Shown here one piece after another: positions 1-48,347 of a stretch of 48,347 bases of DNA. Where the stretch lies: positions 28,598-76,944 of the IMG/VR virus record IMGVR_UViG_3300030090_003678; one strand, 5' to 3'. Each line of letters opens with the position of its first letter. Position 1 is the stretch's first letter. A model generated the notes under the pieces. The model was not told where the DNA came from, did no database searches, and saw only the letters and a list, made by a program, of their open reading frames with translations. The translations under genes were made by a program, and so were the position numbers. Source of the DNA: a virus.

Positions 1-1
1 G

Positions 2-130
2 GGCTTTAGGAAGTCTAAGGCCAGAGATCGTGACAAGGCAAATTGGTTAGAAAACAATAACATAGATTTGATTATATTAAGCTATTCAGGTACTGAAGAT
101 GAGTGGAAACAATCTATTATCAATAGATAA
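2..130 (+). CDS. C-terminal fragment of a possible Vsr/homing-endonuclease-like protein
   Basis: An open frame enters from the left edge and ends at TAA 128-130, giving about 42 codons. The visible tail contains RDRDKANWL, then NNNIDLIILSYS and DEWKQSII. A charged D-x-x-K-x-x-W-L helix followed by a buried I-x-L-I strand is typical of the end of Vsr/EDxHD-type nuclease domains in phage homing endonucleases, but the catalytic part lies outside the window. It overlaps the next gene by 32 nt. The frame is visible in the sequence; the family is inference from the tail alone. Confidence 0.4.
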   Translation, partial: GFRKSKARDRDKANWLENNNIDLIILSYSGTEDEWKQSIINR

Positions 131-578
131 GCTAGATGAGTTCATGGATAAGTTAGACAATTACATGTCTGACATTATTCATGTTGATCCAAATCCAGAA
201 ATAGAAAAAGTTCTGTCACTAACTAGCTTTGAACTTAAGTCTCTAACACCAGAAGAGTGTTGTGAAAAAGCTTATGCAATATACAACTATTGCAACTTTT
301 TGCAGAAAAAGCACAACAAAGAATTAGCTAGAGCTAAGTGGTGTGAAGAATTTATAAACTATGCAGTCTCAAAGGTTTCAAACCAGTTCGATAAATACAC
401 TAAATGGGAAGTTAAGGTTAACTCTGTAATAAGAGAAGACGACTTCGTGCAAAAGGTTTGGAGAGTCAAGAGGGTCATAGATGGAAATGTGACTTCTTCT
501 TCAGAAATAATTAGAGACATCAGAAAACAAGCAGATACGTTACTCGAACTTAGCAGAAGAAAGCAGAGTAGAGGTTAA
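99..578 (+). CDS. Hypothetical phage protein, helical, possibly UvsY-like
   Basis: This 159-aa protein is charged and almost entirely helical, with no membrane segment. The C-terminal half (about residues 85-155) has alternating aromatic and basic helices ending in a DTLLELSRRK helix. That arrangement (an E/K-rich helix, a W/Y-rich middle, a terminal leucine-rich helix) recalls small recombination or loading mediators of the T4 UvsY type found near helicase genes, but I cannot align it firmly. It is 2 nt upstream of the next gene and two genes before the DnaB-like helicase, so a replication or recombination accessory role is plausible. The start is the first ATG; its ribosome-binding site is weak. 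Confidence 0.6.
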   Translation: MSGNNLLSIDKLDEFMDKLDNYMSDIIHVDPNPEIEKVLSLTSFELKSLTPEECCEKAYAIYNYCNFLQKKHNKELARAKWCEEFINYAVSKVSNQFDKYTKWEVKVNSVIREDDFVQKVWRVKRVIDGNVTSSSEIIRDIRKQADTLLELSRRKQSRG

Positions 579-580
579 TT

Positions 581-1039
581 ATGTCACCATTAGAAATGAT
601 AAAGAACGGATTACTTAACAATGATCTTAAAGAAATTGCTCAAGGTTATAATGCCCTCACGGGAGAAAGCATCTCAATCGGAGGCGAAGAACCAATCGCA
701 GAAATGCCAGAAGCACCTAGAAGTCAACCATACGCAGAAACCGAACAGCCACCAGTGCAGGTGCGGTCGTCGGACTTAGACTTCTCAGTAAAACCAAGAG
801 AAGAACAACAAACAAAGTATGGAAGAAGACAATCAATACAGGTTGGGGAAAATAAATTTGTTGATAATGGAACAGAAGCAAAGGGTGCTGAGTTTGAAAC
901 TCCCGATGTTCCTCTAACTCCTAGAAGATCTCCTGTGAAGATGGTTGAAGTTACTTGCCATAATTGTGGAAAAAAAGAAGAAATTAATCCTAGATACAAA
1001 GTAGGTACTTATCATCGTTGCAGTGAATGTTTAGGTTAA
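581..1039 (+). CDS. Hypothetical protein with C-terminal zinc ribbon
   Basis: This 152-aa protein has three parts. A short N-terminal helix (MSPLEMIKNGLLNNDLKEIA) contains a GYNALTGE segment. A Pro/Glu/Gln-rich, probably disordered middle covers about residues 30-115. The C-terminus is a compact zinc ribbon with CHNC at about 126-129 and CSEC close to the end. This looks like a tethered adaptor: flexible linker plus a Zn-binding protein- or nucleic-acid-contacting tip. It starts 2 nt after the preceding stop and sits 9 nt before the replicative helicase gene. The function is not recognised. Confidence 0.65.
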   Translation: MSPLEMIKNGLLNNDLKEIAQGYNALTGESISIGGEEPIAEMPEAPRSQPYAETEQPPVQVRSSDLDFSVKPREEQQTKYGRRQSIQVGENKFVDNGTEAKGAEFETPDVPLTPRRSPVKMVEVTCHNCGKKEEINPRYKVGTYHRCSECLG

Positions 1040-1048
1040 GCAGATTAA

Positions 1049-2542
1049 ATGAAAAAAGAACTTAGTGATGTTGTTTCAGAAAGAGCCGTGCTTGCTGGTT
1101 TGATACGGCATGGAAAAAATGCTTTTATTGATATTGATGGAAAGCTAAACGAAGGATCGTTTACGCTAGAAGAAAACACAATAATTTGGAGTTGTCTTGC
1201 AAAACTATTTGAGACTTCGGATACAGTTGATTTGTCTAGCCTTTATGCGGCAGCAAAATCAATAGACTTAGACTCAGTTTTTATGAAGCGTGTCCCTAAA
1301 GACTATTACAAAACTCTTCAGTCCATAAACGTAGAGTTAAGCAATGTTAAGGAACATGCAAAAATTTTAATTAAGTATGCGATAGCTAGAGAAGTAGACA
1401 GGAAAGCAACTCAAATAAAGTCAAACATCAGGGATATTAACATTGCTGACAGTACACCGACTGGAATAGTTAGTGTAGCTGAAGCGGCTGTGTTTAACCT
1501 CATTGATGATTTTCATGGTCAAGCAGAGAATGAACCCACCGACATTGGAGAAGACATTGACGACTACATCCAGAGCTTGATTGATAACCCCAAAGAGATG
1601 ATGGGTTTGAGTACAGGATTTCCACGCTTCGATAAAGCTATTGGTGGAGGTTTAAGAAGAGGGAATGTTGATCTAATTGCGGCCAGAGCTAAAGCTGGTA
1701 AGAGTTTGTTTGCAGATAGTGTAGCCTTGCATGTTGCCGGAAATCTTGGAATACCAGTCTTAATGTTAGACACAGAAATGTCTAGAGAAGATCATATTCA
1801 TCGACTACTAGCAAACATGTCTGATATAGAAATCAATGATATATCCACTGGTCAATTTGGAAAGTCTAGTGGTCTACAAGAAAGAATAAAACAAGGCGTA
1901 GAAAAATTAAAAGAGCTTCCTTACAAATACGTCACAATAGCTGGAACGAGCTTTGATGAAACGCTCTCTATCATGAGAAGGTGGTTAAGAAGAGAAGTTG
2001 GTTATGACGAAAACGGCAATACCAATCCATGTTTAGTAATTTATGACTACCTCAAACTTACAAGCTCTGCACAAATGAATGACATGAAAGAGTTTCAGGC
2101 TCTCGGATACCAGATGCAACAACTCGTGAATTTTACTATTAAAGAAAAAGTTCCATGCTTATCGTTTGTGCAGTTGAACAGAGATGGAATTACTCGTGAG
2201 TCAGAAGATGTCATTAGTGGGTCTGACAGACTGTCTTGGTTTTGCAGCAGCCTAACTATCTTCAAAAAGAAGTCAGAAGAAGAGTTAGCAGAAGACGCTG
2301 GAGAAAGCGGAAATAGAAAATTGGTTCCACTAATAGCTCGTCATGGAGGCGGTCTAGCAGACGACTTTGATTATATTAACATGAGCCTCAATGGTGCTTT
2401 TGGAAGAATAGACGAAGGGTTCACAAAGTCAGAGTACATCCTAGCTAATAAAAAACAAAAAGAAGGATTTGAAAACGAAGTTAGCGATAAAGAAGAAGGC
2501 TTTGTAGTTGAGGAGGAAATTGATGAAGACAAGCCTTTCTAA
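1049..2542 (+). CDS. DnaB-family replicative DNA helicase
   Basis: At 497 aa it is close to the usual DnaB length (about 450-500). The N-terminal about 160 residues form a helical domain like the DnaB N-domain. A linker leads to a RecA-type ATPase with TGFPRFDKAIGGG before Walker A AKAGKS (about 214-219). A DTEMSREDH segment follows (the E after the first strand is typical of DnaB). Walker B is CLVIYDYLKL around D333, and there is a downstream Q-L-N-R (VQLNRDG) motif and a GSDRLSW segment. It should unwind the phage replication fork 5' to 3' and partner with the primase encoded next, whose start lies inside the last 20 nt of this gene. The tail is acidic (many E/D), as in other phage helicases. 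Confidence 0.93.
   Translation: MKKELSDVVSERAVLAGLIRHGKNAFIDIDGKLNEGSFTLEENTIIWSCLAKLFETSDTVDLSSLYAAAKSIDLDSVFMKRVPKDYYKTLQSINVELSNVKEHAKILIKYAIAREVDRKATQIKSNIRDINIADSTPTGIVSVAEAAVFNLIDDFHGQAENEPTDIGEDIDDYIQSLIDNPKEMMGLSTGFPRFDKAIGGGLRRGNVDLIAARAKAGKSLFADSVALHVAGNLGIPVLMLDTEMSREDHIHRLLANMSDIEINDISTGQFGKSSGLQERIKQGVEKLKELPYKYVTIAGTSFDETLSIMRRWLRREVGYDENGNTNPCLVIYDYLKLTSSAQMNDMKEFQALGYQMQQLVNFTIKEKVPCLSFVQLNRDGITRESEDVISGSDRLSWFCSSLTIFKKKSEEELAEDAGESGNRKLVPLIARHGGGLADDFDYINMSLNGAFGRIDEGFTKSEYILANKKQKEGFENEVSDKEEGFVVEEEIDEDKPF
2511..2516 (+). promoter_or_regulatory. Strong Shine-Dalgarno AGGAGG for the primase gene
   Basis: AGGAGG lies six bases before the ATG at 2523. It sits inside the last codons of the helicase gene and decides the primase start: an in-frame TTG at 2508 lies upstream of it and would leave the site unused. 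Confidence 0.8.
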
Positions 2543-3608
2543 AACAAAGCTCTCGGCAAAAGAACTAAAAAAGCTTTCAGACAAAGCCGCAAAAAGAATT
2601 TCTTTTATACTTTTTCATTTTGGTTATAGATCAAATGATTGTGGCGACAACGTGTTTTGCCCCTGTCCAATACATGGCGGAGACAATCCAACTGGTTTTT
2701 CCATGAACACTGATGAATCCAGTACGTACTTTGGGAATTGGGCATGTTGGACTAATCATTGTCACGAAGAGCATATAAACACACCGATAGGTCTTATAAG
2801 AGCGTTGATGTCAATAAGAGAAGACCGAGAAGTAAACTTTCAAGAAGCCATTGAGTACACAATAAAGCTGACTGAAACAGACCTAGAAACTTTAGCAAAA
2901 GAATCAGAAGGCTTTGAGTTTGACACATGTGATTCAAAAGTAGAAAGAGAACACCAAAAAAGACAAAGGAACATAGATGGTGGTGTTGCAAGAGAAAAAG
3001 TCAGGTCTTCATTAGTCATACCGCCAGAGTATTATATTAAAAGAGGATACACAGCTGAAGTTTTAGACCAGTTTGATGTAGGCACTTGCCCAAGAGCTAA
3101 GAATCCTTCCATGAGAGATAGGGTTATTGTTCCTGTCTATGATGATGACTTTGAGTGTATGGTCGGCCATCTTGGTAGAACACAGCATGAAAATTATCAG
3201 GGAAGGAAGTGGGTCAACTCAGAAGGTTTTTATACAGGAGTCTGGCTTTATGGCTATTGGTTGTCAAAGCCTTTTATAAACAAAACTAAGTCAGCCATAC
3301 TAGTTGAAGGACAGGGAGATGTTTGGAGGCTTTGGGAAGCTGGTATAAAAAACGTAGTTGGTATCTTTGGTGCGAGTTTATCCGATGCCCAAATGAGAAT
3401 ACTAGAAACGTCTTCTGCCCTTACTATCATTCCTCTGACAGACAACGATCAAGCTGGCATCAAAGCAAGAGAGTCAATTAAGAAGAAGTGTGGTAGGATG
3501 TTTAATATAGTAGAAGTTGACTTACCAGCCAAAGACGTTGGCGAACTTTCTGTGTCCGAAATAAATAAAATCATAAAACCACAAATTGAGGGTCTATACA
3601 ATGACTAG
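2523..3608 (+). CDS. DnaG-like primase (CHC2 zinc finger + Toprim)
   Basis: This 361-aa protein, counted from the ATG behind AGGAGG, makes RNA primers at the fork. The N-terminal CHC2-like zinc site is C48-x2-H51 with C75-x4-C80, slightly wider than the usual C-x2-C. The Toprim domain shows VEGQGD (E262, D266), then a GASLSD loop and TDND (D307, D309), the metal-binding acidic residues of the family. It is about 220 residues shorter than bacterial DnaG and lacks an obvious C-terminal helicase-binding domain, so its helicase contact must differ. It overlaps the helicase gene by 20 nt and the kinase gene by 8 nt, which suggests translational coupling. Confidence 0.9.
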   Translation: MKTSLSKTKLSAKELKKLSDKAAKRISFILFHFGYRSNDCGDNVFCPCPIHGGDNPTGFSMNTDESSTYFGNWACWTNHCHEEHINTPIGLIRALMSIREDREVNFQEAIEYTIKLTETDLETLAKESEGFEFDTCDSKVEREHQKRQRNIDGGVAREKVRSSLVIPPEYYIKRGYTAEVLDQFDVGTCPRAKNPSMRDRVIVPVYDDDFECMVGHLGRTQHENYQGRKWVNSEGFYTGVWLYGYWLSKPFINKTKSAILVEGQGDVWRLWEAGIKNVVGIFGASLSDAQMRILETSSALTIIPLTDNDQAGIKARESIKKKCGRMFNIVEVDLPAKDVGELSVSEINKIIKPQIEGLYND

Positions 3609-4362
3609 AATAATTGGATTTTCTGGAGCCAAGCAAAGCGGCAAGACTACTTGCTGCAAGTTTCTTCATGGCTATCAAATGAGACTTTTTGATTCAATAG
3701 AAAAATTCTTAATGGATACGGATGGGAATTTAATCATCAATGCTATCTATATGGATGATAAGGGAGAAGAGACTAAAGGCTTAGGCATACTAGACATTGA
3801 ACGTAGAGATGCTGAGTTTATTGAATATGCATCAACTAAAATATGGCCTTTCGTGCAGTCATTCAGTTTCGCAGACCCATTAAAGGCTATCTCAATGCAG
3901 TTATTTGGCCTAACTGAAGAACAGTGCTTTGGAACTGACGAACAAAAGAATACACCCATCAACATTAAATGGGAAAATATGCCGTTGATTGGAAACAGAA
4001 CTGGATTCATGTCAGCTAGAGAATTCTTGCAATATTTTGGAACAGACGTTTGCAGAAGAATTAAAGACAGCATCTGGGTTGATAGCTGCATAAAAAGAAT
4101 ACTACAAAGCGGAACAGAAATGGCTATTGTTCCAGATGTTAGATTTCCTAATGAAGTCAAAGCAATACAAGAAGCTGGAGGTAAAGTAATAAGGCTTGAT
4201 AGAAAACCTCACGAAGATGGTCATCCTAGCGAAGTCGCTTTGGATACCTACAAAGGTTTTGATTATTACATCAAAAACCATGACATGACTATTGATGAAA
4301 CCAACATGAAACTGCTAGATGTCCTAAAGGAGTGGGGATGGCTACAAACAAAAAGTTTATAA
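3601..4362 (+). CDS. Deoxynucleoside monophosphate kinase
   Basis: This 253-aa P-loop kinase belongs to the phage dNMP kinase group (T4 gp1-like), which converts dNMPs to dNDPs for DNA synthesis. The P-loop is GAKQSGKTT at residues 9-17. Further family features are FSFADPLK, the FLQYFGTDVCR segment, the VPDVRFPNE substrate-site strand, and a RLDRKP arginine motif near the C-terminus. I chose ATG 3601 over the in-frame TTG at 3586 because GAGG at 3588-3591 is a suitable ribosome-binding site only for the ATG. The start overlaps the primase stop (ATGACTAG). Confidence 0.88.
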   Translation: MTRIIGFSGAKQSGKTTCCKFLHGYQMRLFDSIEKFLMDTDGNLIINAIYMDDKGEETKGLGILDIERRDAEFIEYASTKIWPFVQSFSFADPLKAISMQLFGLTEEQCFGTDEQKNTPINIKWENMPLIGNRTGFMSAREFLQYFGTDVCRRIKDSIWVDSCIKRILQSGTEMAIVPDVRFPNEVKAIQEAGGKVIRLDRKPHEDGHPSEVALDTYKGFDYYIKNHDMTIDETNMKLLDVLKEWGWLQTKSL

Positions 4363-4913
4363 GTATTCCATGGGATGACGGAATGGTCACTCGTGCAAGA
4401 AAAAAAGCCAATCAACTTGGAAAGATAAATAACTCTATCCTAAAAGGTGGCGGTAATGCGGCAGGCTATCTAGGAGAAGAAGCTGTAGCTGCTTACATAA
4501 AGGCCGAAATAATTAGCTGCAATGATGGTAATGACAAATATGATTATGATATATGGTCTAACGATGAGCGCAGGATAGAAATAAAGACTAAAAGAAGAAC
4601 AGTTGAACCGAGAGATTACTATGATGTATCAGTTGCTAAAACAAGTGCGCATCAAAGACCCGATCTCTACATTTTTGTAAGCATTGAATTTGAAGATATG
4701 AAGATGGTCAAAGGTAAGCGCGCTTACTATGGCATCAAAAACATTTGGATAGTAGGGCAGGCAGAGCCTGAAGATTATTTTGCTAGAGCCAAAATTTGGA
4801 GGGCTGGAGATATTGATAAACGAAATGGTTTTAAAACACATGTAGATATGTACAACCTGCCCATATCAGAAATAGATGAGTTAGATGATAGTTTGCTACC
4901 ACAGGAGCAGTAG
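4338..4913 (+). CDS. PD-(D/E)XK-like nuclease
   Basis: This 191-aa protein shows the minimal PD-(D/E)XK signature: a helix with GYLGEEAVAAY carrying an acidic residue, then YDYDIW with the metal-binding Asp, then RIEIKTKRR supplying E-x-K. A Q/H-rich SAHQRPDLYIF strand follows, as in small restriction-endonuclease-fold proteins. It may be a phage endonuclease or exonuclease used in recombination or host DNA degradation. AAAGGAG at 4326-4332 serves the ATG at 4338, so the in-frame GTG at 4332, inside that site, is unlikely. It overlaps the kinase gene by 25 nt and the next nuclease by 29 nt. The fold is supported by motif only. Confidence 0.65.
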   Translation: MATNKKFISIPWDDGMVTRARKKANQLGKINNSILKGGGNAAGYLGEEAVAAYIKAEIISCNDGNDKYDYDIWSNDERRIEIKTKRRTVEPRDYYDVSVAKTSAHQRPDLYIFVSIEFEDMKMVKGKRAYYGIKNIWIVGQAEPEDYFARAKIWRAGDIDKRNGFKTHVDMYNLPISEIDELDDSLLPQEQ

Positions 4914-5904
4914 TCTTGGAACGCTAGAGTTTTGCCAGCAAAAATATTTTTTGCAATACAACCTCTCCTTCAAAGACAAAACCAACGCAAAAGCCTTGAT
5001 GGGTACTATTACCCATAAAGTCATGCAGACTCTTGGAGACAAGAAAGTCGCAATGAATAAAGGTCTTGATATTGTAGAAGACGAAGAGACTGGCAGGAAC
5101 CTGACATTAGAAGAGTGTGACAATCTTGAGCTTTTGAACAATATAGCTTTCGATTATTACACAAACGCTTTCCCAGAAGTCAATCTTGGAGAGAAAGAAA
5201 AAAGGCAATGTCTTCGCTGGGCAGAAAAAGCTGTAGCTTATCAAGATGGATTGTTAGATCCTAGAAACCAAAACGTATTTGCGACTGAGTTATTTTTTGA
5301 CATAGAGATAAAAAAACCTTGGGCAAAATACAAGTATGAATTTGAAGGGCAAACAATAGAAGGATACTTATCAATAAAAGGCACTGTTGACCTCATCCTA
5401 GAACATGGTGACGGATACTACGAAATACTAGATTACAAAACTGGAAAAAGAATAAACTGGGCAACAGGAGAAGAGAAGACTCACGAAAAACTACAGAAGG
5501 ACACACAATTACTTCTTTACTATTACGCCCTAAAGAATATGTATCCAGACAAGGAATTCTCAGTCAGCATTTATTACATCAATGACGGCGGACTATTCTC
5601 AATGGTGTTTGATGAAGAAGATTATGAAAAAGCCGAACAGATACTCAGAAAGAAGTTTGAGCAGATAAGAGACATAGAACAACCAAAACTCCTATCTAAT
5701 GAAAACAAGCATTGGAAATGCCAGAAGTTATGTAAGTTCAGTCAGCCCTACAAAGAAGGTGCTGAAAAAAGTGTTTGTCAATACATCAGAGACCAGATAA
5801 AAGGTCGAGGTATTGTCGAAGTTGTTGAAAAGTTTGGAAAAATTGAAAAGATCGCCACTTATGGAGATGGCGGCGGAAGATTAGCAGAAGATAATAAAAA
5901 ATGA
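4885..5904 (+). CDS. RecB/Cas4-like PD-(D/E)XK exonuclease with probable Fe-S cluster
   Basis: This 339-aa protein has the RecB-nuclease (PDDEXK_1) order of motifs: H44 in GTITHKVM, D169 in GTVDLIL, then EILDYKTGK with D183 and K185, and the QLLLYYYAL (Q-x-x-x-Y) helix. Four cysteines bracket the domain (C17, C279, C283, C298), the arrangement used for a 4Fe-4S cluster in Cas4 and AddB-type nucleases. A role in end resection or recombination alongside the replisome is likely. There is no CRISPR array or cas1/cas2 in the window, so a Cas4 role in adaptation is not supported. The start ATG lies within the preceding gene, and the stop overlaps the polymerase start as ATGA. Confidence 0.82.
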   Translation: MIVCYHRSSSLGTLEFCQQKYFLQYNLSFKDKTNAKALMGTITHKVMQTLGDKKVAMNKGLDIVEDEETGRNLTLEECDNLELLNNIAFDYYTNAFPEVNLGEKEKRQCLRWAEKAVAYQDGLLDPRNQNVFATELFFDIEIKKPWAKYKYEFEGQTIEGYLSIKGTVDLILEHGDGYYEILDYKTGKRINWATGEEKTHEKLQKDTQLLLYYYALKNMYPDKEFSVSIYYINDGGLFSMVFDEEDYEKAEQILRKKFEQIRDIEQPKLLSNENKHWKCQKLCKFSQPYKEGAEKSVCQYIRDQIKGRGIVEVVEKFGKIEKIATYGDGGGRLAEDNKK

Positions 5905-7811
5905 GTTGGACTCCACTACACCTACATACGCATTACAGTTTACTAGATGGCCTCTCTAAGCCCTCACAGGTCGCCTCACGCTGCTCAAAGCTCGGCTATA
6001 CCTCCTGTGCTATGACAGATCACGGCACTATATCTGGAGCTGTGGCCTTCACACAGGCAATGAAGAAAAAGAACATCAAACCAATACTTGGGTGTGAGTT
6101 CTACCTAAGCCAGCAAGATTGCACAATTAAAAACGAGGAAAATAGGAAGCTCAGTCACCTTTGCGTGTTAGCTAAAAACAAGCAGGGTTGGGACAATCTA
6201 ATTCAGGCAGTATCAAAAAGTAATGACGAAGAAAATTATTACTACAAACCAAGACTAGATCTTTCTACTCTAGGTCAGTTTTCTGATAACCTAATTGCTT
6301 TTTCTGGTCATCTAGGAAGTGATTTGGCCAATGCAATATTTGTTGATGTGAAGTCTGCGTATAACGCCGTAACGATTGACGAAGTCAAGAGGTACACACA
6401 TCCCGAATGGGATAAAAAGGTTCTAGAGATAGCCAATAAATATAGAGATATATTTGGTAAAGACAATTTCTTCATAGAAATACAAACCATTGATGAAGAA
6501 AACTCTCCTGCTTCAAATTTGGTAGCGCAAGGATTGAGATACATCGCTAAAAAATATGGATTCAGAACAGTTGCTACTGCTGACTCTCATTATCCAGAAA
6601 AGCAAGATGCTAATGACCAACTCTTGTTGTTATGTTCTTCTTTGAAGACAACTCTTCCAAAGATAAGAAAGAAGCTCAAAGAAACTGGAGACTCGGCTTT
6701 TACTGGCTTCATGAGGTCTAACAATTTTCATATACCTTCATTGGAAGAAATGCAGGCAGTCAATACTCCTCAAGAAATTGCTACAGCAATGGAAATCGCT
6801 GATATGTGTGAGGAGTATGATATTTTAGGCAAGCCAATGCTTCCTAAATTCAAATGCCCCAAAGAACAAACAGAAGAGCAATATCTCAGAAACCTATGTC
6901 GTGATGGATGGAAAAATGTATTAATGCCAACAGGCAAAGTTAATACCCAATCGGCAAAAGATTTATACACAGAGAGAATTAAAGCAGAGCTTGATGTCAT
7001 TAGTGAAGCCAATCTTTCTGGTTATTTTTTGATTGTTAGAGATATTGTTAATAGTGTGCATGAAAGAAATCATATTCCGGGTCCCGGAAGAGGTTCTGCT
7101 GCTGGATGTTTAGTGTCATACTTAGTTGGTATAACTCAAGTAGACCCAATTGAATATGGCTTAATTTTTGAAAGATTTTACAATGCTGGAAGAAATACTG
7201 CTGATAGAGTCTCCTTGCCTGATATTGATATTGATGTACCAGCTACTAAGCGCGATGAAACCATCGACTATATCCGACAAAAGTACGGAAACGAAAGAGT
7301 TGGTCAGATGGTAACTTTTGGTAGACTGCAAGGACGAAGCGCATTAAAAGAAGTTCTGCGCATGAATGAGGCTTGCGGTTTTGAAGAAATGAACAATATA
7401 ACCAAAAGTCTTCCGCACGAACATGAAGTATCCGATCAATTAGCTGAAATGGAAGAGTCTTCTGTTATAAAATGGACTCTAATGAATCAACCTGAATCTT
7501 TGCGTGGCTATTGCCGATTAAATGATGATGGTGAGCTTGAAGGAGACTACGCAAAAGTATTTGAACAAGCCATGAGAATTGAGGGGACTTTCAAATCTCA
7601 AGGAAAGCACGCTGCTGGCGTAGTCATATCTTCACATAACTTAGATCAAGTATGCCCTATGGTGAGAGACAAAAAAGGATCAGAAAAAATTGCTGGTCTT
7701 GAAATGAATGATTTAGAAGCTATGGGTCATGTAAAATTCGATATATTGGGAATCTCATTGATGGATAAAATTATGGGTGTGAGAAACCAACTAGAGAAAG
7801 CAGATGCATAA
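5901..7811 (+). CDS. dnaE: DNA polymerase III alpha (DnaE-type), N-terminal half: PHP + catalytic palm
   Basis: This 636-aa protein holds the first part of a C-family replicative polymerase. The PHP domain starts at once with HLHTHYSLLDG, then MTDHGT, GCEFYL and TADSHY, so its metal-binding His/Asp set looks complete. The palm has PGPGRGSAAG (393-402), PDIDIDV with D443/D445 (the first catalytic pair), and KFDILG with D614 (third catalytic Asp). The chain then stops about 22 residues past KFDILG, just where bacterial DnaE continues into the fingers. The missing part is encoded at 9428-11014. No intein sequence is present at the end. It overlaps the upstream nuclease by ATGA and the next ORF by ATGCATAA, so the stop is a normal gene junction rather than a late frameshift. 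Confidence 0.93.
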   Translation: MSWTPLHLHTHYSLLDGLSKPSQVASRCSKLGYTSCAMTDHGTISGAVAFTQAMKKKNIKPILGCEFYLSQQDCTIKNEENRKLSHLCVLAKNKQGWDNLIQAVSKSNDEENYYYKPRLDLSTLGQFSDNLIAFSGHLGSDLANAIFVDVKSAYNAVTIDEVKRYTHPEWDKKVLEIANKYRDIFGKDNFFIEIQTIDEENSPASNLVAQGLRYIAKKYGFRTVATADSHYPEKQDANDQLLLLCSSLKTTLPKIRKKLKETGDSAFTGFMRSNNFHIPSLEEMQAVNTPQEIATAMEIADMCEEYDILGKPMLPKFKCPKEQTEEQYLRNLCRDGWKNVLMPTGKVNTQSAKDLYTERIKAELDVISEANLSGYFLIVRDIVNSVHERNHIPGPGRGSAAGCLVSYLVGITQVDPIEYGLIFERFYNAGRNTADRVSLPDIDIDVPATKRDETIDYIRQKYGNERVGQMVTFGRLQGRSALKEVLRMNEACGFEEMNNITKSLPHEHEVSDQLAEMEESSVIKWTLMNQPESLRGYCRLNDDGELEGDYAKVFEQAMRIEGTFKSQGKHAAGVVISSHNLDQVCPMVRDKKGSEKIAGLEMNDLEAMGHVKFDILGISLMDKIMGVRNQLEKADA

Positions 7812-8022
7812 AAAAAGCCACAGAGAGTCCATAAAAGAAAAGATAACAAACGGAAGATACGTTGAGTATAGAGGCTTATCTATTTGTAAGATAAATGATT
7901 TTTACCCTCTTACTAACGGGAAAATAAAATACCAAGTTCACTCATATTACTTTAGTGAGCTTTATGAAGATATTGAAGAAGCGTTAGATAGATTTTTTGA
8001 GATAAGAAGGAAAATTAGATGA
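7804..8022 (+). CDS. Small hypothetical protein inside the split polymerase locus
   Basis: This 72-aa basic protein is not recognised. It has a charged N-terminal helix, a short beta-rich middle (YVEYRGLSICKIND, then KIKYQVHSYYF) and a C-terminal amphipathic helix ending FFEIRRKIR. Its ATG lies in the final codons of the polymerase N-half (8-nt overlap), and its stop overlaps the exonuclease start by 4 nt. It is therefore locked translationally between two replisome subunits. A small replisome accessory protein, or a protein bridging the two polymerase halves, is an attractive guess with no direct support. Confidence 0.6.
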   Translation: MHKKSHRESIKEKITNGRYVEYRGLSICKINDFYPLTNGKIKYQVHSYYFSELYEDIEEALDRFFEIRRKIR

Positions 8023-8702
8023 ATTATAGAGACATTATTGTCTTTGATTTTGAAACTGGATCAAGGAATCCAGATAGAACTCAGCCAGTACAAATTGCCG
8101 CAGTTGCCATACATGGGCGAAAACTAACAATTCAACCTGATGGTTATTTCAATAGCTTGATGCGTCCAATATTTGACGATGAAGAAGCTTTAGAGCTTGG
8201 GTTAGACCCAATAGAAGACGAAGCTCTTGCCGTGAACGGTAAAACAAGAGAAGAGCTAGCAAAGGCTCCATCCGCTAAAACAGTATGGAAGAAGTTCACT
8301 AATTTTGTAAACAAATACAACTTCAAAAAAACACCTTATTATGCCCCAATAGCCGCTGGATATAACATTGTCGGCTTTGATATGCCTATAGTTCAAAGAT
8401 TGTGCGATATGTATGGGCCAATAGACAAAAAGACAGGAAAACAAACTTTGTTTAATAAAATCCACAGGATCGACGTAATGGATAATGTCTGGATGTGGAT
8501 GGAAAACAATGCTGATGTAAAATCCCTAAGCATGGATTCCATGAGAGACTTATTTGGCATGAGCAAAGAAAACGCTCATGATGCGTTACAAGACGTTAAA
8601 GATACCGCCAATCTTATGATTGGCTTTATGAAACTACATCGCCGTGTTGCACCTAAAGTTAAATTTGAAAAGGCGTTTGCAGATGGAAACATCCACATAT
8701 AA
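8019..8702 (+). CDS. DnaQ-like 3'-5' proofreading exonuclease (epsilon type)
   Basis: This 227-aa DEDDh exonuclease has all three motifs. ExoI is FDFETG with D10 and E12. ExoII is the AGYNIVGFDMP stretch, with the Asp preceded by an N-x4 helix cap. ExoIII is HDALQD with H187 and D192. It should remove misincorporated 3' nucleotides for the phage polymerase. Its place between the two polymerase halves, joined by 4-nt and 20-nt overlaps, argues that it is made with them in fixed proportion, like the epsilon subunit of Pol III. No clear C-terminal polymerase-tethering tail of the bacterial epsilon type is visible. Confidence 0.9.
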   Translation: MNYRDIIVFDFETGSRNPDRTQPVQIAAVAIHGRKLTIQPDGYFNSLMRPIFDDEEALELGLDPIEDEALAVNGKTREELAKAPSAKTVWKKFTNFVNKYNFKKTPYYAPIAAGYNIVGFDMPIVQRLCDMYGPIDKKTGKQTLFNKIHRIDVMDNVWMWMENNADVKSLSMDSMRDLFGMSKENAHDALQDVKDTANLMIGFMKLHRRVAPKVKFEKAFADGNIHI

Positions 8703-9420
8703 AGAAGAAGTCTGGAAGCAATTAAATGCTATTTCAAAAAAGTCTTGGAGAATGGCTTTAAAGCAATTATTTTCAGACCCAACAAACAGATCTCAAGTTG
8801 ACGCTTTGAGAAAAGAAAATGATCTAACAGCAGCTTACGAATTTGGTGTTTACTCTGGAAAGAGCATAGTAGAAATTGCAAACAACATAGTAGATATTGA
8901 AGTTATTTATGGCTTTGACTCTTTTCAAGGTTTGCCAGACAACACCGATAAAGAAAGAAAAGACTCCATAGCAAAATCAGATTTTTACCAATGGAAGTCT
9001 GGAGATTTCGATGCCTCCAGTCTTTATGAAACCAAAGACGTTAAATCTTTCTTAAGTGAAATTTTTGCAGAAAATTTAAATACGCCAGTGCATTTAATAG
9101 AGGGTTGGTTTAGCAAAACTCTCAACAAAGAAACCATAAGAAAATACGACTTGAAGCCAGCGTCTTATATTGACATTGATGTTGATACTTATTCTTCTTG
9201 TTGCGAAGTGTTGGACTTTGTTTTCGATAATCAAATTGCTGTTTCTGGAACAGTTATTGGATTTGACGATTGGGGTGGAACTGTTAACTGGAAAACTTTT
9301 GGAGATGGTGTTTCCAAATCTTTCGTAGACTCTCTAAAAAAACATGGAGTTGAAGCGGATTTTGTGGTTCAGGTAGGAGCTTCTTATCCTCATGTACATA
9401 GATTATATTTGGTAAGGTGA
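8683..9420 (+). CDS. Class I SAM-dependent methyltransferase (TylF/CmcI-like)
   Basis: From the ATG at 8683 it is 245 aa. Motif I is AYEFGVYSGKS, the acidic end of strand 2 is YGFDSFQGLPD, and ASYIDIDVDTYSS and GFDDWGGT give the Asp-rich metal and substrate loops. This layout fits the TylF/macrocin O-methyltransferase group, which usually methylates sugars or small hydroxylated molecules. An in-frame TTG at 8644 would extend it, but AAAAGG at 8668-8673 fits the ATG at 8683 better. It lies between epsilon and the polymerase C-half, a strange place for a sugar-type methyltransferase. Its relatives in purpose lie in the glycan island, so it may be a cargo insertion. Confidence 0.75.
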   Translation: METSTYKEEVWKQLNAISKKSWRMALKQLFSDPTNRSQVDALRKENDLTAAYEFGVYSGKSIVEIANNIVDIEVIYGFDSFQGLPDNTDKERKDSIAKSDFYQWKSGDFDASSLYETKDVKSFLSEIFAENLNTPVHLIEGWFSKTLNKETIRKYDLKPASYIDIDVDTYSSCCEVLDFVFDNQIAVSGTVIGFDDWGGTVNWKTFGDGVSKSFVDSLKKHGVEADFVVQVGASYPHVHRLYLVR

Positions 9421-9427
9421 TTGTCTT

Positions 9428-11014
9428 ATGAATACTTTTGATCCACTTAAAGTTAGCTTTAATGATGAGGCAACTTGGGACTTGATTTGTTCTGGACATA
9501 CTAAAGGAGTCTTTCAGCTTGAAAGTAATCTCGGTAAGTCTTGGGCTAAACGAGTTAAGCCTAGAAATGTTGAAGAACTTGCTGCGTTAATTTCTATCAT
9601 CAGGCCGGGTACATTAAAAGCCATTCAAGATGGCAAGTCAATGACCCAAAGGTTTGTTGACAGAAAAAACCTAACCGAAGAAATAATTTATATCCATGAC
9701 TCCCTTGAGCCAATCCTCAAGAACACTCAAGGAGTTCTTGTGTATCAAGAGCAGTCTATGCAGATAGCGCAGCAGCTAGCTGGATTTGACCTTCAAGAAG
9801 CCGACAATCTAAGAAAAGCGATTGGAAAGAAAAAAGCCGATCTAATGGCTAAAATCAAAAAGCAATTCTTAGCAGGCACAAAAAAGAAAGGCATAGTAGA
9901 TGCAACGACGGCAGAAGAAATATTTAGTTGGATCGAAAAGTCCAGCCGTTATGCTTTTAACAAGTCTCATGCAGTCTCTTATGCAATTTGCGCTTATTGG
10001 AGTGCTTACGCTAAAGCACATTATCCACTTGAGTTTTACTGCAACTATCTTCTGCATTCGTCGAGCAAGATAGATCCTCAGCTTGAAGTAAAACAATTAG
10101 TAAATGACGCAAAAAATAATGAGATATACATCAATCCTCCATCTGTAAAAGCAATAAATGCGAAGACAGACATAATCGACAAAGAAATTTATTTCGGTTT
10201 ATTAGATGTAAAGACTGTTGGTGAGCGACAGGTAAACAAATTCAAAGAAGTTGTTGAAGATAACGAAATTCGCATTAATAAAGATCTGAAAGATTGGTCT
10301 TGGTATGAATTTCTAGTTCTTGCTTCACCTAGCCTTAGTTCTAGAATGCTTGTTGCGGTCATATCTGTTGGCTTTTTTAGTCATCTACCAGAATCTAGGT
10401 CTAGAATGATTGACGAGCTAGATACTTGGAATGAGCTTACCAAAAAAGAAAAAGAATGGGCAATTGATAACTTCCATAGATTCGACAACATAATAGACTT
10501 GCTGGTAGCATTGGCTCCAACCAAAAAAGAAGGTGGTGGAACTTTCAACTCAAAAAGGTCAATCAAGATAAAAGACTTAGTGATTCAATGCAAGAACCCT
10601 TCTTACTCCCTGAATGATGACCCAGAATGGGTTATAAGAACAGAAGAGCATTATTTGGGAGTTGCTCTTACTTACTCTAGAGTCGAGGCTTATGACACTA
10701 GGCTAGCTAACACAACAATAAAAGAGTTTGTTGATGGAAAGCGTGGAGATGTTAAAATAGCAGTAACGATATCTGAAGTTAAAAAATGGGTCACTAAAAA
10801 AGGAAAAATGCAAGGATCTGAAATGGCTTTTCTTTGCGTTGAAGATACGACTGGAACACTTGATACTGTCACCGTCTTCTCTGAAAAGTGGAAAGAATAC
10901 AAGAATGTACTCTATCCCGGAAATAATGTCATAATTTCTGGAGCTAGCAGTGCTTCAAGCAGAAGACAAATAGATGACGGGCTTGTTGTTCAAGACATTA
11001 TAGAGCTGAATTGA
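9428..11014 (+). CDS. dnaE: DNA polymerase III alpha (DnaE-type), C-terminal half: fingers, HhH and OB domain
   Basis: This 528-aa protein begins MNTFDPLKVSFND and aligns with bacterial DnaE from the sequence right after the third catalytic Asp. It has GVFQLES, then RPGTLK, YQEQSMQIA and the fingers motif LRKAIGKKKADL (about 129-140). NKSHAVSYA (about 178-186), a helix-hairpin-helix-like LLDVKTVGERQ, and an OB fold from about residue 442 (VKIAVTISEVKKW) to the end follow. With the 636-aa half the total is 1164 residues, the usual length of DnaE, so nothing appears lost. It must assemble with the N-half, since all three catalytic Asp are there. A GGTGA about nine bases before the ATG is a plausible ribosome-binding site. 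Confidence 0.92.
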   Translation: MNTFDPLKVSFNDEATWDLICSGHTKGVFQLESNLGKSWAKRVKPRNVEELAALISIIRPGTLKAIQDGKSMTQRFVDRKNLTEEIIYIHDSLEPILKNTQGVLVYQEQSMQIAQQLAGFDLQEADNLRKAIGKKKADLMAKIKKQFLAGTKKKGIVDATTAEEIFSWIEKSSRYAFNKSHAVSYAICAYWSAYAKAHYPLEFYCNYLLHSSSKIDPQLEVKQLVNDAKNNEIYINPPSVKAINAKTDIIDKEIYFGLLDVKTVGERQVNKFKEVVEDNEIRINKDLKDWSWYEFLVLASPSLSSRMLVAVISVGFFSHLPESRSRMIDELDTWNELTKKEKEWAIDNFHRFDNIIDLLVALAPTKKEGGGTFNSKRSIKIKDLVIQCKNPSYSLNDDPEWVIRTEEHYLGVALTYSRVEAYDTRLANTTIKEFVDGKRGDVKIAVTISEVKKWVTKKGKMQGSEMAFLCVEDTTGTLDTVTVFSEKWKEYKNVLYPGNNVIISGASSASSRRQIDDGLVVQDIIELN

Positions 11015-11037
11015 CAAAAAATACTTTTACATATAAC
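11011..11037 (+). promoter_or_regulatory. Candidate sigma70-type promoter before SSB
   Basis: A perfect TTGACA (11011-11016) overlaps the stop of the polymerase C-half. TATAAC lies at 11032-11037 with a 15-base spacer; the weaker TAACAT at 11034-11039 would give 17. The gap is AT-rich and one of only two gaps over 50 bases in the left arm. Position and -35 match support it; the short spacer lowers confidence. Confidence 0.45.
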
Positions 11038-11069
11038 ATTTATATAACCATCAAACATACGAGGAATAG

Positions 11070-11432
11070 ATGAATACCATTTCTAATTACTGTCGTTTTA
11101 TTGGAAAAATGGTCAGCAATCCAAAACTAACTGAGTTTGAAGCTACTAGTTTATGTACATTCACTCTAGCGATAAATGAGTATCGTAGAGAAAAGAATGG
11201 CGAAAAGAAAAAGACTGTTAATTACTTTGACTTTGAAGCTTGGGATAGCGGCGGACTTGCCATCAATAAACATTGCGAAAAAGGTGACATAATCGACCTA
11301 GTTGCTTCAGCAAGAAACAATTCTTGGATTGATAAAAATGGAGAGAAAAGATACGCAACGAAGTTTAGGGTAAAAGAATTCAAACTATTTAACACAACTA
11401 GGAATAAAGAACCTTCAGGTGTCGAAGAATAA
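11070..11432 (+). CDS. ssb: Single-stranded DNA-binding protein
   Basis: This 120-aa single OB-fold protein has the SSB pattern: YCRFIGKMVSNPKL at the N-terminus, LCTFTLAINEYRR, then VNYFDFEAWDSGG (strand 3 with the aromatic and Trp residues) and KHCEKGDII. It should coat single-stranded DNA at the fork. The C-terminus SGVEE is acidic but lacks the DDDIPF-type tip of bacterial SSB that recruits partner proteins. GAGGAA stands before the ATG. It follows the polymerase and a probable promoter, and overlaps the sigma-like gene by 14 nt. Confidence 0.85.
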   Translation: MNTISNYCRFIGKMVSNPKLTEFEATSLCTFTLAINEYRREKNGEKKKTVNYFDFEAWDSGGLAINKHCEKGDIIDLVASARNNSWIDKNGEKRYATKFRVKEFKLFNTTRNKEPSGVEE

Positions 11433-11904
11433 AAAAGCGTTAGACGCTAAAGAGCTTGAGGAAAAACTCATCCAAGACAATTACGGGTTGGTTATTTCAC
11501 AGGCTCTTCGTTTTTTTGAAGACCCTAACTTTGACGATTACGTTCAGGCCGGTTTGATAGGCTTGCTAAAAGCAATCAGAAAATACGATAGTAGTAAATC
11601 CCAGTTTGTGAAATATGCTGCTACTTGCATAAAAAACTCTATATCCAGTTTGCAGAAAAAAATAAACAATCATGGATCAAAAAAGGTAAGAGTTGTAATA
11701 GAGCAAGACAAGCAATATTCAACAAAAGAGCGATTAAAAAACTTATTGCCAGAATCCATATCTGATGACGATAGGTTTATACTAAATTGCAGAATAGAGG
11801 GATATACCAACTCAGAGATAGCTAGCTTCATGATGTCTAACAAGAATGAAATTAAGAGCAGAATAGAAATCATAATAAAAACTTTGCAAGATCACAATAA
11901 ATGA
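11419..11904 (+). CDS. Small sigma70-family-like factor (regions 2 and 4)
   Basis: This 161-aa protein starts at GTG within the SSB gene. Residues about 38-75 match sigma region 2: FDDYVQAGLIGLLKAIRKYD and then FVKYAATCIKNSI, the helices that bind core polymerase and the -10 element. A basic linker leads to a region-4-like helix-turn-helix at about 113-155 (DRFILNCRIEGYTNSEIA, then an NEIKSRIE recognition helix). The length fits an ECF-type factor. It probably redirects host RNA polymerase to a phage gene class, perhaps the late structural genes. The next gene starts as ATGA on its stop. Confidence 0.72.
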   Translation: MSKNKKALDAKELEEKLIQDNYGLVISQALRFFEDPNFDDYVQAGLIGLLKAIRKYDSSKSQFVKYAATCIKNSISSLQKKINNHGSKKVRVVIEQDKQYSTKERLKNLLPESISDDDRFILNCRIEGYTNSEIASFMMSNKNEIKSRIEIIIKTLQDHNK

Positions 11905-13532
11905 GAAAAAAAAGAATACTATTTTGCGGCGAGGCTACATATCTTAATACTGGATATGCTACTTATCTTCGTGAAATTATGAAAAGGCTGCACGCCACTG
12001 GAAAGTATGAGTTAGCAGAGTTCGCTAGCTATGGAGAACAGGGCAGTCCAAGTGCATCATCTATTCCTTGGCATTTTTACGGAAATCTTCCAGTAAATGA
12101 TGAGCAAAAAGAAGTATACGACTCGGTTCCCACAAACCAATTTGGTGAATGGAAATTTGAGGCTGTGCTTTTGGATTTTCTTCCTGATATTGTTTGCGAC
12201 ATTCGAGACTTTTGGATGCTTGAGTTTCAGGAAAGATCTCCGTTCAGACCTTACTATCATTGGGTGATAATGCCCACTGTTGATGCGTTTCCTCAAAATG
12301 AACAATGGTTAGCAACTTTTGCTAATGCAGACGGTGTCTTCAATTATTCAGATTGGGGACATGATGTGCTAAAAAAAGAATCGAACGGCAAAATCAAATG
12401 CTTAGGTTCTGCTCCTCCTTCTGCTGACGCTGCTTATGTCCCTGTAGAAGACAAGCAAAAACACAAGATGAGTTTTGGTTTTGATCCCAAAGCAAAGTTT
12501 GTTGGCACGGTAATGAGAAATCAGAGAAGGAAACTATTTCCCGATCTATTTGAAGCATTCAGACTATTCCTCGATATGTCTGGAGATAATGACACTTATC
12601 TATATTGCCATACAAGCTATCCTGATCTCGGCTGGGATATACCAAAACTATTAAACCAATACTCCTTGTCTAGTAAAGTTCTATTTACCTATGTCTGTAA
12701 TAACTGCGGACATACTTTTCCCTCATTCTTTTCTGATGCTAGAAGAAAATGCGGATCTTGCGGTAAATTCTCTGCTGGACTATCAAATGTTCAAAAAGGA
12801 GTATCTTACGAATACTTAGCAAGCACAATGAATATATTTGATTTGTATATTCAATATGCAAATAGCGAGGGGTTTGGTTTACCTCAAGTAGAAGCAGCGG
12901 CTTGCGGTGTTCCAGTTATGAGTGTTGATTATTCAGCAATGAGTAGCGTAGTAAGAAAATTAGGTGGAGTCCCACTAAAAACAAAAGCTTTATACAACGA
13001 AGTGGAAACAGCCTGCAATAGAGCAGTCCCAGATAACGAGAACACAGCAAGAGAGATTAAAAAGTTTTTTGATCTTAGCGAAGTCGAAAGAAAGTCTTTA
13101 TCTAATACAACAAGACTAAATTTTCAAAAATACTATCAATGGGATAAAACAGCCAAGAAGTGGGAAGAATACTTTGACAGTGTAGACATTAGGCCATCAA
13201 ACCAAAGTTGGGGCGCTCCTGCTAAATTACATCAGCCATCACCTCAGTTGAATATTGATCTACCTCCTTCGGAATATGCTAGGTGGTTAATAACAGATGT
13301 GTTAGGAGAGCAAGAAAAATTAGGAACATACTTTGAGTCTAGGTTAATACGAGACCTGAACTATGGAATGTATATCAATGGTGCTGGAGAAATGTATCTC
13401 AATGAAGACTCCTATAAATTTGTTAAGCCAAACTATGAAGAGTTTGGGCAAGAAGAAGCTTACGAAATGATGGTTGGCCTCTGCAACAGAAGGAATCAAT
13501 GGGAACAAAAAAGGAAAGACCTTTTATCATGA
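11901..13532 (+). CDS. GT-B glycosyltransferase (GT4-like) with inserted zinc ribbon
   Basis: This 543-aa protein opens with RILFCGEATYLNTGYATYLR, a GT-B acceptor-domain glycine loop. The donor-sugar half starts at KFVGTVMRNQRRK and ends with SEGFGLPQVEAAACGVPV, the E-x7-E-type motif of retaining GT4 enzymes. Between them, at about residues 265-292, a rubredoxin-like zinc ribbon (CNNC ... CGSC) is inserted, which is unusual for GT4. About 100 extra C-terminal residues carry W/Y-rich helices. It is the first gene of the glycan island and joins the sigma-like gene by ATGA. The acceptor is unknown. Confidence 0.82.
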   Translation: MRKKRILFCGEATYLNTGYATYLREIMKRLHATGKYELAEFASYGEQGSPSASSIPWHFYGNLPVNDEQKEVYDSVPTNQFGEWKFEAVLLDFLPDIVCDIRDFWMLEFQERSPFRPYYHWVIMPTVDAFPQNEQWLATFANADGVFNYSDWGHDVLKKESNGKIKCLGSAPPSADAAYVPVEDKQKHKMSFGFDPKAKFVGTVMRNQRRKLFPDLFEAFRLFLDMSGDNDTYLYCHTSYPDLGWDIPKLLNQYSLSSKVLFTYVCNNCGHTFPSFFSDARRKCGSCGKFSAGLSNVQKGVSYEYLASTMNIFDLYIQYANSEGFGLPQVEAAACGVPVMSVDYSAMSSVVRKLGGVPLKTKALYNEVETACNRAVPDNENTAREIKKFFDLSEVERKSLSNTTRLNFQKYYQWDKTAKKWEEYFDSVDIRPSNQSWGAPAKLHQPSPQLNIDLPPSEYARWLITDVLGEQEKLGTYFESRLIRDLNYGMYINGAGEMYLNEDSYKFVKPNYEEFGQEEAYEMMVGLCNRRNQWEQKRKDLLS

Positions 13533-14641
13533 AAGTCCTTTACATAGGTTGTTATAGAGATGGTACTGGTTGGGGGCAAGCAGCCATAGATTACATACTT
13601 GCTATGGATCTTGCAGGAATTGATGTAGTTCCTAGACCAATCAAGCTTAACTCTAGAAATCATCAGCCACCAAAAAGAATCTTGGAGTTAGAGGCCAAGA
13701 GTTCAAGCGGTGCGGATATATGTATTCAACATACATTGCCGCACTTAATGGATTACAGCAATAAATTCAAAAAGAACATTGCTCTTTATGCTACAGAGAC
13801 AGACAGTTTTGTTGATTCTGGCTGGTCTAGAAAAATCAATATGATGGACGAAGCATGGGTGATAAACAACCAAATGGTCGAATCCTCAAAGAAAAGCGGA
13901 GTCAATATACCAATAAAGGTTGTTCCTCATGCTAGTGATGTAAAAAAGTTTTATAAAAAGTACGACAAGCTTACATTGCCGCAAGCAGAAGGAAATTTTG
14001 TCTTTTACACGATTGCTGATCTGAACAAAAGAAAAAATCTTGAATCTTTTATAAGAGCTTTTCATACTGAGTTTGAGCCTTCAGAGCCTGTTTCAATACT
14101 TATTAAGTCATCGAAATATGGAATGGCCGCAGAAGATACGGCAAAAAACATAAAAGATATATGCAACAAAGTAAAGTCTGGTATTAAAAAATTCATCAGC
14201 CTCGATGCTTACAAAGAAGACCTAATAATCGCAGATTTTATTAACGATGAAGCAATTTGTGGAATACATGAAAGCTGTGATTGTTTTGTGATGCCCAGCT
14301 ATGGAGAGGCTTGGTGCATCCCTGCTTTTGACGCTATGGGGTTTGGCAATACTCCTATCTGTACGAATGTTGGTGGAATGGCTGACTTCGTTGGACATGC
14401 TGGATTCTTGATTGAGGGGAGGCTAGAGCCTGTTAGAGACATGACAGAGACTTTTGCAGACCTGTTTACTGGAAACGAAAATTGGCTATCTATTGACGAG
14501 CTAGAGCTTATGAAAGTAATGAGACATGTTTATGAAAACAAAGACGAGCTATCAAGGATGCGTCAAGAAGGTTTAGAACAAGCACAGAAGTATTGTCATA
14601 AGAATATTGGCGATTTAATGAAGGGGTTGTTAGATGCTTAG
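13529..14641 (+). CDS. GT4-family glycosyltransferase
   Basis: From the ATG that overlaps the previous stop as ATGA it is 370 aa. Features of a retaining GT-B enzyme are the GTGWGQAAIDYILAM loop at the N-terminus, VPHASDVKKF in the hinge, YTIADLNKRKNLE starting the donor domain, and MPSYGEAWCIPAFDAMGFG at the nucleotide-sugar site. An in-frame ATG at 13499 would add 10 residues but breaks the coupling pattern shared with neighbours. It lies among other glycosyltransferases, so it probably adds one sugar of the same glycan. Confidence 0.85.
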   Translation: MKVLYIGCYRDGTGWGQAAIDYILAMDLAGIDVVPRPIKLNSRNHQPPKRILELEAKSSSGADICIQHTLPHLMDYSNKFKKNIALYATETDSFVDSGWSRKINMMDEAWVINNQMVESSKKSGVNIPIKVVPHASDVKKFYKKYDKLTLPQAEGNFVFYTIADLNKRKNLESFIRAFHTEFEPSEPVSILIKSSKYGMAAEDTAKNIKDICNKVKSGIKKFISLDAYKEDLIIADFINDEAICGIHESCDCFVMPSYGEAWCIPAFDAMGFGNTPICTNVGGMADFVGHAGFLIEGRLEPVRDMTETFADLFTGNENWLSIDELELMKVMRHVYENKDELSRMRQEGLEQAQKYCHKNIGDLMKGLLDA

Positions 14642-15647
14642 TCCAATCACTTCGATAATTAGAGCAGCCACCAGAAAGAAAGAAGATAAGCTCAATATTC
14701 TCACTTTCCCAACGCATGAGCGTTATGAAAGCATGTTGGCTAAAACTGGTCATAACTTTTACGCATATCGAGCAGAAGGAATAAAAGACTGGAACGAGAC
14801 TTATGCCAAAATTCCAGAAAATTACACTCTTCTAGATCCTGCTCTTGGAGATGCTCAAGTTCCTCAGTATGTTGATTTTGATTTAGTTCTTTCGCAGAAC
14901 AAGTTTGGTCAATTTCAAAAAGCAATACAGCTATCAAAGACTCTGCACCTACCCCTCATTAGCTTAGAGCATACACTTCCTATGCCTCAATGGGATAGCA
15001 ATGTTATGACGCAAGTTAGGAACATGAGAGGTGATTTGAATCTTTTTATATCAAAATACAGCATTAATGCTTGGGGATGGGAAGATAAGAGCGACACGAG
15101 TGTCATAACTCATGGAATAGATACGGATTTGTTCTGTCCAGCGGATGTTGAAAGAAGCGACGAAATCCTATCAGTCGTTAATGATTGGATAAACAGAGAT
15201 TGGTGTTGCGGTTTCAATATATGGAGAGAGACAATAGATGGATTGCCTTATAAAGTTGTTGGCGATACACCCGGTTTGTCTAAGCCAGCGTCTTCTACTG
15301 AAGAACTAGTCTCAAACTACCAGACCAGTAGAATATTTTTGAATACTTCAACAATATCTCCAGTTCCAACAGCTTTAATGGAGGCAATGTCTTGTGGGTG
15401 TGCTGTAGTCTCTACTGCAACCTGCATGATTCCAGAAGTCATAAAACATGGAGAGAATGGATTTATAACAAACGATCCTAGAGAAATGAAAGAATATTTA
15501 GTTCAGCTTTTGAACGACGAAGACTTATCAAAAGAAATGGGTGAAAAAGCTAGAGAAAGCATTGTTTCTAGGTATTCTGCTGACAAATTTGTTACTAAAT
15601 GGAATAAGTTTTTAGACATTGCGTCTAGAAAAGTTTATAGAGGCTAA
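14634..15647 (+). CDS. GT4-like glycosyltransferase
   Basis: This 337-aa protein overlaps the previous gene by ATGCTTAG. The acceptor domain contains LISLEHTLPMPQWD and LFISKYSINAWGW, with the loop VITHGIDTDLF before the donor domain. The donor domain carries TSTISPVPTALMEAMSCGCAVV and the PEVIKHGENGFI stretch typical of GT4. The donor-domain entry is shorter than in the previous two enzymes. It should be a soluble cytoplasmic transferase. Sugar and acceptor are unknown. Confidence 0.83.
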   Translation: MLSPITSIIRAATRKKEDKLNILTFPTHERYESMLAKTGHNFYAYRAEGIKDWNETYAKIPENYTLLDPALGDAQVPQYVDFDLVLSQNKFGQFQKAIQLSKTLHLPLISLEHTLPMPQWDSNVMTQVRNMRGDLNLFISKYSINAWGWEDKSDTSVITHGIDTDLFCPADVERSDEILSVVNDWINRDWCCGFNIWRETIDGLPYKVVGDTPGLSKPASSTEELVSNYQTSRIFLNTSTISPVPTALMEAMSCGCAVVSTATCMIPEVIKHGENGFITNDPREMKEYLVQLLNDEDLSKEMGEKARESIVSRYSADKFVTKWNKFLDIASRKVYRG

Positions 15648-15648
15648 T

Positions 15649-16113
15649 ATGAAAATTAGAATAACTGTAGGCGCTAATGAGCAACTAAGTGGGTATGTAA
15701 ACATAGATCCAATTAGCAAGTTTAATGACTTAGCAATAGACATACGAGATTTAAGTGAGGTTGTAGAGAACTCTGAATGTAGAGAAATCTTGGCTGAAGA
15801 TGTTATTGATTTTCTTGAAAAAAAGGAATCGTTTACGGTAATATCAAATTGGATTAGTAAATTAAGACATGGCGGCAAAATAATAATTACCTCAGTGGAC
15901 GCTCATGTGACCAGCGGACTACTATATAAAGGAAAGATAGAATTAAGCACATTTAACAAGCTTATGCATGGAAATTTTACTGCACCTTGGGATGTTAAAC
16001 TTAGTCATAGCACTATAGAAGAGATGTCTAGTTTCCTTATCTCTCAAGGGTTGGTAATTAACAAAAAAAGACAAAATGGCCCACATATGATAATAGAGGC
16101 AGAAAGACCATGA
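15649..16113 (+). CDS. Small, possibly degenerate SAM methyltransferase-like protein
   Basis: From the ATG at 15649 it is 154 aa. It matches the plan of short methyltransferases of the Methyltransf_11 type: TVGANEQLSGYVNIDP replaces the usual glycine-rich L-x-L-G-x-G motif, followed by AIDIRDLSE, and LRHGGKIIITSVD is the strand after the catalytic helix. The glycine motif is reduced, and the usual E-H-x-x-E-H box reads LAEDVIDFLE. SAM binding may therefore be weak or lost. Its place between glycosyltransferases suggests glycan methylation or a structural partner. An in-frame alternative start at 15619 lies inside the previous gene and is less likely. Confidence 0.6.
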   Translation: MKIRITVGANEQLSGYVNIDPISKFNDLAIDIRDLSEVVENSECREILAEDVIDFLEKKESFTVISNWISKLRHGGKIIITSVDAHVTSGLLYKGKIELSTFNKLMHGNFTAPWDVKLSHSTIEEMSSFLISQGLVINKKRQNGPHMIIEAERP

Positions 16114-16961
16114 CAGACGAATTGTCAGATTTATTTTCCGAAATGCAAGATTCGGGAACCAAAAAAGAAACATCGGAATTGGTGACTTCTTGTGAAGATT
16201 GTATTTTTCTAGAAGACCTTGATTGCAAACTTGGCAATATATCTAAGTACCAAAAAAGAGGAGTACGAGTATTGCAATCAGAAGGCAAGGAAGGTCAACC
16301 AACACTAACTGTTGGCACTATATGCCATACATATAGAACAGAGCTATGGGAATTAGCCAACGATGATGCAGAGGATATACTCGACGTTTTGGAATCGGAG
16401 ACCGACCCAAAAGTTGGATTTTTCATCCTAGTAAAAAATAATCATGAAGGACTAGAAAGAAGCATAAAATCAATTCTCGACCAAGAGATATTTTCAGCAA
16501 AGTATATTTTAGTAAGTTCTACTCATGAAACTGATCAAATAGAAATAATACAAAAAACACAATCAATTCTTGCAGGCACAGAAATACCATATAAGGTTCA
16601 ACGAATTCTTGAAGAAGAAGTGACAGATGATCAATTTATAGACTTGTCATTTTCTAACGCAAAAAACGGCTATTATTGCGTATTAGAGTGTGGACATGAA
16701 ATACCAAGTGATTTAATAAAAATACTACACAAAGCTTTAGTATTTGATCTTCATAGCGTAGCTTATGTAGAGGGTTACGAAGGAGTAAATGGAAGAACAG
16801 TACAATGCTCAATGCACAAGTTCCTTATTGGAAATAAAGGAGCAACAGTAAAAACAAAGATATTAGAAGGCGAAGACTACGACAGACAACAAGCTAAATC
16901 AGAGCTGAGACCAATAAGAAAAGATTCAATGGTAAAAACTTGGGATGAACTAAGAAAATGA
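16110..16961 (+). CDS. GT-A-like protein with N-terminal cysteine cluster, probably catalytically altered
   Basis: This 283-aa protein starts as ATGA on the previous stop. Residues about 28-70 hold SCEDCIF ... LDCKLG ... TICHTY, a likely metal or Fe-S site. From about residue 105 a GT2-like fold begins, VGFFILVKNNHEGLERSIKSILDQE, the usual first strand and helix of GT-A enzymes. Where GT2 enzymes have a D-x-D metal motif, this protein has VLECGHEIPSD, so the canonical DxD is missing. It may be an accessory or regulatory subunit of the active GT2 encoded next, or an enzyme with a different metal site. Confidence 0.6.
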   Translation: MTDELSDLFSEMQDSGTKKETSELVTSCEDCIFLEDLDCKLGNISKYQKRGVRVLQSEGKEGQPTLTVGTICHTYRTELWELANDDAEDILDVLESETDPKVGFFILVKNNHEGLERSIKSILDQEIFSAKYILVSSTHETDQIEIIQKTQSILAGTEIPYKVQRILEEEVTDDQFIDLSFSNAKNGYYCVLECGHEIPSDLIKILHKALVFDLHSVAYVEGYEGVNGRTVQCSMHKFLIGNKGATVKTKILEGEDYDRQQAKSELRPIRKDSMVKTWDELRK

Positions 16962-17725
16962 GCCTACCTAAAGTAACAATACTGATTGCAAATTATAACG
17001 ATGAAGATTATCTAGACAGATGTATTGAAAGCGCTATAAATCAAGACTATCCGGGACATTTAAATATATGTATCGTAGATGATGGATCTACAGATAGTTC
17101 TTGGGAGATAATCCAGTCTTACTTTGATGATAAAGATGGAGATTTATTAGAGAAGACAAATACTGGCAGGTTTGGCAACACAAACTTGACTGCTATAAAA
17201 AGTAAAAATGGAGGACCTAGTCCTGCAAGGAACATAGGAATAAACCATACGCTCAATGATACAGATATATATGCAATATTGGACTCAGACGATGAAATGT
17301 ATGAAGACAAAATAAGTAGTTGCGTCTCAGTATTTGGAAAAGGTGGTGGAGCTATTGGAGTTGTATATGGAGATTATGATGTTCTTCATACATCGACTGG
17401 AAAAATAATAAGAGAGTATAAAGAGCCTTACAATAGGAGAAGGTTGGTAAGAGAGTGTATAGTTCATAGCGGATCTCTCATACTAAAAGAAGCATTAGTT
17501 TCTGTCCAAGAAGACACAGGTTTTTATGATGAAAATATGCGCACCTGTGAAGATTATGATTTGTGGATGAGAATTAGCGAAAAATACATCATAGCCCATG
17601 TTCCTAAATCATTGACTAAGGTTAGAGTGACTGGGGACAACTCTTCATTCATTGTGAACCAAGAGATCTGGCAAAAAAATTGGTCCAGAGTAATGGAAAA
17701 AATGCAAGCAAGATTAAATGGCTAA
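16958..17725 (+). CDS. GT2-family glycosyltransferase
   Basis: This 255-aa inverting GT-A enzyme is a textbook GT2. It has TILIANYNDEDYLDRCIESAI at the N-terminus, IVDDGSTDSS for the nucleotide, GGPSPARNIGI, the DxD-type ILDSDDEM, and CEDYDLWMRIS carrying the catalytic-base region. It transfers a sugar from a nucleotide sugar, probably in the cytoplasm. No membrane helix is present, so the acceptor may be soluble. It overlaps the neighbours by 4 and 8 nt. Confidence 0.9.
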   Translation: MSLPKVTILIANYNDEDYLDRCIESAINQDYPGHLNICIVDDGSTDSSWEIIQSYFDDKDGDLLEKTNTGRFGNTNLTAIKSKNGGPSPARNIGINHTLNDTDIYAILDSDDEMYEDKISSCVSVFGKGGGAIGVVYGDYDVLHTSTGKIIREYKEPYNRRRLVRECIVHSGSLILKEALVSVQEDTGFYDENMRTCEDYDLWMRISEKYIIAHVPKSLTKVRVTGDNSSFIVNQEIWQKNWSRVMEKMQARLNG

Positions 17726-18425
17726 TAGATTCACCACAAAAATTAAAAAGAGTGGATCGGGCTTGAAGCCAGAAAACCCTCTATCAGTAGTTATACCTGT
17801 AGCAGGTATGGGTCATAGGATGAAGTCTTATGGCCCAAAATGTTTGCTGCAAGCAAACCAACAAGAAACCATACTAGAAAAGACAATAAAGAATATAAAA
17901 AAAGAATATCCTTTTTCTGACATAATAGTCGTAGCAGGTTTTGAATCTGAAAAAATAGTAAAAACTTTGCCACACGACATAAGAATTGTAGAAAATTACA
18001 ATTATCAGGATAGCAATATAGTAGAGAGTATAAGGCTTGGCATTAATGCATCTTCACATGAAAACATTATGGTTATATATGGAGATTTAATTTTTAATGT
18101 TTACTCAATACGTCATATAACCTCAGATGGTTCTTGTATAATTGTGGATTCAAAGTCCAGATTCAAGGACGAGGAGATAGGAGTCACAGTTGTTGATGAT
18201 CACGTTACAGCTTTTGCTTACGGGTTATCAAAAAAATGGTCTCAAATAGTCTACCTAGAAGGCAAAGAATTTTTTGCTATGAAAAAACTATGTTCAGATA
18301 AGAGAAAAAACAAACTCTATTTATTTGAATTGCTTAATATTATGATCAACAACGGACATCAAATAAAAGCAAAAGAACCCAAGGGTATGTTAATAAAAGA
18401 AATAGATTCACTAAAGGATTTGTAA
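17718..18425 (+). CDS. NTP-transferase (sugar-1-phosphate or phosphocholine nucleotidyltransferase-like)
   Basis: This 235-aa protein shows the nucleotidyltransferase opening VVIPVAGMGHRMKSYGPKCLL (glycine-rich loop plus the Lys that contacts the NTP), then VVAGFESEKIV, IRLGINAS and the metal motif MVIYGDLIF. It ends with a short C-terminal substrate lobe (YLFELLNIMINN). The order resembles CTP:phosphocholine or sugar-1-phosphate nucleotidylyltransferases of the MobA/RmlA superfamily. It would activate a building block for the transferases around it. The substrate cannot be told from the sequence. Confidence 0.78.
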   Translation: MANRFTTKIKKSGSGLKPENPLSVVIPVAGMGHRMKSYGPKCLLQANQQETILEKTIKNIKKEYPFSDIIVVAGFESEKIVKTLPHDIRIVENYNYQDSNIVESIRLGINASSHENIMVIYGDLIFNVYSIRHITSDGSCIIVDSKSRFKDEEIGVTVVDDHVTAFAYGLSKKWSQIVYLEGKEFFAMKKLCSDKRKNKLYLFELLNIMINNGHQIKAKEPKGMLIKEIDSLKDL

Positions 18426-18574
18426 TGGGAAATTATTGGGGTTGGATTAAAAACAACTACAAATGGTACGCTTGGAAATACGTAGAAGACAAAGTTAAAG
18501 TCAAGCTTGGACCATTTTATACGATAGAAGAAGCACAAGAAGCGGCAGAAGAATATGAAAATTCTAATAAGTAG
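18425..18574 (+). CDS. 49-aa Trp-rich hypothetical protein
   Basis: This short reading frame begins MGNYWGWIKNNYKWYAWKYV and continues with a basic strand, a LGPFYTIEEAQEA turn and helix, then NSNK. It has four Trp in 17 residues and a G-P-F-x-T-x-E-E-A pattern common in small phage proteins that form a strand-helix unit. It is coupled at both ends: its ATG overlaps the previous stop (TAATG), and the next gene starts 20 nt before its stop. These junctions are the same types used all along the arm, which supports a real gene. Function unknown. Confidence 0.6.
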   Translation: MGNYWGWIKNNYKWYAWKYVEDKVKVKLGPFYTIEEAQEAAEEYENSNK

Positions 18575-19604
18575 TGACGGACCTCATGCTCATTATTATA
18601 TAAGACAAGCGTGGGGAAAAGTATTTTCTTCAATAGGACATCAAGTTTCTTTGTGGGATATAAACACAAAGAGTGTTTTTGATGCATTTGATGAGTTTGA
18701 ACCTGATATCTTCATGGGGCAAACATACAATGTTACCGAAGGCTTAGTGCAGTGTATTAAAGAAAGACCTCACTTAAAAGTTGCAATGCGAGCATCTGAT
18801 TGGGGTGAATTTCAGGACAATATCGACCTTGATAAGTATCCAATTCTTGTTGCTCAAGAAAAAGAAAAGAAGCTACTTGACCGATTAAAGAAAGAAACAG
18901 GAAAACCAGACTTTGTTCACAATCATTACACACAAAGCTGGATAGATGTGACACACAACCGCTGGCAAGACATGTTAGGCATTAAGCCTGTTTCACTAAT
19001 ACATGCCGCAGACCTGTATGATTTCCACCCAAAACCAAGACTTAGCGTGTTAGATTGCGACATAGCGTTTGTGGGAGGTTACTGGCCTTACAAGGCGGAA
19101 CGACTTGACCCATATATTGTCAGTTTGTGTCATCCTGTTGGTGATTACAAAATAAAAATATTTGGCTCCAACTGGCCTGTAGTTCAAAATCATGGAGTAA
19201 TTGCCACAGACAACATCTCATCTCTTTTTGCTTCCGCTAAGGTTTGTTTGAATGTCAGCGAGCCTCACTCTCAAGACTTTGGTTACGACATCATAGAACG
19301 TCCATTTAAAATATTGTCTAGTGGTGGGTTTTGCATATCCGACTATGTAGAGTCAATGGCAAACGAAGTGTTTACAAATAATGAGATCGTTTTTGCTAAG
19401 ACCCCAAAAGAATTTAAGCAACTAATTGACTACTATGTTAATAACCCAAACGAAAGAGTACCCTATATGCAATCTGGCTATCAGTGCGTTATAGAAAATC
19501 ATACATACTTTGAAAGAGTAGAAACAATACTTCTAGAGCTAGGATTGAGCAACGAAGCTGCAAAATGCGCGCAGGCTAAACTAGCACTTTTTGGAGATGA
19601 ATAA
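18555..19604 (+). CDS. CgeB-like glycosyltransferase (GT-B)
   Basis: This 349-aa protein resembles the CgeB/DUF3880 group of GT-B proteins. The first domain opens KILISSDGPHAHYYIRQAW and has FEPDIFMGQTYN. The second has DCDIAFVGGYWPYKAERL, then IKIFGSNWPV, SSLFASAKVCLNVSEPHS and the RPFKILSSGGFCISDY motif that lines the nucleotide-sugar site. It starts inside the preceding 49-aa gene (20-nt overlap). A role in the same phage glycan pathway is likely. Confidence 0.8.
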   Translation: MKILISSDGPHAHYYIRQAWGKVFSSIGHQVSLWDINTKSVFDAFDEFEPDIFMGQTYNVTEGLVQCIKERPHLKVAMRASDWGEFQDNIDLDKYPILVAQEKEKKLLDRLKKETGKPDFVHNHYTQSWIDVTHNRWQDMLGIKPVSLIHAADLYDFHPKPRLSVLDCDIAFVGGYWPYKAERLDPYIVSLCHPVGDYKIKIFGSNWPVVQNHGVIATDNISSLFASAKVCLNVSEPHSQDFGYDIIERPFKILSSGGFCISDYVESMANEVFTNNEIVFAKTPKEFKQLIDYYVNNPNERVPYMQSGYQCVIENHTYFERVETILLELGLSNEAAKCAQAKLALFGDE

Positions 19605-20545
19605 TGGCCACTTTAGTAACTGGAGGCAATGGCTTTGTAGGACAGCACCTAATAAAGACATTGAAAGAAAACAGCTCTGTTTTTGGAAAGATAATTAATG
19701 TTAGCAGGAGAGAGTTTAACTCTCCTTACGTTGACATGAATTACAGATGCGATCTGGGTACATCTGATTATAATGATCCTGAATTCTACTGTCTGCGTTA
19801 TATTATGAAGACGCATGACCCAGAATATATCTTTCACTTAGCAAGTAAAGCCACAGTAAAGATGGATGGCACTGAGCCATTCGATATTATTCAAGACAAT
19901 ATCTTAAGTACGCAGAAAATCTGTGAATGGGCGCCGAAAGGCGCTAGAGTGGTTCTTGCCTCATCAGTTATTGTCTATGGTGACTGGATGTTCCAAGAAG
20001 ACGATGTTAGACCATACGTCGAAACGGATCGTACAGAACCAACTTCAATTTATGGAATGACTAAGCGAGCCTCCGAAGGAGTATTAAAATATCACACCAG
20101 CACGGAACAAATAAATGGCGTTTCGGCTCGTATGTGTGCTACTGTTGGGCGTGGTCTTACCCACGGAGTTGTTTATGATTTTATTAGGAAAATTCTAAAC
20201 AATCCCACATTAGAAGCTTTAGGAAGCTTTCCCGGTTCCACAAAACCATATATGCATGTTGATGATCTAGTCAAAGCCTTATCTTTATTGGCCTTGAAAA
20301 AGAAAGCTAGCGGAGAGTTTAATGTAGTACCGGACGATGTTATAAACATTCAAGAAGTAGCAGAGTCTGTAATGGACGGTTTGGATGTTTACAAAGAGAT
20401 AGAATGGCTGGGAGATGGAGCCAACTGGAAGGGCGACAACAAAATAATATCAGCAAGTAATCAAAAACTAAAAGACTTAGGTTGGTCTCCAGACTACACA
20501 TCAAAGCAAGCAATAAAAAAATCAGTAGAAGACTCAAAAGCATGA
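19604..20545 (+). CDS. NAD-dependent sugar epimerase/dehydratase (extended SDR)
   Basis: This 313-aa enzyme has TGGNGFVG at residues 5-12 for NAD binding. The catalytic pair is Y150-x3-K154 in IYGMTKRASEG, with an upstream Ser in VVLASSVIVYGD. The PYMHVDDLVKAL segment marks the substrate domain. It belongs with UDP-glucose 4-epimerase/dTDP-glucose 4,6-dehydratase-like extended SDRs, making or changing a nucleotide sugar. It is joined to its left neighbour by TAATG and to the right by ATGA. The exact sugar is not assigned. Confidence 0.85.
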   Translation: MATLVTGGNGFVGQHLIKTLKENSSVFGKIINVSRREFNSPYVDMNYRCDLGTSDYNDPEFYCLRYIMKTHDPEYIFHLASKATVKMDGTEPFDIIQDNILSTQKICEWAPKGARVVLASSVIVYGDWMFQEDDVRPYVETDRTEPTSIYGMTKRASEGVLKYHTSTEQINGVSARMCATVGRGLTHGVVYDFIRKILNNPTLEALGSFPGSTKPYMHVDDLVKALSLLALKKKASGEFNVVPDDVINIQEVAESVMDGLDVYKEIEWLGDGANWKGDNKIISASNQKLKDLGWSPDYTSKQAIKKSVEDSKA

Positions 20546-21564
20546 AAATTTTTTTCTGCCCTTTAATGCCAGTACAGATGCATGACGCAAGTTCTGTATC
20601 AGATTACCAATCAGACATGGTATTCCATGGATTGGTTAAAACTCTAGGTAAAGACTTGCATACAAGCCATAAAATGTGGTGGCATCACAAAAAAGAAAAA
20701 GATTCAAGACCCGAAGACTTCAAAAGAATATGGGGAAAAGGGTTCACTATGTATGGTCTTTTGGATGAAGACGAATACACAAGAGTAGAACCCAACCAAG
20801 AAGACGAAAATTATGATGCTGTGGTGATTCCTATTCATCATACGTTTACCCAACAAGATACGATGTTAGATAATTTTGTCACACATTTTATTAATAAAGG
20901 GTACAGCAGGAACCAGATCATTGTAGTCGATGGATGGGACAGAGAATATGTGAACGAGTCTATTGCTAAGAAATGCACATACTACAAGAGAGAGATGGCC
21001 GATTCGTTGTTGAGACACAAAGTTAAGCCAATATCTTTTGCTTTTCCATTAGAAAAAATACGTGAGCTGAACGACGACAATAGGACTTTGCCTTTTGCTC
21101 CTCTTATTCCAGTAAACCAATCAATTGACCCAAGCTATATGTCTACTTACAAATACGATGCTGAAGATTCGTATTACGACATGTATCAACAGTCTTTCTT
21201 TTCTTATACTTCAAAAAAGGGCGGATGGGATACCTTGAGGCATTATGAAATATTAGCTAATGGATCTATTCCATTTTTTGTTGATATAGAATACTGTCCG
21301 CAATACACTTTATGGAAATGGCCTAAAAATAGTTTGTGCCGAGCAAAATATCAGTATGGAGGCGTTCCTAATTTAGAAAAAGGTGAAACTTGGAGAAAGA
21401 AACCTCTTCGTCATTGTGGGTTTGTTGTCAAGGAATCTCCGGGAAGTTTATCGGAGGAGTTCAATATTGAAGAATGGAAGGCTATGAGAAACAAGTTATA
21501 CGAATGGTTAAAAACAGAAGGTTCTACAAACTCTTTAGCTGAATATATACTAGGTAATGTCTAA
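20542..21564 (+). CDS. Putative glycosyltransferase of exostosin-like type
   Basis: From the ATG that overlaps the previous stop (ATGA) it is 340 aa; an in-frame start at 20482 would run through the previous gene. Features are MKIFFCPLMPVQMHDASS at the start, a VVIPIHHTF strand, IIVVDGWDRE, and the late motif RHYEILANGSIPFFVDIEYCP. That motif matches the conserved R-x-x-E-x-L-x-x-G-x-I-P-x-F segment of exostosin/GT47-like and related phage transferases. It should act with the adjacent GT25-like enzyme. The family is inferred from the late motif, not the whole length. Confidence 0.6.
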   Translation: MKIFFCPLMPVQMHDASSVSDYQSDMVFHGLVKTLGKDLHTSHKMWWHHKKEKDSRPEDFKRIWGKGFTMYGLLDEDEYTRVEPNQEDENYDAVVIPIHHTFTQQDTMLDNFVTHFINKGYSRNQIIVVDGWDREYVNESIAKKCTYYKREMADSLLRHKVKPISFAFPLEKIRELNDDNRTLPFAPLIPVNQSIDPSYMSTYKYDAEDSYYDMYQQSFFSYTSKKGGWDTLRHYEILANGSIPFFVDIEYCPQYTLWKWPKNSLCRAKYQYGGVPNLEKGETWRKKPLRHCGFVVKESPGSLSEEFNIEEWKAMRNKLYEWLKTEGSTNSLAEYILGNV

Positions 21565-22277
21565 TGATTAAAAACGCTTACTGTCTTTGTTTAGATAAAA
21601 GAAAAGAACATTGGGAAGAATTAAAAGAGCAATGCGAATCGAAAGGTATAAAGTTCAACCCTTTTGTTGTTGGGCAAGGCGAGATACTAAGCATTGATGA
21701 ATACGATAGGTTTGATGGCGAAATATCAAACTATGCTAGAAGCTTTTGGGGATATGGTGGAAGTGACAATGATACTCCAGAGGAAGTAAAAAGAAAGGTT
21801 ACAAATCACTACAACGCTTTCCAGTCTCATAAAGAAATGGCAAAGAGAGCTTTAGCACAGGGCGATGAGCATGTTTTGTTTTTAGAAGATGATGCCTACT
21901 TTACAGATAGATACGATGAAGTAATGGACTCATTGAAAGACCAACTAGAGCATCTAGTTTACGACGTTCTTTATTTAGGATGGTGGATAGGAAACGAAGG
22001 CGATGAGTTTAATCAAAAAATAGAAGATGGATGGAATAACAACAAAGAGTCTGGCTTAGGAAATGCAAGCAGGATTGGTGGTTTTCACGGCGTGATACTA
22101 TCTAGAAGAATGCTAGATATAATAACAAGACTAGAAGCAATAAATCCTATTGACTCACAACTCAGCAAGTTTTTTCACGACAAAATTAAATCTTATTACG
22201 TTATGCCTAAGATAGTACATGACAAGGGTATATTTAGTGAATGCGAACAATCCATTACAAAAAGATTGAAATTGTAG
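21564..22277 (+). CDS. GT25-like glycosyltransferase
   Basis: This 237-aa protein opens NAYCLCLDKRKEHWEELKEQC, the usual start of GT25 enzymes (LPS beta-galactosyltransferases and collagen-type relatives). The metal motif is VLFLEDDAYF, followed by YDVLYLGWW. A GGFHGVILSRRMLDII stretch corresponds to the family's G-x-Y-x-Y-S-x-x-A segment. It ends the first glycan operon: after it comes a 68-base gap holding a promoter candidate. It is joined to the previous gene by TAATG. Confidence 0.8.
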   Translation: MIKNAYCLCLDKRKEHWEELKEQCESKGIKFNPFVVGQGEILSIDEYDRFDGEISNYARSFWGYGGSDNDTPEEVKRKVTNHYNAFQSHKEMAKRALAQGDEHVLFLEDDAYFTDRYDEVMDSLKDQLEHLVYDVLYLGWWIGNEGDEFNQKIEDGWNNNKESGLGNASRIGGFHGVILSRRMLDIITRLEAINPIDSQLSKFFHDKIKSYYVMPKIVHDKGIFSECEQSITKRLKL

Positions 22278-22296
22278 ACAGAATTATTTTTTTTCT

Positions 22297-22310
22297 TGTT
22301 ATAATAATAG
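22297..22310 (+). promoter_or_regulatory. Extended -10 promoter before the second sugar operon
   Basis: TG-T-TATAAT (22297-22305) fits an extended -10 element, continuing as TATAATAATAG. No good -35 lies 16-18 bases upstream (the spacer region is a T run), as expected for extended -10 promoters. It is the largest gap in the left arm (22278-22345) and sits 40 bases before the next ATG. The 10-mer TATAATAATA also stands before the 236-aa gene on the other strand. Confidence 0.55.
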
Positions 22311-22345
22311 CAGGATGGTCAAGATAATACACACGGAGTTAAAAT

Positions 22346-23281
22346 ATGACTAAAATACTTGTCACTGGCGGTGGTGGTTATGTGGGAAATGTTCTTTGTA
22401 GACATCTTTTGGACAAAGGGTATCAAGTTAAATGTATCGACAATTTTCACAAGGGACAATGTGACGCAATCATCCCATTAGCAACAAACCCTAACTTTGA
22501 GTTTGAATATGGTGATGTAACAGTATTAGAACAAATGAAGGAGGCTGTTCGTGGGTGTGATGCTATTATTCACCTTGCTGCTATTGTTGGCTTTCCGGCT
22601 TGCAAATCCCAACCCGCTTTGGCGACGGCGGTAAATGTAGAAGGCACTAGAAATATGCTTTTTGCAAGAGAATCTTACAACCCAAAGATGCCTTTTGTCT
22701 ATGCGTCTACAGGTAGCGTATATGGAAAAGTAGAGGATTTATGTACAGAAGAATCTCCTCTAAATGCCGTGTCTCTTTACGGGGTGAACAAGAGAGTCGC
22801 AGAAGAGATGGTTGCTACTCAAGACAATACTGTATCTTTTCGCTTTGCAACTGGGTTTGGTGTTAGCCCATGTATGCGGGTGAATCTGCTCGTAAACGAC
22901 TTTGTTTACCAAGCTATCACAAACAATATACTAACTATTTTCCAAGCAGACTTCCGTAGAACCTTTATTCATGTAAGAGATATGGCTAAAGCTTTCACTA
23001 TGGGCGTAGAAAATATGGGAAATTGGAATCATAAAGTTTATAACTGTGGCGCGAATCATCTCAACTGGACTAAGCGAGAACTTGCAGAATATGTAAAAGA
23101 ACACACTGGCTGCTTTGTTCATTATGAAGAAATTGGAACGGATGCAGATCAAAGAGATTATGAAGTTAGCTATGATAAACTAGAAAACGAAGGATTTGTT
23201 TGCGACGTAGATATGCAAACGGGTATTCAAGAACTTATTAAAGTCGCTCCTATTTTACAAATAAGGCATCAATACGCATGA
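22346..23281 (+). CDS. NAD-dependent sugar epimerase (extended SDR)
   Basis: This 311-aa protein has KILVTGGGGYVGN at the N-terminus (Rossmann glycine loop), IIHLAAIVGFPACK, a Ser in YASTGSVYG, and the catalytic Y145-x3-K149 in LYGVNKRVAEE. The FRRTFIHVRDMAKAF stretch is the substrate-side strand. It should change the configuration of a nucleotide sugar. CGGAG stands eight bases before the ATG. It is the first gene behind the 22300 promoter and is followed by a reductase/epimerase joined as ATGA. Confidence 0.87.
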   Translation: MTKILVTGGGGYVGNVLCRHLLDKGYQVKCIDNFHKGQCDAIIPLATNPNFEFEYGDVTVLEQMKEAVRGCDAIIHLAAIVGFPACKSQPALATAVNVEGTRNMLFARESYNPKMPFVYASTGSVYGKVEDLCTEESPLNAVSLYGVNKRVAEEMVATQDNTVSFRFATGFGVSPCMRVNLLVNDFVYQAITNNILTIFQADFRRTFIHVRDMAKAFTMGVENMGNWNHKVYNCGANHLNWTKRELAEYVKEHTGCFVHYEEIGTDADQRDYEVSYDKLENEGFVCDVDMQTGIQELIKVAPILQIRHQYA

Positions 23282-24231
23282 TAGATTTAGAAGGCAAAAA
23301 AGTTCTAGTCACTGGTGGCGAAGGATTTTTAGGTACTGCAATTTGCAAAAAGCTAAGAGAAAAAGGCGCAGAGCCAATAATCTTAAGGCACAGCCAAGTC
23401 AATATGCATGACTTACAAGCAATCATACTGTTTATGACATCTGTTAAGCCAGACTATTGCATACATGCTGCTGGCTACAATGGCGGTATTGAATTCAATA
23501 GGATGTATCCTGCCGACATTCTTTACTCTAATACAGTCATGGGACTGAACATTCATCACGCCTGCGAATATTTAAATGTCAAAAAGATTGTCTCAATTAT
23601 GACATCTTGCGCCTATCCTGATACAGGCATGGAAGTGTTGGAAGAAGACACTTTCTGGGATGGACAACCAAACAAAACTATTAGAGCGCATGGTATAGCA
23701 AAAAGAACCCTACAGACAGCAGCAGAGGCGTATAATGACCAATACGAATTAGATGCGGTTACTGTTTGTGTTACAAACCTATATGGCCCAAATGATACTT
23801 TTAATCTAGTGAGAACAAAAGTTGTTGGGGCTTTAATAAGAAAGTTTGCAGAAGCTGTCATTGAAGAAGATGATACAGTAGAATGTTGGGGTACAGGCGC
23901 TCCAATGAGAGAATTTATGTATGTTGATGATGCAGCAGAAGCTATCATCCAAGCATTGATTGTTTACGATGACAACACAAAACCTCTAAATATTGGAACG
24001 GGAAAAGATATCAGCATTAAACAACTTGTTGAATATATTAGGTCTGCTGTTAAATATGAAGGTGAAGTATTTTGGAACACAGAAAAACCAGATGGCCAGA
24101 TGAAAAAACTTCTAGACACATCAAGAATGAAAGAGATTATTGACATCAATCCTATTTCAGTAGAAGAAGGTATAAAAAAGACCGTCGATTGGTATGTAAT
24201 AAATAAAGAAAAAGCTGATGCAAAAAAATAA
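23278..24231 (+). CDS. GDP-L-fucose synthase-like epimerase/reductase with Tyr-to-His change
   Basis: This 317-aa extended SDR is most like GDP-fucose synthase (WcaG/Fcl). It has VLVTGGEGFLGTAI, KPDYCIHAAGYNGGI, a Ser/Cys box MTSCAYPD, TNLYGPNDTFN and REFMYVDDAAEAI. In that family the catalytic dyad is Y-x-x-x-K before the long helix. Here the corresponding place reads HGIAKR, with H138 where Tyr is expected and K142 kept. It may have a shifted chemistry, be inactive, or use His as the acid. It is coupled to the upstream epimerase by ATGA, so the pair could make one deoxy- or epimerised sugar. Confidence 0.8.
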   Translation: MIDLEGKKVLVTGGEGFLGTAICKKLREKGAEPIILRHSQVNMHDLQAIILFMTSVKPDYCIHAAGYNGGIEFNRMYPADILYSNTVMGLNIHHACEYLNVKKIVSIMTSCAYPDTGMEVLEEDTFWDGQPNKTIRAHGIAKRTLQTAAEAYNDQYELDAVTVCVTNLYGPNDTFNLVRTKVVGALIRKFAEAVIEEDDTVECWGTGAPMREFMYVDDAAEAIIQALIVYDDNTKPLNIGTGKDISIKQLVEYIRSAVKYEGEVFWNTEKPDGQMKKLLDTSRMKEIIDINPISVEEGIKKTVDWYVINKEKADAKK

Positions 24232-24691
24232 AAAAATCGGTTTTATGGTTGACGATACTAGCAATAGCCAGTTATCTTTTAACCTTATAAAAAATGCAAA
24301 CGAATTTTTGGAAAGCAACTCAGATGATATAGTTGTCTTTTTTGAGAACTCCACATCTAGTGTTTTAAATCCAAACTTTTCAATAATGTCTGTAAATGAA
24401 ATTTGGAACTTTACTGGTTCTTTGATAGCTACTAATGTTTCTACCTCAATATCAATGAGAAAGTGTTTTGCTCCACAAAAAAAGTTTTTTTATGTTTGGG
24501 ATCTAGAATGGACTAGACCACAAGGTAAAAACTTTGAACACATCGTGCAAGCTTACACAGACCCAGAAACTACCCTAATAGCTAGAAGCAAAGAACACGC
24601 AGTAGCTATAGAAAACTACTGCAACAGAAAAGTCGAACATATAGTAGAAGATTTTAATATGGAAAAATTAGCGAGGATTACAAATGAGTAG
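24218..24691 (+). CDS. Hypothetical protein, Rossmann-like, in the glycan island
   Basis: This 157-aa protein is not recognised. It opens KIGFMVDDTSNSQLSFNLIK, has a DIVVFFENSTS strand, then KKFFYVWDLEWTRPQGK and TLIARSKEHAVAIENYC. The alternating strands and helices look like one half of a GT-B fold, so it may be an orphan acceptor domain or an accessory of a transferase. It overlaps the previous gene by 14 nt and the endonuclease gene by 8 nt (ATGAGTAG). The lack of a donor domain makes independent catalysis unlikely. Confidence 0.55.
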   Translation: MQKNKKIGFMVDDTSNSQLSFNLIKNANEFLESNSDDIVVFFENSTSSVLNPNFSIMSVNEIWNFTGSLIATNVSTSISMRKCFAPQKKFFYVWDLEWTRPQGKNFEHIVQAYTDPETTLIARSKEHAVAIENYCNRKVEHIVEDFNMEKLARITNE

Positions 24692-25472
24692 TGCATTTAT
24701 CAACAAGTATAAAGAGTATATCATTGAGCAATATGTAAACGAGAAAAAGAGTACATATGAAATTGCTCAGGAACTGAAGACTTACCCAAATAAGGTTAGG
24801 AGAGCTTTGAACACTCTAGGAGTTCCTCTTCGAGATAAGAGTTCCGCACAGACAGTAGCTATTGAAAGCGGTCGTCACGAGCATCCAACTAGAGGAAAGA
24901 AGAGAACCGAAGCTGAAAAAGTAGCCATCAGCAATGGAATGGCAAACTATTGGGATAGCATGGAAGAAGAAGAAAGAAAGCGAAGGTCTGAGCTTTCCAA
25001 AAAGCAATGGGCTGAAATGTCTGAAGAAGAAAAAGCGAACTTGAGAAAGTTAGCAGCAGAAGCGGTAAGAAAAGCATCAAAAGAAGGCTCAAAAATCGAA
25101 AAGTTTATTTACGAAGGCTTGACAAAACTAGGCTACGAAGTTATCTTTCATAAGCGTGGGTTAATAGCTAATGACAAACTAGAAGTAGACCTATTCTTGC
25201 CAGCAATGAACATCGCCATCGAGATTGATGGCCCAGCTCACTTTCTTCCTATTTGGGGAGAAGAAAGCCTACAAAGACATATTAGATCAGATGCTCAAAA
25301 AGCTGGTTTATTAATAAATAGAGGCTTTGCTGTTTTGCGTGTTAAGAACATCATTCGCAACCTTTCTCAGAAAAACATGAGAGAAACGCTAGAGGCTATT
25401 GTAGAGCAGCTAGTTAAGATTGATAAAAAGTTCCCACCTATATCAAAACGATTAATAGAGATTGAAGCTTAA
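24684..25472 (+). CDS. Putative homing endonuclease (HTH + NUMOD3-like + Vsr/EDxHD-type nuclease)
   Basis: This 262-aa protein has three parts. An N-terminal helix-turn-helix covers about 10-45 (YVNEKKSTYEIAQELKTYPN). A Lys/Glu-rich linker carries GKKRTEAEKVAISNGM, like NUMOD3 DNA-binding repeats, and KKQWAEMSEEEK. The C-terminal Vsr/DUF559-like nuclease (about 145-240) has KLEVDLFLP, AIEIDGPAHF and the final VLRVKN strand. This is the plan of phage free-standing homing endonucleases. It sits between the glycan island and the recombination genes. No interrupted gene or intron is visible beside it. Confidence 0.72.
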   Translation: MSSAFINKYKEYIIEQYVNEKKSTYEIAQELKTYPNKVRRALNTLGVPLRDKSSAQTVAIESGRHEHPTRGKKRTEAEKVAISNGMANYWDSMEEEERKRRSELSKKQWAEMSEEEKANLRKLAAEAVRKASKEGSKIEKFIYEGLTKLGYEVIFHKRGLIANDKLEVDLFLPAMNIAIEIDGPAHFLPIWGEESLQRHIRSDAQKAGLLINRGFAVLRVKNIIRNLSQKNMRETLEAIVEQLVKIDKKFPPISKRLIEIEA

Positions 25473-26389
25473 TGTATTCAAATAAAACAATAAAAGAATT
25501 GAAACAAATTTTGGAAGAACACAATTGCGCCATGCCTAATGGGGCAAAGAAAAAAGATTTAGTTGAATTAGTGGAGGCTATTATGTCCAAAGATGAAGAT
25601 TTTGTAACTATGCAGATTGAAAATGAGTTTGATATTTTTGAAGAAACACCAACTCAAGAAGAGGCTGCTGTCATTAAAGAAGTTGTAGGTTCAAATAATG
25701 AAGAGAACCGACCTTCAATGTTTAGTGATGAATGGAATGAGTATGTAATGGCTCACTTTCACACTAATGAATTAATTGATGGCAATCCTATTTGCGCAGG
25801 ATTGAGGAGAGTCGCTGAATTATTACTTGGCGATATTGTTGAATCCGGCCCAGAACAGGTATTTCCAGCAACTGATGGATTGGCTCCTGATAGAGCGACT
25901 GTGGTATTCAAAGTTGTTTTTGATTGGATGAATACTGGCCAACAAAGAGTATTCAAAGAGGTTGCAGATGTGTGGCACGGCAATACTGACGATCTGTTCT
26001 GCGCTCATCCTGTTGCTACTGCTAGCACGAGGGCTGAAGGTCGAGCTTTAAGAAAGGCTTTGAAGCTACGATGTCTTGCTGCTGAAGAACTAGCTAAAAA
26101 GGATATTGTCAATATCGTTCAAGAGAGCGTAAAGCAAGTTCCTACATCCGGCGACTATCAATTAAACGCTGGAATTAGCAGTCAACAAATAGCTTTTGTT
26201 GATCAAAAATGCAACCAACTAGACATTGATGTCATGGCTTTCATTAACATGGGTAATGGAAAATACAATGACATAAGCAATGTAACTAAAGACAACGCTA
26301 AAAAGATGATTAAAGTGTTAAACAATTATCAAAACGGCGAAGAGATACCAGAAAGTATTAAAAACTATAAGATTAATTGGAGGCAATAA
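25472..26389 (+). CDS. Putative single-strand annealing/recombination protein with N-terminal SAP-like motif
   Basis: This 305-aa protein has a SAP-like start (TIKELKQILEEHNCAMPNGAKKKDLVELV, residues 5-33), then an acidic linker. From about residue 75 a mixed alpha/beta domain carries DRATVVFKVVFDW and ASTRAEGRALRKALKLR. That A-x-T-R-A-x-G-R-A-L-R pattern is common in phage Rad52-like and RecT/ERF-type annealing proteins. A C-terminal helix-rich tail (about 225-305) ends the chain. If correct, it would anneal single strands during recombination, together with the PD-(D/E)XK exonucleases of the first arm. It is joined to the zinc-ribbon gene by TAATG. Confidence 0.5.
   Translation: MYSNKTIKELKQILEEHNCAMPNGAKKKDLVELVEAIMSKDEDFVTMQIENEFDIFEETPTQEEAAVIKEVVGSNNEENRPSMFSDEWNEYVMAHFHTNELIDGNPICAGLRRVAELLLGDIVESGPEQVFPATDGLAPDRATVVFKVVFDWMNTGQQRVFKEVADVWHGNTDDLFCAHPVATASTRAEGRALRKALKLRCLAAEELAKKDIVNIVQESVKQVPTSGDYQLNAGISSQQIAFVDQKCNQLDIDVMAFINMGNGKYNDISNVTKDNAKKMIKVLNNYQNGEEIPESIKNYKINWRQ
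26379..26383 (+). promoter_or_regulatory. Shine-Dalgarno GGAGG for the zinc-ribbon gene
   Basis: GGAGG sits five bases before the ATG at 26389, in the last codons of the previous gene. It excludes the in-frame TTG at 26377 as the start. Confidence 0.75.
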
Positions 26390-26718
26390 TGAAAGTAACC
26401 TACACGAGTGGCAAGATTAGCGTAGAGATTGAAGCAGATACTCAAATTGAGTTGTTTCAAAGACTAGCTAATTTTCAAGAGATTTTCGCAGAAACCAAAT
26501 GCGGCAAATGCGATAGTGAAAATATCAGATTCCAAGTTAGGAATGTAGATGACAATCTATACTATGAATTGAAGTGTATGGATTGCGGGGCTAAGCTAGC
26601 CTTCGGCGTTATGAAGAAGGGTGGAAGACTCTTCCCGAAACGTAAGGACAAAGAAGGAAACTGGCTACCTGACGGTGGATGGGTTAAATGGAATCCAGAT
26701 ACACAGAGAGAAGAATGA
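26389..26718 (+). CDS. Zinc-ribbon protein
   Basis: This 109-aa protein has an N-terminal strand region (KVTYTSGKISVEIEADTQIE), then a helix LFQRLANFQEIF. A zinc ribbon follows with CGKC and, about 26 residues later, CMDC, and the chain ends with a basic GGRLFPKRKDKEG tail and a Trp-rich end. Small zinc-ribbon proteins next to annealing or recombination genes are common in phages. GGAGG at 26379-26383 fixes the start. It overlaps its neighbours by TAATG and ATGA. The exact role is unknown. Confidence 0.68.
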   Translation: MKVTYTSGKISVEIEADTQIELFQRLANFQEIFAETKCGKCDSENIRFQVRNVDDNLYYELKCMDCGAKLAFGVMKKGGRLFPKRKDKEGNWLPDGGWVKWNPDTQREE

Positions 26719-27332
26719 TAAAGATAGATAAACCCAACCAGTTTGAACCAGCAGGCGTTCCTAGCAGGCACTTTAGAGACGCTCTTTATGCCTCGCTTCT
26801 TCATGTCAAACCAAAGTATTGCTTGGAGATAGGAACACACATCGGCCAATCTACCGCTGTCTTTCAAAGATACTTTGAAGAACACGAACCTGAAGGTGTC
26901 GTGGTGACTGTTGATATTACTAAGTTGGTAAATATCAAATCATATAATGTTAAACAGATAATCGTCCATCCTCATGTACCTAATTCAGATGAATTTCATA
27001 GGGTGGATGATCATCTTTTAACACATGAAATAGACTCAGTAAAAGAGAACACTAGACTAATACAAGAAGCAATACGAAATTATCCTACAAACTTTTTTGA
27101 TTTTTGCTTCCTAGATGGAGACCATCAAAGACAATCTGTAATCAATGACTTTGAAATATCTCGTAATGTATTAGATGGAAGTCAGTATATTCTTTTAGAT
27201 GATACTGAAGAAGAACATCATGACTCAAAGAGAGTCTATGAAGAAATTGTTTCTAGCCAATCCCACAACGTCTATGACTTCTCGAAGGAATGGGATTGCT
27301 ACTGTGGCTGTGCTTTGTTGTGGAACAAATAA
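26715..27332 (+). CDS. Class I SAM-dependent methyltransferase
   Basis: From the ATG at 26715, which overlaps the previous stop as ATGA, it is 205 aa. Motif I is YCLEIGTHIGQSTAVF, strand 2 ends VVVTVDITK, strand 4 is FDFCFLDGDHQ, and ILLDDTEEEHH is a metal-like acidic loop. It resembles Methyltransf_24/TylF-type small-molecule or sugar methyltransferases, and so is a relative in plan of the protein at 8683. It is the last left-arm gene. Its stop abuts the hairpin that ends the opposite strand's operon. Confidence 0.78.
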   Translation: MIKIDKPNQFEPAGVPSRHFRDALYASLLHVKPKYCLEIGTHIGQSTAVFQRYFEEHEPEGVVVTVDITKLVNIKSYNVKQIIVHPHVPNSDEFHRVDDHLLTHEIDSVKENTRLIQEAIRNYPTNFFDFCFLDGDHQRQSVINDFEISRNVLDGSQYILLDDTEEEHHDSKRVYEEIVSSQSHNVYDFSKEWDCYCGCALLWNK

Positions 27333-27360
27333 AAAAGCCCCTGTTGATCAGACAGGGGCT
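27331..27360 (-). terminator. Intrinsic terminator at the convergence point
   Basis: A perfect 9-bp inverted repeat AGCCCCTGT (27336-27344) / ACAGGGGCT (27352-27360) has a 7-base loop. Read on the - strand it is followed by six T from the A run 27331-27336, so it ends the structural operon. On the + strand the hairpin lacks a T tract but may still slow polymerase leaving the left arm. Confidence 0.9.
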
Positions 27361-27385
27361 TGCCACGCGCAGCGTGATGGCGAGT

Positions 27386-28096
27386 TTATAGGTACTCTAG
27401 CTCAACGTAGAGTCCGTACTGAGTCTTGCTTCCGATGCTATCGGGAGATGCGGTGATCGCTACATACCAGTCATGCTGATAGTATTGACCTGTATTGGCT
27501 GATCCATTGCCAGCATACTGACCGCTTGGCCCCGGAGATTTAGCAAGAGGTACGAAGATTCCACTTCCACCAACAGTCTTGGTTCCCGCAGGAAGCCTAG
27601 CACTAGGATTGGTAGAGGCATTATAAGTACCTTGTGCGTCTGAGCCAGTATGACTCGCGCTTCCCCACCATGTCGAGTCACCAGAACCTTCAATACTATA
27701 AGATGAAGATGTGTGTAACAGTTCTGCGACTCTAGTAGTTACACCACTAGCTGGATGATTTTTATTGACTCTGTCAAAAATCCTCAGCTTAGCGTTTTGT
27801 GTTCTAACAGCGCTATCGTTGCTAAAACGTATATTAAGACTAGCTTTTTCGTTTGGAATATAAAGCAGTCCAGTTGCTGGAACAACTCCAGCGGCAAAAC
27901 CTTTAGTGTCAGTAGAATACTTGACGTTGTTTCCAGCGCCGCCATTATTCGTACCATTACCATCAGTGATAAATGTAGTGTCTTGCCAACTATTTAATTG
28001 TACTGATTGACCAAAAGATCCACCAAAAAACCCAAGGCCAGAGCCTGAGAGGTTATTTATTGCGGTGCTTCCGGCGAAAAAGCTTATAGATGCCAT
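27386..28096 (-). CDS. Virion-like structural protein (236 aa)
   Basis: The N-terminal half is rich in Gly, Ser, Asn and Thr (SGSGLGFFGGSFGQSVQ). A beta-rich middle carries KLRIFDRVNKNHPASGVTT (about 102-120), and the end is WYVAITASPDSIG ... LYVELEYL. The composition and all-beta look fit a phage tail, fibre or surface protein. A similar LRIYDRTRTQNGNPVSATT stretch occurs near residue 2540 of the 3424-aa protein, so the two share a domain. AAGGAG stands seven bases before the ATG, with a promoter candidate just upstream. It is the last gene before the terminator. Confidence 0.7.
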   Translation of the reverse strand: MASISFFAGSTAINNLSGSGLGFFGGSFGQSVQLNSWQDTTFITDGNGTNNGGAGNNVKYSTDTKGFAAGVVPATGLLYIPNEKASLNIRFSNDSAVRTQNAKLRIFDRVNKNHPASGVTTRVAELLHTSSSYSIEGSGDSTWWGSASHTGSDAQGTYNASTNPSARLPAGTKTVGGSGIFVPLAKSPGPSGQYAGNGSANTGQYYQHDWYVAITASPDSIGSKTQYGLYVELEYL

Positions 28097-28124
28097 ATTA
28101 AATCTCCTTAGAGCTTATTTACTA

Positions 28125-28134
28125 TATTATTATA
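28125..28134 (-). promoter_or_regulatory. Promoter candidate TATAATAATA before the 236-aa gene
   Basis: On the - strand the gap 28097-28139 reads GGTGTATAATAATATAG, about 28 bases before the ATG. The 10-mer is identical to the element at 22300-22309 on the + strand. A private promoter for the small last gene would let it be made in higher amounts than the giant genes upstream. Confidence 0.5.
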
Positions 28135-28139
28135 CACCA

Positions 28140-28754
28140 TTACTCAAAAAACCCTTTTGTTTTCTTATTTGACTCTTCGCCATTTTCATAAGGAAACATT
28201 CTATTTAATTTGGCTTGTCTTTCTGAACAACCACAATCTTTATTAAATGCTCCAAAGACTGTTTTTGTAGCCTTTTTTAAACCTGTAGCTTTAGTGAACT
28301 TAGCTATAGTATCACCTAGACCTCTAGATTTTTTAGGTATTTCTGGGTCTCCCATAAAGTATTCATTTTTATTGGGAAATACCCTCTCGCCTTCAGCATT
28401 AAAAAAAGTGGTTCCTTCTTGTTCTGTTTGAGTAACATTAATTTTTCCCTTTTCAACCATGACCCTATTAAGAGGATCTTGCATTGGGCCATCTCCTTCT
28501 TCCCACATATCAAAATAACTTTGTCTTGTTTGACATAGTCGATGTAGAGACCTGCTTTTTATACATTGATGTCTATCGCAAAATATTCCAGTTTGTGAGC
28601 CGCTAAACTTGCACTCGCATGGAGTTGTTACTGGAGGCTCGCTACCTGCATATTCTTCTTCTGTTTTATTAATTGTAAAGACCTCTCTTCGCCCTCTCTT
28701 TTTAGGATATTTGGCTAAAGGGTTCTCGTCTTCACTCTTGAAAAAACCTGACAT
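28140..28754 (-). CDS. Cys/His-rich hypothetical protein (204 aa)
   Basis: The basic N-terminus (KYPKKRGRREVF) leads to a metal-binding-like region: CECKFSG, FCDRHQC, LCQTRQSYFDMWEEGDGP (about residues 45-90). The C-terminal part has a basic helix, then CGCSERQAKLNRMFPYEN. Both the L-C-x-T-R-x-x-Y-F-x-x-W-E and C-G-C-x-x-R-x-x-x-L-N-R patterns look like conserved family signatures, but I cannot name the family. It follows the 3424-aa gene by 10 bases. GGA lies about nine bases before the ATG. A head, connector or assembly role is possible. Confidence 0.65.
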   Translation of the reverse strand: MSGFFKSEDENPLAKYPKKRGRREVFTINKTEEEYAGSEPPVTTPCECKFSGSQTGIFCDRHQCIKSRSLHRLCQTRQSYFDMWEEGDGPMQDPLNRVMVEKGKINVTQTEQEGTTFFNAEGERVFPNKNEYFMGDPEIPKKSRGLGDTIAKFTKATGLKKATKTVFGAFNKDCGCSERQAKLNRMFPYENGEESNKKTKGFFE

Positions 28755-28764
28755 TTTTTTAATC

Positions 28765-31700
28765 CTATTCGTGTATGTTTACATGCATTATTGAATCGCC
28801 ATGTGTTCCGTACCTAAGTTCCATATCTTCAAAGTGTGGTCCTAGATAATGGGTCCAGCATTTTTCTTCGCATTGATGAAAGTTTAATGGACCTCTCTCA
28901 TTGCAACATATCTGATCGAAACCTAAATAGAAATCCATATTTACTGGTTTATTGCTATTGCCTTGTCTGCAATTATTTACCGGAGGTGGATATCCAATAA
29001 TAATATCAAATGCTCCTCCATGCCTACTCCAAACTGCTCTCCAGTGAGGATCTGCATATTCATTAAACTTTTCATTTTCTGCTTGTGGAGCATAAATAAC
29101 TCCTTTAAAGTTTCTAGGAGCTAAACCTATTCCGACTTCGTGACCCATTAACATAGCTTCTGGAGACGATAATTCTAAGAACTTTTCTTTTTGAGTTATC
29201 AAGTTTAATTTTCTATCGTCAGCTGAATTTGCTACAGGTTTTCCAAGATACTTCACAGTACCCTTTACAATCTTAGTACATTCAGCAGGAGTCCTTACGT
29301 TCAAGGTGTTTCCACTACTATCAATACAAACAAATTCATTTATTATTTGTGTATCAATGGATGCTCCAAGAGTTAATCCTGCTTCTCCACATTCTTTCTT
29401 TGTTTTTTGTATAACTGGCCCAATAAACACTCCTGTTGGGCCGCACTCAGATGCTGTAACGCTTTCGGTTACTTCATTGCCATCAACTAAGTATATACAT
29501 GTTCCAGCTTGGTCGTCACTAACATCTCTACATTCTTTGTATGGTCGGATTGATTCACATGAATCGCTCATATCACAAAGCCTAGCCATCTCCAAACTTT
29601 CCTGAGAGTCGTCAGGAACATAACTATCATCAGCAGGGAAATAAAATGGGAACTGTTGATCCAACGTATTCAAGTCAACACACGTATCAAACACACTTGA
29701 ATACGTAACATCTCTAACAGAACCGCATGTGTTTATCCACACGCCTTTTACCCAATCATAACCTCTTGATGTACAGGCAGTTTCGTTATCAATTTCGTAA
29801 AGGGTGCAGAAGTGTTGCTCGCAACCAGCTTTCGTGTCTACTTCTGATGGAGGATCAGTAACTTCACCATTTGTATCTTCCCATTTAGTACCTTGTGGGA
29901 ATTCACAACTTCCTAATCTGCTAGCTAGACCTCCTTCAGTTATCTTCTCTCCTTCTCCAAAGAATCCAGCATCTTTAGTAACCGTCTTTAATTTTTGTGA
30001 TGGGTCATATTCCCAATCGCTTGCTTTTCCAAATCTAGGAGCTGGTTTATTTGCTTCAAGATTGCTTCTTAATTGAGATGCGTCATGAACAACCAACTCT
30101 AATTCATCATGAAGCGCAAACCTCGTCGCTGCTGTTACTGGCTCCCACCAATGCCAGCCATTTTCTTTGCAGTCTTCCTTGTTGTCATATTTTGCATTTT
30201 GACAACCACGCTTTCTTACAACATAACTACCATCAGCTGGACCTCTAGGACATCTCATTTCCCTCTGTTCGTTGCCTGAGTCATCTTCATATTTTATTTC
30301 TACGCACTCAAAACATTGTCCTAGAGGGTTAGTTTTACTAGGAGGTTGACATGGATCTTGCAAATAGAACCCATTAATTTGACAGCCGACAGGACATCCT
30401 TCTACAAAGAAATCTTTTGCGTCTCCAGTTTTTTGTCCACCACTAATTTCTAATGGTTTTAGATTTAATGGATCTTTGTATTTATACCCATCTTTTTCAT
30501 CGTTTCGTCTTCCAATTACCCAATCGCCACCAAATATTCTTTCGCATAAGAATTTGTCTCCATCCATTCCTAATGGACTTTCTGGGTCTCCAGTGTCTTC
30601 ATATAATTGAACCCATTCTCCATTAGTTTGAAATTCAGCTAATCCTCCGGGAGTTACAGGGTTTGGTATTCCTCCAAATCCAACTCTATCACATTCATTT
30701 TTATCAGTAATAGGATCGCCATTAGAGTCTGTTATTCCTGTGTTTGTTGCTACATCTACACAAGCTCCTTCAGAACACTCATTTATGTCCATTCTGCTTA
30801 CGTTCATGCCATAACGGTCATCAACACAGTATCCCATTCTTGTACCTTTGCAGGTGGCGGGATAAACTACGCTACCACTAATAACAACTTTTTCTGCATC
30901 AGCTAGGTCGTGGTCGTAGTGTGTAGCCACTTCTGTGTGCGAAAAATGTGGTATCCAGAGATGTCCATTTCCAACACATGTTGAGTTATTTTTGTATGTA
31001 TTATTTGTACAGAAGTAATCTTCATCTGAATAGATATTTTCAAATGCATTAATCATGACTGGCTCAACTGGCAGTATCTCTGGAATTGGAGTGGTCATTC
31101 CTCCACCAGTATCTACCTCTTTGTACCTAAACATTCTATTCAGATTATCAACGGTTGGTTTCGGACCAATTCTTCCCGGCTGTGTTATAGAACCAGTTGG
31201 ATCTGTCCTTAAACTTTCAACATTAGATGGTCCCATAGGAACACCCTTTGGCCACATTGACATGTGTCTGCTAAGAGAAGAATGTGTCTGGTGATCGACC
31301 GGCCATGGATTCAAACCATATGGTTGGGGAAGCTCTAAATTCTGCTTCATGTTCATATAGTCAAAAGTAGTAGCCGATACTGGATTGCCGTTTTGGGTTC
31401 TTGTCCTATCGTAAATTCTAAGATGTCTATTTTTTCTAGGATTTTTTGTGATTAGCTTCGATACATCAGCAACCCTAATTTCCATATACTGACCGCTTCC
31501 ACGACCCGCATCTCCATCTTTGTCTGGAATATTATCCCCTCTTGGGATATCTGTATAGAGTATAGTTCCTCCAGCAGGTAAATATGGATTCCTTGATTTA
31601 TTACTTCTGGAATAACTGCCAAATGTATCCGTTTCTGCTTGTTGTAATTCTGCTAATCCAATACCAATCGGTGTGCCTTTTTCATAAGCGCAATGTCTGC

Positions 31701-34700
31701 CCCCAAACGTAGGTGGATAAGCAGGTATAACTAAAGTAGCCTCTCCTGTTTCTGGATCAACATCTTTAACATACCGAACGGTAAATTGCTCTGCTGGCTT
31801 GTTTGGAATTGGGTCAAATCCATACGATTGACATCTGTGACTTATATCGCCACCAGTAGAACAAGCAACACCGCCGCTCCACAAAGGAGCGCGAATTGGT
31901 GGACTTCCTCCGCCTGTTCTGAAGGGGTAGTCTATTCCAGTGTATGTACAACATTCCGTATCAACACATGCCCCACTTGGGCCACAATCATTTTTGGATA
32001 TACATCTTCCAGCAAAAGTATATCTTCTTTCTAACGCACTAGGCTTTCCTGTTTTTCTCCAAGAGTCTCCGGTAATCAACCGTTTTGGTAAACATCCAAT
32101 TAACCCTCCAGTATCGCAAGGTGGCACTCCCGTTACGCCATCAGTTACGTTGTCAACCCTTAGACTCTCAGACCCCAAAAAAGATGTAAATGTACAATTT
32201 GTTATTTCTGCCCAAATTTCTAAACCATTTTGTCTATAGTTGTCTCCTCCATTAGGTCCAAACCCACCATCAACTATATCACCACTGTTATAAGCCGCCA
32301 TTGAAGGTATAGAATTTCCACAGCCCATTACTAATCTAATAAAGTGACCATCTTGTGGCAGACTAGGAGGTCTTGCATTTCTGAATACTAGGTCTGAACT
32401 TAGGCCATCTACTCGCACTCCGCCATTCATTCCTCCATATTGAGGCATATCACAAGCGTTGCAGTCGGCATTTATTGCTACTAACTCATCTCCTGCTTTG
32501 AATGACGTATAGGGGCTAAAGTCTAAATTTGGTCCAGTTGGTTGGCAAGCTGAAGGCCATTTGAATCTATGCAAGCCTAAATCACATTGATGTGTACCAA
32601 CTGTGTTCATTAAAGTCCACTCAGATCTCCAAACAACGCCATCATATTCCATAGGGACATCTAAAGACTGTAATCCCGGACAAGTTTCATCTACAGGTTC
32701 ATGGCTATTTGTATGGTCAACACAAGTTTCATCTGCCTCTGTTTGTATATGGAGACCATAACATCCTGTATATGCATCATTATCATATCCTTCATCTCCA
32801 TTTCCATTAACGTGACAAGTACCATCTCCAATGTCTTCAACGACTTCGGGTTCATATTTCATCTCAACAAAATTTGGATAACAAGAGCAAGGATCAAATG
32901 CCCAAATATATGCAGACTCAGGTGCATCTGAAACTTTAGTACATGTCGCTGTCAATGCTGAAGTGATCTGAACTACTTCCCCTACATTTTGGTCACCACA
33001 ATTTTTCTCTTCTATCCCTGAACATGATTTTGCTTCTTTACATGGCAAATATGGATGTGAACAATTTCCTATAATATCGTTGTTATTGTCAGACACTAAC
33101 GCTTCACAATAGGCATCTGCACAACAATCAGTTTCTTTGCCGTCTTTGTCTACTCCTATGTATTGTACTTGTGTGTTTCCTGTTTGACTAACAGTCTTCG
33201 TTTTGGATCGAGAGGTATAAACTGATGAACATTTTCTACAATTAGTTCCCCCACCCATGGTAGGTCTTTTTCTTAAAAACATATTACACTCAGAAACACC
33301 ACCAGAGTGCGTTAAAGGAGTAAACGTTTCATCTTTACCATCACAACCCTTTTTCCTCCATTTGAGGGTTTTAATCCGTCCACCATCTTCTGTGCATGTT
33401 CCAAATGTAATGTCAACATTATTTGGGTCTGCTATATGTCTTCTGAACTCATCTTCGCATTCTGGCAAATCTCTAAGATCGCAAGGATGAAAAGTATCAG
33501 AACAACAATAACCTTCATTTTTTAATGCTTTTGCCGCATTGAAACTTTGGCTATCATCAGCAGTAGGAGCTTCACATTCATCCATGCCGCAGCCAATATA
33601 GTCTAATATCTCGCTAGATTGGCCAGTAACAGTTGCAACTAACTTGTTTGGCATAAAGTGGTCACAGCAAACAGGACATATTCCTTTTTGTTCTATTTGA
33701 ACATAGTAATCATTTGCTCTTTCTTCCCATTTATATCCCGGACCGCCGAAACCAAATCTATATAGACTATCTATTTCATCATCTTCGTAATGTCCAATAT
33801 ACCCACCTTCAACACCAATATCTTCGTGATGTCCCCAATAATCAAACTCTCCGGTGAATGGACATGTTTTATAAACACCAACACTCGGTTTTCCTTTACC
33901 TGAAGTAAGTTCACTACCAAGATCCAGTATGCCTAAATCGCCATACCAAGCTTGCGACCAACATGTCTTGAAAGGATCGTCATTATTTAAATCAACACAA
34001 TCTGCATATCTTCCTTCAATAAACGTAGCGCCTTTAAACTCAAATCCACTTTCTTCACAATCGGATTTGTTGTTTATTCCACCAACTACATCGCCATCGT
34101 AGTCATAACATTTTCCTTTACTTTCACATGCCTCTTTTTGTTCTTCTGTAGTTCCAGAATGAAGATCTTTGTCATTTAAAAGTTTTGCGTCAGCATCTTG
34201 ACATCTATTAACATAAAGCTGGTTTTTGTGGTCTACATCAACGCTAGGGTCGTACATGGTATATACTTGCGCGAGTGCATCACAATCTTCTTTTTTCATA
34301 AATGCATTGGCGTTTGACTCGTATCCTAGCACTACAGTACAAGTACCATATAAAGCACAATTTATTTCTGCTTCATTATCTGCGGTCTTTTCGTCATCTT
34401 CAAAAGTGTCATAGTTTCTCCAAGAAGTCGTCCATCTCTCAGCAAAGTCCGTACAGTCTGCTTTACTTTTTGGATTTCCGTTTTCGTCTAATGCACCAGT
34501 TTTATCTATGGTGTTAAAACATATACCAAGAGCATCACAATCTGCTTCCGCACAAGCCTTTCCTCCATCAGATTGCGTTTTATAACAAGTATGTTCTTCG
34601 TCTATTGGAGCGCCTGAAGCTTCACTATTTGTTATGGTATCGCCTGTTGGAATATGAGTAGACTTTCCATTATTTTGGAATGAGAGCTTGCCGGTATATG

Positions 34701-37700
34701 TATCTAAACAACGAAATTGTGCAGGTTCTTGAGATGGTATTCCCTTATTTTCTGCCAGCTTTTTAGTGATCCAATTGACTTGTTCAGGCGCTTCTGCTGC
34801 ACCCATACCAAGTCGATAGTTCATAATACAACCTTCTTCAACTTCCTCTACACATTCAGTTGTATCAATATTTGCTTTGTTTATTATCCTTCCATCTACT
34901 GGATACTTGTCGCATGTATATAAGTCGAATGTGTCTAATGTTACATTTTTAATAACAAAGAAGTCAGCTGGTGGAGGAATTTCACCATTAATTATTTCAC
35001 CGGAACAAGCGTAGTATTTACTATCGCAACTGAGTTCCCATGTACCTCCGCCGCCTTCCCATACTCCACCACATCCCGGAGGGCCATCTGCATCATCTTT
35101 TACACAACCACACTCTTCTCCCGGAGCTTTATCTTGATCAACAGTAAATCCTGAAGGACAGTTCCCATCATCATCCTGCATCTTGCATATATCGGCATCA
35201 GCTTCGCAATCAGTCTTTCTGTCACATACTGTTCCATCTTCTCTTTTCTTTGAACATTTTCCATACTCACACTCTAACTTACTTCCTGCATCAGTTGATG
35301 CGTCCCATTTATAAACAGGTCCAAGACAGTCCTTTTTCTCTAGATCAACTTCTGAGTCGTCAGACAGTCTAATACATTTGCCTTGAGAATCGTCTAGGCA
35401 AGCAGACGTATACGGACATATAGAATCTGGCCATACTAAGTTTTCACAATTTGGTCCGTCGCACGGGCTGTAAAGTTTATCTTCCCATTGCATCTCTTGC
35501 CAATCCTTCTGGTACATAACATTGGCAGCAAAATTGCCCATGACATTGTAGGTATGTACCAAGTCTCCATCTTTTAGCAAATGGTTCCTTGAAGTAATTT
35601 TGATTGGTTTTTCGTTGCTGGCATATTGGATTCGTTTGTGTTGCTTGATTCCTAAGCAGTGGTCATTGACATAGCTAGCCATTTCTCCCTTTGGGAATAG
35701 ACCAGTATCGTGCCAGTAACTCATTGAGTTGCCGATATCGTTTCCTTCTGATCCAAGAATTCTTCTTGAATATCCTCCTCCTACTTTGTCACTAAAACCT
35801 TTCTTTATACTACTTGTATCAACAAGTCCACTTGTTGAAGGTCCAGAAGGTCTGGCTTTAATGATTCCTTCCAGCTCTCTTAGCGGATAGCTTGAATCAG
35901 AACCTCCAACGCTAGCACCAGTCCAAGTATTATCCCCATCTCTACCGTTACAAGCTTCTTCTGTCTCATAATCTTGGATTAATGTACCGTCTTCTAGCAG
36001 ACATTGACCTAGCTTTTTCCCTAATACGATATCTACGAAAGCTTCAGGTACTGGTTGAACTTGAGGACATTCTTGGTTTTCTGCAAGAGCAATGCCTGCT
36101 GGAGAACATCCGTCATTCCAATTTCCTTCAGCCCCTCCTTCATCCATAGGCTTTACGCACTCTGCTTCGGTTTTTGCCTCTTCCCATATGGGAGTAGCTT
36201 GTTTTTCTACAACATCTTTGAAGTTTACTAGCTTTCTGCGATCACATCCTTCAAACCATTCACAACAAATGTTGAAGTCTCCTCCTGAAGCTGCGCAATC
36301 TTCTGGCGTAGCGTGTTCAAAACTTCCATCAGCTGCAACACAAGAGCCTGTTTTTCCACAACTTGCTTTAGTTTGCTCTTCACATTCAGGGCAAGAAAGG
36401 TTATTCGTCCAGCCATCGAATGGAACCCAACCAACCCACATAGCACCATTACCATAGCCGCAATCACCTCTTCTCAAGAAACCCACATGATCATCAACAT
36501 ATTTTTTAGCTTTTGTGGCTACTTCATTACAAAAGCCATCATATTTTTTTACTGCGATAGGACCCGGACCTGTAGTCATTTCATCCCATGCCATGAAATC
36601 ATAATACATGAAATAATCTGGACCATAATTCCAGAACCAAGTACCACCACCAGCCATATGCCCTAATACATAAGCAGTACATGCTTGCCAATATTTATGA
36701 TGTGCAGCAGCTTGATCAGGGCCTTTAGCTCTATTTTGTTTTTCTTCCGTCGCTTTGAATGGTTGAGGTTGTATGTTGAACCCATAGAATGCATCAGCTC
36801 CTTTGGCATTCATCAACTCGCCAAAGTATTCTCCTTTGTTACTATTGTAGTAATGATACGCTTGACATTGATCCTTACCACCATCCGCAATACCATCATA
36901 GTTTGCATCAGGATAGGCGCACCAATGCTGATGTTGTATGCCTTCTATAGCATCTCCCGGAAAATATCCTATTGGGCCTTTCATCGCAAGCGGAGGAGCA
37001 GATCCACCAGCGCCTTTTTGAAAAAGCTCATTTACTGGGTTGCCCATTTGGTCTCCCATTTTAGGGTCCCACAAAGGCTGAGATTCTGGCCAACCAGAAC
37101 GAAGCTGAGATTCTTTTCCGAGAGTTAGATTAAAGTTAGAACAATTCATAAACTGATCTACAGGCAAAAAGAGCATCACCTCTTCTCCACATGTAGTATC
37201 AAAATAATTGTCTTGTTGTCCCTTTATATCGTATGGGTCTGGTCTAGGAACACCTTTTTCTAAGCAAGCACCCCAAAAGTTACAGGGACGTATTGTAAGA
37301 GTCCAATAGCTTTCACCATCTAAATGGAATAGAACTCTATCATTTTGGTTTCCTACTGATGTGCAAGTACCTTCTGCGCCAGTTTGCGGAGCGTTGCTTC
37401 CAGTAATAGTAGAAGGCGAAAGAATCACCTCTGAATAAGGAGTTATACAAACAGTATTTTTTCTTGTGTTTGCTGCTCCACCAGATATTTGCGGAGTGTG
37501 AAAAGGATGATCTTCATCTAATAAAGTTTGTCCACAACAAGACTGGCGTTCATATTCCCAATCAACAAAATCGTAAGGAATGAAAACATTTGGATGCTTC
37601 CAAATCCTTTCGTCGATTTCAAGACATTCTTCTTCTGTAGCAACATCTCCTTCCCAAACATCGCCAAACGCACCACTATAACAACCAGCGTATACTTCTT

Positions 37701-39039
37701 CCCCAGAATAAAGAACACAATTTTCTTGAGTTTCATAATGCCAATCATGAGTGTGGTGAAATCTAACTTCACAATCATATTGATTTAATGCGGGAAACTT
37801 TGTAGGAGTCCCATTGCTTGTTGTTGGTCTCTTAAGACATGCTGGTTCTATGAGCTGATCTCTAACTGTAGGCTCACCATCTTTAGGAGAATAACAAAGA
37901 CCTCTTAAGGTACATTCTTCTTTATCATCAAGAAGCCAAGTTGCACCAGAACTTTCACAAGTAGATTCATCTTTATCAGGGTTAGTACAAAAGGCTTCAA
38001 CTTCAGTAGCATCAAATGGATGTCTACACCAAGGCTCTTTCTTTAAAGGTACAGCCCCATCTTCAAAGCAAGCGCTTTCTTTATTTGCTCCAGATCCATG
38101 GACTGCATTGTAAGAGCTATGAGCATAATACCCTTCAGGAGTAACGAATATTCTACGTTCTCTTGCTTTTATATTTATTAGTGCGTCAGCTTTATTTTCA
38201 GAGAAGTGTGTTTTTTGTAGGTTTGTCCCTTTTAGGTCTACTAATCTTTGTCCAGCTCTGTCTTCTACATTGTTATTTGTGACATTTGGATCATTCTCAC
38301 TCCAAAGACCATTTATATCTATACAGTCGTCTTCTGTAGTTATCCCATAATTAGGGACTCCATTTACATCCCAGCAAATAGGTCTTTCTCCATCTCTGAC
38401 GGATGAATTCAGCATGTCTGTTCCGCCACCGGGAAGCATTACGCCATAGACTTCTGGTATCATCCAAGCATCAGCACCTCTTCTAGGCCAGTTATCTCCT
38501 TGTAGCGCTTTGTCGTAATCGAAATCATCTCTTACTTGAAATCCATCTCCTACTTGTTTATCAGAATCAAGTGTCACATATTTATTGTTTGCGTAATGGC
38601 ACTCAGAAGGTTTGCCATTAGGAAGAGTAGTTACCTTACATGGATCACAAGCATAACTTAATGTATCAGTCGCTGTTTGACTACAACATCTGCTACCTCT
38701 CCAAGCGCCATTAGAATATTTAAGATGGTAGGTTTCTCCTGCTCCACCTTCTATTCCTGCACGAGCTTGATATCTTCCATCAGGAGTTCTAATAATAGTA
38801 ACAGCTATTTCTGGAGGTAGCTGACATTTTGCTCCAGCTAGGTTGTCGCAATAAGTGTCTATACAGCCACAGCCCTCAGTGCAAAAACGACCGCCTCTCC
38901 TATCTTTCAAAGATAGAGGGTCGTCCTGAGCTGTATCATCAGAAGCGTCTGGCCACCAAGATTTCTTGCCAGTTCTTTGATTTCTTAGGTTTGGATAATA
39001 GGGATTATAGGAGGAATCCCAAGGATCACCAATTGCCAT
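28765..39039 (-). CDS. Giant Cys-rich virion protein (3424 aa)
   Basis: One uninterrupted frame of 10.3 kb. By hand count it has about 165 cysteines (near 5%), mostly in small C...C-x3-4-G-x-x-W or CC / C-x2-C groups, interspersed with Trp- and Tyr-rich beta segments. The N-terminus is MAIGDPWDSSYNPYYPNL; no signal peptide or membrane helix is seen. Module examples start at C222, C351, C1222, C2677 and C2946. A stretch near 2540 (HLRIYDRTRTQNG) matches the 236-aa protein. Likely an extracellular tail or fibre component stabilised by disulfides or metal; no enzymatic motif is visible. It is coupled to the upstream 604-aa gene by TAATG. Confidence 0.8.
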   Translation of the reverse strand: MAIGDPWDSSYNPYYPNLRNQRTGKKSWWPDASDDTAQDDPLSLKDRRGGRFCTEGCGCIDTYCDNLAGAKCQLPPEIAVTIIRTPDGRYQARAGIEGGAGETYHLKYSNGAWRGSRCCSQTATDTLSYACDPCKVTTLPNGKPSECHYANNKYVTLDSDKQVGDGFQVRDDFDYDKALQGDNWPRRGADAWMIPEVYGVMLPGGGTDMLNSSVRDGERPICWDVNGVPNYGITTEDDCIDINGLWSENDPNVTNNNVEDRAGQRLVDLKGTNLQKTHFSENKADALINIKARERRIFVTPEGYYAHSSYNAVHGSGANKESACFEDGAVPLKKEPWCRHPFDATEVEAFCTNPDKDESTCESSGATWLLDDKEECTLRGLCYSPKDGEPTVRDQLIEPACLKRPTTSNGTPTKFPALNQYDCEVRFHHTHDWHYETQENCVLYSGEEVYAGCYSGAFGDVWEGDVATEEECLEIDERIWKHPNVFIPYDFVDWEYERQSCCGQTLLDEDHPFHTPQISGGAANTRKNTVCITPYSEVILSPSTITGSNAPQTGAEGTCTSVGNQNDRVLFHLDGESYWTLTIRPCNFWGACLEKGVPRPDPYDIKGQQDNYFDTTCGEEVMLFLPVDQFMNCSNFNLTLGKESQLRSGWPESQPLWDPKMGDQMGNPVNELFQKGAGGSAPPLAMKGPIGYFPGDAIEGIQHQHWCAYPDANYDGIADGGKDQCQAYHYYNSNKGEYFGELMNAKGADAFYGFNIQPQPFKATEEKQNRAKGPDQAAAHHKYWQACTAYVLGHMAGGGTWFWNYGPDYFMYYDFMAWDEMTTGPGPIAVKKYDGFCNEVATKAKKYVDDHVGFLRRGDCGYGNGAMWVGWVPFDGWTNNLSCPECEEQTKASCGKTGSCVAADGSFEHATPEDCAASGGDFNICCEWFEGCDRRKLVNFKDVVEKQATPIWEEAKTEAECVKPMDEGGAEGNWNDGCSPAGIALAENQECPQVQPVPEAFVDIVLGKKLGQCLLEDGTLIQDYETEEACNGRDGDNTWTGASVGGSDSSYPLRELEGIIKARPSGPSTSGLVDTSSIKKGFSDKVGGGYSRRILGSEGNDIGNSMSYWHDTGLFPKGEMASYVNDHCLGIKQHKRIQYASNEKPIKITSRNHLLKDGDLVHTYNVMGNFAANVMYQKDWQEMQWEDKLYSPCDGPNCENLVWPDSICPYTSACLDDSQGKCIRLSDDSEVDLEKKDCLGPVYKWDASTDAGSKLECEYGKCSKKREDGTVCDRKTDCEADADICKMQDDDGNCPSGFTVDQDKAPGEECGCVKDDADGPPGCGGVWEGGGGTWELSCDSKYYACSGEIINGEIPPPADFFVIKNVTLDTFDLYTCDKYPVDGRIINKANIDTTECVEEVEEGCIMNYRLGMGAAEAPEQVNWITKKLAENKGIPSQEPAQFRCLDTYTGKLSFQNNGKSTHIPTGDTITNSEASGAPIDEEHTCYKTQSDGGKACAEADCDALGICFNTIDKTGALDENGNPKSKADCTDFAERWTTSWRNYDTFEDDEKTADNEAEINCALYGTCTVVLGYESNANAFMKKEDCDALAQVYTMYDPSVDVDHKNQLYVNRCQDADAKLLNDKDLHSGTTEEQKEACESKGKCYDYDGDVVGGINNKSDCEESGFEFKGATFIEGRYADCVDLNNDDPFKTCWSQAWYGDLGILDLGSELTSGKGKPSVGVYKTCPFTGEFDYWGHHEDIGVEGGYIGHYEDDEIDSLYRFGFGGPGYKWEERANDYYVQIEQKGICPVCCDHFMPNKLVATVTGQSSEILDYIGCGMDECEAPTADDSQSFNAAKALKNEGYCCSDTFHPCDLRDLPECEDEFRRHIADPNNVDITFGTCTEDGGRIKTLKWRKKGCDGKDETFTPLTHSGGVSECNMFLRKRPTMGGGTNCRKCSSVYTSRSKTKTVSQTGNTQVQYIGVDKDGKETDCCADAYCEALVSDNNNDIIGNCSHPYLPCKEAKSCSGIEEKNCGDQNVGEVVQITSALTATCTKVSDAPESAYIWAFDPCSCYPNFVEMKYEPEVVEDIGDGTCHVNGNGDEGYDNDAYTGCYGLHIQTEADETCVDHTNSHEPVDETCPGLQSLDVPMEYDGVVWRSEWTLMNTVGTHQCDLGLHRFKWPSACQPTGPNLDFSPYTSFKAGDELVAINADCNACDMPQYGGMNGGVRVDGLSSDLVFRNARPPSLPQDGHFIRLVMGCGNSIPSMAAYNSGDIVDGGFGPNGGDNYRQNGLEIWAEITNCTFTSFLGSESLRVDNVTDGVTGVPPCDTGGLIGCLPKRLITGDSWRKTGKPSALERRYTFAGRCISKNDCGPSGACVDTECCTYTGIDYPFRTGGGSPPIRAPLWSGGVACSTGGDISHRCQSYGFDPIPNKPAEQFTVRYVKDVDPETGEATLVIPAYPPTFGGRHCAYEKGTPIGIGLAELQQAETDTFGSYSRSNKSRNPYLPAGGTILYTDIPRGDNIPDKDGDAGRGSGQYMEIRVADVSKLITKNPRKNRHLRIYDRTRTQNGNPVSATTFDYMNMKQNLELPQPYGLNPWPVDHQTHSSLSRHMSMWPKGVPMGPSNVESLRTDPTGSITQPGRIGPKPTVDNLNRMFRYKEVDTGGGMTTPIPEILPVEPVMINAFENIYSDEDYFCTNNTYKNNSTCVGNGHLWIPHFSHTEVATHYDHDLADAEKVVISGSVVYPATCKGTRMGYCVDDRYGMNVSRMDINECSEGACVDVATNTGITDSNGDPITDKNECDRVGFGGIPNPVTPGGLAEFQTNGEWVQLYEDTGDPESPLGMDGDKFLCERIFGGDWVIGRRNDEKDGYKYKDPLNLKPLEISGGQKTGDAKDFFVEGCPVGCQINGFYLQDPCQPPSKTNPLGQCFECVEIKYEDDSGNEQREMRCPRGPADGSYVVRKRGCQNAKYDNKEDCKENGWHWWEPVTAATRFALHDELELVVHDASQLRSNLEANKPAPRFGKASDWEYDPSQKLKTVTKDAGFFGEGEKITEGGLASRLGSCEFPQGTKWEDTNGEVTDPPSEVDTKAGCEQHFCTLYEIDNETACTSRGYDWVKGVWINTCGSVRDVTYSSVFDTCVDLNTLDQQFPFYFPADDSYVPDDSQESLEMARLCDMSDSCESIRPYKECRDVSDDQAGTCIYLVDGNEVTESVTASECGPTGVFIGPVIQKTKKECGEAGLTLGASIDTQIINEFVCIDSSGNTLNVRTPAECTKIVKGTVKYLGKPVANSADDRKLNLITQKEKFLELSSPEAMLMGHEVGIGLAPRNFKGVIYAPQAENEKFNEYADPHWRAVWSRHGGAFDIIIGYPPPVNNCRQGNSNKPVNMDFYLGFDQICCNERGPLNFHQCEEKCWTHYLGPHFEDMELRYGTHGDSIMHVNIHE
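35304..35382 (-). repeat. Cys-module copy A (in the 3424-aa gene)
   Basis: This 79-base segment encodes residues C1222 to W1245 (KCIRLSDDS ... CLGPVYKW). It aligns without gaps to 44203-44281 in the 1959-aa gene. Of the 26 residues GKC...YKW, 18 are identical, and long base runs such as CCAAGACA and CTGAGTC are shared. Confidence 0.75.
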
Positions 39040-40853
39040 TATATTCCTGCCGTCTCTGGATAATCATCATCTGGGCCACAATCTTCAGCAGTAGCAAATC
39101 CTTGAGCAAAGAATTTTTTACTGCAAGCAGCCATTTCCCCTCTATCACAACCAGCATGTGTAATAATTTCCATACCGTAAAATTCACCCTGTAGTATCAC
39201 ATGAACGGGTATAGTTTCTTTTACTTTAATTTTAGTACCAGCTGTTTGTCCACATCCCGGATCTTTCATTCTCTCATATTCGTATGTTATTCTTCTACCA
39301 GTATCATAACTAAAAAACGCATCTCCTACCATCAAACCTTGACCTAAAGGATTCTCAATGAATATCTTTTCATACATTAGGTTTTTAGCTTGCTGACTCC
39401 ATTCTTTATCTATAGCAATCTTTTCATTAATAAACTCATCTTCTCCAAAGTAGCTTGAACCCCATCCATGACATGGATTTCCAGCTCTTCTAGCTCCGGG
39501 CGCTCCACCCTGAACCTTTCTGAATTTGTCTGTACATTCAGTTAGTTGATTTGGTTTACCAACAATCTCATCTACTGGACGCAATATAATTGCATCATAA
39601 AATGGAGAACAACCATCTTTAAAATCTGCACAAGCAGTCAGATGTCCTAAAGTTCTACATCTACCACACCAATTATGATCTTCTGGGTCATATATTTCTA
39701 TATCAGGATAATAGATACTAGTTGGAAAGTATGAAGTATATGTACAATCATGAGTTGGACATGGGTTTCTATATAGTCTTCCCGGTGCATTTACATTTCC
39801 GCCTACACCAAAGTTGAATGAATTATTCCCATCTATACCAGCTTTTGGCAATATACATTTTGCAGCTTTTGATAAATAAATACCATTGTGTTTACCACCC
39901 ACCCAAACTTTTCTATTTGGATCCCATCTTAGGTCTACTGGTCCAACCTTCCATCTATCACTTCTTCGCATATGATGAGGAAGAAAATGTTTGTGGTCTC
40001 TTCTTGCACCAGACTCTGACTTCGCTTGCAAAGCTGGAGGATAGTACCTTGTTCTTCCGTAGTTTGCAGAGTTCTCATCGTTGTATTTATAGTCCGCATC
40101 ATCTCTTAGGTTAGGAACAGGTTTTCCATAAATGTCATAACCCCATCCGCCCATGACTAACGGGCCTCTTAGTCCAACTGGTCTAGCTGTCTCGACAGAT
40201 TTTTCTGGAGCCGAAGTTAGCCTTGGTGCATCTTTAGAATAACCTCCTCCTTGAGCGATTTGAACTGGATCATTTATCTCTAGGTTTTTATTAAGTACAT
40301 TAACATTGTGGCCAGAAGCAAATGGATTAAGAGAAACAGAAGTAATAAAAGGAGGAGCTGGAGCATTTGCTCCTAAAAGAGTTTCATTTCCAGCACCTTC
40401 CCATTCAACAGAATGCTCAACGATCCTATCACCAGATGCGTCTTCTCCTTTTGCTGTCGCATAAGGTCTTTCAAATGTAGGCATGGCTATGCCGTCATTC
40501 GGTCTGTTAGCTCCGGTCTCATGACCTCCATCGCTTTGAATTACAAAGTTGGTAGCGTAGGGGATAAACAAGCCATCCATTGACATTCCTGATGTCTTCT
40601 TGAATGTTTCATGGCTTTGGTTTTGGTTTTTTATAGCATACGCAGGCCCAGACACAGTCATTGCAGGGTTATCTATCATCCTCATATGGGTTTTCCCATA
40701 ATCTGGATGATTATCCCAGCTCAAGACATTATTATTACCGTCTCTTACTTCAAGAGGATTTGGCGCCCATGCAGAAGTAAGCATTAAGTGACTATAATTT
40801 TTTGTCTCTTCTTTCTTCTTTTCTTTATCGCTAACGTATTCTCTAAATGCCAT
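39039..40853 (-). CDS. Conserved virion structural protein (604 aa)
   Basis: The basic start MAFREYVSDKEKKKEET leads to a long beta-rich chain with VGLRGPLVMGGWGYDIYGKPVPN (about 215-238) and WKVGPVDLRWDPNRKVWVGG (about 290-310). The latter looks like a conserved anchor of phage tail or baseplate proteins of this type. After it come Cys groups (CPTHDCTYT, WCGRCRTLGHLTAC) and the strand VHVILQGEFYGMEIITHAGC. No enzymatic motif is seen. AGGTAG lies five bases before the ATG. Its stop overlaps the start of the 3424-aa gene, implying coupled synthesis of two partners. Confidence 0.72.
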   Translation of the reverse strand: MAFREYVSDKEKKKEETKNYSHLMLTSAWAPNPLEVRDGNNNVLSWDNHPDYGKTHMRMIDNPAMTVSGPAYAIKNQNQSHETFKKTSGMSMDGLFIPYATNFVIQSDGGHETGANRPNDGIAMPTFERPYATAKGEDASGDRIVEHSVEWEGAGNETLLGANAPAPPFITSVSLNPFASGHNVNVLNKNLEINDPVQIAQGGGYSKDAPRLTSAPEKSVETARPVGLRGPLVMGGWGYDIYGKPVPNLRDDADYKYNDENSANYGRTRYYPPALQAKSESGARRDHKHFLPHHMRRSDRWKVGPVDLRWDPNRKVWVGGKHNGIYLSKAAKCILPKAGIDGNNSFNFGVGGNVNAPGRLYRNPCPTHDCTYTSYFPTSIYYPDIEIYDPEDHNWCGRCRTLGHLTACADFKDGCSPFYDAIILRPVDEIVGKPNQLTECTDKFRKVQGGAPGARRAGNPCHGWGSSYFGEDEFINEKIAIDKEWSQQAKNLMYEKIFIENPLGQGLMVGDAFFSYDTGRRITYEYERMKDPGCGQTAGTKIKVKETIPVHVILQGEFYGMEIITHAGCDRGEMAACSKKFFAQGFATAEDCGPDDDYPETAGI

Positions 40854-40864
40854 TTTTCTACCTA

Positions 40865-43800
40865 TTAATCTTTCTGGTATTGACCTATTCCTCTTTTGAC
40901 TCTTTCCATTTGCTCTTCTGCTCTAGAAAGTCTTTGCATTATGTCTGACTGTGACTTTCTTATTCTGTCTTCATAAAGCTTTCCTAAGTCTCCGAACTTT
41001 CTTTGGGTAGAGAAGCTATAGCTAGTTGTCAATCCGTTACTTCCAACTCTCAAACTCACATCAGTAATATAAGGACCTTTAATTTCCTCTCCACTACTGT
41101 CGAAATAAGTCAGTTGTGTTCCAAATGCATAAGCTGGTATTCCAACTAGTTCAATAGAACCTGTTTCTATAACTCTATTTTCGCTTTGGCCAATAACTGT
41201 TTCTATTCTAGACATTGCCACATCTCCCATTTGAGTTTCTCCACCAAATGCGGCTGGGTGTAATCCATCGTCAGTAGAAAATTCAGTTTTTCCATATGCT
41301 TCAAGTCCAGCAGCCCAAGGACCCCATCTATAGTGTTTGCTTTGTTGTGGTATAGCAGCGTGCCAAGGTTTATATGCAGCAGCAACAAAAGAGCCTTTTC
41401 CCATATCAGGGCCTAAGTTAGGCGCATACTTGCTTCTAGCTTGCATAGCTATCAGTTGTTGTGCTGTAACTCCTTGAGGTAATAAACCATTCAACCAAGC
41501 CCCTAATAAGAAGTTTGAGTTTCCTCCTTTAGTAAGAGGAAGACACATTTCATTTTTATTACCTCCGCAAGAATTCATTAATGGATGAGCCATATCAATA
41601 TCTGGATAAAATGCTCGATTTGCTAGAGTCACTAGTGCATAAGGTTTATATGCAGCAAATTCATTGGTCTGCTCACTACCTGTGTTATCTATCTCGTTTT
41701 CTCTGATATATACAGGACGCGTTTTTAATTCTGTTTGTGTACCATCAATTTCACTGCCTATTTTTAAATACTCTTCGGATGCGGCATGGTCGATGCTACT
41801 TCCATCTACCTTAGCGTCATCTCCACATCTATAACGGAAATATTGCTCTTCATGATGAATCTCCCAGTCTGGTCTTTCTTTTAGCCAGTGTGTTTTTGCA
41901 TCAACTTCAGCAGCCACAAATACCTTTTTTCCCCAATTATCATCAGGGCCAACTTTGCTTACAGGTTCTACATGCATGGTTTCTGCATCAAAATCTCTGA
42001 AGTCTAATATCTTAGAGTCTTGTGTTGCTCGCCTATAATCTTTTTCTGGGAATATAACAAAGGACTTTAGATTTCCTTCTTCCGTCCAGAAATTCATATT
42101 CTGAGGATATCCAGTATTGGCATTTTTAGAGTCTGGTGTACCAAAGTTAAACTCAATATCTCCACCGGGCCAAGCTCCATTAGTTGCTATTTCCCATCTG
42201 TTAATTTCCTGTATTGGTTCGATCCATTTTTCTCTAGCAATTATTTCGCATGTGTATTTGTCTGGACTCACTCCATCAGTACAGCGACCAATGCCTTGTT
42301 TAGCAAACCATTCACTTAATAAACCATGGACACCCCAATCGAATCCAGCATCTTCACATTGAGTTTGATCCTCGTATTTGGGATTTGTGCAATGTACTGT
42401 AGAAGGTGGATTAAAAGGTAAAGGCACTAGATACTTCTTGCCATAGAAGTTGTCTGCAACATCTTTTATCTTTTTATAAACCATCTCAATTTCCATTGAC
42501 GTTGCTTGGAACAATGTCAAAGAAGTTGTTCTTGGCTTATCTCCACAAACAAAACCAGAAATGCTTTGCGCCTCTTCAGTGTCGGCATTGCTTTCGTCAG
42601 TAATACCAGTAGAAGCCATCGGTGGAGGACTTGAGTTACCCCAAGCAACTAATACTTTTGCTGCTTCAAGAGTTGTTTGACTTTTACCTCCATGAATTAC
42701 TACTTCATCTTTAGCTGGACATAAGTCACCCCAAGCATTTGATGGCTCAGGTGTTTTTTCATAAAACCAACAAGGCATGTATGGCTGTAGGGTTTTTACA
42801 AAAATCTTCCAAGAATCTATACTCTGAGCTGCATGTCTGAGTTCAGTCACAGTTGCATAATAAAACTCATCATATCTTTTTGCAGGGTCATTTATAGAAG
42901 ATTTAGGGCCTCCTTTATATGGAGTATTCCCTAAATCAATAGGTATAGTTGACGTTCTACATACAAGAGGAAGGCCAATACCAGTATTCAAATCGACTGG
43001 CTTGTAATGCACTTCGTTTTGGCTACCGCCATTATCTTGATCGTAACAGTCTCTTTCTGTTTCTATGTCCTCATTGTTTGGTGGATCTTTTGGGTCTTGT
43101 TTTTCTCCATCACTATCACGAACTTGCCTACACACACCCTTTAGCCTAATTCTAGGTTGTGTATATCCGGGAGCTGGATTGTCTTTTGACTCAATTACCC
43201 TACCAGTAAAGTCATCAGTAAACTGAGGGCCATAATCAAAAGTGCTAACAAGCGTCCACTCTGCTTTTCCGGGATATTTTGTTTTGCAATCTCTTGGTGT
43301 AGCAGCATCAGTCCAATCGCCTTTATGAAATAAAACCTTTCCTTTATCGTTTTCTATGTCTTCAGTGGCTTCACACCTACTATCAAATGGATTTCTATAT
43401 GATACCGCTTTACATCCGGGACTATATAAACTTCCTCCACTTTCAAATTGGTTCATATCTGCTGGATCAAATCCAGAAGGAAGAGCATCTCCATTAGCAT
43501 CTATTTCAAAGGAAGATCTAGCTTCAGGAGTTGCAAGAAGATTTCCACTGTCTGTACAGTCTGCTGGACTTCCAACGAACTTAATAAACCCACTTTCAGT
43601 GTTAACTTCCCATTTAGGATCATTGAATGTAGCAGCTTCTCCAGCTTTCTTTTCAAACCCTCCTTCTTTGAAGTCTTTCGCATAGTAGGCTACTATAGCA
43701 CTTCCTTGAGGGTCTCCGTTTCCGTCTTCTGCAAAACAAGCGTGTTGACAAGCCCATGCATTTTCACCAACATTATTTTCAGGACCAACAATATCTTCAT

Positions 43801-46744
43801 GCATCTTAGAAGATATATCTACATTGTTCTTATCTCTACACGCACCCCAATTGATACACCAAGGTCGCCATTTATATTGTTTCAGATCCCCAGCTTTCTT
43901 TACGGCGCAGTCGGAGTCTGGTGGATTTACTTCTGGTCTAGGATCACATTCGCAAATAAACTTTAAGTTTTCATAATCTTCATTAGCTTGTCCTGTAGCT
44001 AATTCCTCACAGATTCCTAAAGACGGATTAAAAAACTCAATCCCACTAAAAATACCTTCAGTAGGGTGAAAGTCTCTATAAGGATCATCATCATTGAAAA
44101 ATCCCTTGATTGGATTTCCTCTAACGCTTAGATCAACAATGTCGTTATAAACATTGTCTGCTGCAATTGACTGAGGATCTGCTGGAGTCCAACTCCCTAC
44201 AACCCATTTGTAAGTAGGACCAAGACAACTGTCTTTTTCTACGTCTACTACTGAGTCATCGGCAGTCTTGATACATTTTCCATTTTCTTCTTTTTCACAT
44301 TCCTCTTGTGTCTTAAGACCTCCCTCAGAACATGAACCTTGTGCAACAGCACCACCTTTAACAAGCTCTATGGTTTCATATCCCCAGCATGGATATAGAT
44401 CTAGATAGCCTGAGTCTGTGGAGTGTTTTTTTGTCCAAATTCCAGATGCGTCAAGGCATAGTTTCTCAGTATCAGGATACTCCCAATTACCTCCTTTATC
44501 TGCGCATTCTGTAGCATTAGTTGGTCCAGCTACAACTTCTGGATCTTTTTTTGGAGGGCTAATTTTTAAACATGCTTTTACATCACAATCACCTGCATTA
44601 AGCTGATGCTTTGAGTTGAGTCTATTTAACTGATAGGGATTAAATCCACCATCTTGTTTGAAATCTTGTGGCCAATACCAAGGCAAATAATTATCATTGC
44701 TTACAGGAGGCAAATTTCTTTCAAAGTCTGGGTAGTCTAGCGTCTCTTTGTCCGAGTATATTCCTTGTTTTCCATAAGGATTCCATCTCAACTTATTACT
44801 GTCTGAAGGAAACTCATCTTTAGGGAATTCTTGATTTATAAGAGTAACGCCATCATCTTCAACGTGTGGCAAGAACTCTGTTAAAATCGAGTCTACTCCT
44901 TCTGTTGGTGCTGGATCTTCATCAGTTACATCTTCAGTTGTCCAGACATGATTTGCTTGAGCTTCGCAATCAGCTTTATTTGTATAGGAAGGAGCCTTAT
45001 CTCCATTACCATCTACACAATAAGATTCAGTGTTTGTTTTATCAAAATACTTTCCAGTAGTTTGATTGTAGAAAGTATCTTTTCTTACATTGACATCTCC
45101 TAAAGGTGTAACACCAATGACTCTTGTTCTAGGCGCACCAAGGACCATCTTGCCTTCAATAGGATCTGTAAATTCATAACCTAAGTTGGCACTTACTAAA
45201 GTTGGGTTATTTTGATTATCTACAAAAGGCCCTTCTGGAGGTGTCTTTTGTGACAGATCAACTGCATCCCCAATAGAACCACGAGTGATTGTTGTCGTTC
45301 TTGGGATAGGAACAACTTTTATGATTCCAGAATAATTTTTAACATCCGGCCATTCTTCAGGTTCAATAAACCCATCTTTGATTAGATTTTTGGTTATAGG
45401 GCTTAATGTTACATAAAAATCAGCTCCTACAACCGCGCAAGCTTCTTCTATTAAAGATAAAAGGCTTGCTGTATCTCCAGAGATTCTCCAATCATTTGGT
45501 ATCAAACCTTCTTCGTCTCCTGAAGACGAAGATGAACTAGAACTTGCTATATCTGAAGACTTAGAACTGAACTTAAAAAAATCAGTTAGGTCAACTAGAT
45601 ATCTATGTATATGCCAGCTTTCTGGATTGCCATCTTCATCTAATTTTACTGCGCCTGCTTCGTCTTTTATAGATGCGGAGTTTAATATGCTTTGAGATGG
45701 ATTTACATTTCTAGTGTCTCTGCTGTAGTGTAAGGGTCCGCCAAATGGTTCAAATTCTTCAATGTAATTCGTGTCTTTGCCACTTAACATATTTGCAAGT
45801 GCGCCCAAAATACCAAAAGCATGTTTTCTTTTTGGTGCTTGCTTATCTTCGTCAAGACTTGGGTTGTAATCTCCAAACTTGTTAATGAATTGTTTATTTG
45901 GATTATTCCAAATCATTCCGGCTTCTGTAATATCAGATTTGTTAAACCCGTGATATTCGTAGTACCCAAACACATTTATTATGTTGTAATACCCATTCCA
46001 TCCTTTTTCGTATTCTCTTCCTGAATCTTCGATTCTATACGCATCAGCAGGAGATGTTCTTGCAGCAAATTTGTTAAGTACAACGATTGTATTTTCGAGT
46101 ATTGATCTTGGGTCTGCAATTTCTACCGTGTAGGTTTCTCCAGCAGTTGAAAACTTTTTATCGTACTTTGTTAAAATTCCCGGAAAAGAGAACACAGTGT
46201 TACAAGTAAGAGCGCCATCTTTTAAGACTCCATCATCATCATAATCTCTTTTTACGCAGTCTTGTATTAAGTCTCTTCCGCTGTAGTAATTAAAAAAGAC
46301 AGGAGATCCCGGATCAGGAATAAAAGGAATGTCTCCATGAGTGGAGTAGAGTTTTCCCATTCCTTTATCTGGATCTGATGGGTTGTCTTCGTTCTCTAGA
46401 TTGTGCAATCTTAAAAGATCAATAGGAAACGCATTAGGATCATTAGGGTGATAACCTTCAGAAACGGCATCTCTAGTACCAGAGGGAGTTAAGTAAGTTT
46501 CAAAATTAACTTCGTCTCTTACTAAATTAACGCTAAGACTAGAACTGTTACTACCCAAGCCTAAATTTGCAGAAAAATCCATAATCGACAAACCTAAGAA
46601 AGTTTGCTGAAAGATTTCTGGATTATTAACATAGTCAGTTATTGCTGAGGCGTATTTGTCCCAAGACCCACCATTAGCTGTACAATCAGCCTCATTTTTA
46701 TACTGAGGTTTGCTACATTTATTTACATCTTTATTAGGAGCCAT
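40865..46744 (-). CDS. Tail/baseplate-hub-like virion protein (1959 aa) with Cys modules
   Basis: The first residues carry a Cys module (C10 to W28), followed by a region reading VFSFPGILTKYDKKFSTAGETYTVEIADPRSILENT, which resembles strand-rich hub or tail-tip proteins. An eight-Ser run sits near residue 410. Further Cys modules start at C576, C824, C1452 and C1488, set between Trp-rich segments. The end has IELVGIPAYAFGTQLTYF, LRVGSNGLTTSYSFSTQRKFG and a coiled-coil-like tail EDRIRKSQSDIMQRLSRAEEQMERVK that may trimerise. It overlaps the upstream structural gene by TAATG. Hub assignment is inference. Confidence 0.68.
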   Translation of the reverse strand: MAPNKDVNKCSKPQYKNEADCTANGGSWDKYASAITDYVNNPEIFQQTFLGLSIMDFSANLGLGSNSSSLSVNLVRDEVNFETYLTPSGTRDAVSEGYHPNDPNAFPIDLLRLHNLENEDNPSDPDKGMGKLYSTHGDIPFIPDPGSPVFFNYYSGRDLIQDCVKRDYDDDGVLKDGALTCNTVFSFPGILTKYDKKFSTAGETYTVEIADPRSILENTIVVLNKFAARTSPADAYRIEDSGREYEKGWNGYYNIINVFGYYEYHGFNKSDITEAGMIWNNPNKQFINKFGDYNPSLDEDKQAPKRKHAFGILGALANMLSGKDTNYIEEFEPFGGPLHYSRDTRNVNPSQSILNSASIKDEAGAVKLDEDGNPESWHIHRYLVDLTDFFKFSSKSSDIASSSSSSSSGDEEGLIPNDWRISGDTASLLSLIEEACAVVGADFYVTLSPITKNLIKDGFIEPEEWPDVKNYSGIIKVVPIPRTTTITRGSIGDAVDLSQKTPPEGPFVDNQNNPTLVSANLGYEFTDPIEGKMVLGAPRTRVIGVTPLGDVNVRKDTFYNQTTGKYFDKTNTESYCVDGNGDKAPSYTNKADCEAQANHVWTTEDVTDEDPAPTEGVDSILTEFLPHVEDDGVTLINQEFPKDEFPSDSNKLRWNPYGKQGIYSDKETLDYPDFERNLPPVSNDNYLPWYWPQDFKQDGGFNPYQLNRLNSKHQLNAGDCDVKACLKISPPKKDPEVVAGPTNATECADKGGNWEYPDTEKLCLDASGIWTKKHSTDSGYLDLYPCWGYETIELVKGGAVAQGSCSEGGLKTQEECEKEENGKCIKTADDSVVDVEKDSCLGPTYKWVVGSWTPADPQSIAADNVYNDIVDLSVRGNPIKGFFNDDDPYRDFHPTEGIFSGIEFFNPSLGICEELATGQANEDYENLKFICECDPRPEVNPPDSDCAVKKAGDLKQYKWRPWCINWGACRDKNNVDISSKMHEDIVGPENNVGENAWACQHACFAEDGNGDPQGSAIVAYYAKDFKEGGFEKKAGEAATFNDPKWEVNTESGFIKFVGSPADCTDSGNLLATPEARSSFEIDANGDALPSGFDPADMNQFESGGSLYSPGCKAVSYRNPFDSRCEATEDIENDKGKVLFHKGDWTDAATPRDCKTKYPGKAEWTLVSTFDYGPQFTDDFTGRVIESKDNPAPGYTQPRIRLKGVCRQVRDSDGEKQDPKDPPNNEDIETERDCYDQDNGGSQNEVHYKPVDLNTGIGLPLVCRTSTIPIDLGNTPYKGGPKSSINDPAKRYDEFYYATVTELRHAAQSIDSWKIFVKTLQPYMPCWFYEKTPEPSNAWGDLCPAKDEVVIHGGKSQTTLEAAKVLVAWGNSSPPPMASTGITDESNADTEEAQSISGFVCGDKPRTTSLTLFQATSMEIEMVYKKIKDVADNFYGKKYLVPLPFNPPSTVHCTNPKYEDQTQCEDAGFDWGVHGLLSEWFAKQGIGRCTDGVSPDKYTCEIIAREKWIEPIQEINRWEIATNGAWPGGDIEFNFGTPDSKNANTGYPQNMNFWTEEGNLKSFVIFPEKDYRRATQDSKILDFRDFDAETMHVEPVSKVGPDDNWGKKVFVAAEVDAKTHWLKERPDWEIHHEEQYFRYRCGDDAKVDGSSIDHAASEEYLKIGSEIDGTQTELKTRPVYIRENEIDNTGSEQTNEFAAYKPYALVTLANRAFYPDIDMAHPLMNSCGGNKNEMCLPLTKGGNSNFLLGAWLNGLLPQGVTAQQLIAMQARSKYAPNLGPDMGKGSFVAAAYKPWHAAIPQQSKHYRWGPWAAGLEAYGKTEFSTDDGLHPAAFGGETQMGDVAMSRIETVIGQSENRVIETGSIELVGIPAYAFGTQLTYFDSSGEEIKGPYITDVSLRVGSNGLTTSYSFSTQRKFGDLGKLYEDRIRKSQSDIMQRLSRAEEQMERVKRGIGQYQKD
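44203..44281 (-). repeat. Cys-module copy B (in the 1959-aa gene)
   Basis: This 79-base partner of 35304-35382 encodes C824 to W847 (KCIKTADDS ... CLGPTYKW). The same length, the same frame and a clear protein match point to duplication between two neighbouring structural genes about 8.9 kb apart. Confidence 0.75.
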
Positions 46745-48347
46745 TACATTTCTTGTCCCGAATAAGGTTGGTCTTTCTTATCGTCTTGATCTGGATTAAC
46801 TACGCCATTGACTTTATCTACATAATCATCAGTAGGAAATGCCCACGGGTCATTAATTTCATAAATCCAACTTAAATTATATGACCAAGTACCAGTAACT
46901 GGATTCCAACTTTCACTAGGAGGATTTAAAAATCTTTTTCTTACCCTCTTAGGAGGAGTATTTCCAGTAAGAGTGTATTTACTATGGTCTATAGTTGTTA
47001 AATAGCTTGCAGGATCAAAAGAATCAATCAGCTTCTTAATAGCATTTGCTTGGATTAACCTAGTGTCTTTTTTAAGTAATCCACCAAGTGGATTGCCGGT
47101 CGTAGTAGAAATAATGTCATTTCCCGGTTTAGCAAGAATAAGCTCATGAGTAAAATCATCATTACCAAGAGCAACTGCTATGTCAGCAAAGTTAGGGTTT
47201 TCTATCCACGATGCTGCCACTCCAAATTCATCCACAGTTGCATTACAAGTAGCTTTGTCTTTTGGTGCTGCCAAGTATTGATTATTACTATCAACACATA
47301 TTTCATAATGTCCAGTATCAAATGTTGCGCTTATGCTTAGGTCTCTTTGCCATTGTGTTTGTGTATTTATTCCTTGTAGTACAGGACCTAACCTTCTCCC
47401 TAATACAACATGGGAAGCAACTACTTGTCCCGGATAAGTGTCGTTTACTGACCAGTCTTCTGACTTGCAATAAGGAATCCAATGATACTCAGCAACTCTG
47501 CCTTCGTAAGATAAGTTGAAAGTTATCGTTCCATTTGCCGGTTGGCTTGTTACGCTCTTATTAGCTAATGTAGGAGATATTGTATAAGCGGCATATTCTG
47601 GAAGCTCCTTAACTATCATCGCTGCTGAACGATGCATAAATGGCATTATTTTGCTGTAATGACTTAACGCTCTTCCGTATTTAGTATTTGAATTAGCTTG
47701 GTCTCTGTCGTAATTTTCTTTTACATTTAAAACATCGTCAGGATCTCTGTCTTGATTATCTTTATCACCCACGCCAGCATCATCTGCATTATCGACAAGC
47801 CCTTCAATTGATCCGTTTATACTAACGGTAACTTTGCCTTCACTATCTTCAGAAACTTGTACATCTAATGTTTCAGTAGCTTCGATTTCTCCATCGGCAG
47901 GATCAATATAAGGAGCTAATATCCAAGTTTCGACAACGCTAAATTGTCCTGATCTAATATCTACATTTTGTATTCTTTTGTAGTTATAAGCTTTATAGTT
48001 ATCATAAGCACCGACAGCATTATTTCCGGGAACAGGAAGATTCATACCAAAGAGATGCACATCATCATCATCTGCGGCAAGAGCTACAAGATTGTTATGT
48101 ATTCCTCCCGTGTACTCAGTGTCGTCAGCTCCTCCAGCGTTTGCGCTAACTTGGTTATTAAATCCGTCATAACCAAACAAGAACCTGTTACCATACTTGA
48201 TAATGTCGTAAACAAATCCCCTAGCTTGCTGCCAAGCCTTGCCTCCATTTTTATAATTCGTGCTGTATAGATCAGCTTTATATCCTCCAACAGAAGTTGA
48301 ACTATTAAATTCACTTTTTCCTGTAGCGCTAATATTTCTTGTTAGCA
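46744..48347 (-). CDS. Virion structural protein, 5' end outside the window
   Basis: The frame stays open to the right edge; the codon at 48178-48180 is an ordinary TTG, so a start there is not needed. At least 534 codons are visible. The sequence near the edge includes SVGGYKADLYSTNYKNGGKA. Then come beta-rich parts such as VTVSINGSIEGLVDN, SHVVLGRRLGPVLQGINTQ and WQRDLSISATFD. A Cys module follows (ICVDSNNQYLAAP, then CNATV ... ASWIEN). The end has RKRFLNPPSESWNPVTGTW and SYNLSWIYEINDP, which look like the last strands of a tail-type domain. It is coupled to the 1959-aa gene by TAATG. Confidence 0.75.
   Translation of the reverse strand, partial: LTRNISATGKSEFNSSTSVGGYKADLYSTNYKNGGKAWQQARGFVYDIIKYGNRFLFGYDGFNNQVSANAGGADDTEYTGGIHNNLVALAADDDDVHLFGMNLPVPGNNAVGAYDNYKAYNYKRIQNVDIRSGQFSVVETWILAPYIDPADGEIEATETLDVQVSEDSEGKVTVSINGSIEGLVDNADDAGVGDKDNQDRDPDDVLNVKENYDRDQANSNTKYGRALSHYSKIMPFMHRSAAMIVKELPEYAAYTISPTLANKSVTSQPANGTITFNLSYEGRVAEYHWIPYCKSEDWSVNDTYPGQVVASHVVLGRRLGPVLQGINTQTQWQRDLSISATFDTGHYEICVDSNNQYLAAPKDKATCNATVDEFGVAASWIENPNFADIAVALGNDDFTHELILAKPGNDIISTTTGNPLGGLLKKDTRLIQANAIKKLIDSFDPASYLTTIDHSKYTLTGNTPPKRVRKRFLNPPSESWNPVTGTWSYNLSWIYEINDPWAFPTDDYVDKVNGVVNPDQDDKKDQPYSGQEM

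What the first reader, a model, noticed from the sequence alone, without database searches (positions are those of the whole stretch)
5901..11014. Replicative DnaE-type polymerase split into two genes around a proofreading exonuclease
The 636-aa half ends just after the third catalytic Asp (KFDILG, D614). The 528-aa half resumes at the following segment (GVFQLES, fingers, NKSHA, OB). Together they are 1164 residues, normal DnaE length, so nothing was lost. The break lies near a palm/fingers junction, not at the cyanobacterial split-intein site (there the break is inside the F-N-K-S-H motif, which is intact here). No intein is visible, so the two chains probably assemble without splicing. The epsilon-like exonuclease lies between them in one coupled transcript.
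Basis: partly seen in the sequence, partly recalled or inferred. Interest (0 to 1): 0.85.

Follow-up and report, generated by a model that had tools for sequence, protein, structure and literature searches.

The report
Phage DNA copying enzyme in halves
A large group of uncultured phages builds its only DNA-copying enzyme from two separately encoded halves, with a gene for a proofreading enzyme lying between them. The break sits at a spot where at least two other phage lineages have broken the same enzyme independently, which suggests a natural weak point in the polymerase chain.

Summary
Confirmed and extended. The window encodes a family C (DnaE) polymerase as two genes: 5901-7811 (PHP + palm/thumb, all catalytic Asp) and 9428-11014 (fingers, HhH, OB). 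The break falls in the palm/fingers linker (E. coli alpha ~577-583). The linker is 47 aa, against a median of 46 in continuous DnaEs, so nothing was lost there. All 93 distinct IMG/VR loci surveyed, down to ~40% identity, have the order N - exonuclease - C; none is continuous. They form one clade. In 18 whole records there is one N half, one C half and no family A or B polymerase. Catalytic residues are invariant, and close pairs with usable dS show dN/dS of about 0.005-0.08 for N, exonuclease and C. No intein or intron was found at this break. Similar breaks occur independently in isolated phages (phiT1; P1201/Fowlmouth). Best reading: two chains reassemble without splicing into the phage replicase, proofread by the exonuclease. 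Splitting polymerase genes is known (T4-like gp43A/B; minimal PolIII in jumbo phages), so this is a new variant of a known kind. Not tested biochemically.

The parts
5901..7811 (+). DnaE N half (636 aa): PHP nuclease-like domain + palm/thumb; carries the catalytic Asp residues (PDIDID 440-445; D614)
   Evidence: Pfam PHP 2.6e-41, DNA_pol3_alpha 7.8e-70; D441, D443, D445, D614 identical in 87/87 sequences
7804..8022 (+). 72-aa protein S of unknown function, overlaps the N half by 8 nt; predicted small alpha/beta fold
   Evidence: Conserved in the window subclade (25-73% identity); no Pfam, PHROG or convincing fold match; replaced by an unrelated ~60-aa ORF in the larger subclade
8019..8702 (+). 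DEDDh 3'-5' exonuclease E (227 aa), epsilon/DnaQ-like proofreading candidate
   Evidence: RNase_T 3.1e-13, phrog_192 'DNA polymerase exonuclease subunit' 2e-25; D10, E12, D121, H187, D192 invariant in 19 aligned sequences; lies between the halves in 93/93 loci
8686..9420 (+). TylF-like class I SAM methyltransferase (244 aa), a variable cargo gene inserted between exonuclease and C half
   Evidence: TylF 1.1e-7; present only in the closest relatives, with 47-48% homologues in L016/L066, absent from most loci
9428..11014 (+). DnaE C half (528 aa): fingers, HhH, OB fold; intact FNKSH, GVFQLES, GKK motifs; apparently no tau-binding C-terminal domain
   Evidence: DNA_pol3_finger 6.6e-48; AlphaFold2 pLDDT 88.8, Foldseek best hits all PolIII alpha, TMq up to 0.70
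7812..9427 (.). Gap that splits the polymerase; corresponds to the palm/fingers linker, E. coli alpha ~577-583
   Evidence: Alignment to E. coli and continuous phage DnaE; linker length 47 aa vs median 46, range 40-59, in 88 continuous DnaEs

Best explanation
The phage replicase is a two-chain family C DNA polymerase. Chain 1 (PHP + palm/thumb) carries the metal-binding catalytic aspartates. Chain 2 (fingers, HhH, OB) carries the motifs that in DnaE bind the incoming nucleotide and template. The two are made from one compact operon and reassemble without splicing across the old palm/fingers interface into one DnaE-like enzyme. The DEDDh exonuclease encoded between them supplies proofreading. 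Shown: the anatomy, conservation, purifying selection, absence of any other detected family A, B or C polymerase in the records searched, absence of a recognisable intein or intron at this break, and single ancestry of the split clade. Inferred: physical assembly, polymerase activity, binding of the exonuclease, and co-transcription.
For: 93/93 distinct loci split at this junction with the exonuclease between; one strongly supported clade of 41 sampled members, SH-aLRT 100. In 18 records of 62-195 kb: one N-half locus, one C half, no PolA or PolB. Catalytic and fingers motifs invariant in 87 and 91 sequences. dN/dS about 0.005-0.08 for N, E and C in pairs where dS was not saturated. Linker length preserved. 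No intein sequence in N tails (12-28 aa after the KFDxLG motif) or C heads sampled, and no Rfam intron. C half folds as DnaE fingers/HhH/OB. Independent phage splits at a similar site. Precedent: gp43A/gp43B of Aeromonas phage 25 co-purify and are active (reviewed in PMC2988022).
Against: No biochemical or complex-structure evidence. Neither the N half nor the complex was modelled. No cultured member was found in 50,697 phage records (best matches are ~35% or less over whole halves). Two halves encoded together could in principle have other partners, including host subunits.
Confidence: 0.86

Rival explanations
1. The halves are joined after translation by protein splicing or before it by RNA splicing, as with cyanobacterial DnaE split inteins or phage group I introns.
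For: Relatives do carry such elements elsewhere: in L062 the C half is broken again at FNK/SHA by a split intein with a separate endonuclease ORF; in L105 the N half is broken near PDIDID beside a LAGLIDADG ORF; Bacillus phage KLEB27-3 has an HNH endonuclease between its pieces.
Against: At this junction the N tail is only 19 aa past the motif and the C head only 28 aa before FQLES, with no Hint sequence. Each half has its own start and stop in different frames, with three genes between. No Rfam intron even at relaxed threshold. The site is a non-conserved loop, whereas inteins and introns favour conserved motifs.
Confidence: 0.05
2. The halves are a decaying or misassembled polymerase and the host's PolIII copies the phage DNA.
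For: Bacterial hosts have their own PolIII; PHP metal ligands are eroded in one lineage.
Against: Strong purifying selection on both halves, invariant active-site residues, contigs from many samples agreeing, and location beside helicase, primase, SSB and RecB-like nuclease genes.
Confidence: 0.04
3. Origin: the split arose by insertion of a mobile homing endonuclease (or its relic) into a continuous dnaE, and the exonuclease and other genes later occupied the gap. This concerns how the split arose, not how the enzyme works, so it is compatible with the best explanation.
For: HNH-like free-standing endonuclease ORFs sit in the gap in L062, L063, L064, L065 and L113 (assignment by motif reading, Pfam did not call HNH). 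Insertions of mobE-like elements split other phage genes (PMC2988022).
Against: Most loci have no endonuclease in the gap; the site is poorly conserved, unlike typical homing targets. Simple fission by a stop and re-start, as in P1201 and Fowlmouth where the halves directly overlap, explains it equally well.
Confidence: 0.4

Closest known systems
Split gp43A/gp43B of T4-related Aeromonas phages 25 and 44RR (family B polymerase); split NrdA of phage Aeh1
   Same: Essential phage enzyme encoded in two pieces without splicing; reported to co-purify or retain activity (PMC2988022)
   Different: Family B polymerase or ribonucleotide reductase; reported in a few phages; linked to mobile endonucleases or an untranslated insert, not to a proofreading exonuclease gene
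Minimal split PolIII alpha of group 2.2 jumbo phages (Iyer et al. 2021, PMC7824862)
   Same: Phage family C polymerase in two chains predicted to reconstitute an enzyme
   Different: Lacks the other PolIII domains, genes are far apart, accompanies a family B polymerase. Here PHP, HhH and OB are kept, the genes are adjacent around an exonuclease, and no other polymerase was detected
Corynebacterium phage P1201 gp59/gp58, Mycobacterium phage Fowlmouth 85/86, Rossellomorea phage phiT1 gp20/gp18
   Same: DnaE in two genes broken in the same palm/fingers linker
   Different: No exonuclease between (direct overlap, or a 49-aa ORF in phiT1); not one clade with the window's group (AU p=8.6e-96 with phiT1, 6e-4 without)
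Cyanobacterial DnaE split by a split intein
   Same: Replicative DnaE encoded by two genes
   Different: Break inside F-N-K-S-H with intein halves and trans-splicing; none of this at the present junction
Split family A polymerase of OM43 phages MEP401/MEP402 (PMC10580990)
   Same: Marine phage replicative polymerase in two ORFs with a small unknown ORF between
   Different: Family A polymerase; authors suspected an intron

Membership tests
Family C DNA polymerase, DnaE type | PHP - palm/thumb - fingers - HhH - OB in DnaE order, three catalytic Asp | tested here: met
   all domains present across the two chains
Family C DNA polymerase, DnaE type | Single polypeptide (usual, not catalytic, feature) | tested here: not met
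   Two genes in 93/93 loci
Family C DNA polymerase, DnaE type | DNA polymerase activity | not testable with these tools
   Needs purified chains
Genes-in-pieces phage enzymes (split without splicing) | Two complementary ORFs, no residues lost, no intron or intein | tested here: met
Genes-in-pieces phage enzymes (split without splicing) | Separate chains assemble into active enzyme | not testable with these tools
   Inferred from selection and invariant motifs
Split-intein DnaE (cyanobacterial type) | IntN/IntC sequences flanking a break at FNK/SH | tested here: not met
   FNKSH intact, no Hint sequence at the break; relative L062 does have one at FNK/SH
Minimal split PolIII of jumbo phages (PMC7824862) | Only the catalytic and template-binding core, distant genes, with a family B polymerase | tested here: not met
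   PHP, HhH, OB present; adjacent genes; no PolB in 18 records
DnaQ/epsilon-type DEDDh exonuclease (gene 8019-8702) | Five DEDDh active-site residues | tested here: met
   D10, E12, D121, H187, D192 invariant
DnaQ/epsilon-type DEDDh exonuclease (gene 8019-8702) | Binding to the polymerase and proofreading in trans | not testable with these tools
   Only gene position supports it

The most novel reading that the evidence does not exclude
The exonuclease is a structural subunit that bridges the palm chain and the fingers chain, so that the replicase is an obligate three-chain N-E-C enzyme whose assembly couples proofreading to polymerisation. This would explain why the exonuclease gene stays between the halves in every locus while the other genes in the gap come and go.
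Probability: 0.22. Interest if true: 0.8.

Novelty: new variant of a known kind. Interest (0 to 1): 0.58.

Why it matters
A survey of DnaE in ~2000 bacterial genomes reported intein splits in cyanobacteria and treated other fragmented sequences as mostly frameshifts, some of them errors (PMC3919608). Here a stable two-chain form without an intein is the sole polymerase found, in a large and deep clade of environmental phages, and similar breaks arose independently elsewhere. This points to the palm/fingers linker as a site where the replicase tolerates being cut. That can be tested directly, and could be of use for engineering split DnaE.

Tried and rejected
Intein or intron at the junction: no Hint sequence, no Rfam hit. 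Rfam also found nothing in KLEB27-3, MMB025 or L105, where introns are plausible, so its silence is weak evidence. A second, continuous DnaE or a PolA/PolB elsewhere in the genome: none found, but the records are not known to be complete. Identity of the 72-aa protein: no family or fold match; not related to the small ORF in the larger subclade. Exonuclease homologue in Bacteroides phages (25%): its neighbours include ligase, helicase and terminase, not a split DnaE. Viral-contig scan with phiT1 gp20 found no relatives. Vibrio phage PVA7 looks split, but neighbouring genes are also broken, so I treated it as probable sequencing error. KLEB27-3 and MMB025 are split at other, conserved motifs. 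The papers tool lacked Dassa et al. 2009 on fractured genes.

Full report
WHAT IS THERE. The window is part of a 76,944-nt IMG/VR virus record. In the replication cluster, with a DnaB-like helicase, Toprim primase, dNMP kinase, RecB-like nuclease, SSB and a sigma-like gene, a family C polymerase is encoded in two ORFs, 5901-7811 (636 aa) and 9428-11014 (528 aa). Between them lie a 72-aa ORF (7804-8022), a DEDDh exonuclease (8019-8702) and a TylF-like methyltransferase (8686-9420). The genes overlap by 8, 4 and 17 nt and the last gap is 7 nt. Promoter and terminator scans show nothing convincing on the + strand between the halves. A single transcript is therefore likely but not shown.

WHERE THE BREAK IS. 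Aligned to E. coli DnaE and continuous phage DnaEs, the N half ends at about E. coli residue 577 and the C half resumes at about 583, in the linker after the last palm aspartate and before the fingers. Residues from KFDILG to FQLES number 47 in the window and 40-59 (median 46) in 88 continuous DnaEs. Nothing was lost. FNKSH is intact. The similarity of 1164 aa to E. coli's 1160 is partly chance, because the C half appears to end after the OB fold: clade relatives L046, L049 and L063 align only to E. coli ~1070-1073.

IS IT REAL. Two scans of IMG/VR with the halves and one with a diverged C half gave 93 distinct loci with both halves and the exonuclease. All 93 have N - exonuclease - C, none is continuous. 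As a contrast, a comparable phage family (Rhizobium N1_10-like) gave mostly full-length continuous genes, and bacterial DnaEs from 80 genome loci are single ORFs apart from truncated or frame-shifted contigs and two phage contigs of the split type, L229 and L230.

SELECTION AND FUNCTION. Asp 441, 443, 445 and 614 of the N half are identical in 87 of 87 sequences, and the QxE, RPG, QEQ, GKK and FN.SH motifs of the C half are invariant in 91 of 91. dN/dS is about 0.005-0.08 for N, exonuclease and C wherever dS was not saturated. In 18 whole records of 62-195 kb there is one N-half locus and one C half, with no family A or B polymerase; in L108's record the N half is interrupted and in L124's it has stops. 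The PHP metal ligands are intact in most members but eroded in L054-L065, L141 and L144; the exonuclease is kept there, consistent with it being the main proofreader.

STRUCTURE. The C half alone is modelled at pLDDT 88.8 and its significant PDB matches are family C polymerases, TMq up to 0.70 over the full length. The 72-aa protein gives a confident small alpha/beta model with no convincing relative. The N half and the complex were not modelled.

ANCESTRY. In a tree of 83 DnaEs the 41 sampled members form one clade (SH-aLRT 100, long stem). Isolated phages phiT1, P1201 and Fowlmouth are split in the same linker. The AU test rejects one clade of all these split forms (p=8.6e-96), and also without phiT1 (p=6e-4). 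So this linker appears to have been broken at least twice more, although model misfit and long branches limit the exact count. An ancestral split followed by re-fusions is not formally excluded for the P1201/Fowlmouth group.

MOBILE ELEMENTS. Endonuclease-like ORFs occupy the gap in L062-L065 and L113. In L062 the C half is broken again at FNK/SHA by a split intein with a separate endonuclease ORF, giving a three-gene DnaE. In L105 the N half is broken near PDIDID beside a LAGLIDADG ORF. These show pressure from mobile elements but do not prove they made the ancestral break.

COMPARISON. Two-piece phage enzymes without splicing are known: gp43A/B of phages 25 and 44RR, NrdA of Aeh1 (PMC2988022). 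A minimal split PolIII with distant genes is known in jumbo phages alongside PolB (PMC7824862). A split family A polymerase is known in OM43 phages (PMC10580990). The present system differs in being a full-domain DnaE, apparently the only phage polymerase, ancestral to a large clade, and always with a DEDDh exonuclease gene in the gap. I found no paper describing it in the library searched, which lacks most subscription journals.

Noticed in passing
L062:11130-13962: Second break in the C half at FNK/SHA: IntN at the end of one ORF, a DUF559/NUMOD3-type endonuclease ORF, IntC at the start of the next. With the ancestral split this DnaE is in three genes.
   Followed up: partly
L105:4108-7101 (also L107, L108, L111, L112): N half interrupted near the catalytic PDIDID motif with a LAGLIDADG ORF in the gap; possible intron. 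The neighbouring RecB-like nuclease gene (2123-4111) appears to carry an intein.
   Followed up: partly
window 24684-25472: 262-aa free-standing protein resembling a Vsr/EDxHD-type homing endonuclease; weak similarity (27%, E=2e-5 pairwise) to the endonuclease inside the L062 split intein.
   Followed up: partly
L054-L065, L141, L144: PHP domain has lost metal-binding residues (and is shortened in L054-L065) while the separate exonuclease is kept.
   Followed up: partly
C halves of the larger subclade, e.g. L046, L072, L083, L117: These C halves begin with a short Cys-containing extension (e.g. FDCGC) of unknown role.
   Followed up: no
window 11901-24231 and 26688-27332: Long run of genes that look like glycosyltransferases, nucleotidyltransferase, NAD-epimerases and methyltransferases, suggesting phage-encoded glycan synthesis.
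   Followed up: no
L229, L230: Phage contigs of the split type binned into a Flavobacteriales MAG and a Lokiarchaeota MAG; host link unproven.
   Followed up: no

Follow-up and report, generated by a model that had tools for sequence, protein, structure and literature searches.

A two-cysteine cassette recurring in the tail-tip proteins of a phage and present in T4 gp8

Introduction

Among the described systems closest to the locus considered here are the tails of phage Milano and phage T4. In Milano, disulfides between subunits lock the structure of the tail, and the gp8-like garland proteins are reported to be Cys-free (PMC10811340). The present locus resembles that system in a Cys-rich tail with structure (here putatively) held by disulfides; it differs in that the Milano bonds run from one subunit to another and the garland proteins have no Cys (PMC10811340). 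In T4, the baseplate wedge protein gp8 (PDB 1n7z and 9f4a) carries at residues 142–161 of its solved structure 1n7z a segment of the form C-x10-C-x3-G-G-x-W, which agrees in this spacing, in its helix-cap residues and in its position within a loop with the short-class units of our window and its kin. Unlike our proteins, gp8 has a single unit per protein, and P0001–P0003 are otherwise without sequence similarity to it.

The window analysed here is a stretch of 48,347 nucleotides from the virus record IMGVR_UViG_3300030090_003678. A preliminary description of it had pointed to a small module, built on two Cys and a Trp, scattered through at least three virion proteins and not recognised there as a named domain.

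Results

The unit, some 19–30 residues long, opens with a cysteine (C1) and a loop whose length varies freely; an N-cap residue (Ser, Thr, Asp or Asn) follows, then a putative short helix bearing the second cysteine (C2), and finally Gly, two variable residues and Trp. Its C2 side is most readily interpreted as a helix with a cap. A profile built from 19 hand-picked window seeds and iterated over the window and its relatives supports 19 units at domain E < 0.05, namely 12 in P0001, six in P0002 and one in P0003 (478 aa), a count that is partly circular because window units seeded the profile (Table 1). All units listed in the preliminary description were recovered (C10-W28, C576-W601 and C1452-W1470 in P0002; those starting at C222, C351, C1222, C2677 and C2946 in P0001; C295-W325 in P0003, its rightmost protein), as was its variable Cys–Cys spacing; its count of “roughly 25” requires weaker or chained candidates to be included.

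Table 1. Unit-bearing proteins, their neighbour P0004, and the units, in window coordinates
Feature	Coordinates	Strand	Remarks
P0001	28765..39039	-	tail-tip protein, 3424 aa, 165 Cys, 12 profile-supported units
P0001 C222-W246	38302..38376	-	
P0001 C351-W368	37936..37989	-	0, 1 or 2 units at site in relatives
P0001 C900-F922	36274..36342	-	Phe replaces Trp
P0001 C1013-W1039	35923..36003	-	
P0001 C1222-W1245	35305..35376	-	mostly gapped in 5 distant relatives aligned
P0001 C1507-W1536	34432..34521	-	
P0001 C1644-F1668	34036..34110	-	Trp in relatives, Phe here
P0001 C2677-W2695	30955..31011	-	
P0001 C2946-W2964	30148..30204	-	
P0001 C3078-W3096	29752..29808	-	missing in distant relatives reaching site
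P0001 C3181-F3205	29425..29499	-	weaker
P0001 C3238-Y3264	29248..29328	-	weaker
P0004	39039..40853	-	604 aa, no units
P0002	40865..46744	-	tail-tip protein, 1959 aa, 41 Cys, 6 profile-supported units
P0002 C10-W28	46661..46717	-	missing in 2/5 aligned relatives; third relative's N-terminus uncovered
P0002 C576-W601	44942..45019	-	L025 and L026 lack whole unit, flanks intact
P0002 C725-W754 + C747-W770	44435..44572	-	chained units
P0002 C824-W847	44204..44275	-	similar to P0001 C1222-W1245
P0002 C1452-W1470	42335..42391	-	Trp and both Cys invariant, 7 aligned sequences
P0002 C1488-W1507	42224..42283	-	L042 without unit
P0003	46744..48345	-	1 unit; N-terminus truncated by window end
P0003 C295-W325	47206..47298	-	both Cys invariant, 5 sequences; model strand-helix-strand

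The strict pattern C-x(5-30)-C-x(3-4)-[GA]-x2-W, compared with 500 shuffles, matches six times in P0001 against a shuffle mean of 0.56 (maximum 4, n = 500), three times in P0002 against 0.08 (maximum 2), and not at all in P0003. A looser pattern stands above chance in P0002 (7 vs a shuffle mean of 1.74, maximum 6) and at chance level in the Cys-rich P0001 (16 vs 10.06, maximum 19). The Cys-to-Trp spacing peaks at +7, with 12 units in the window and 64 in the relatives (next highest, 27). Among units picked by C-C-W spacing alone (12 from the window, 54 from relatives), the C2-4 residue is Ser, Thr, Asp or Asn in 10 and 47, respectively, and the C2+4 residue is Gly in 7 and 39, the relatives being mutually non-independent. 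These figures replace capping counts from alignment A3, which were discarded because the DNA pattern had imposed T, A and GG in many of its rows; across the 42 units of A3, the invariant columns are C, C and W only.

The unit behaves as a cassette. Alignments of up to five relatives, 30–50% identical, have whole units present or absent between intact flanks, so that the copy-number variation which the preliminary description had suggested looking for is indeed seen, as are small inserts amid otherwise unrelated segments. Units C1222-W1245 of P0001 and C824-W847 of P0002 are 67% identical in amino acids and 68% in nucleotides, with flanks at 0–15% amino acid identity. In one relative (L036) a different unit adjoins the site of the former. 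The relatives were found with P0004 as the query, whose 13 Cys are conserved in six of six homologs; two further scans (alignments A4 and A6) gave no additional relatives.

In the relatives, the unit-bearing genes come after the tape-measure gene and are therefore placed at the tail tip, which bears out the earlier assignment to the virion. The neighbouring tape-measure protein (2722 aa, E 1.8e-25) is Cys-free. Searched by tblastn against 50,697 phage records, neither P0002, P0003 and P0004 as whole proteins nor the C-terminal 2599 aa of P0001 gave a match. Queries consisting of a single unit returned 1, 28, 0 and 2 phage records, sensitivity thus depending on the query.

The two Cys are mostly retained or lost together. 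Over 238 aligned cells, both are kept in 118 and one only in 27; neither is found in 29 despite residues being present, and the segment is absent from 64. As to fold, the P0003 model has a strand at 293–296, a helix at 309–314 that includes C312, and a strand at 324–327 (block pLDDT 69–79), and a P0002 unit is modelled in the same order at pLDDT ~50 (whole-model mean 33.6). Strand-helix-strand, predicted in both of the modelled units examined, one of them at pLDDT ~50, is the proposed fold of the unit, as judged from one usable and one poor model; mean pLDDT is low for the P0003 and P0002 models. A fold search with the P0003 model at E ≤ 0.001 found none among 520 PDB matches and none among 403 viral matches, and VIA-align gave a best Z of 4.4.

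The unit is not peculiar to this phage, a point on which, together with the capped helix of the C2 half, the preliminary interpretation has changed while standing in part. Profile A2, which contains no gp8 rows, places T4 gp8 at the top of 177,635 PDB sequences with E 0.3, and profile A3, which includes gp8 rows, matches 1n7z 142–161 at E 0.01. Among 520 ORFs of seven reference phage loci, A2 has six matches of at least 8 bits, all gp8 or gp6-like (maximum on shuffles, 7.2 bits), most of the loci having been chosen for tblastn hits that are, at E 0.5–4, themselves a weak link to gp8, as is the PDB match. The gp8 family phrog_977 matches the P0003 homolog of L024 exactly on the unit, over 33 residues only (E 0.0027); P0001–P0003 have no match to phrog_977 at E ≤ 0.1. 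All four T4-like gp8 proteins examined have the unit, and in S-PM2 gp8 the aligned loop has no Cys. Gp6-like baseplate proteins and gp10 carry it as well, the gp10 example being from an Aeromonas phage. The PF22670 model (Gp10_D3, domain 3 of T4 gp10) is matched below threshold across the units of three unrelated proteins (L051, L056 and L064; E 0.004–0.006); it differs from the unit in describing an entire domain of 122 residues. P0001–P0006 do not match PF22670 at E ≤ 1, and the best of the other proteins reaches 17.8 bits vs a curated cut-off of 27.

Beyond baseplates, an SU10-type head-tail adaptor (PF24175) hosts the unit in nine viral contigs, as an exact insert in two adaptors; four of four homologs examined are without it, so that the unit is not needed by this family. 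Bacterial proteins carry the unit sporadically: of 12 pattern matches eight were kept, L060 being discounted for an internal stop and L065–L067 for ORFs of only 52–139 aa. At E ≤ 1e-5, A3 matches a single genome in each of two bacterial phyla (198 and 200 genomes scanned), both previously identified carriers, and the unit is therefore rare in cells. An initial DNA pattern, C-T-[ND]-x2-Y-x5-C-x3-G-x2-W, hit 12 stretches of viral contigs, which we treat as chance because none matched the unit profile above noise. No Pfam (16 proteins) or NCBIfam (10 proteins) model reaches its cut-off on any unit, consistent with the claim that no named domain is involved, and we found no paper naming the unit in the open-licence literature.

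Discussion

The best explanation overall, and one that we hold to be probable, is that these segments are copies of one small, unnamed, disulfide-closed structural cassette that stiffens surface loops of the tail tip; the tail-tip proteins of this phage lineage have repeatedly acquired, lost and copied it. C1 would end a strand; after the loop of free length, the N-capped short helix would present C2, Gly would cap that helix, and Trp would open the next strand. A disulfide between C1 and C2, suggested by their co-retention, most likely closes the insert, so that proteins rich in beta structure could accommodate it in nearly all of their surface loops with the host fold undisturbed; the Milano tail offers a precedent for disulfides that lock a tail (PMC10811340). 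The cassette most likely serves as a stapled, protease-resistant loop stiffening the tail tip, and most likely adds contact surface, either chain-to-chain or toward the host cell. Counting against this explanation are the 165 Cys of P0001, far more than its units require, the 27 of 238 cells with a single Cys, the weakness of each gp8 score taken singly, and the low mean pLDDT of the P0003 and P0002 models, the former also lacking a fold match at E ≤ 0.001.

That abundance of Cys can also be taken to mean that unit Cys bond neighbouring tail-tip subunits rather than each other, as in the inter-subunit disulfides described for the Milano tail (PMC10811340). We regard such crosslinks as unlikely, the two Cys of a unit being mostly retained or lost jointly, also in phages with one unit. 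The same co-retention, with two Cys only and no conserved His, favours a disulfide over a metal site. Many long units do have an Asp/Asn-rich inter-Cys loop, and their C-x-D-x-[DNS]-G loops slightly resemble a calcium loop, as would suit a knob in which two Cys and nearby Asp/Asn bind zinc or calcium (a zinc knuckle or EF-like loop). A zinc knuckle or similar metal site, however, has three to four conserved Cys/His ligands, more than the C, C and W of A3 provide, and the short class, T4 gp8 included, is without the D-x-[DNS]-G loop; metal binding thus seems quite improbable.

Palindromic elements are inserted in frame in genes of Rickettsia, and a mobile element acting at the DNA level, entering genes in frame by chance, would account for insertions in unrelated genes and for the tandem copies of L061, 73–83% identical in nucleotides. 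Across 20 units from 13 genes, however, unit GC3 tracks that of the surrounding gene (r = 0.97), so it is the protein sequence that is kept and not the DNA sequence, which makes such an element highly implausible. A possible but doubtful alternative is that the units have no common origin, unrelated Cys-rich loops having converged on a capped-helix staple, with the gp8 similarity itself a convergence. Only five positions are fixed (C, S/T/D/N, C, G, W), and every single gp8 link is weak; against this, some copies within the lineage are alike beyond the fixed positions, and bacterial and viral units have a near-identical 19-mer plan in common, though the DNA pattern selected that plan. Convergence is compatible with the disulfide-closed cassette, and both may hold.

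More tentatively, the unit could be a minimal plug-in fold common to phage baseplates and bacterial extracytoplasmic proteins, one that spreads when unrelated proteins capture it in frame within their surface loops. This phage lineage would then use it as a device for rapid tail-tip remodelling, copying units from gene to gene and moving them from loop to loop at host change. Profile A3 makes the unit searchable. If the disulfide-closed cassette is correct, it names a building block so far unrecognised in the T4 baseplate structure and offers a natural scaffold of ~19 residues, insertable in many unrelated loops; tail-tip proteins could then grow by way of small cassettes and not whole domains.

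Definition of the two-cysteine unit

All of the units that the preliminary description names individually in P0001 (3424 aa), P0002 (1959 aa) and the rightmost protein, P0003, are confirmed. A strict pattern finds six in P0001, against 0.56 in shuffled sequences (maximum 4), and three in P0002, against 0.08 (maximum 2); with a looser pattern, the matches in P0001 stay within the chance range (16 versus 10.06, shuffle maximum 19). A profile of which the window seeds are themselves a part retains 12 units in P0001, six in P0002 and one in P0003. The Cys-to-Trp spacing peaks at 7 (12 cases in the window, 64 in relatives), and there are two length classes, a short one with about 11 residues from the first cysteine (C1) to the second (C2), CTNPKYEDQTQCEDAGFDW, and a longer one, exemplified by CVDGNGDKAPSYTNKADCEAQANHVW, in which a D-x-[DNS]-G turn is often present.

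When units are defined by C-x(6-26)-C-x6-W only, Ser, Thr, Asp or Asn stands at position C2-4 in 10 of the 12 units of the window and 47 of the 54 from relatives, and Gly at C2+4 in 7/12 and 39/54. An S/T/D/N N-cap with a Gly C-cap marks a short helix, and the C2 half of the unit is probably such a helix. In a predicted model of P0003 (five sequences, mean pLDDT 50.6), C295 lies in a strand (293-296), C312 in a helix (309-314) and W325 in another strand (324-327), with a pLDDT of 69-79 over the block; a poor model of P0002 (33.6) places a strand (29-33), a helix (41-46) and a strand (51-55) around C33, C44 and W51. Neither fold search nor VIA-align of the predicted model yielded an identity for P0003.

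The tail locus

The window spans positions 28598-76944 of a 76,944-base virus record. Replication and sugar-modification genes occupy its plus strand; inspection by eye revealed no intein-like ends at the split polymerase ORFs. The minus strand carries, in order of transcription, P0003, P0002, P0004, P0001, P0005 and P0006, none with a Pfam match at E<=1. P0004, which has no units, matched nothing in the phage records and PDB sequences searched.

Positions and properties of features in the window and in one bacterial locus (L061, own coordinates)
Feature	Position	Strand	Observation
P0001	28765-39039	minus	165 Cys, the units accounting for far fewer; 75 alignment columns Cys in 6/6 homologs (tape measure of a relative, 0 Cys)
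P0004	39039-40853	minus	13 Cys (an odd number), all kept in 6 homologs
PHP-type DnaE-like DNA polymerase in two ORFs	5901-11014	plus	phrog_405 positions 42-615 and 625-1071; DnaQ-like exonuclease and methyltransferase-like ORF between the two
Run of glycosyltransferase and nucleotide-sugar epimerase ORFs	11901-24231	plus	3 match phrog_540
Acidobacteria multihaem-type protein, L061	5679-8000		First 16 residues of the unit 3x head-to-tail, last copy complete; DNA identity of copies 73-83%

Because in relatives the corresponding block follows a 2722-aa protein with zero Cys that matches tape-measure families (E 1.8e-25), it encodes the distal tail or baseplate, and the earlier assignment of these proteins to the virion is thereby supported.

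Gain, loss and copying among relatives

The search for relatives of the window gave seven contigs. Two are near-identical (93-99%); in the other five, P0004 is 60-70% identical. The window, L023 and L024 have the P0002 unit C576-W601; in L025 and L026 the whole unit is missing, with its flanks still aligned. The latter two also lack the C10 unit and, together with L042, any unit in the C824 region; L042 is without the C1488 unit, and the C1452 unit is present in six of six sequences. The P0003 family has two extra units in L023 and L024, one of them between conserved FP-x-x-DY and PYPGQE, where the window, L025 and L026 have none, and at one site of P0001 the number of units varies from none to two among homologs. 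Among 238 aligned cells, both cysteines occur in 118, one in 27 and none, though residues are present, in 29, the segment being missing in 64; the two are usually retained or lost together.

Units also move between sites. P0001 C1222-W1245 and P0002 C824-W847 are 67% identical in residues and 68% in bases, versus 0-15% over their 20-residue flanks, and in L036 two units separated by 3100 residues are 64% alike, with flanks at 5-10%. For two other unit pairs, in L037 and L038, the copied piece was larger than the unit, because the upstream flank is also common to both copies (50%).

Occurrence in T4-type baseplate proteins and beyond

With a profile built from the window and its kin only (A2), T4 gp8 ranks top among 177,635 PDB sequences, at residues 142-161 (E 0.3); with gp8 rows included (A3), its E-value is 0.007-0.01. 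Over 520 ORFs from seven reference loci, A2 gives six matches of at least 8 bits, each to a gp8 or a gp6-like protein; the best score in 20 shuffles is 7.2 bits. Existing family models point the same way: the gp8 family phrog_977 matches the P0003 homolog of L024 (E 0.0027) and the L046 adaptor (E 0.0043), each at its unit, and matches to PF22670 (gp10 domain 3), with scores under the cut-off, span the units of L051, L056 and L064. A tblastn search with one relative's unit reached 28 phage records (E 0.5-4), annotated as baseplate wedge (26) or hypothetical (2); the five examined comprise four gp8, by content and gene order, and one gp6-like protein adjoining gp25 (phrog_219). Aeromonas phages have the unit in gp10 too. 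In the genome of cyanophage S-PM2, scanned throughout, the profile matches nowhere, and the corresponding loop of its gp8 has no Cys.

A short-class DNA pattern, searched in viral and bacterial contigs, occurs in 14 viral contigs, always in an open frame, and in 12 bacterial ones, 11 times in an open frame; a rough hand estimate assuming equal base frequencies expects ~1 and ~2 by chance. One viral contig is a relative of the window phage; in nine of the 14 the unit lies in a single head-tail adaptor family, PF24175 (E 3.7e-12, one member tested), as an exact insert missing from four homologs. Eight of the bacterial matches are convincing. They comprise the multihaem cytochrome-like proteins of L057, L059 and L061, with several units in L057 and L061, and further proteins of great length, a few of which include PilY1-like, DUF11 or PKD parts. 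Units are nevertheless rare in cells (1/198 and 1/200 genomes of two phyla). The GC3 of units tracks that of the host gene (r = 0.97), so that selection acts at the protein level.

A proposed self-folding staple

Small disulfide-closed inserts are an already known kind. As far as our searches reach, this unit has neither name nor model, and in the literature searched we found no account of its recurrence across T4 gp8, the window lineage and bacterial proteins. We suggest that it would form a closed strand-helix-strand staple whose ends exit as adjacent strands, so that it would fit into a hairpin loop and keep its own fold independently. Such an insertable, self-folding staple would account for a loop of free length, a constant second half, cysteines kept in pairs and the easy gain and loss. 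Oxidised cysteines would suit a particle exposed outside the cell, and disulfides that lock tails have been described (PMC10811340). At the tail tip, the units may serve to stiffen the structure or to widen its contacts.
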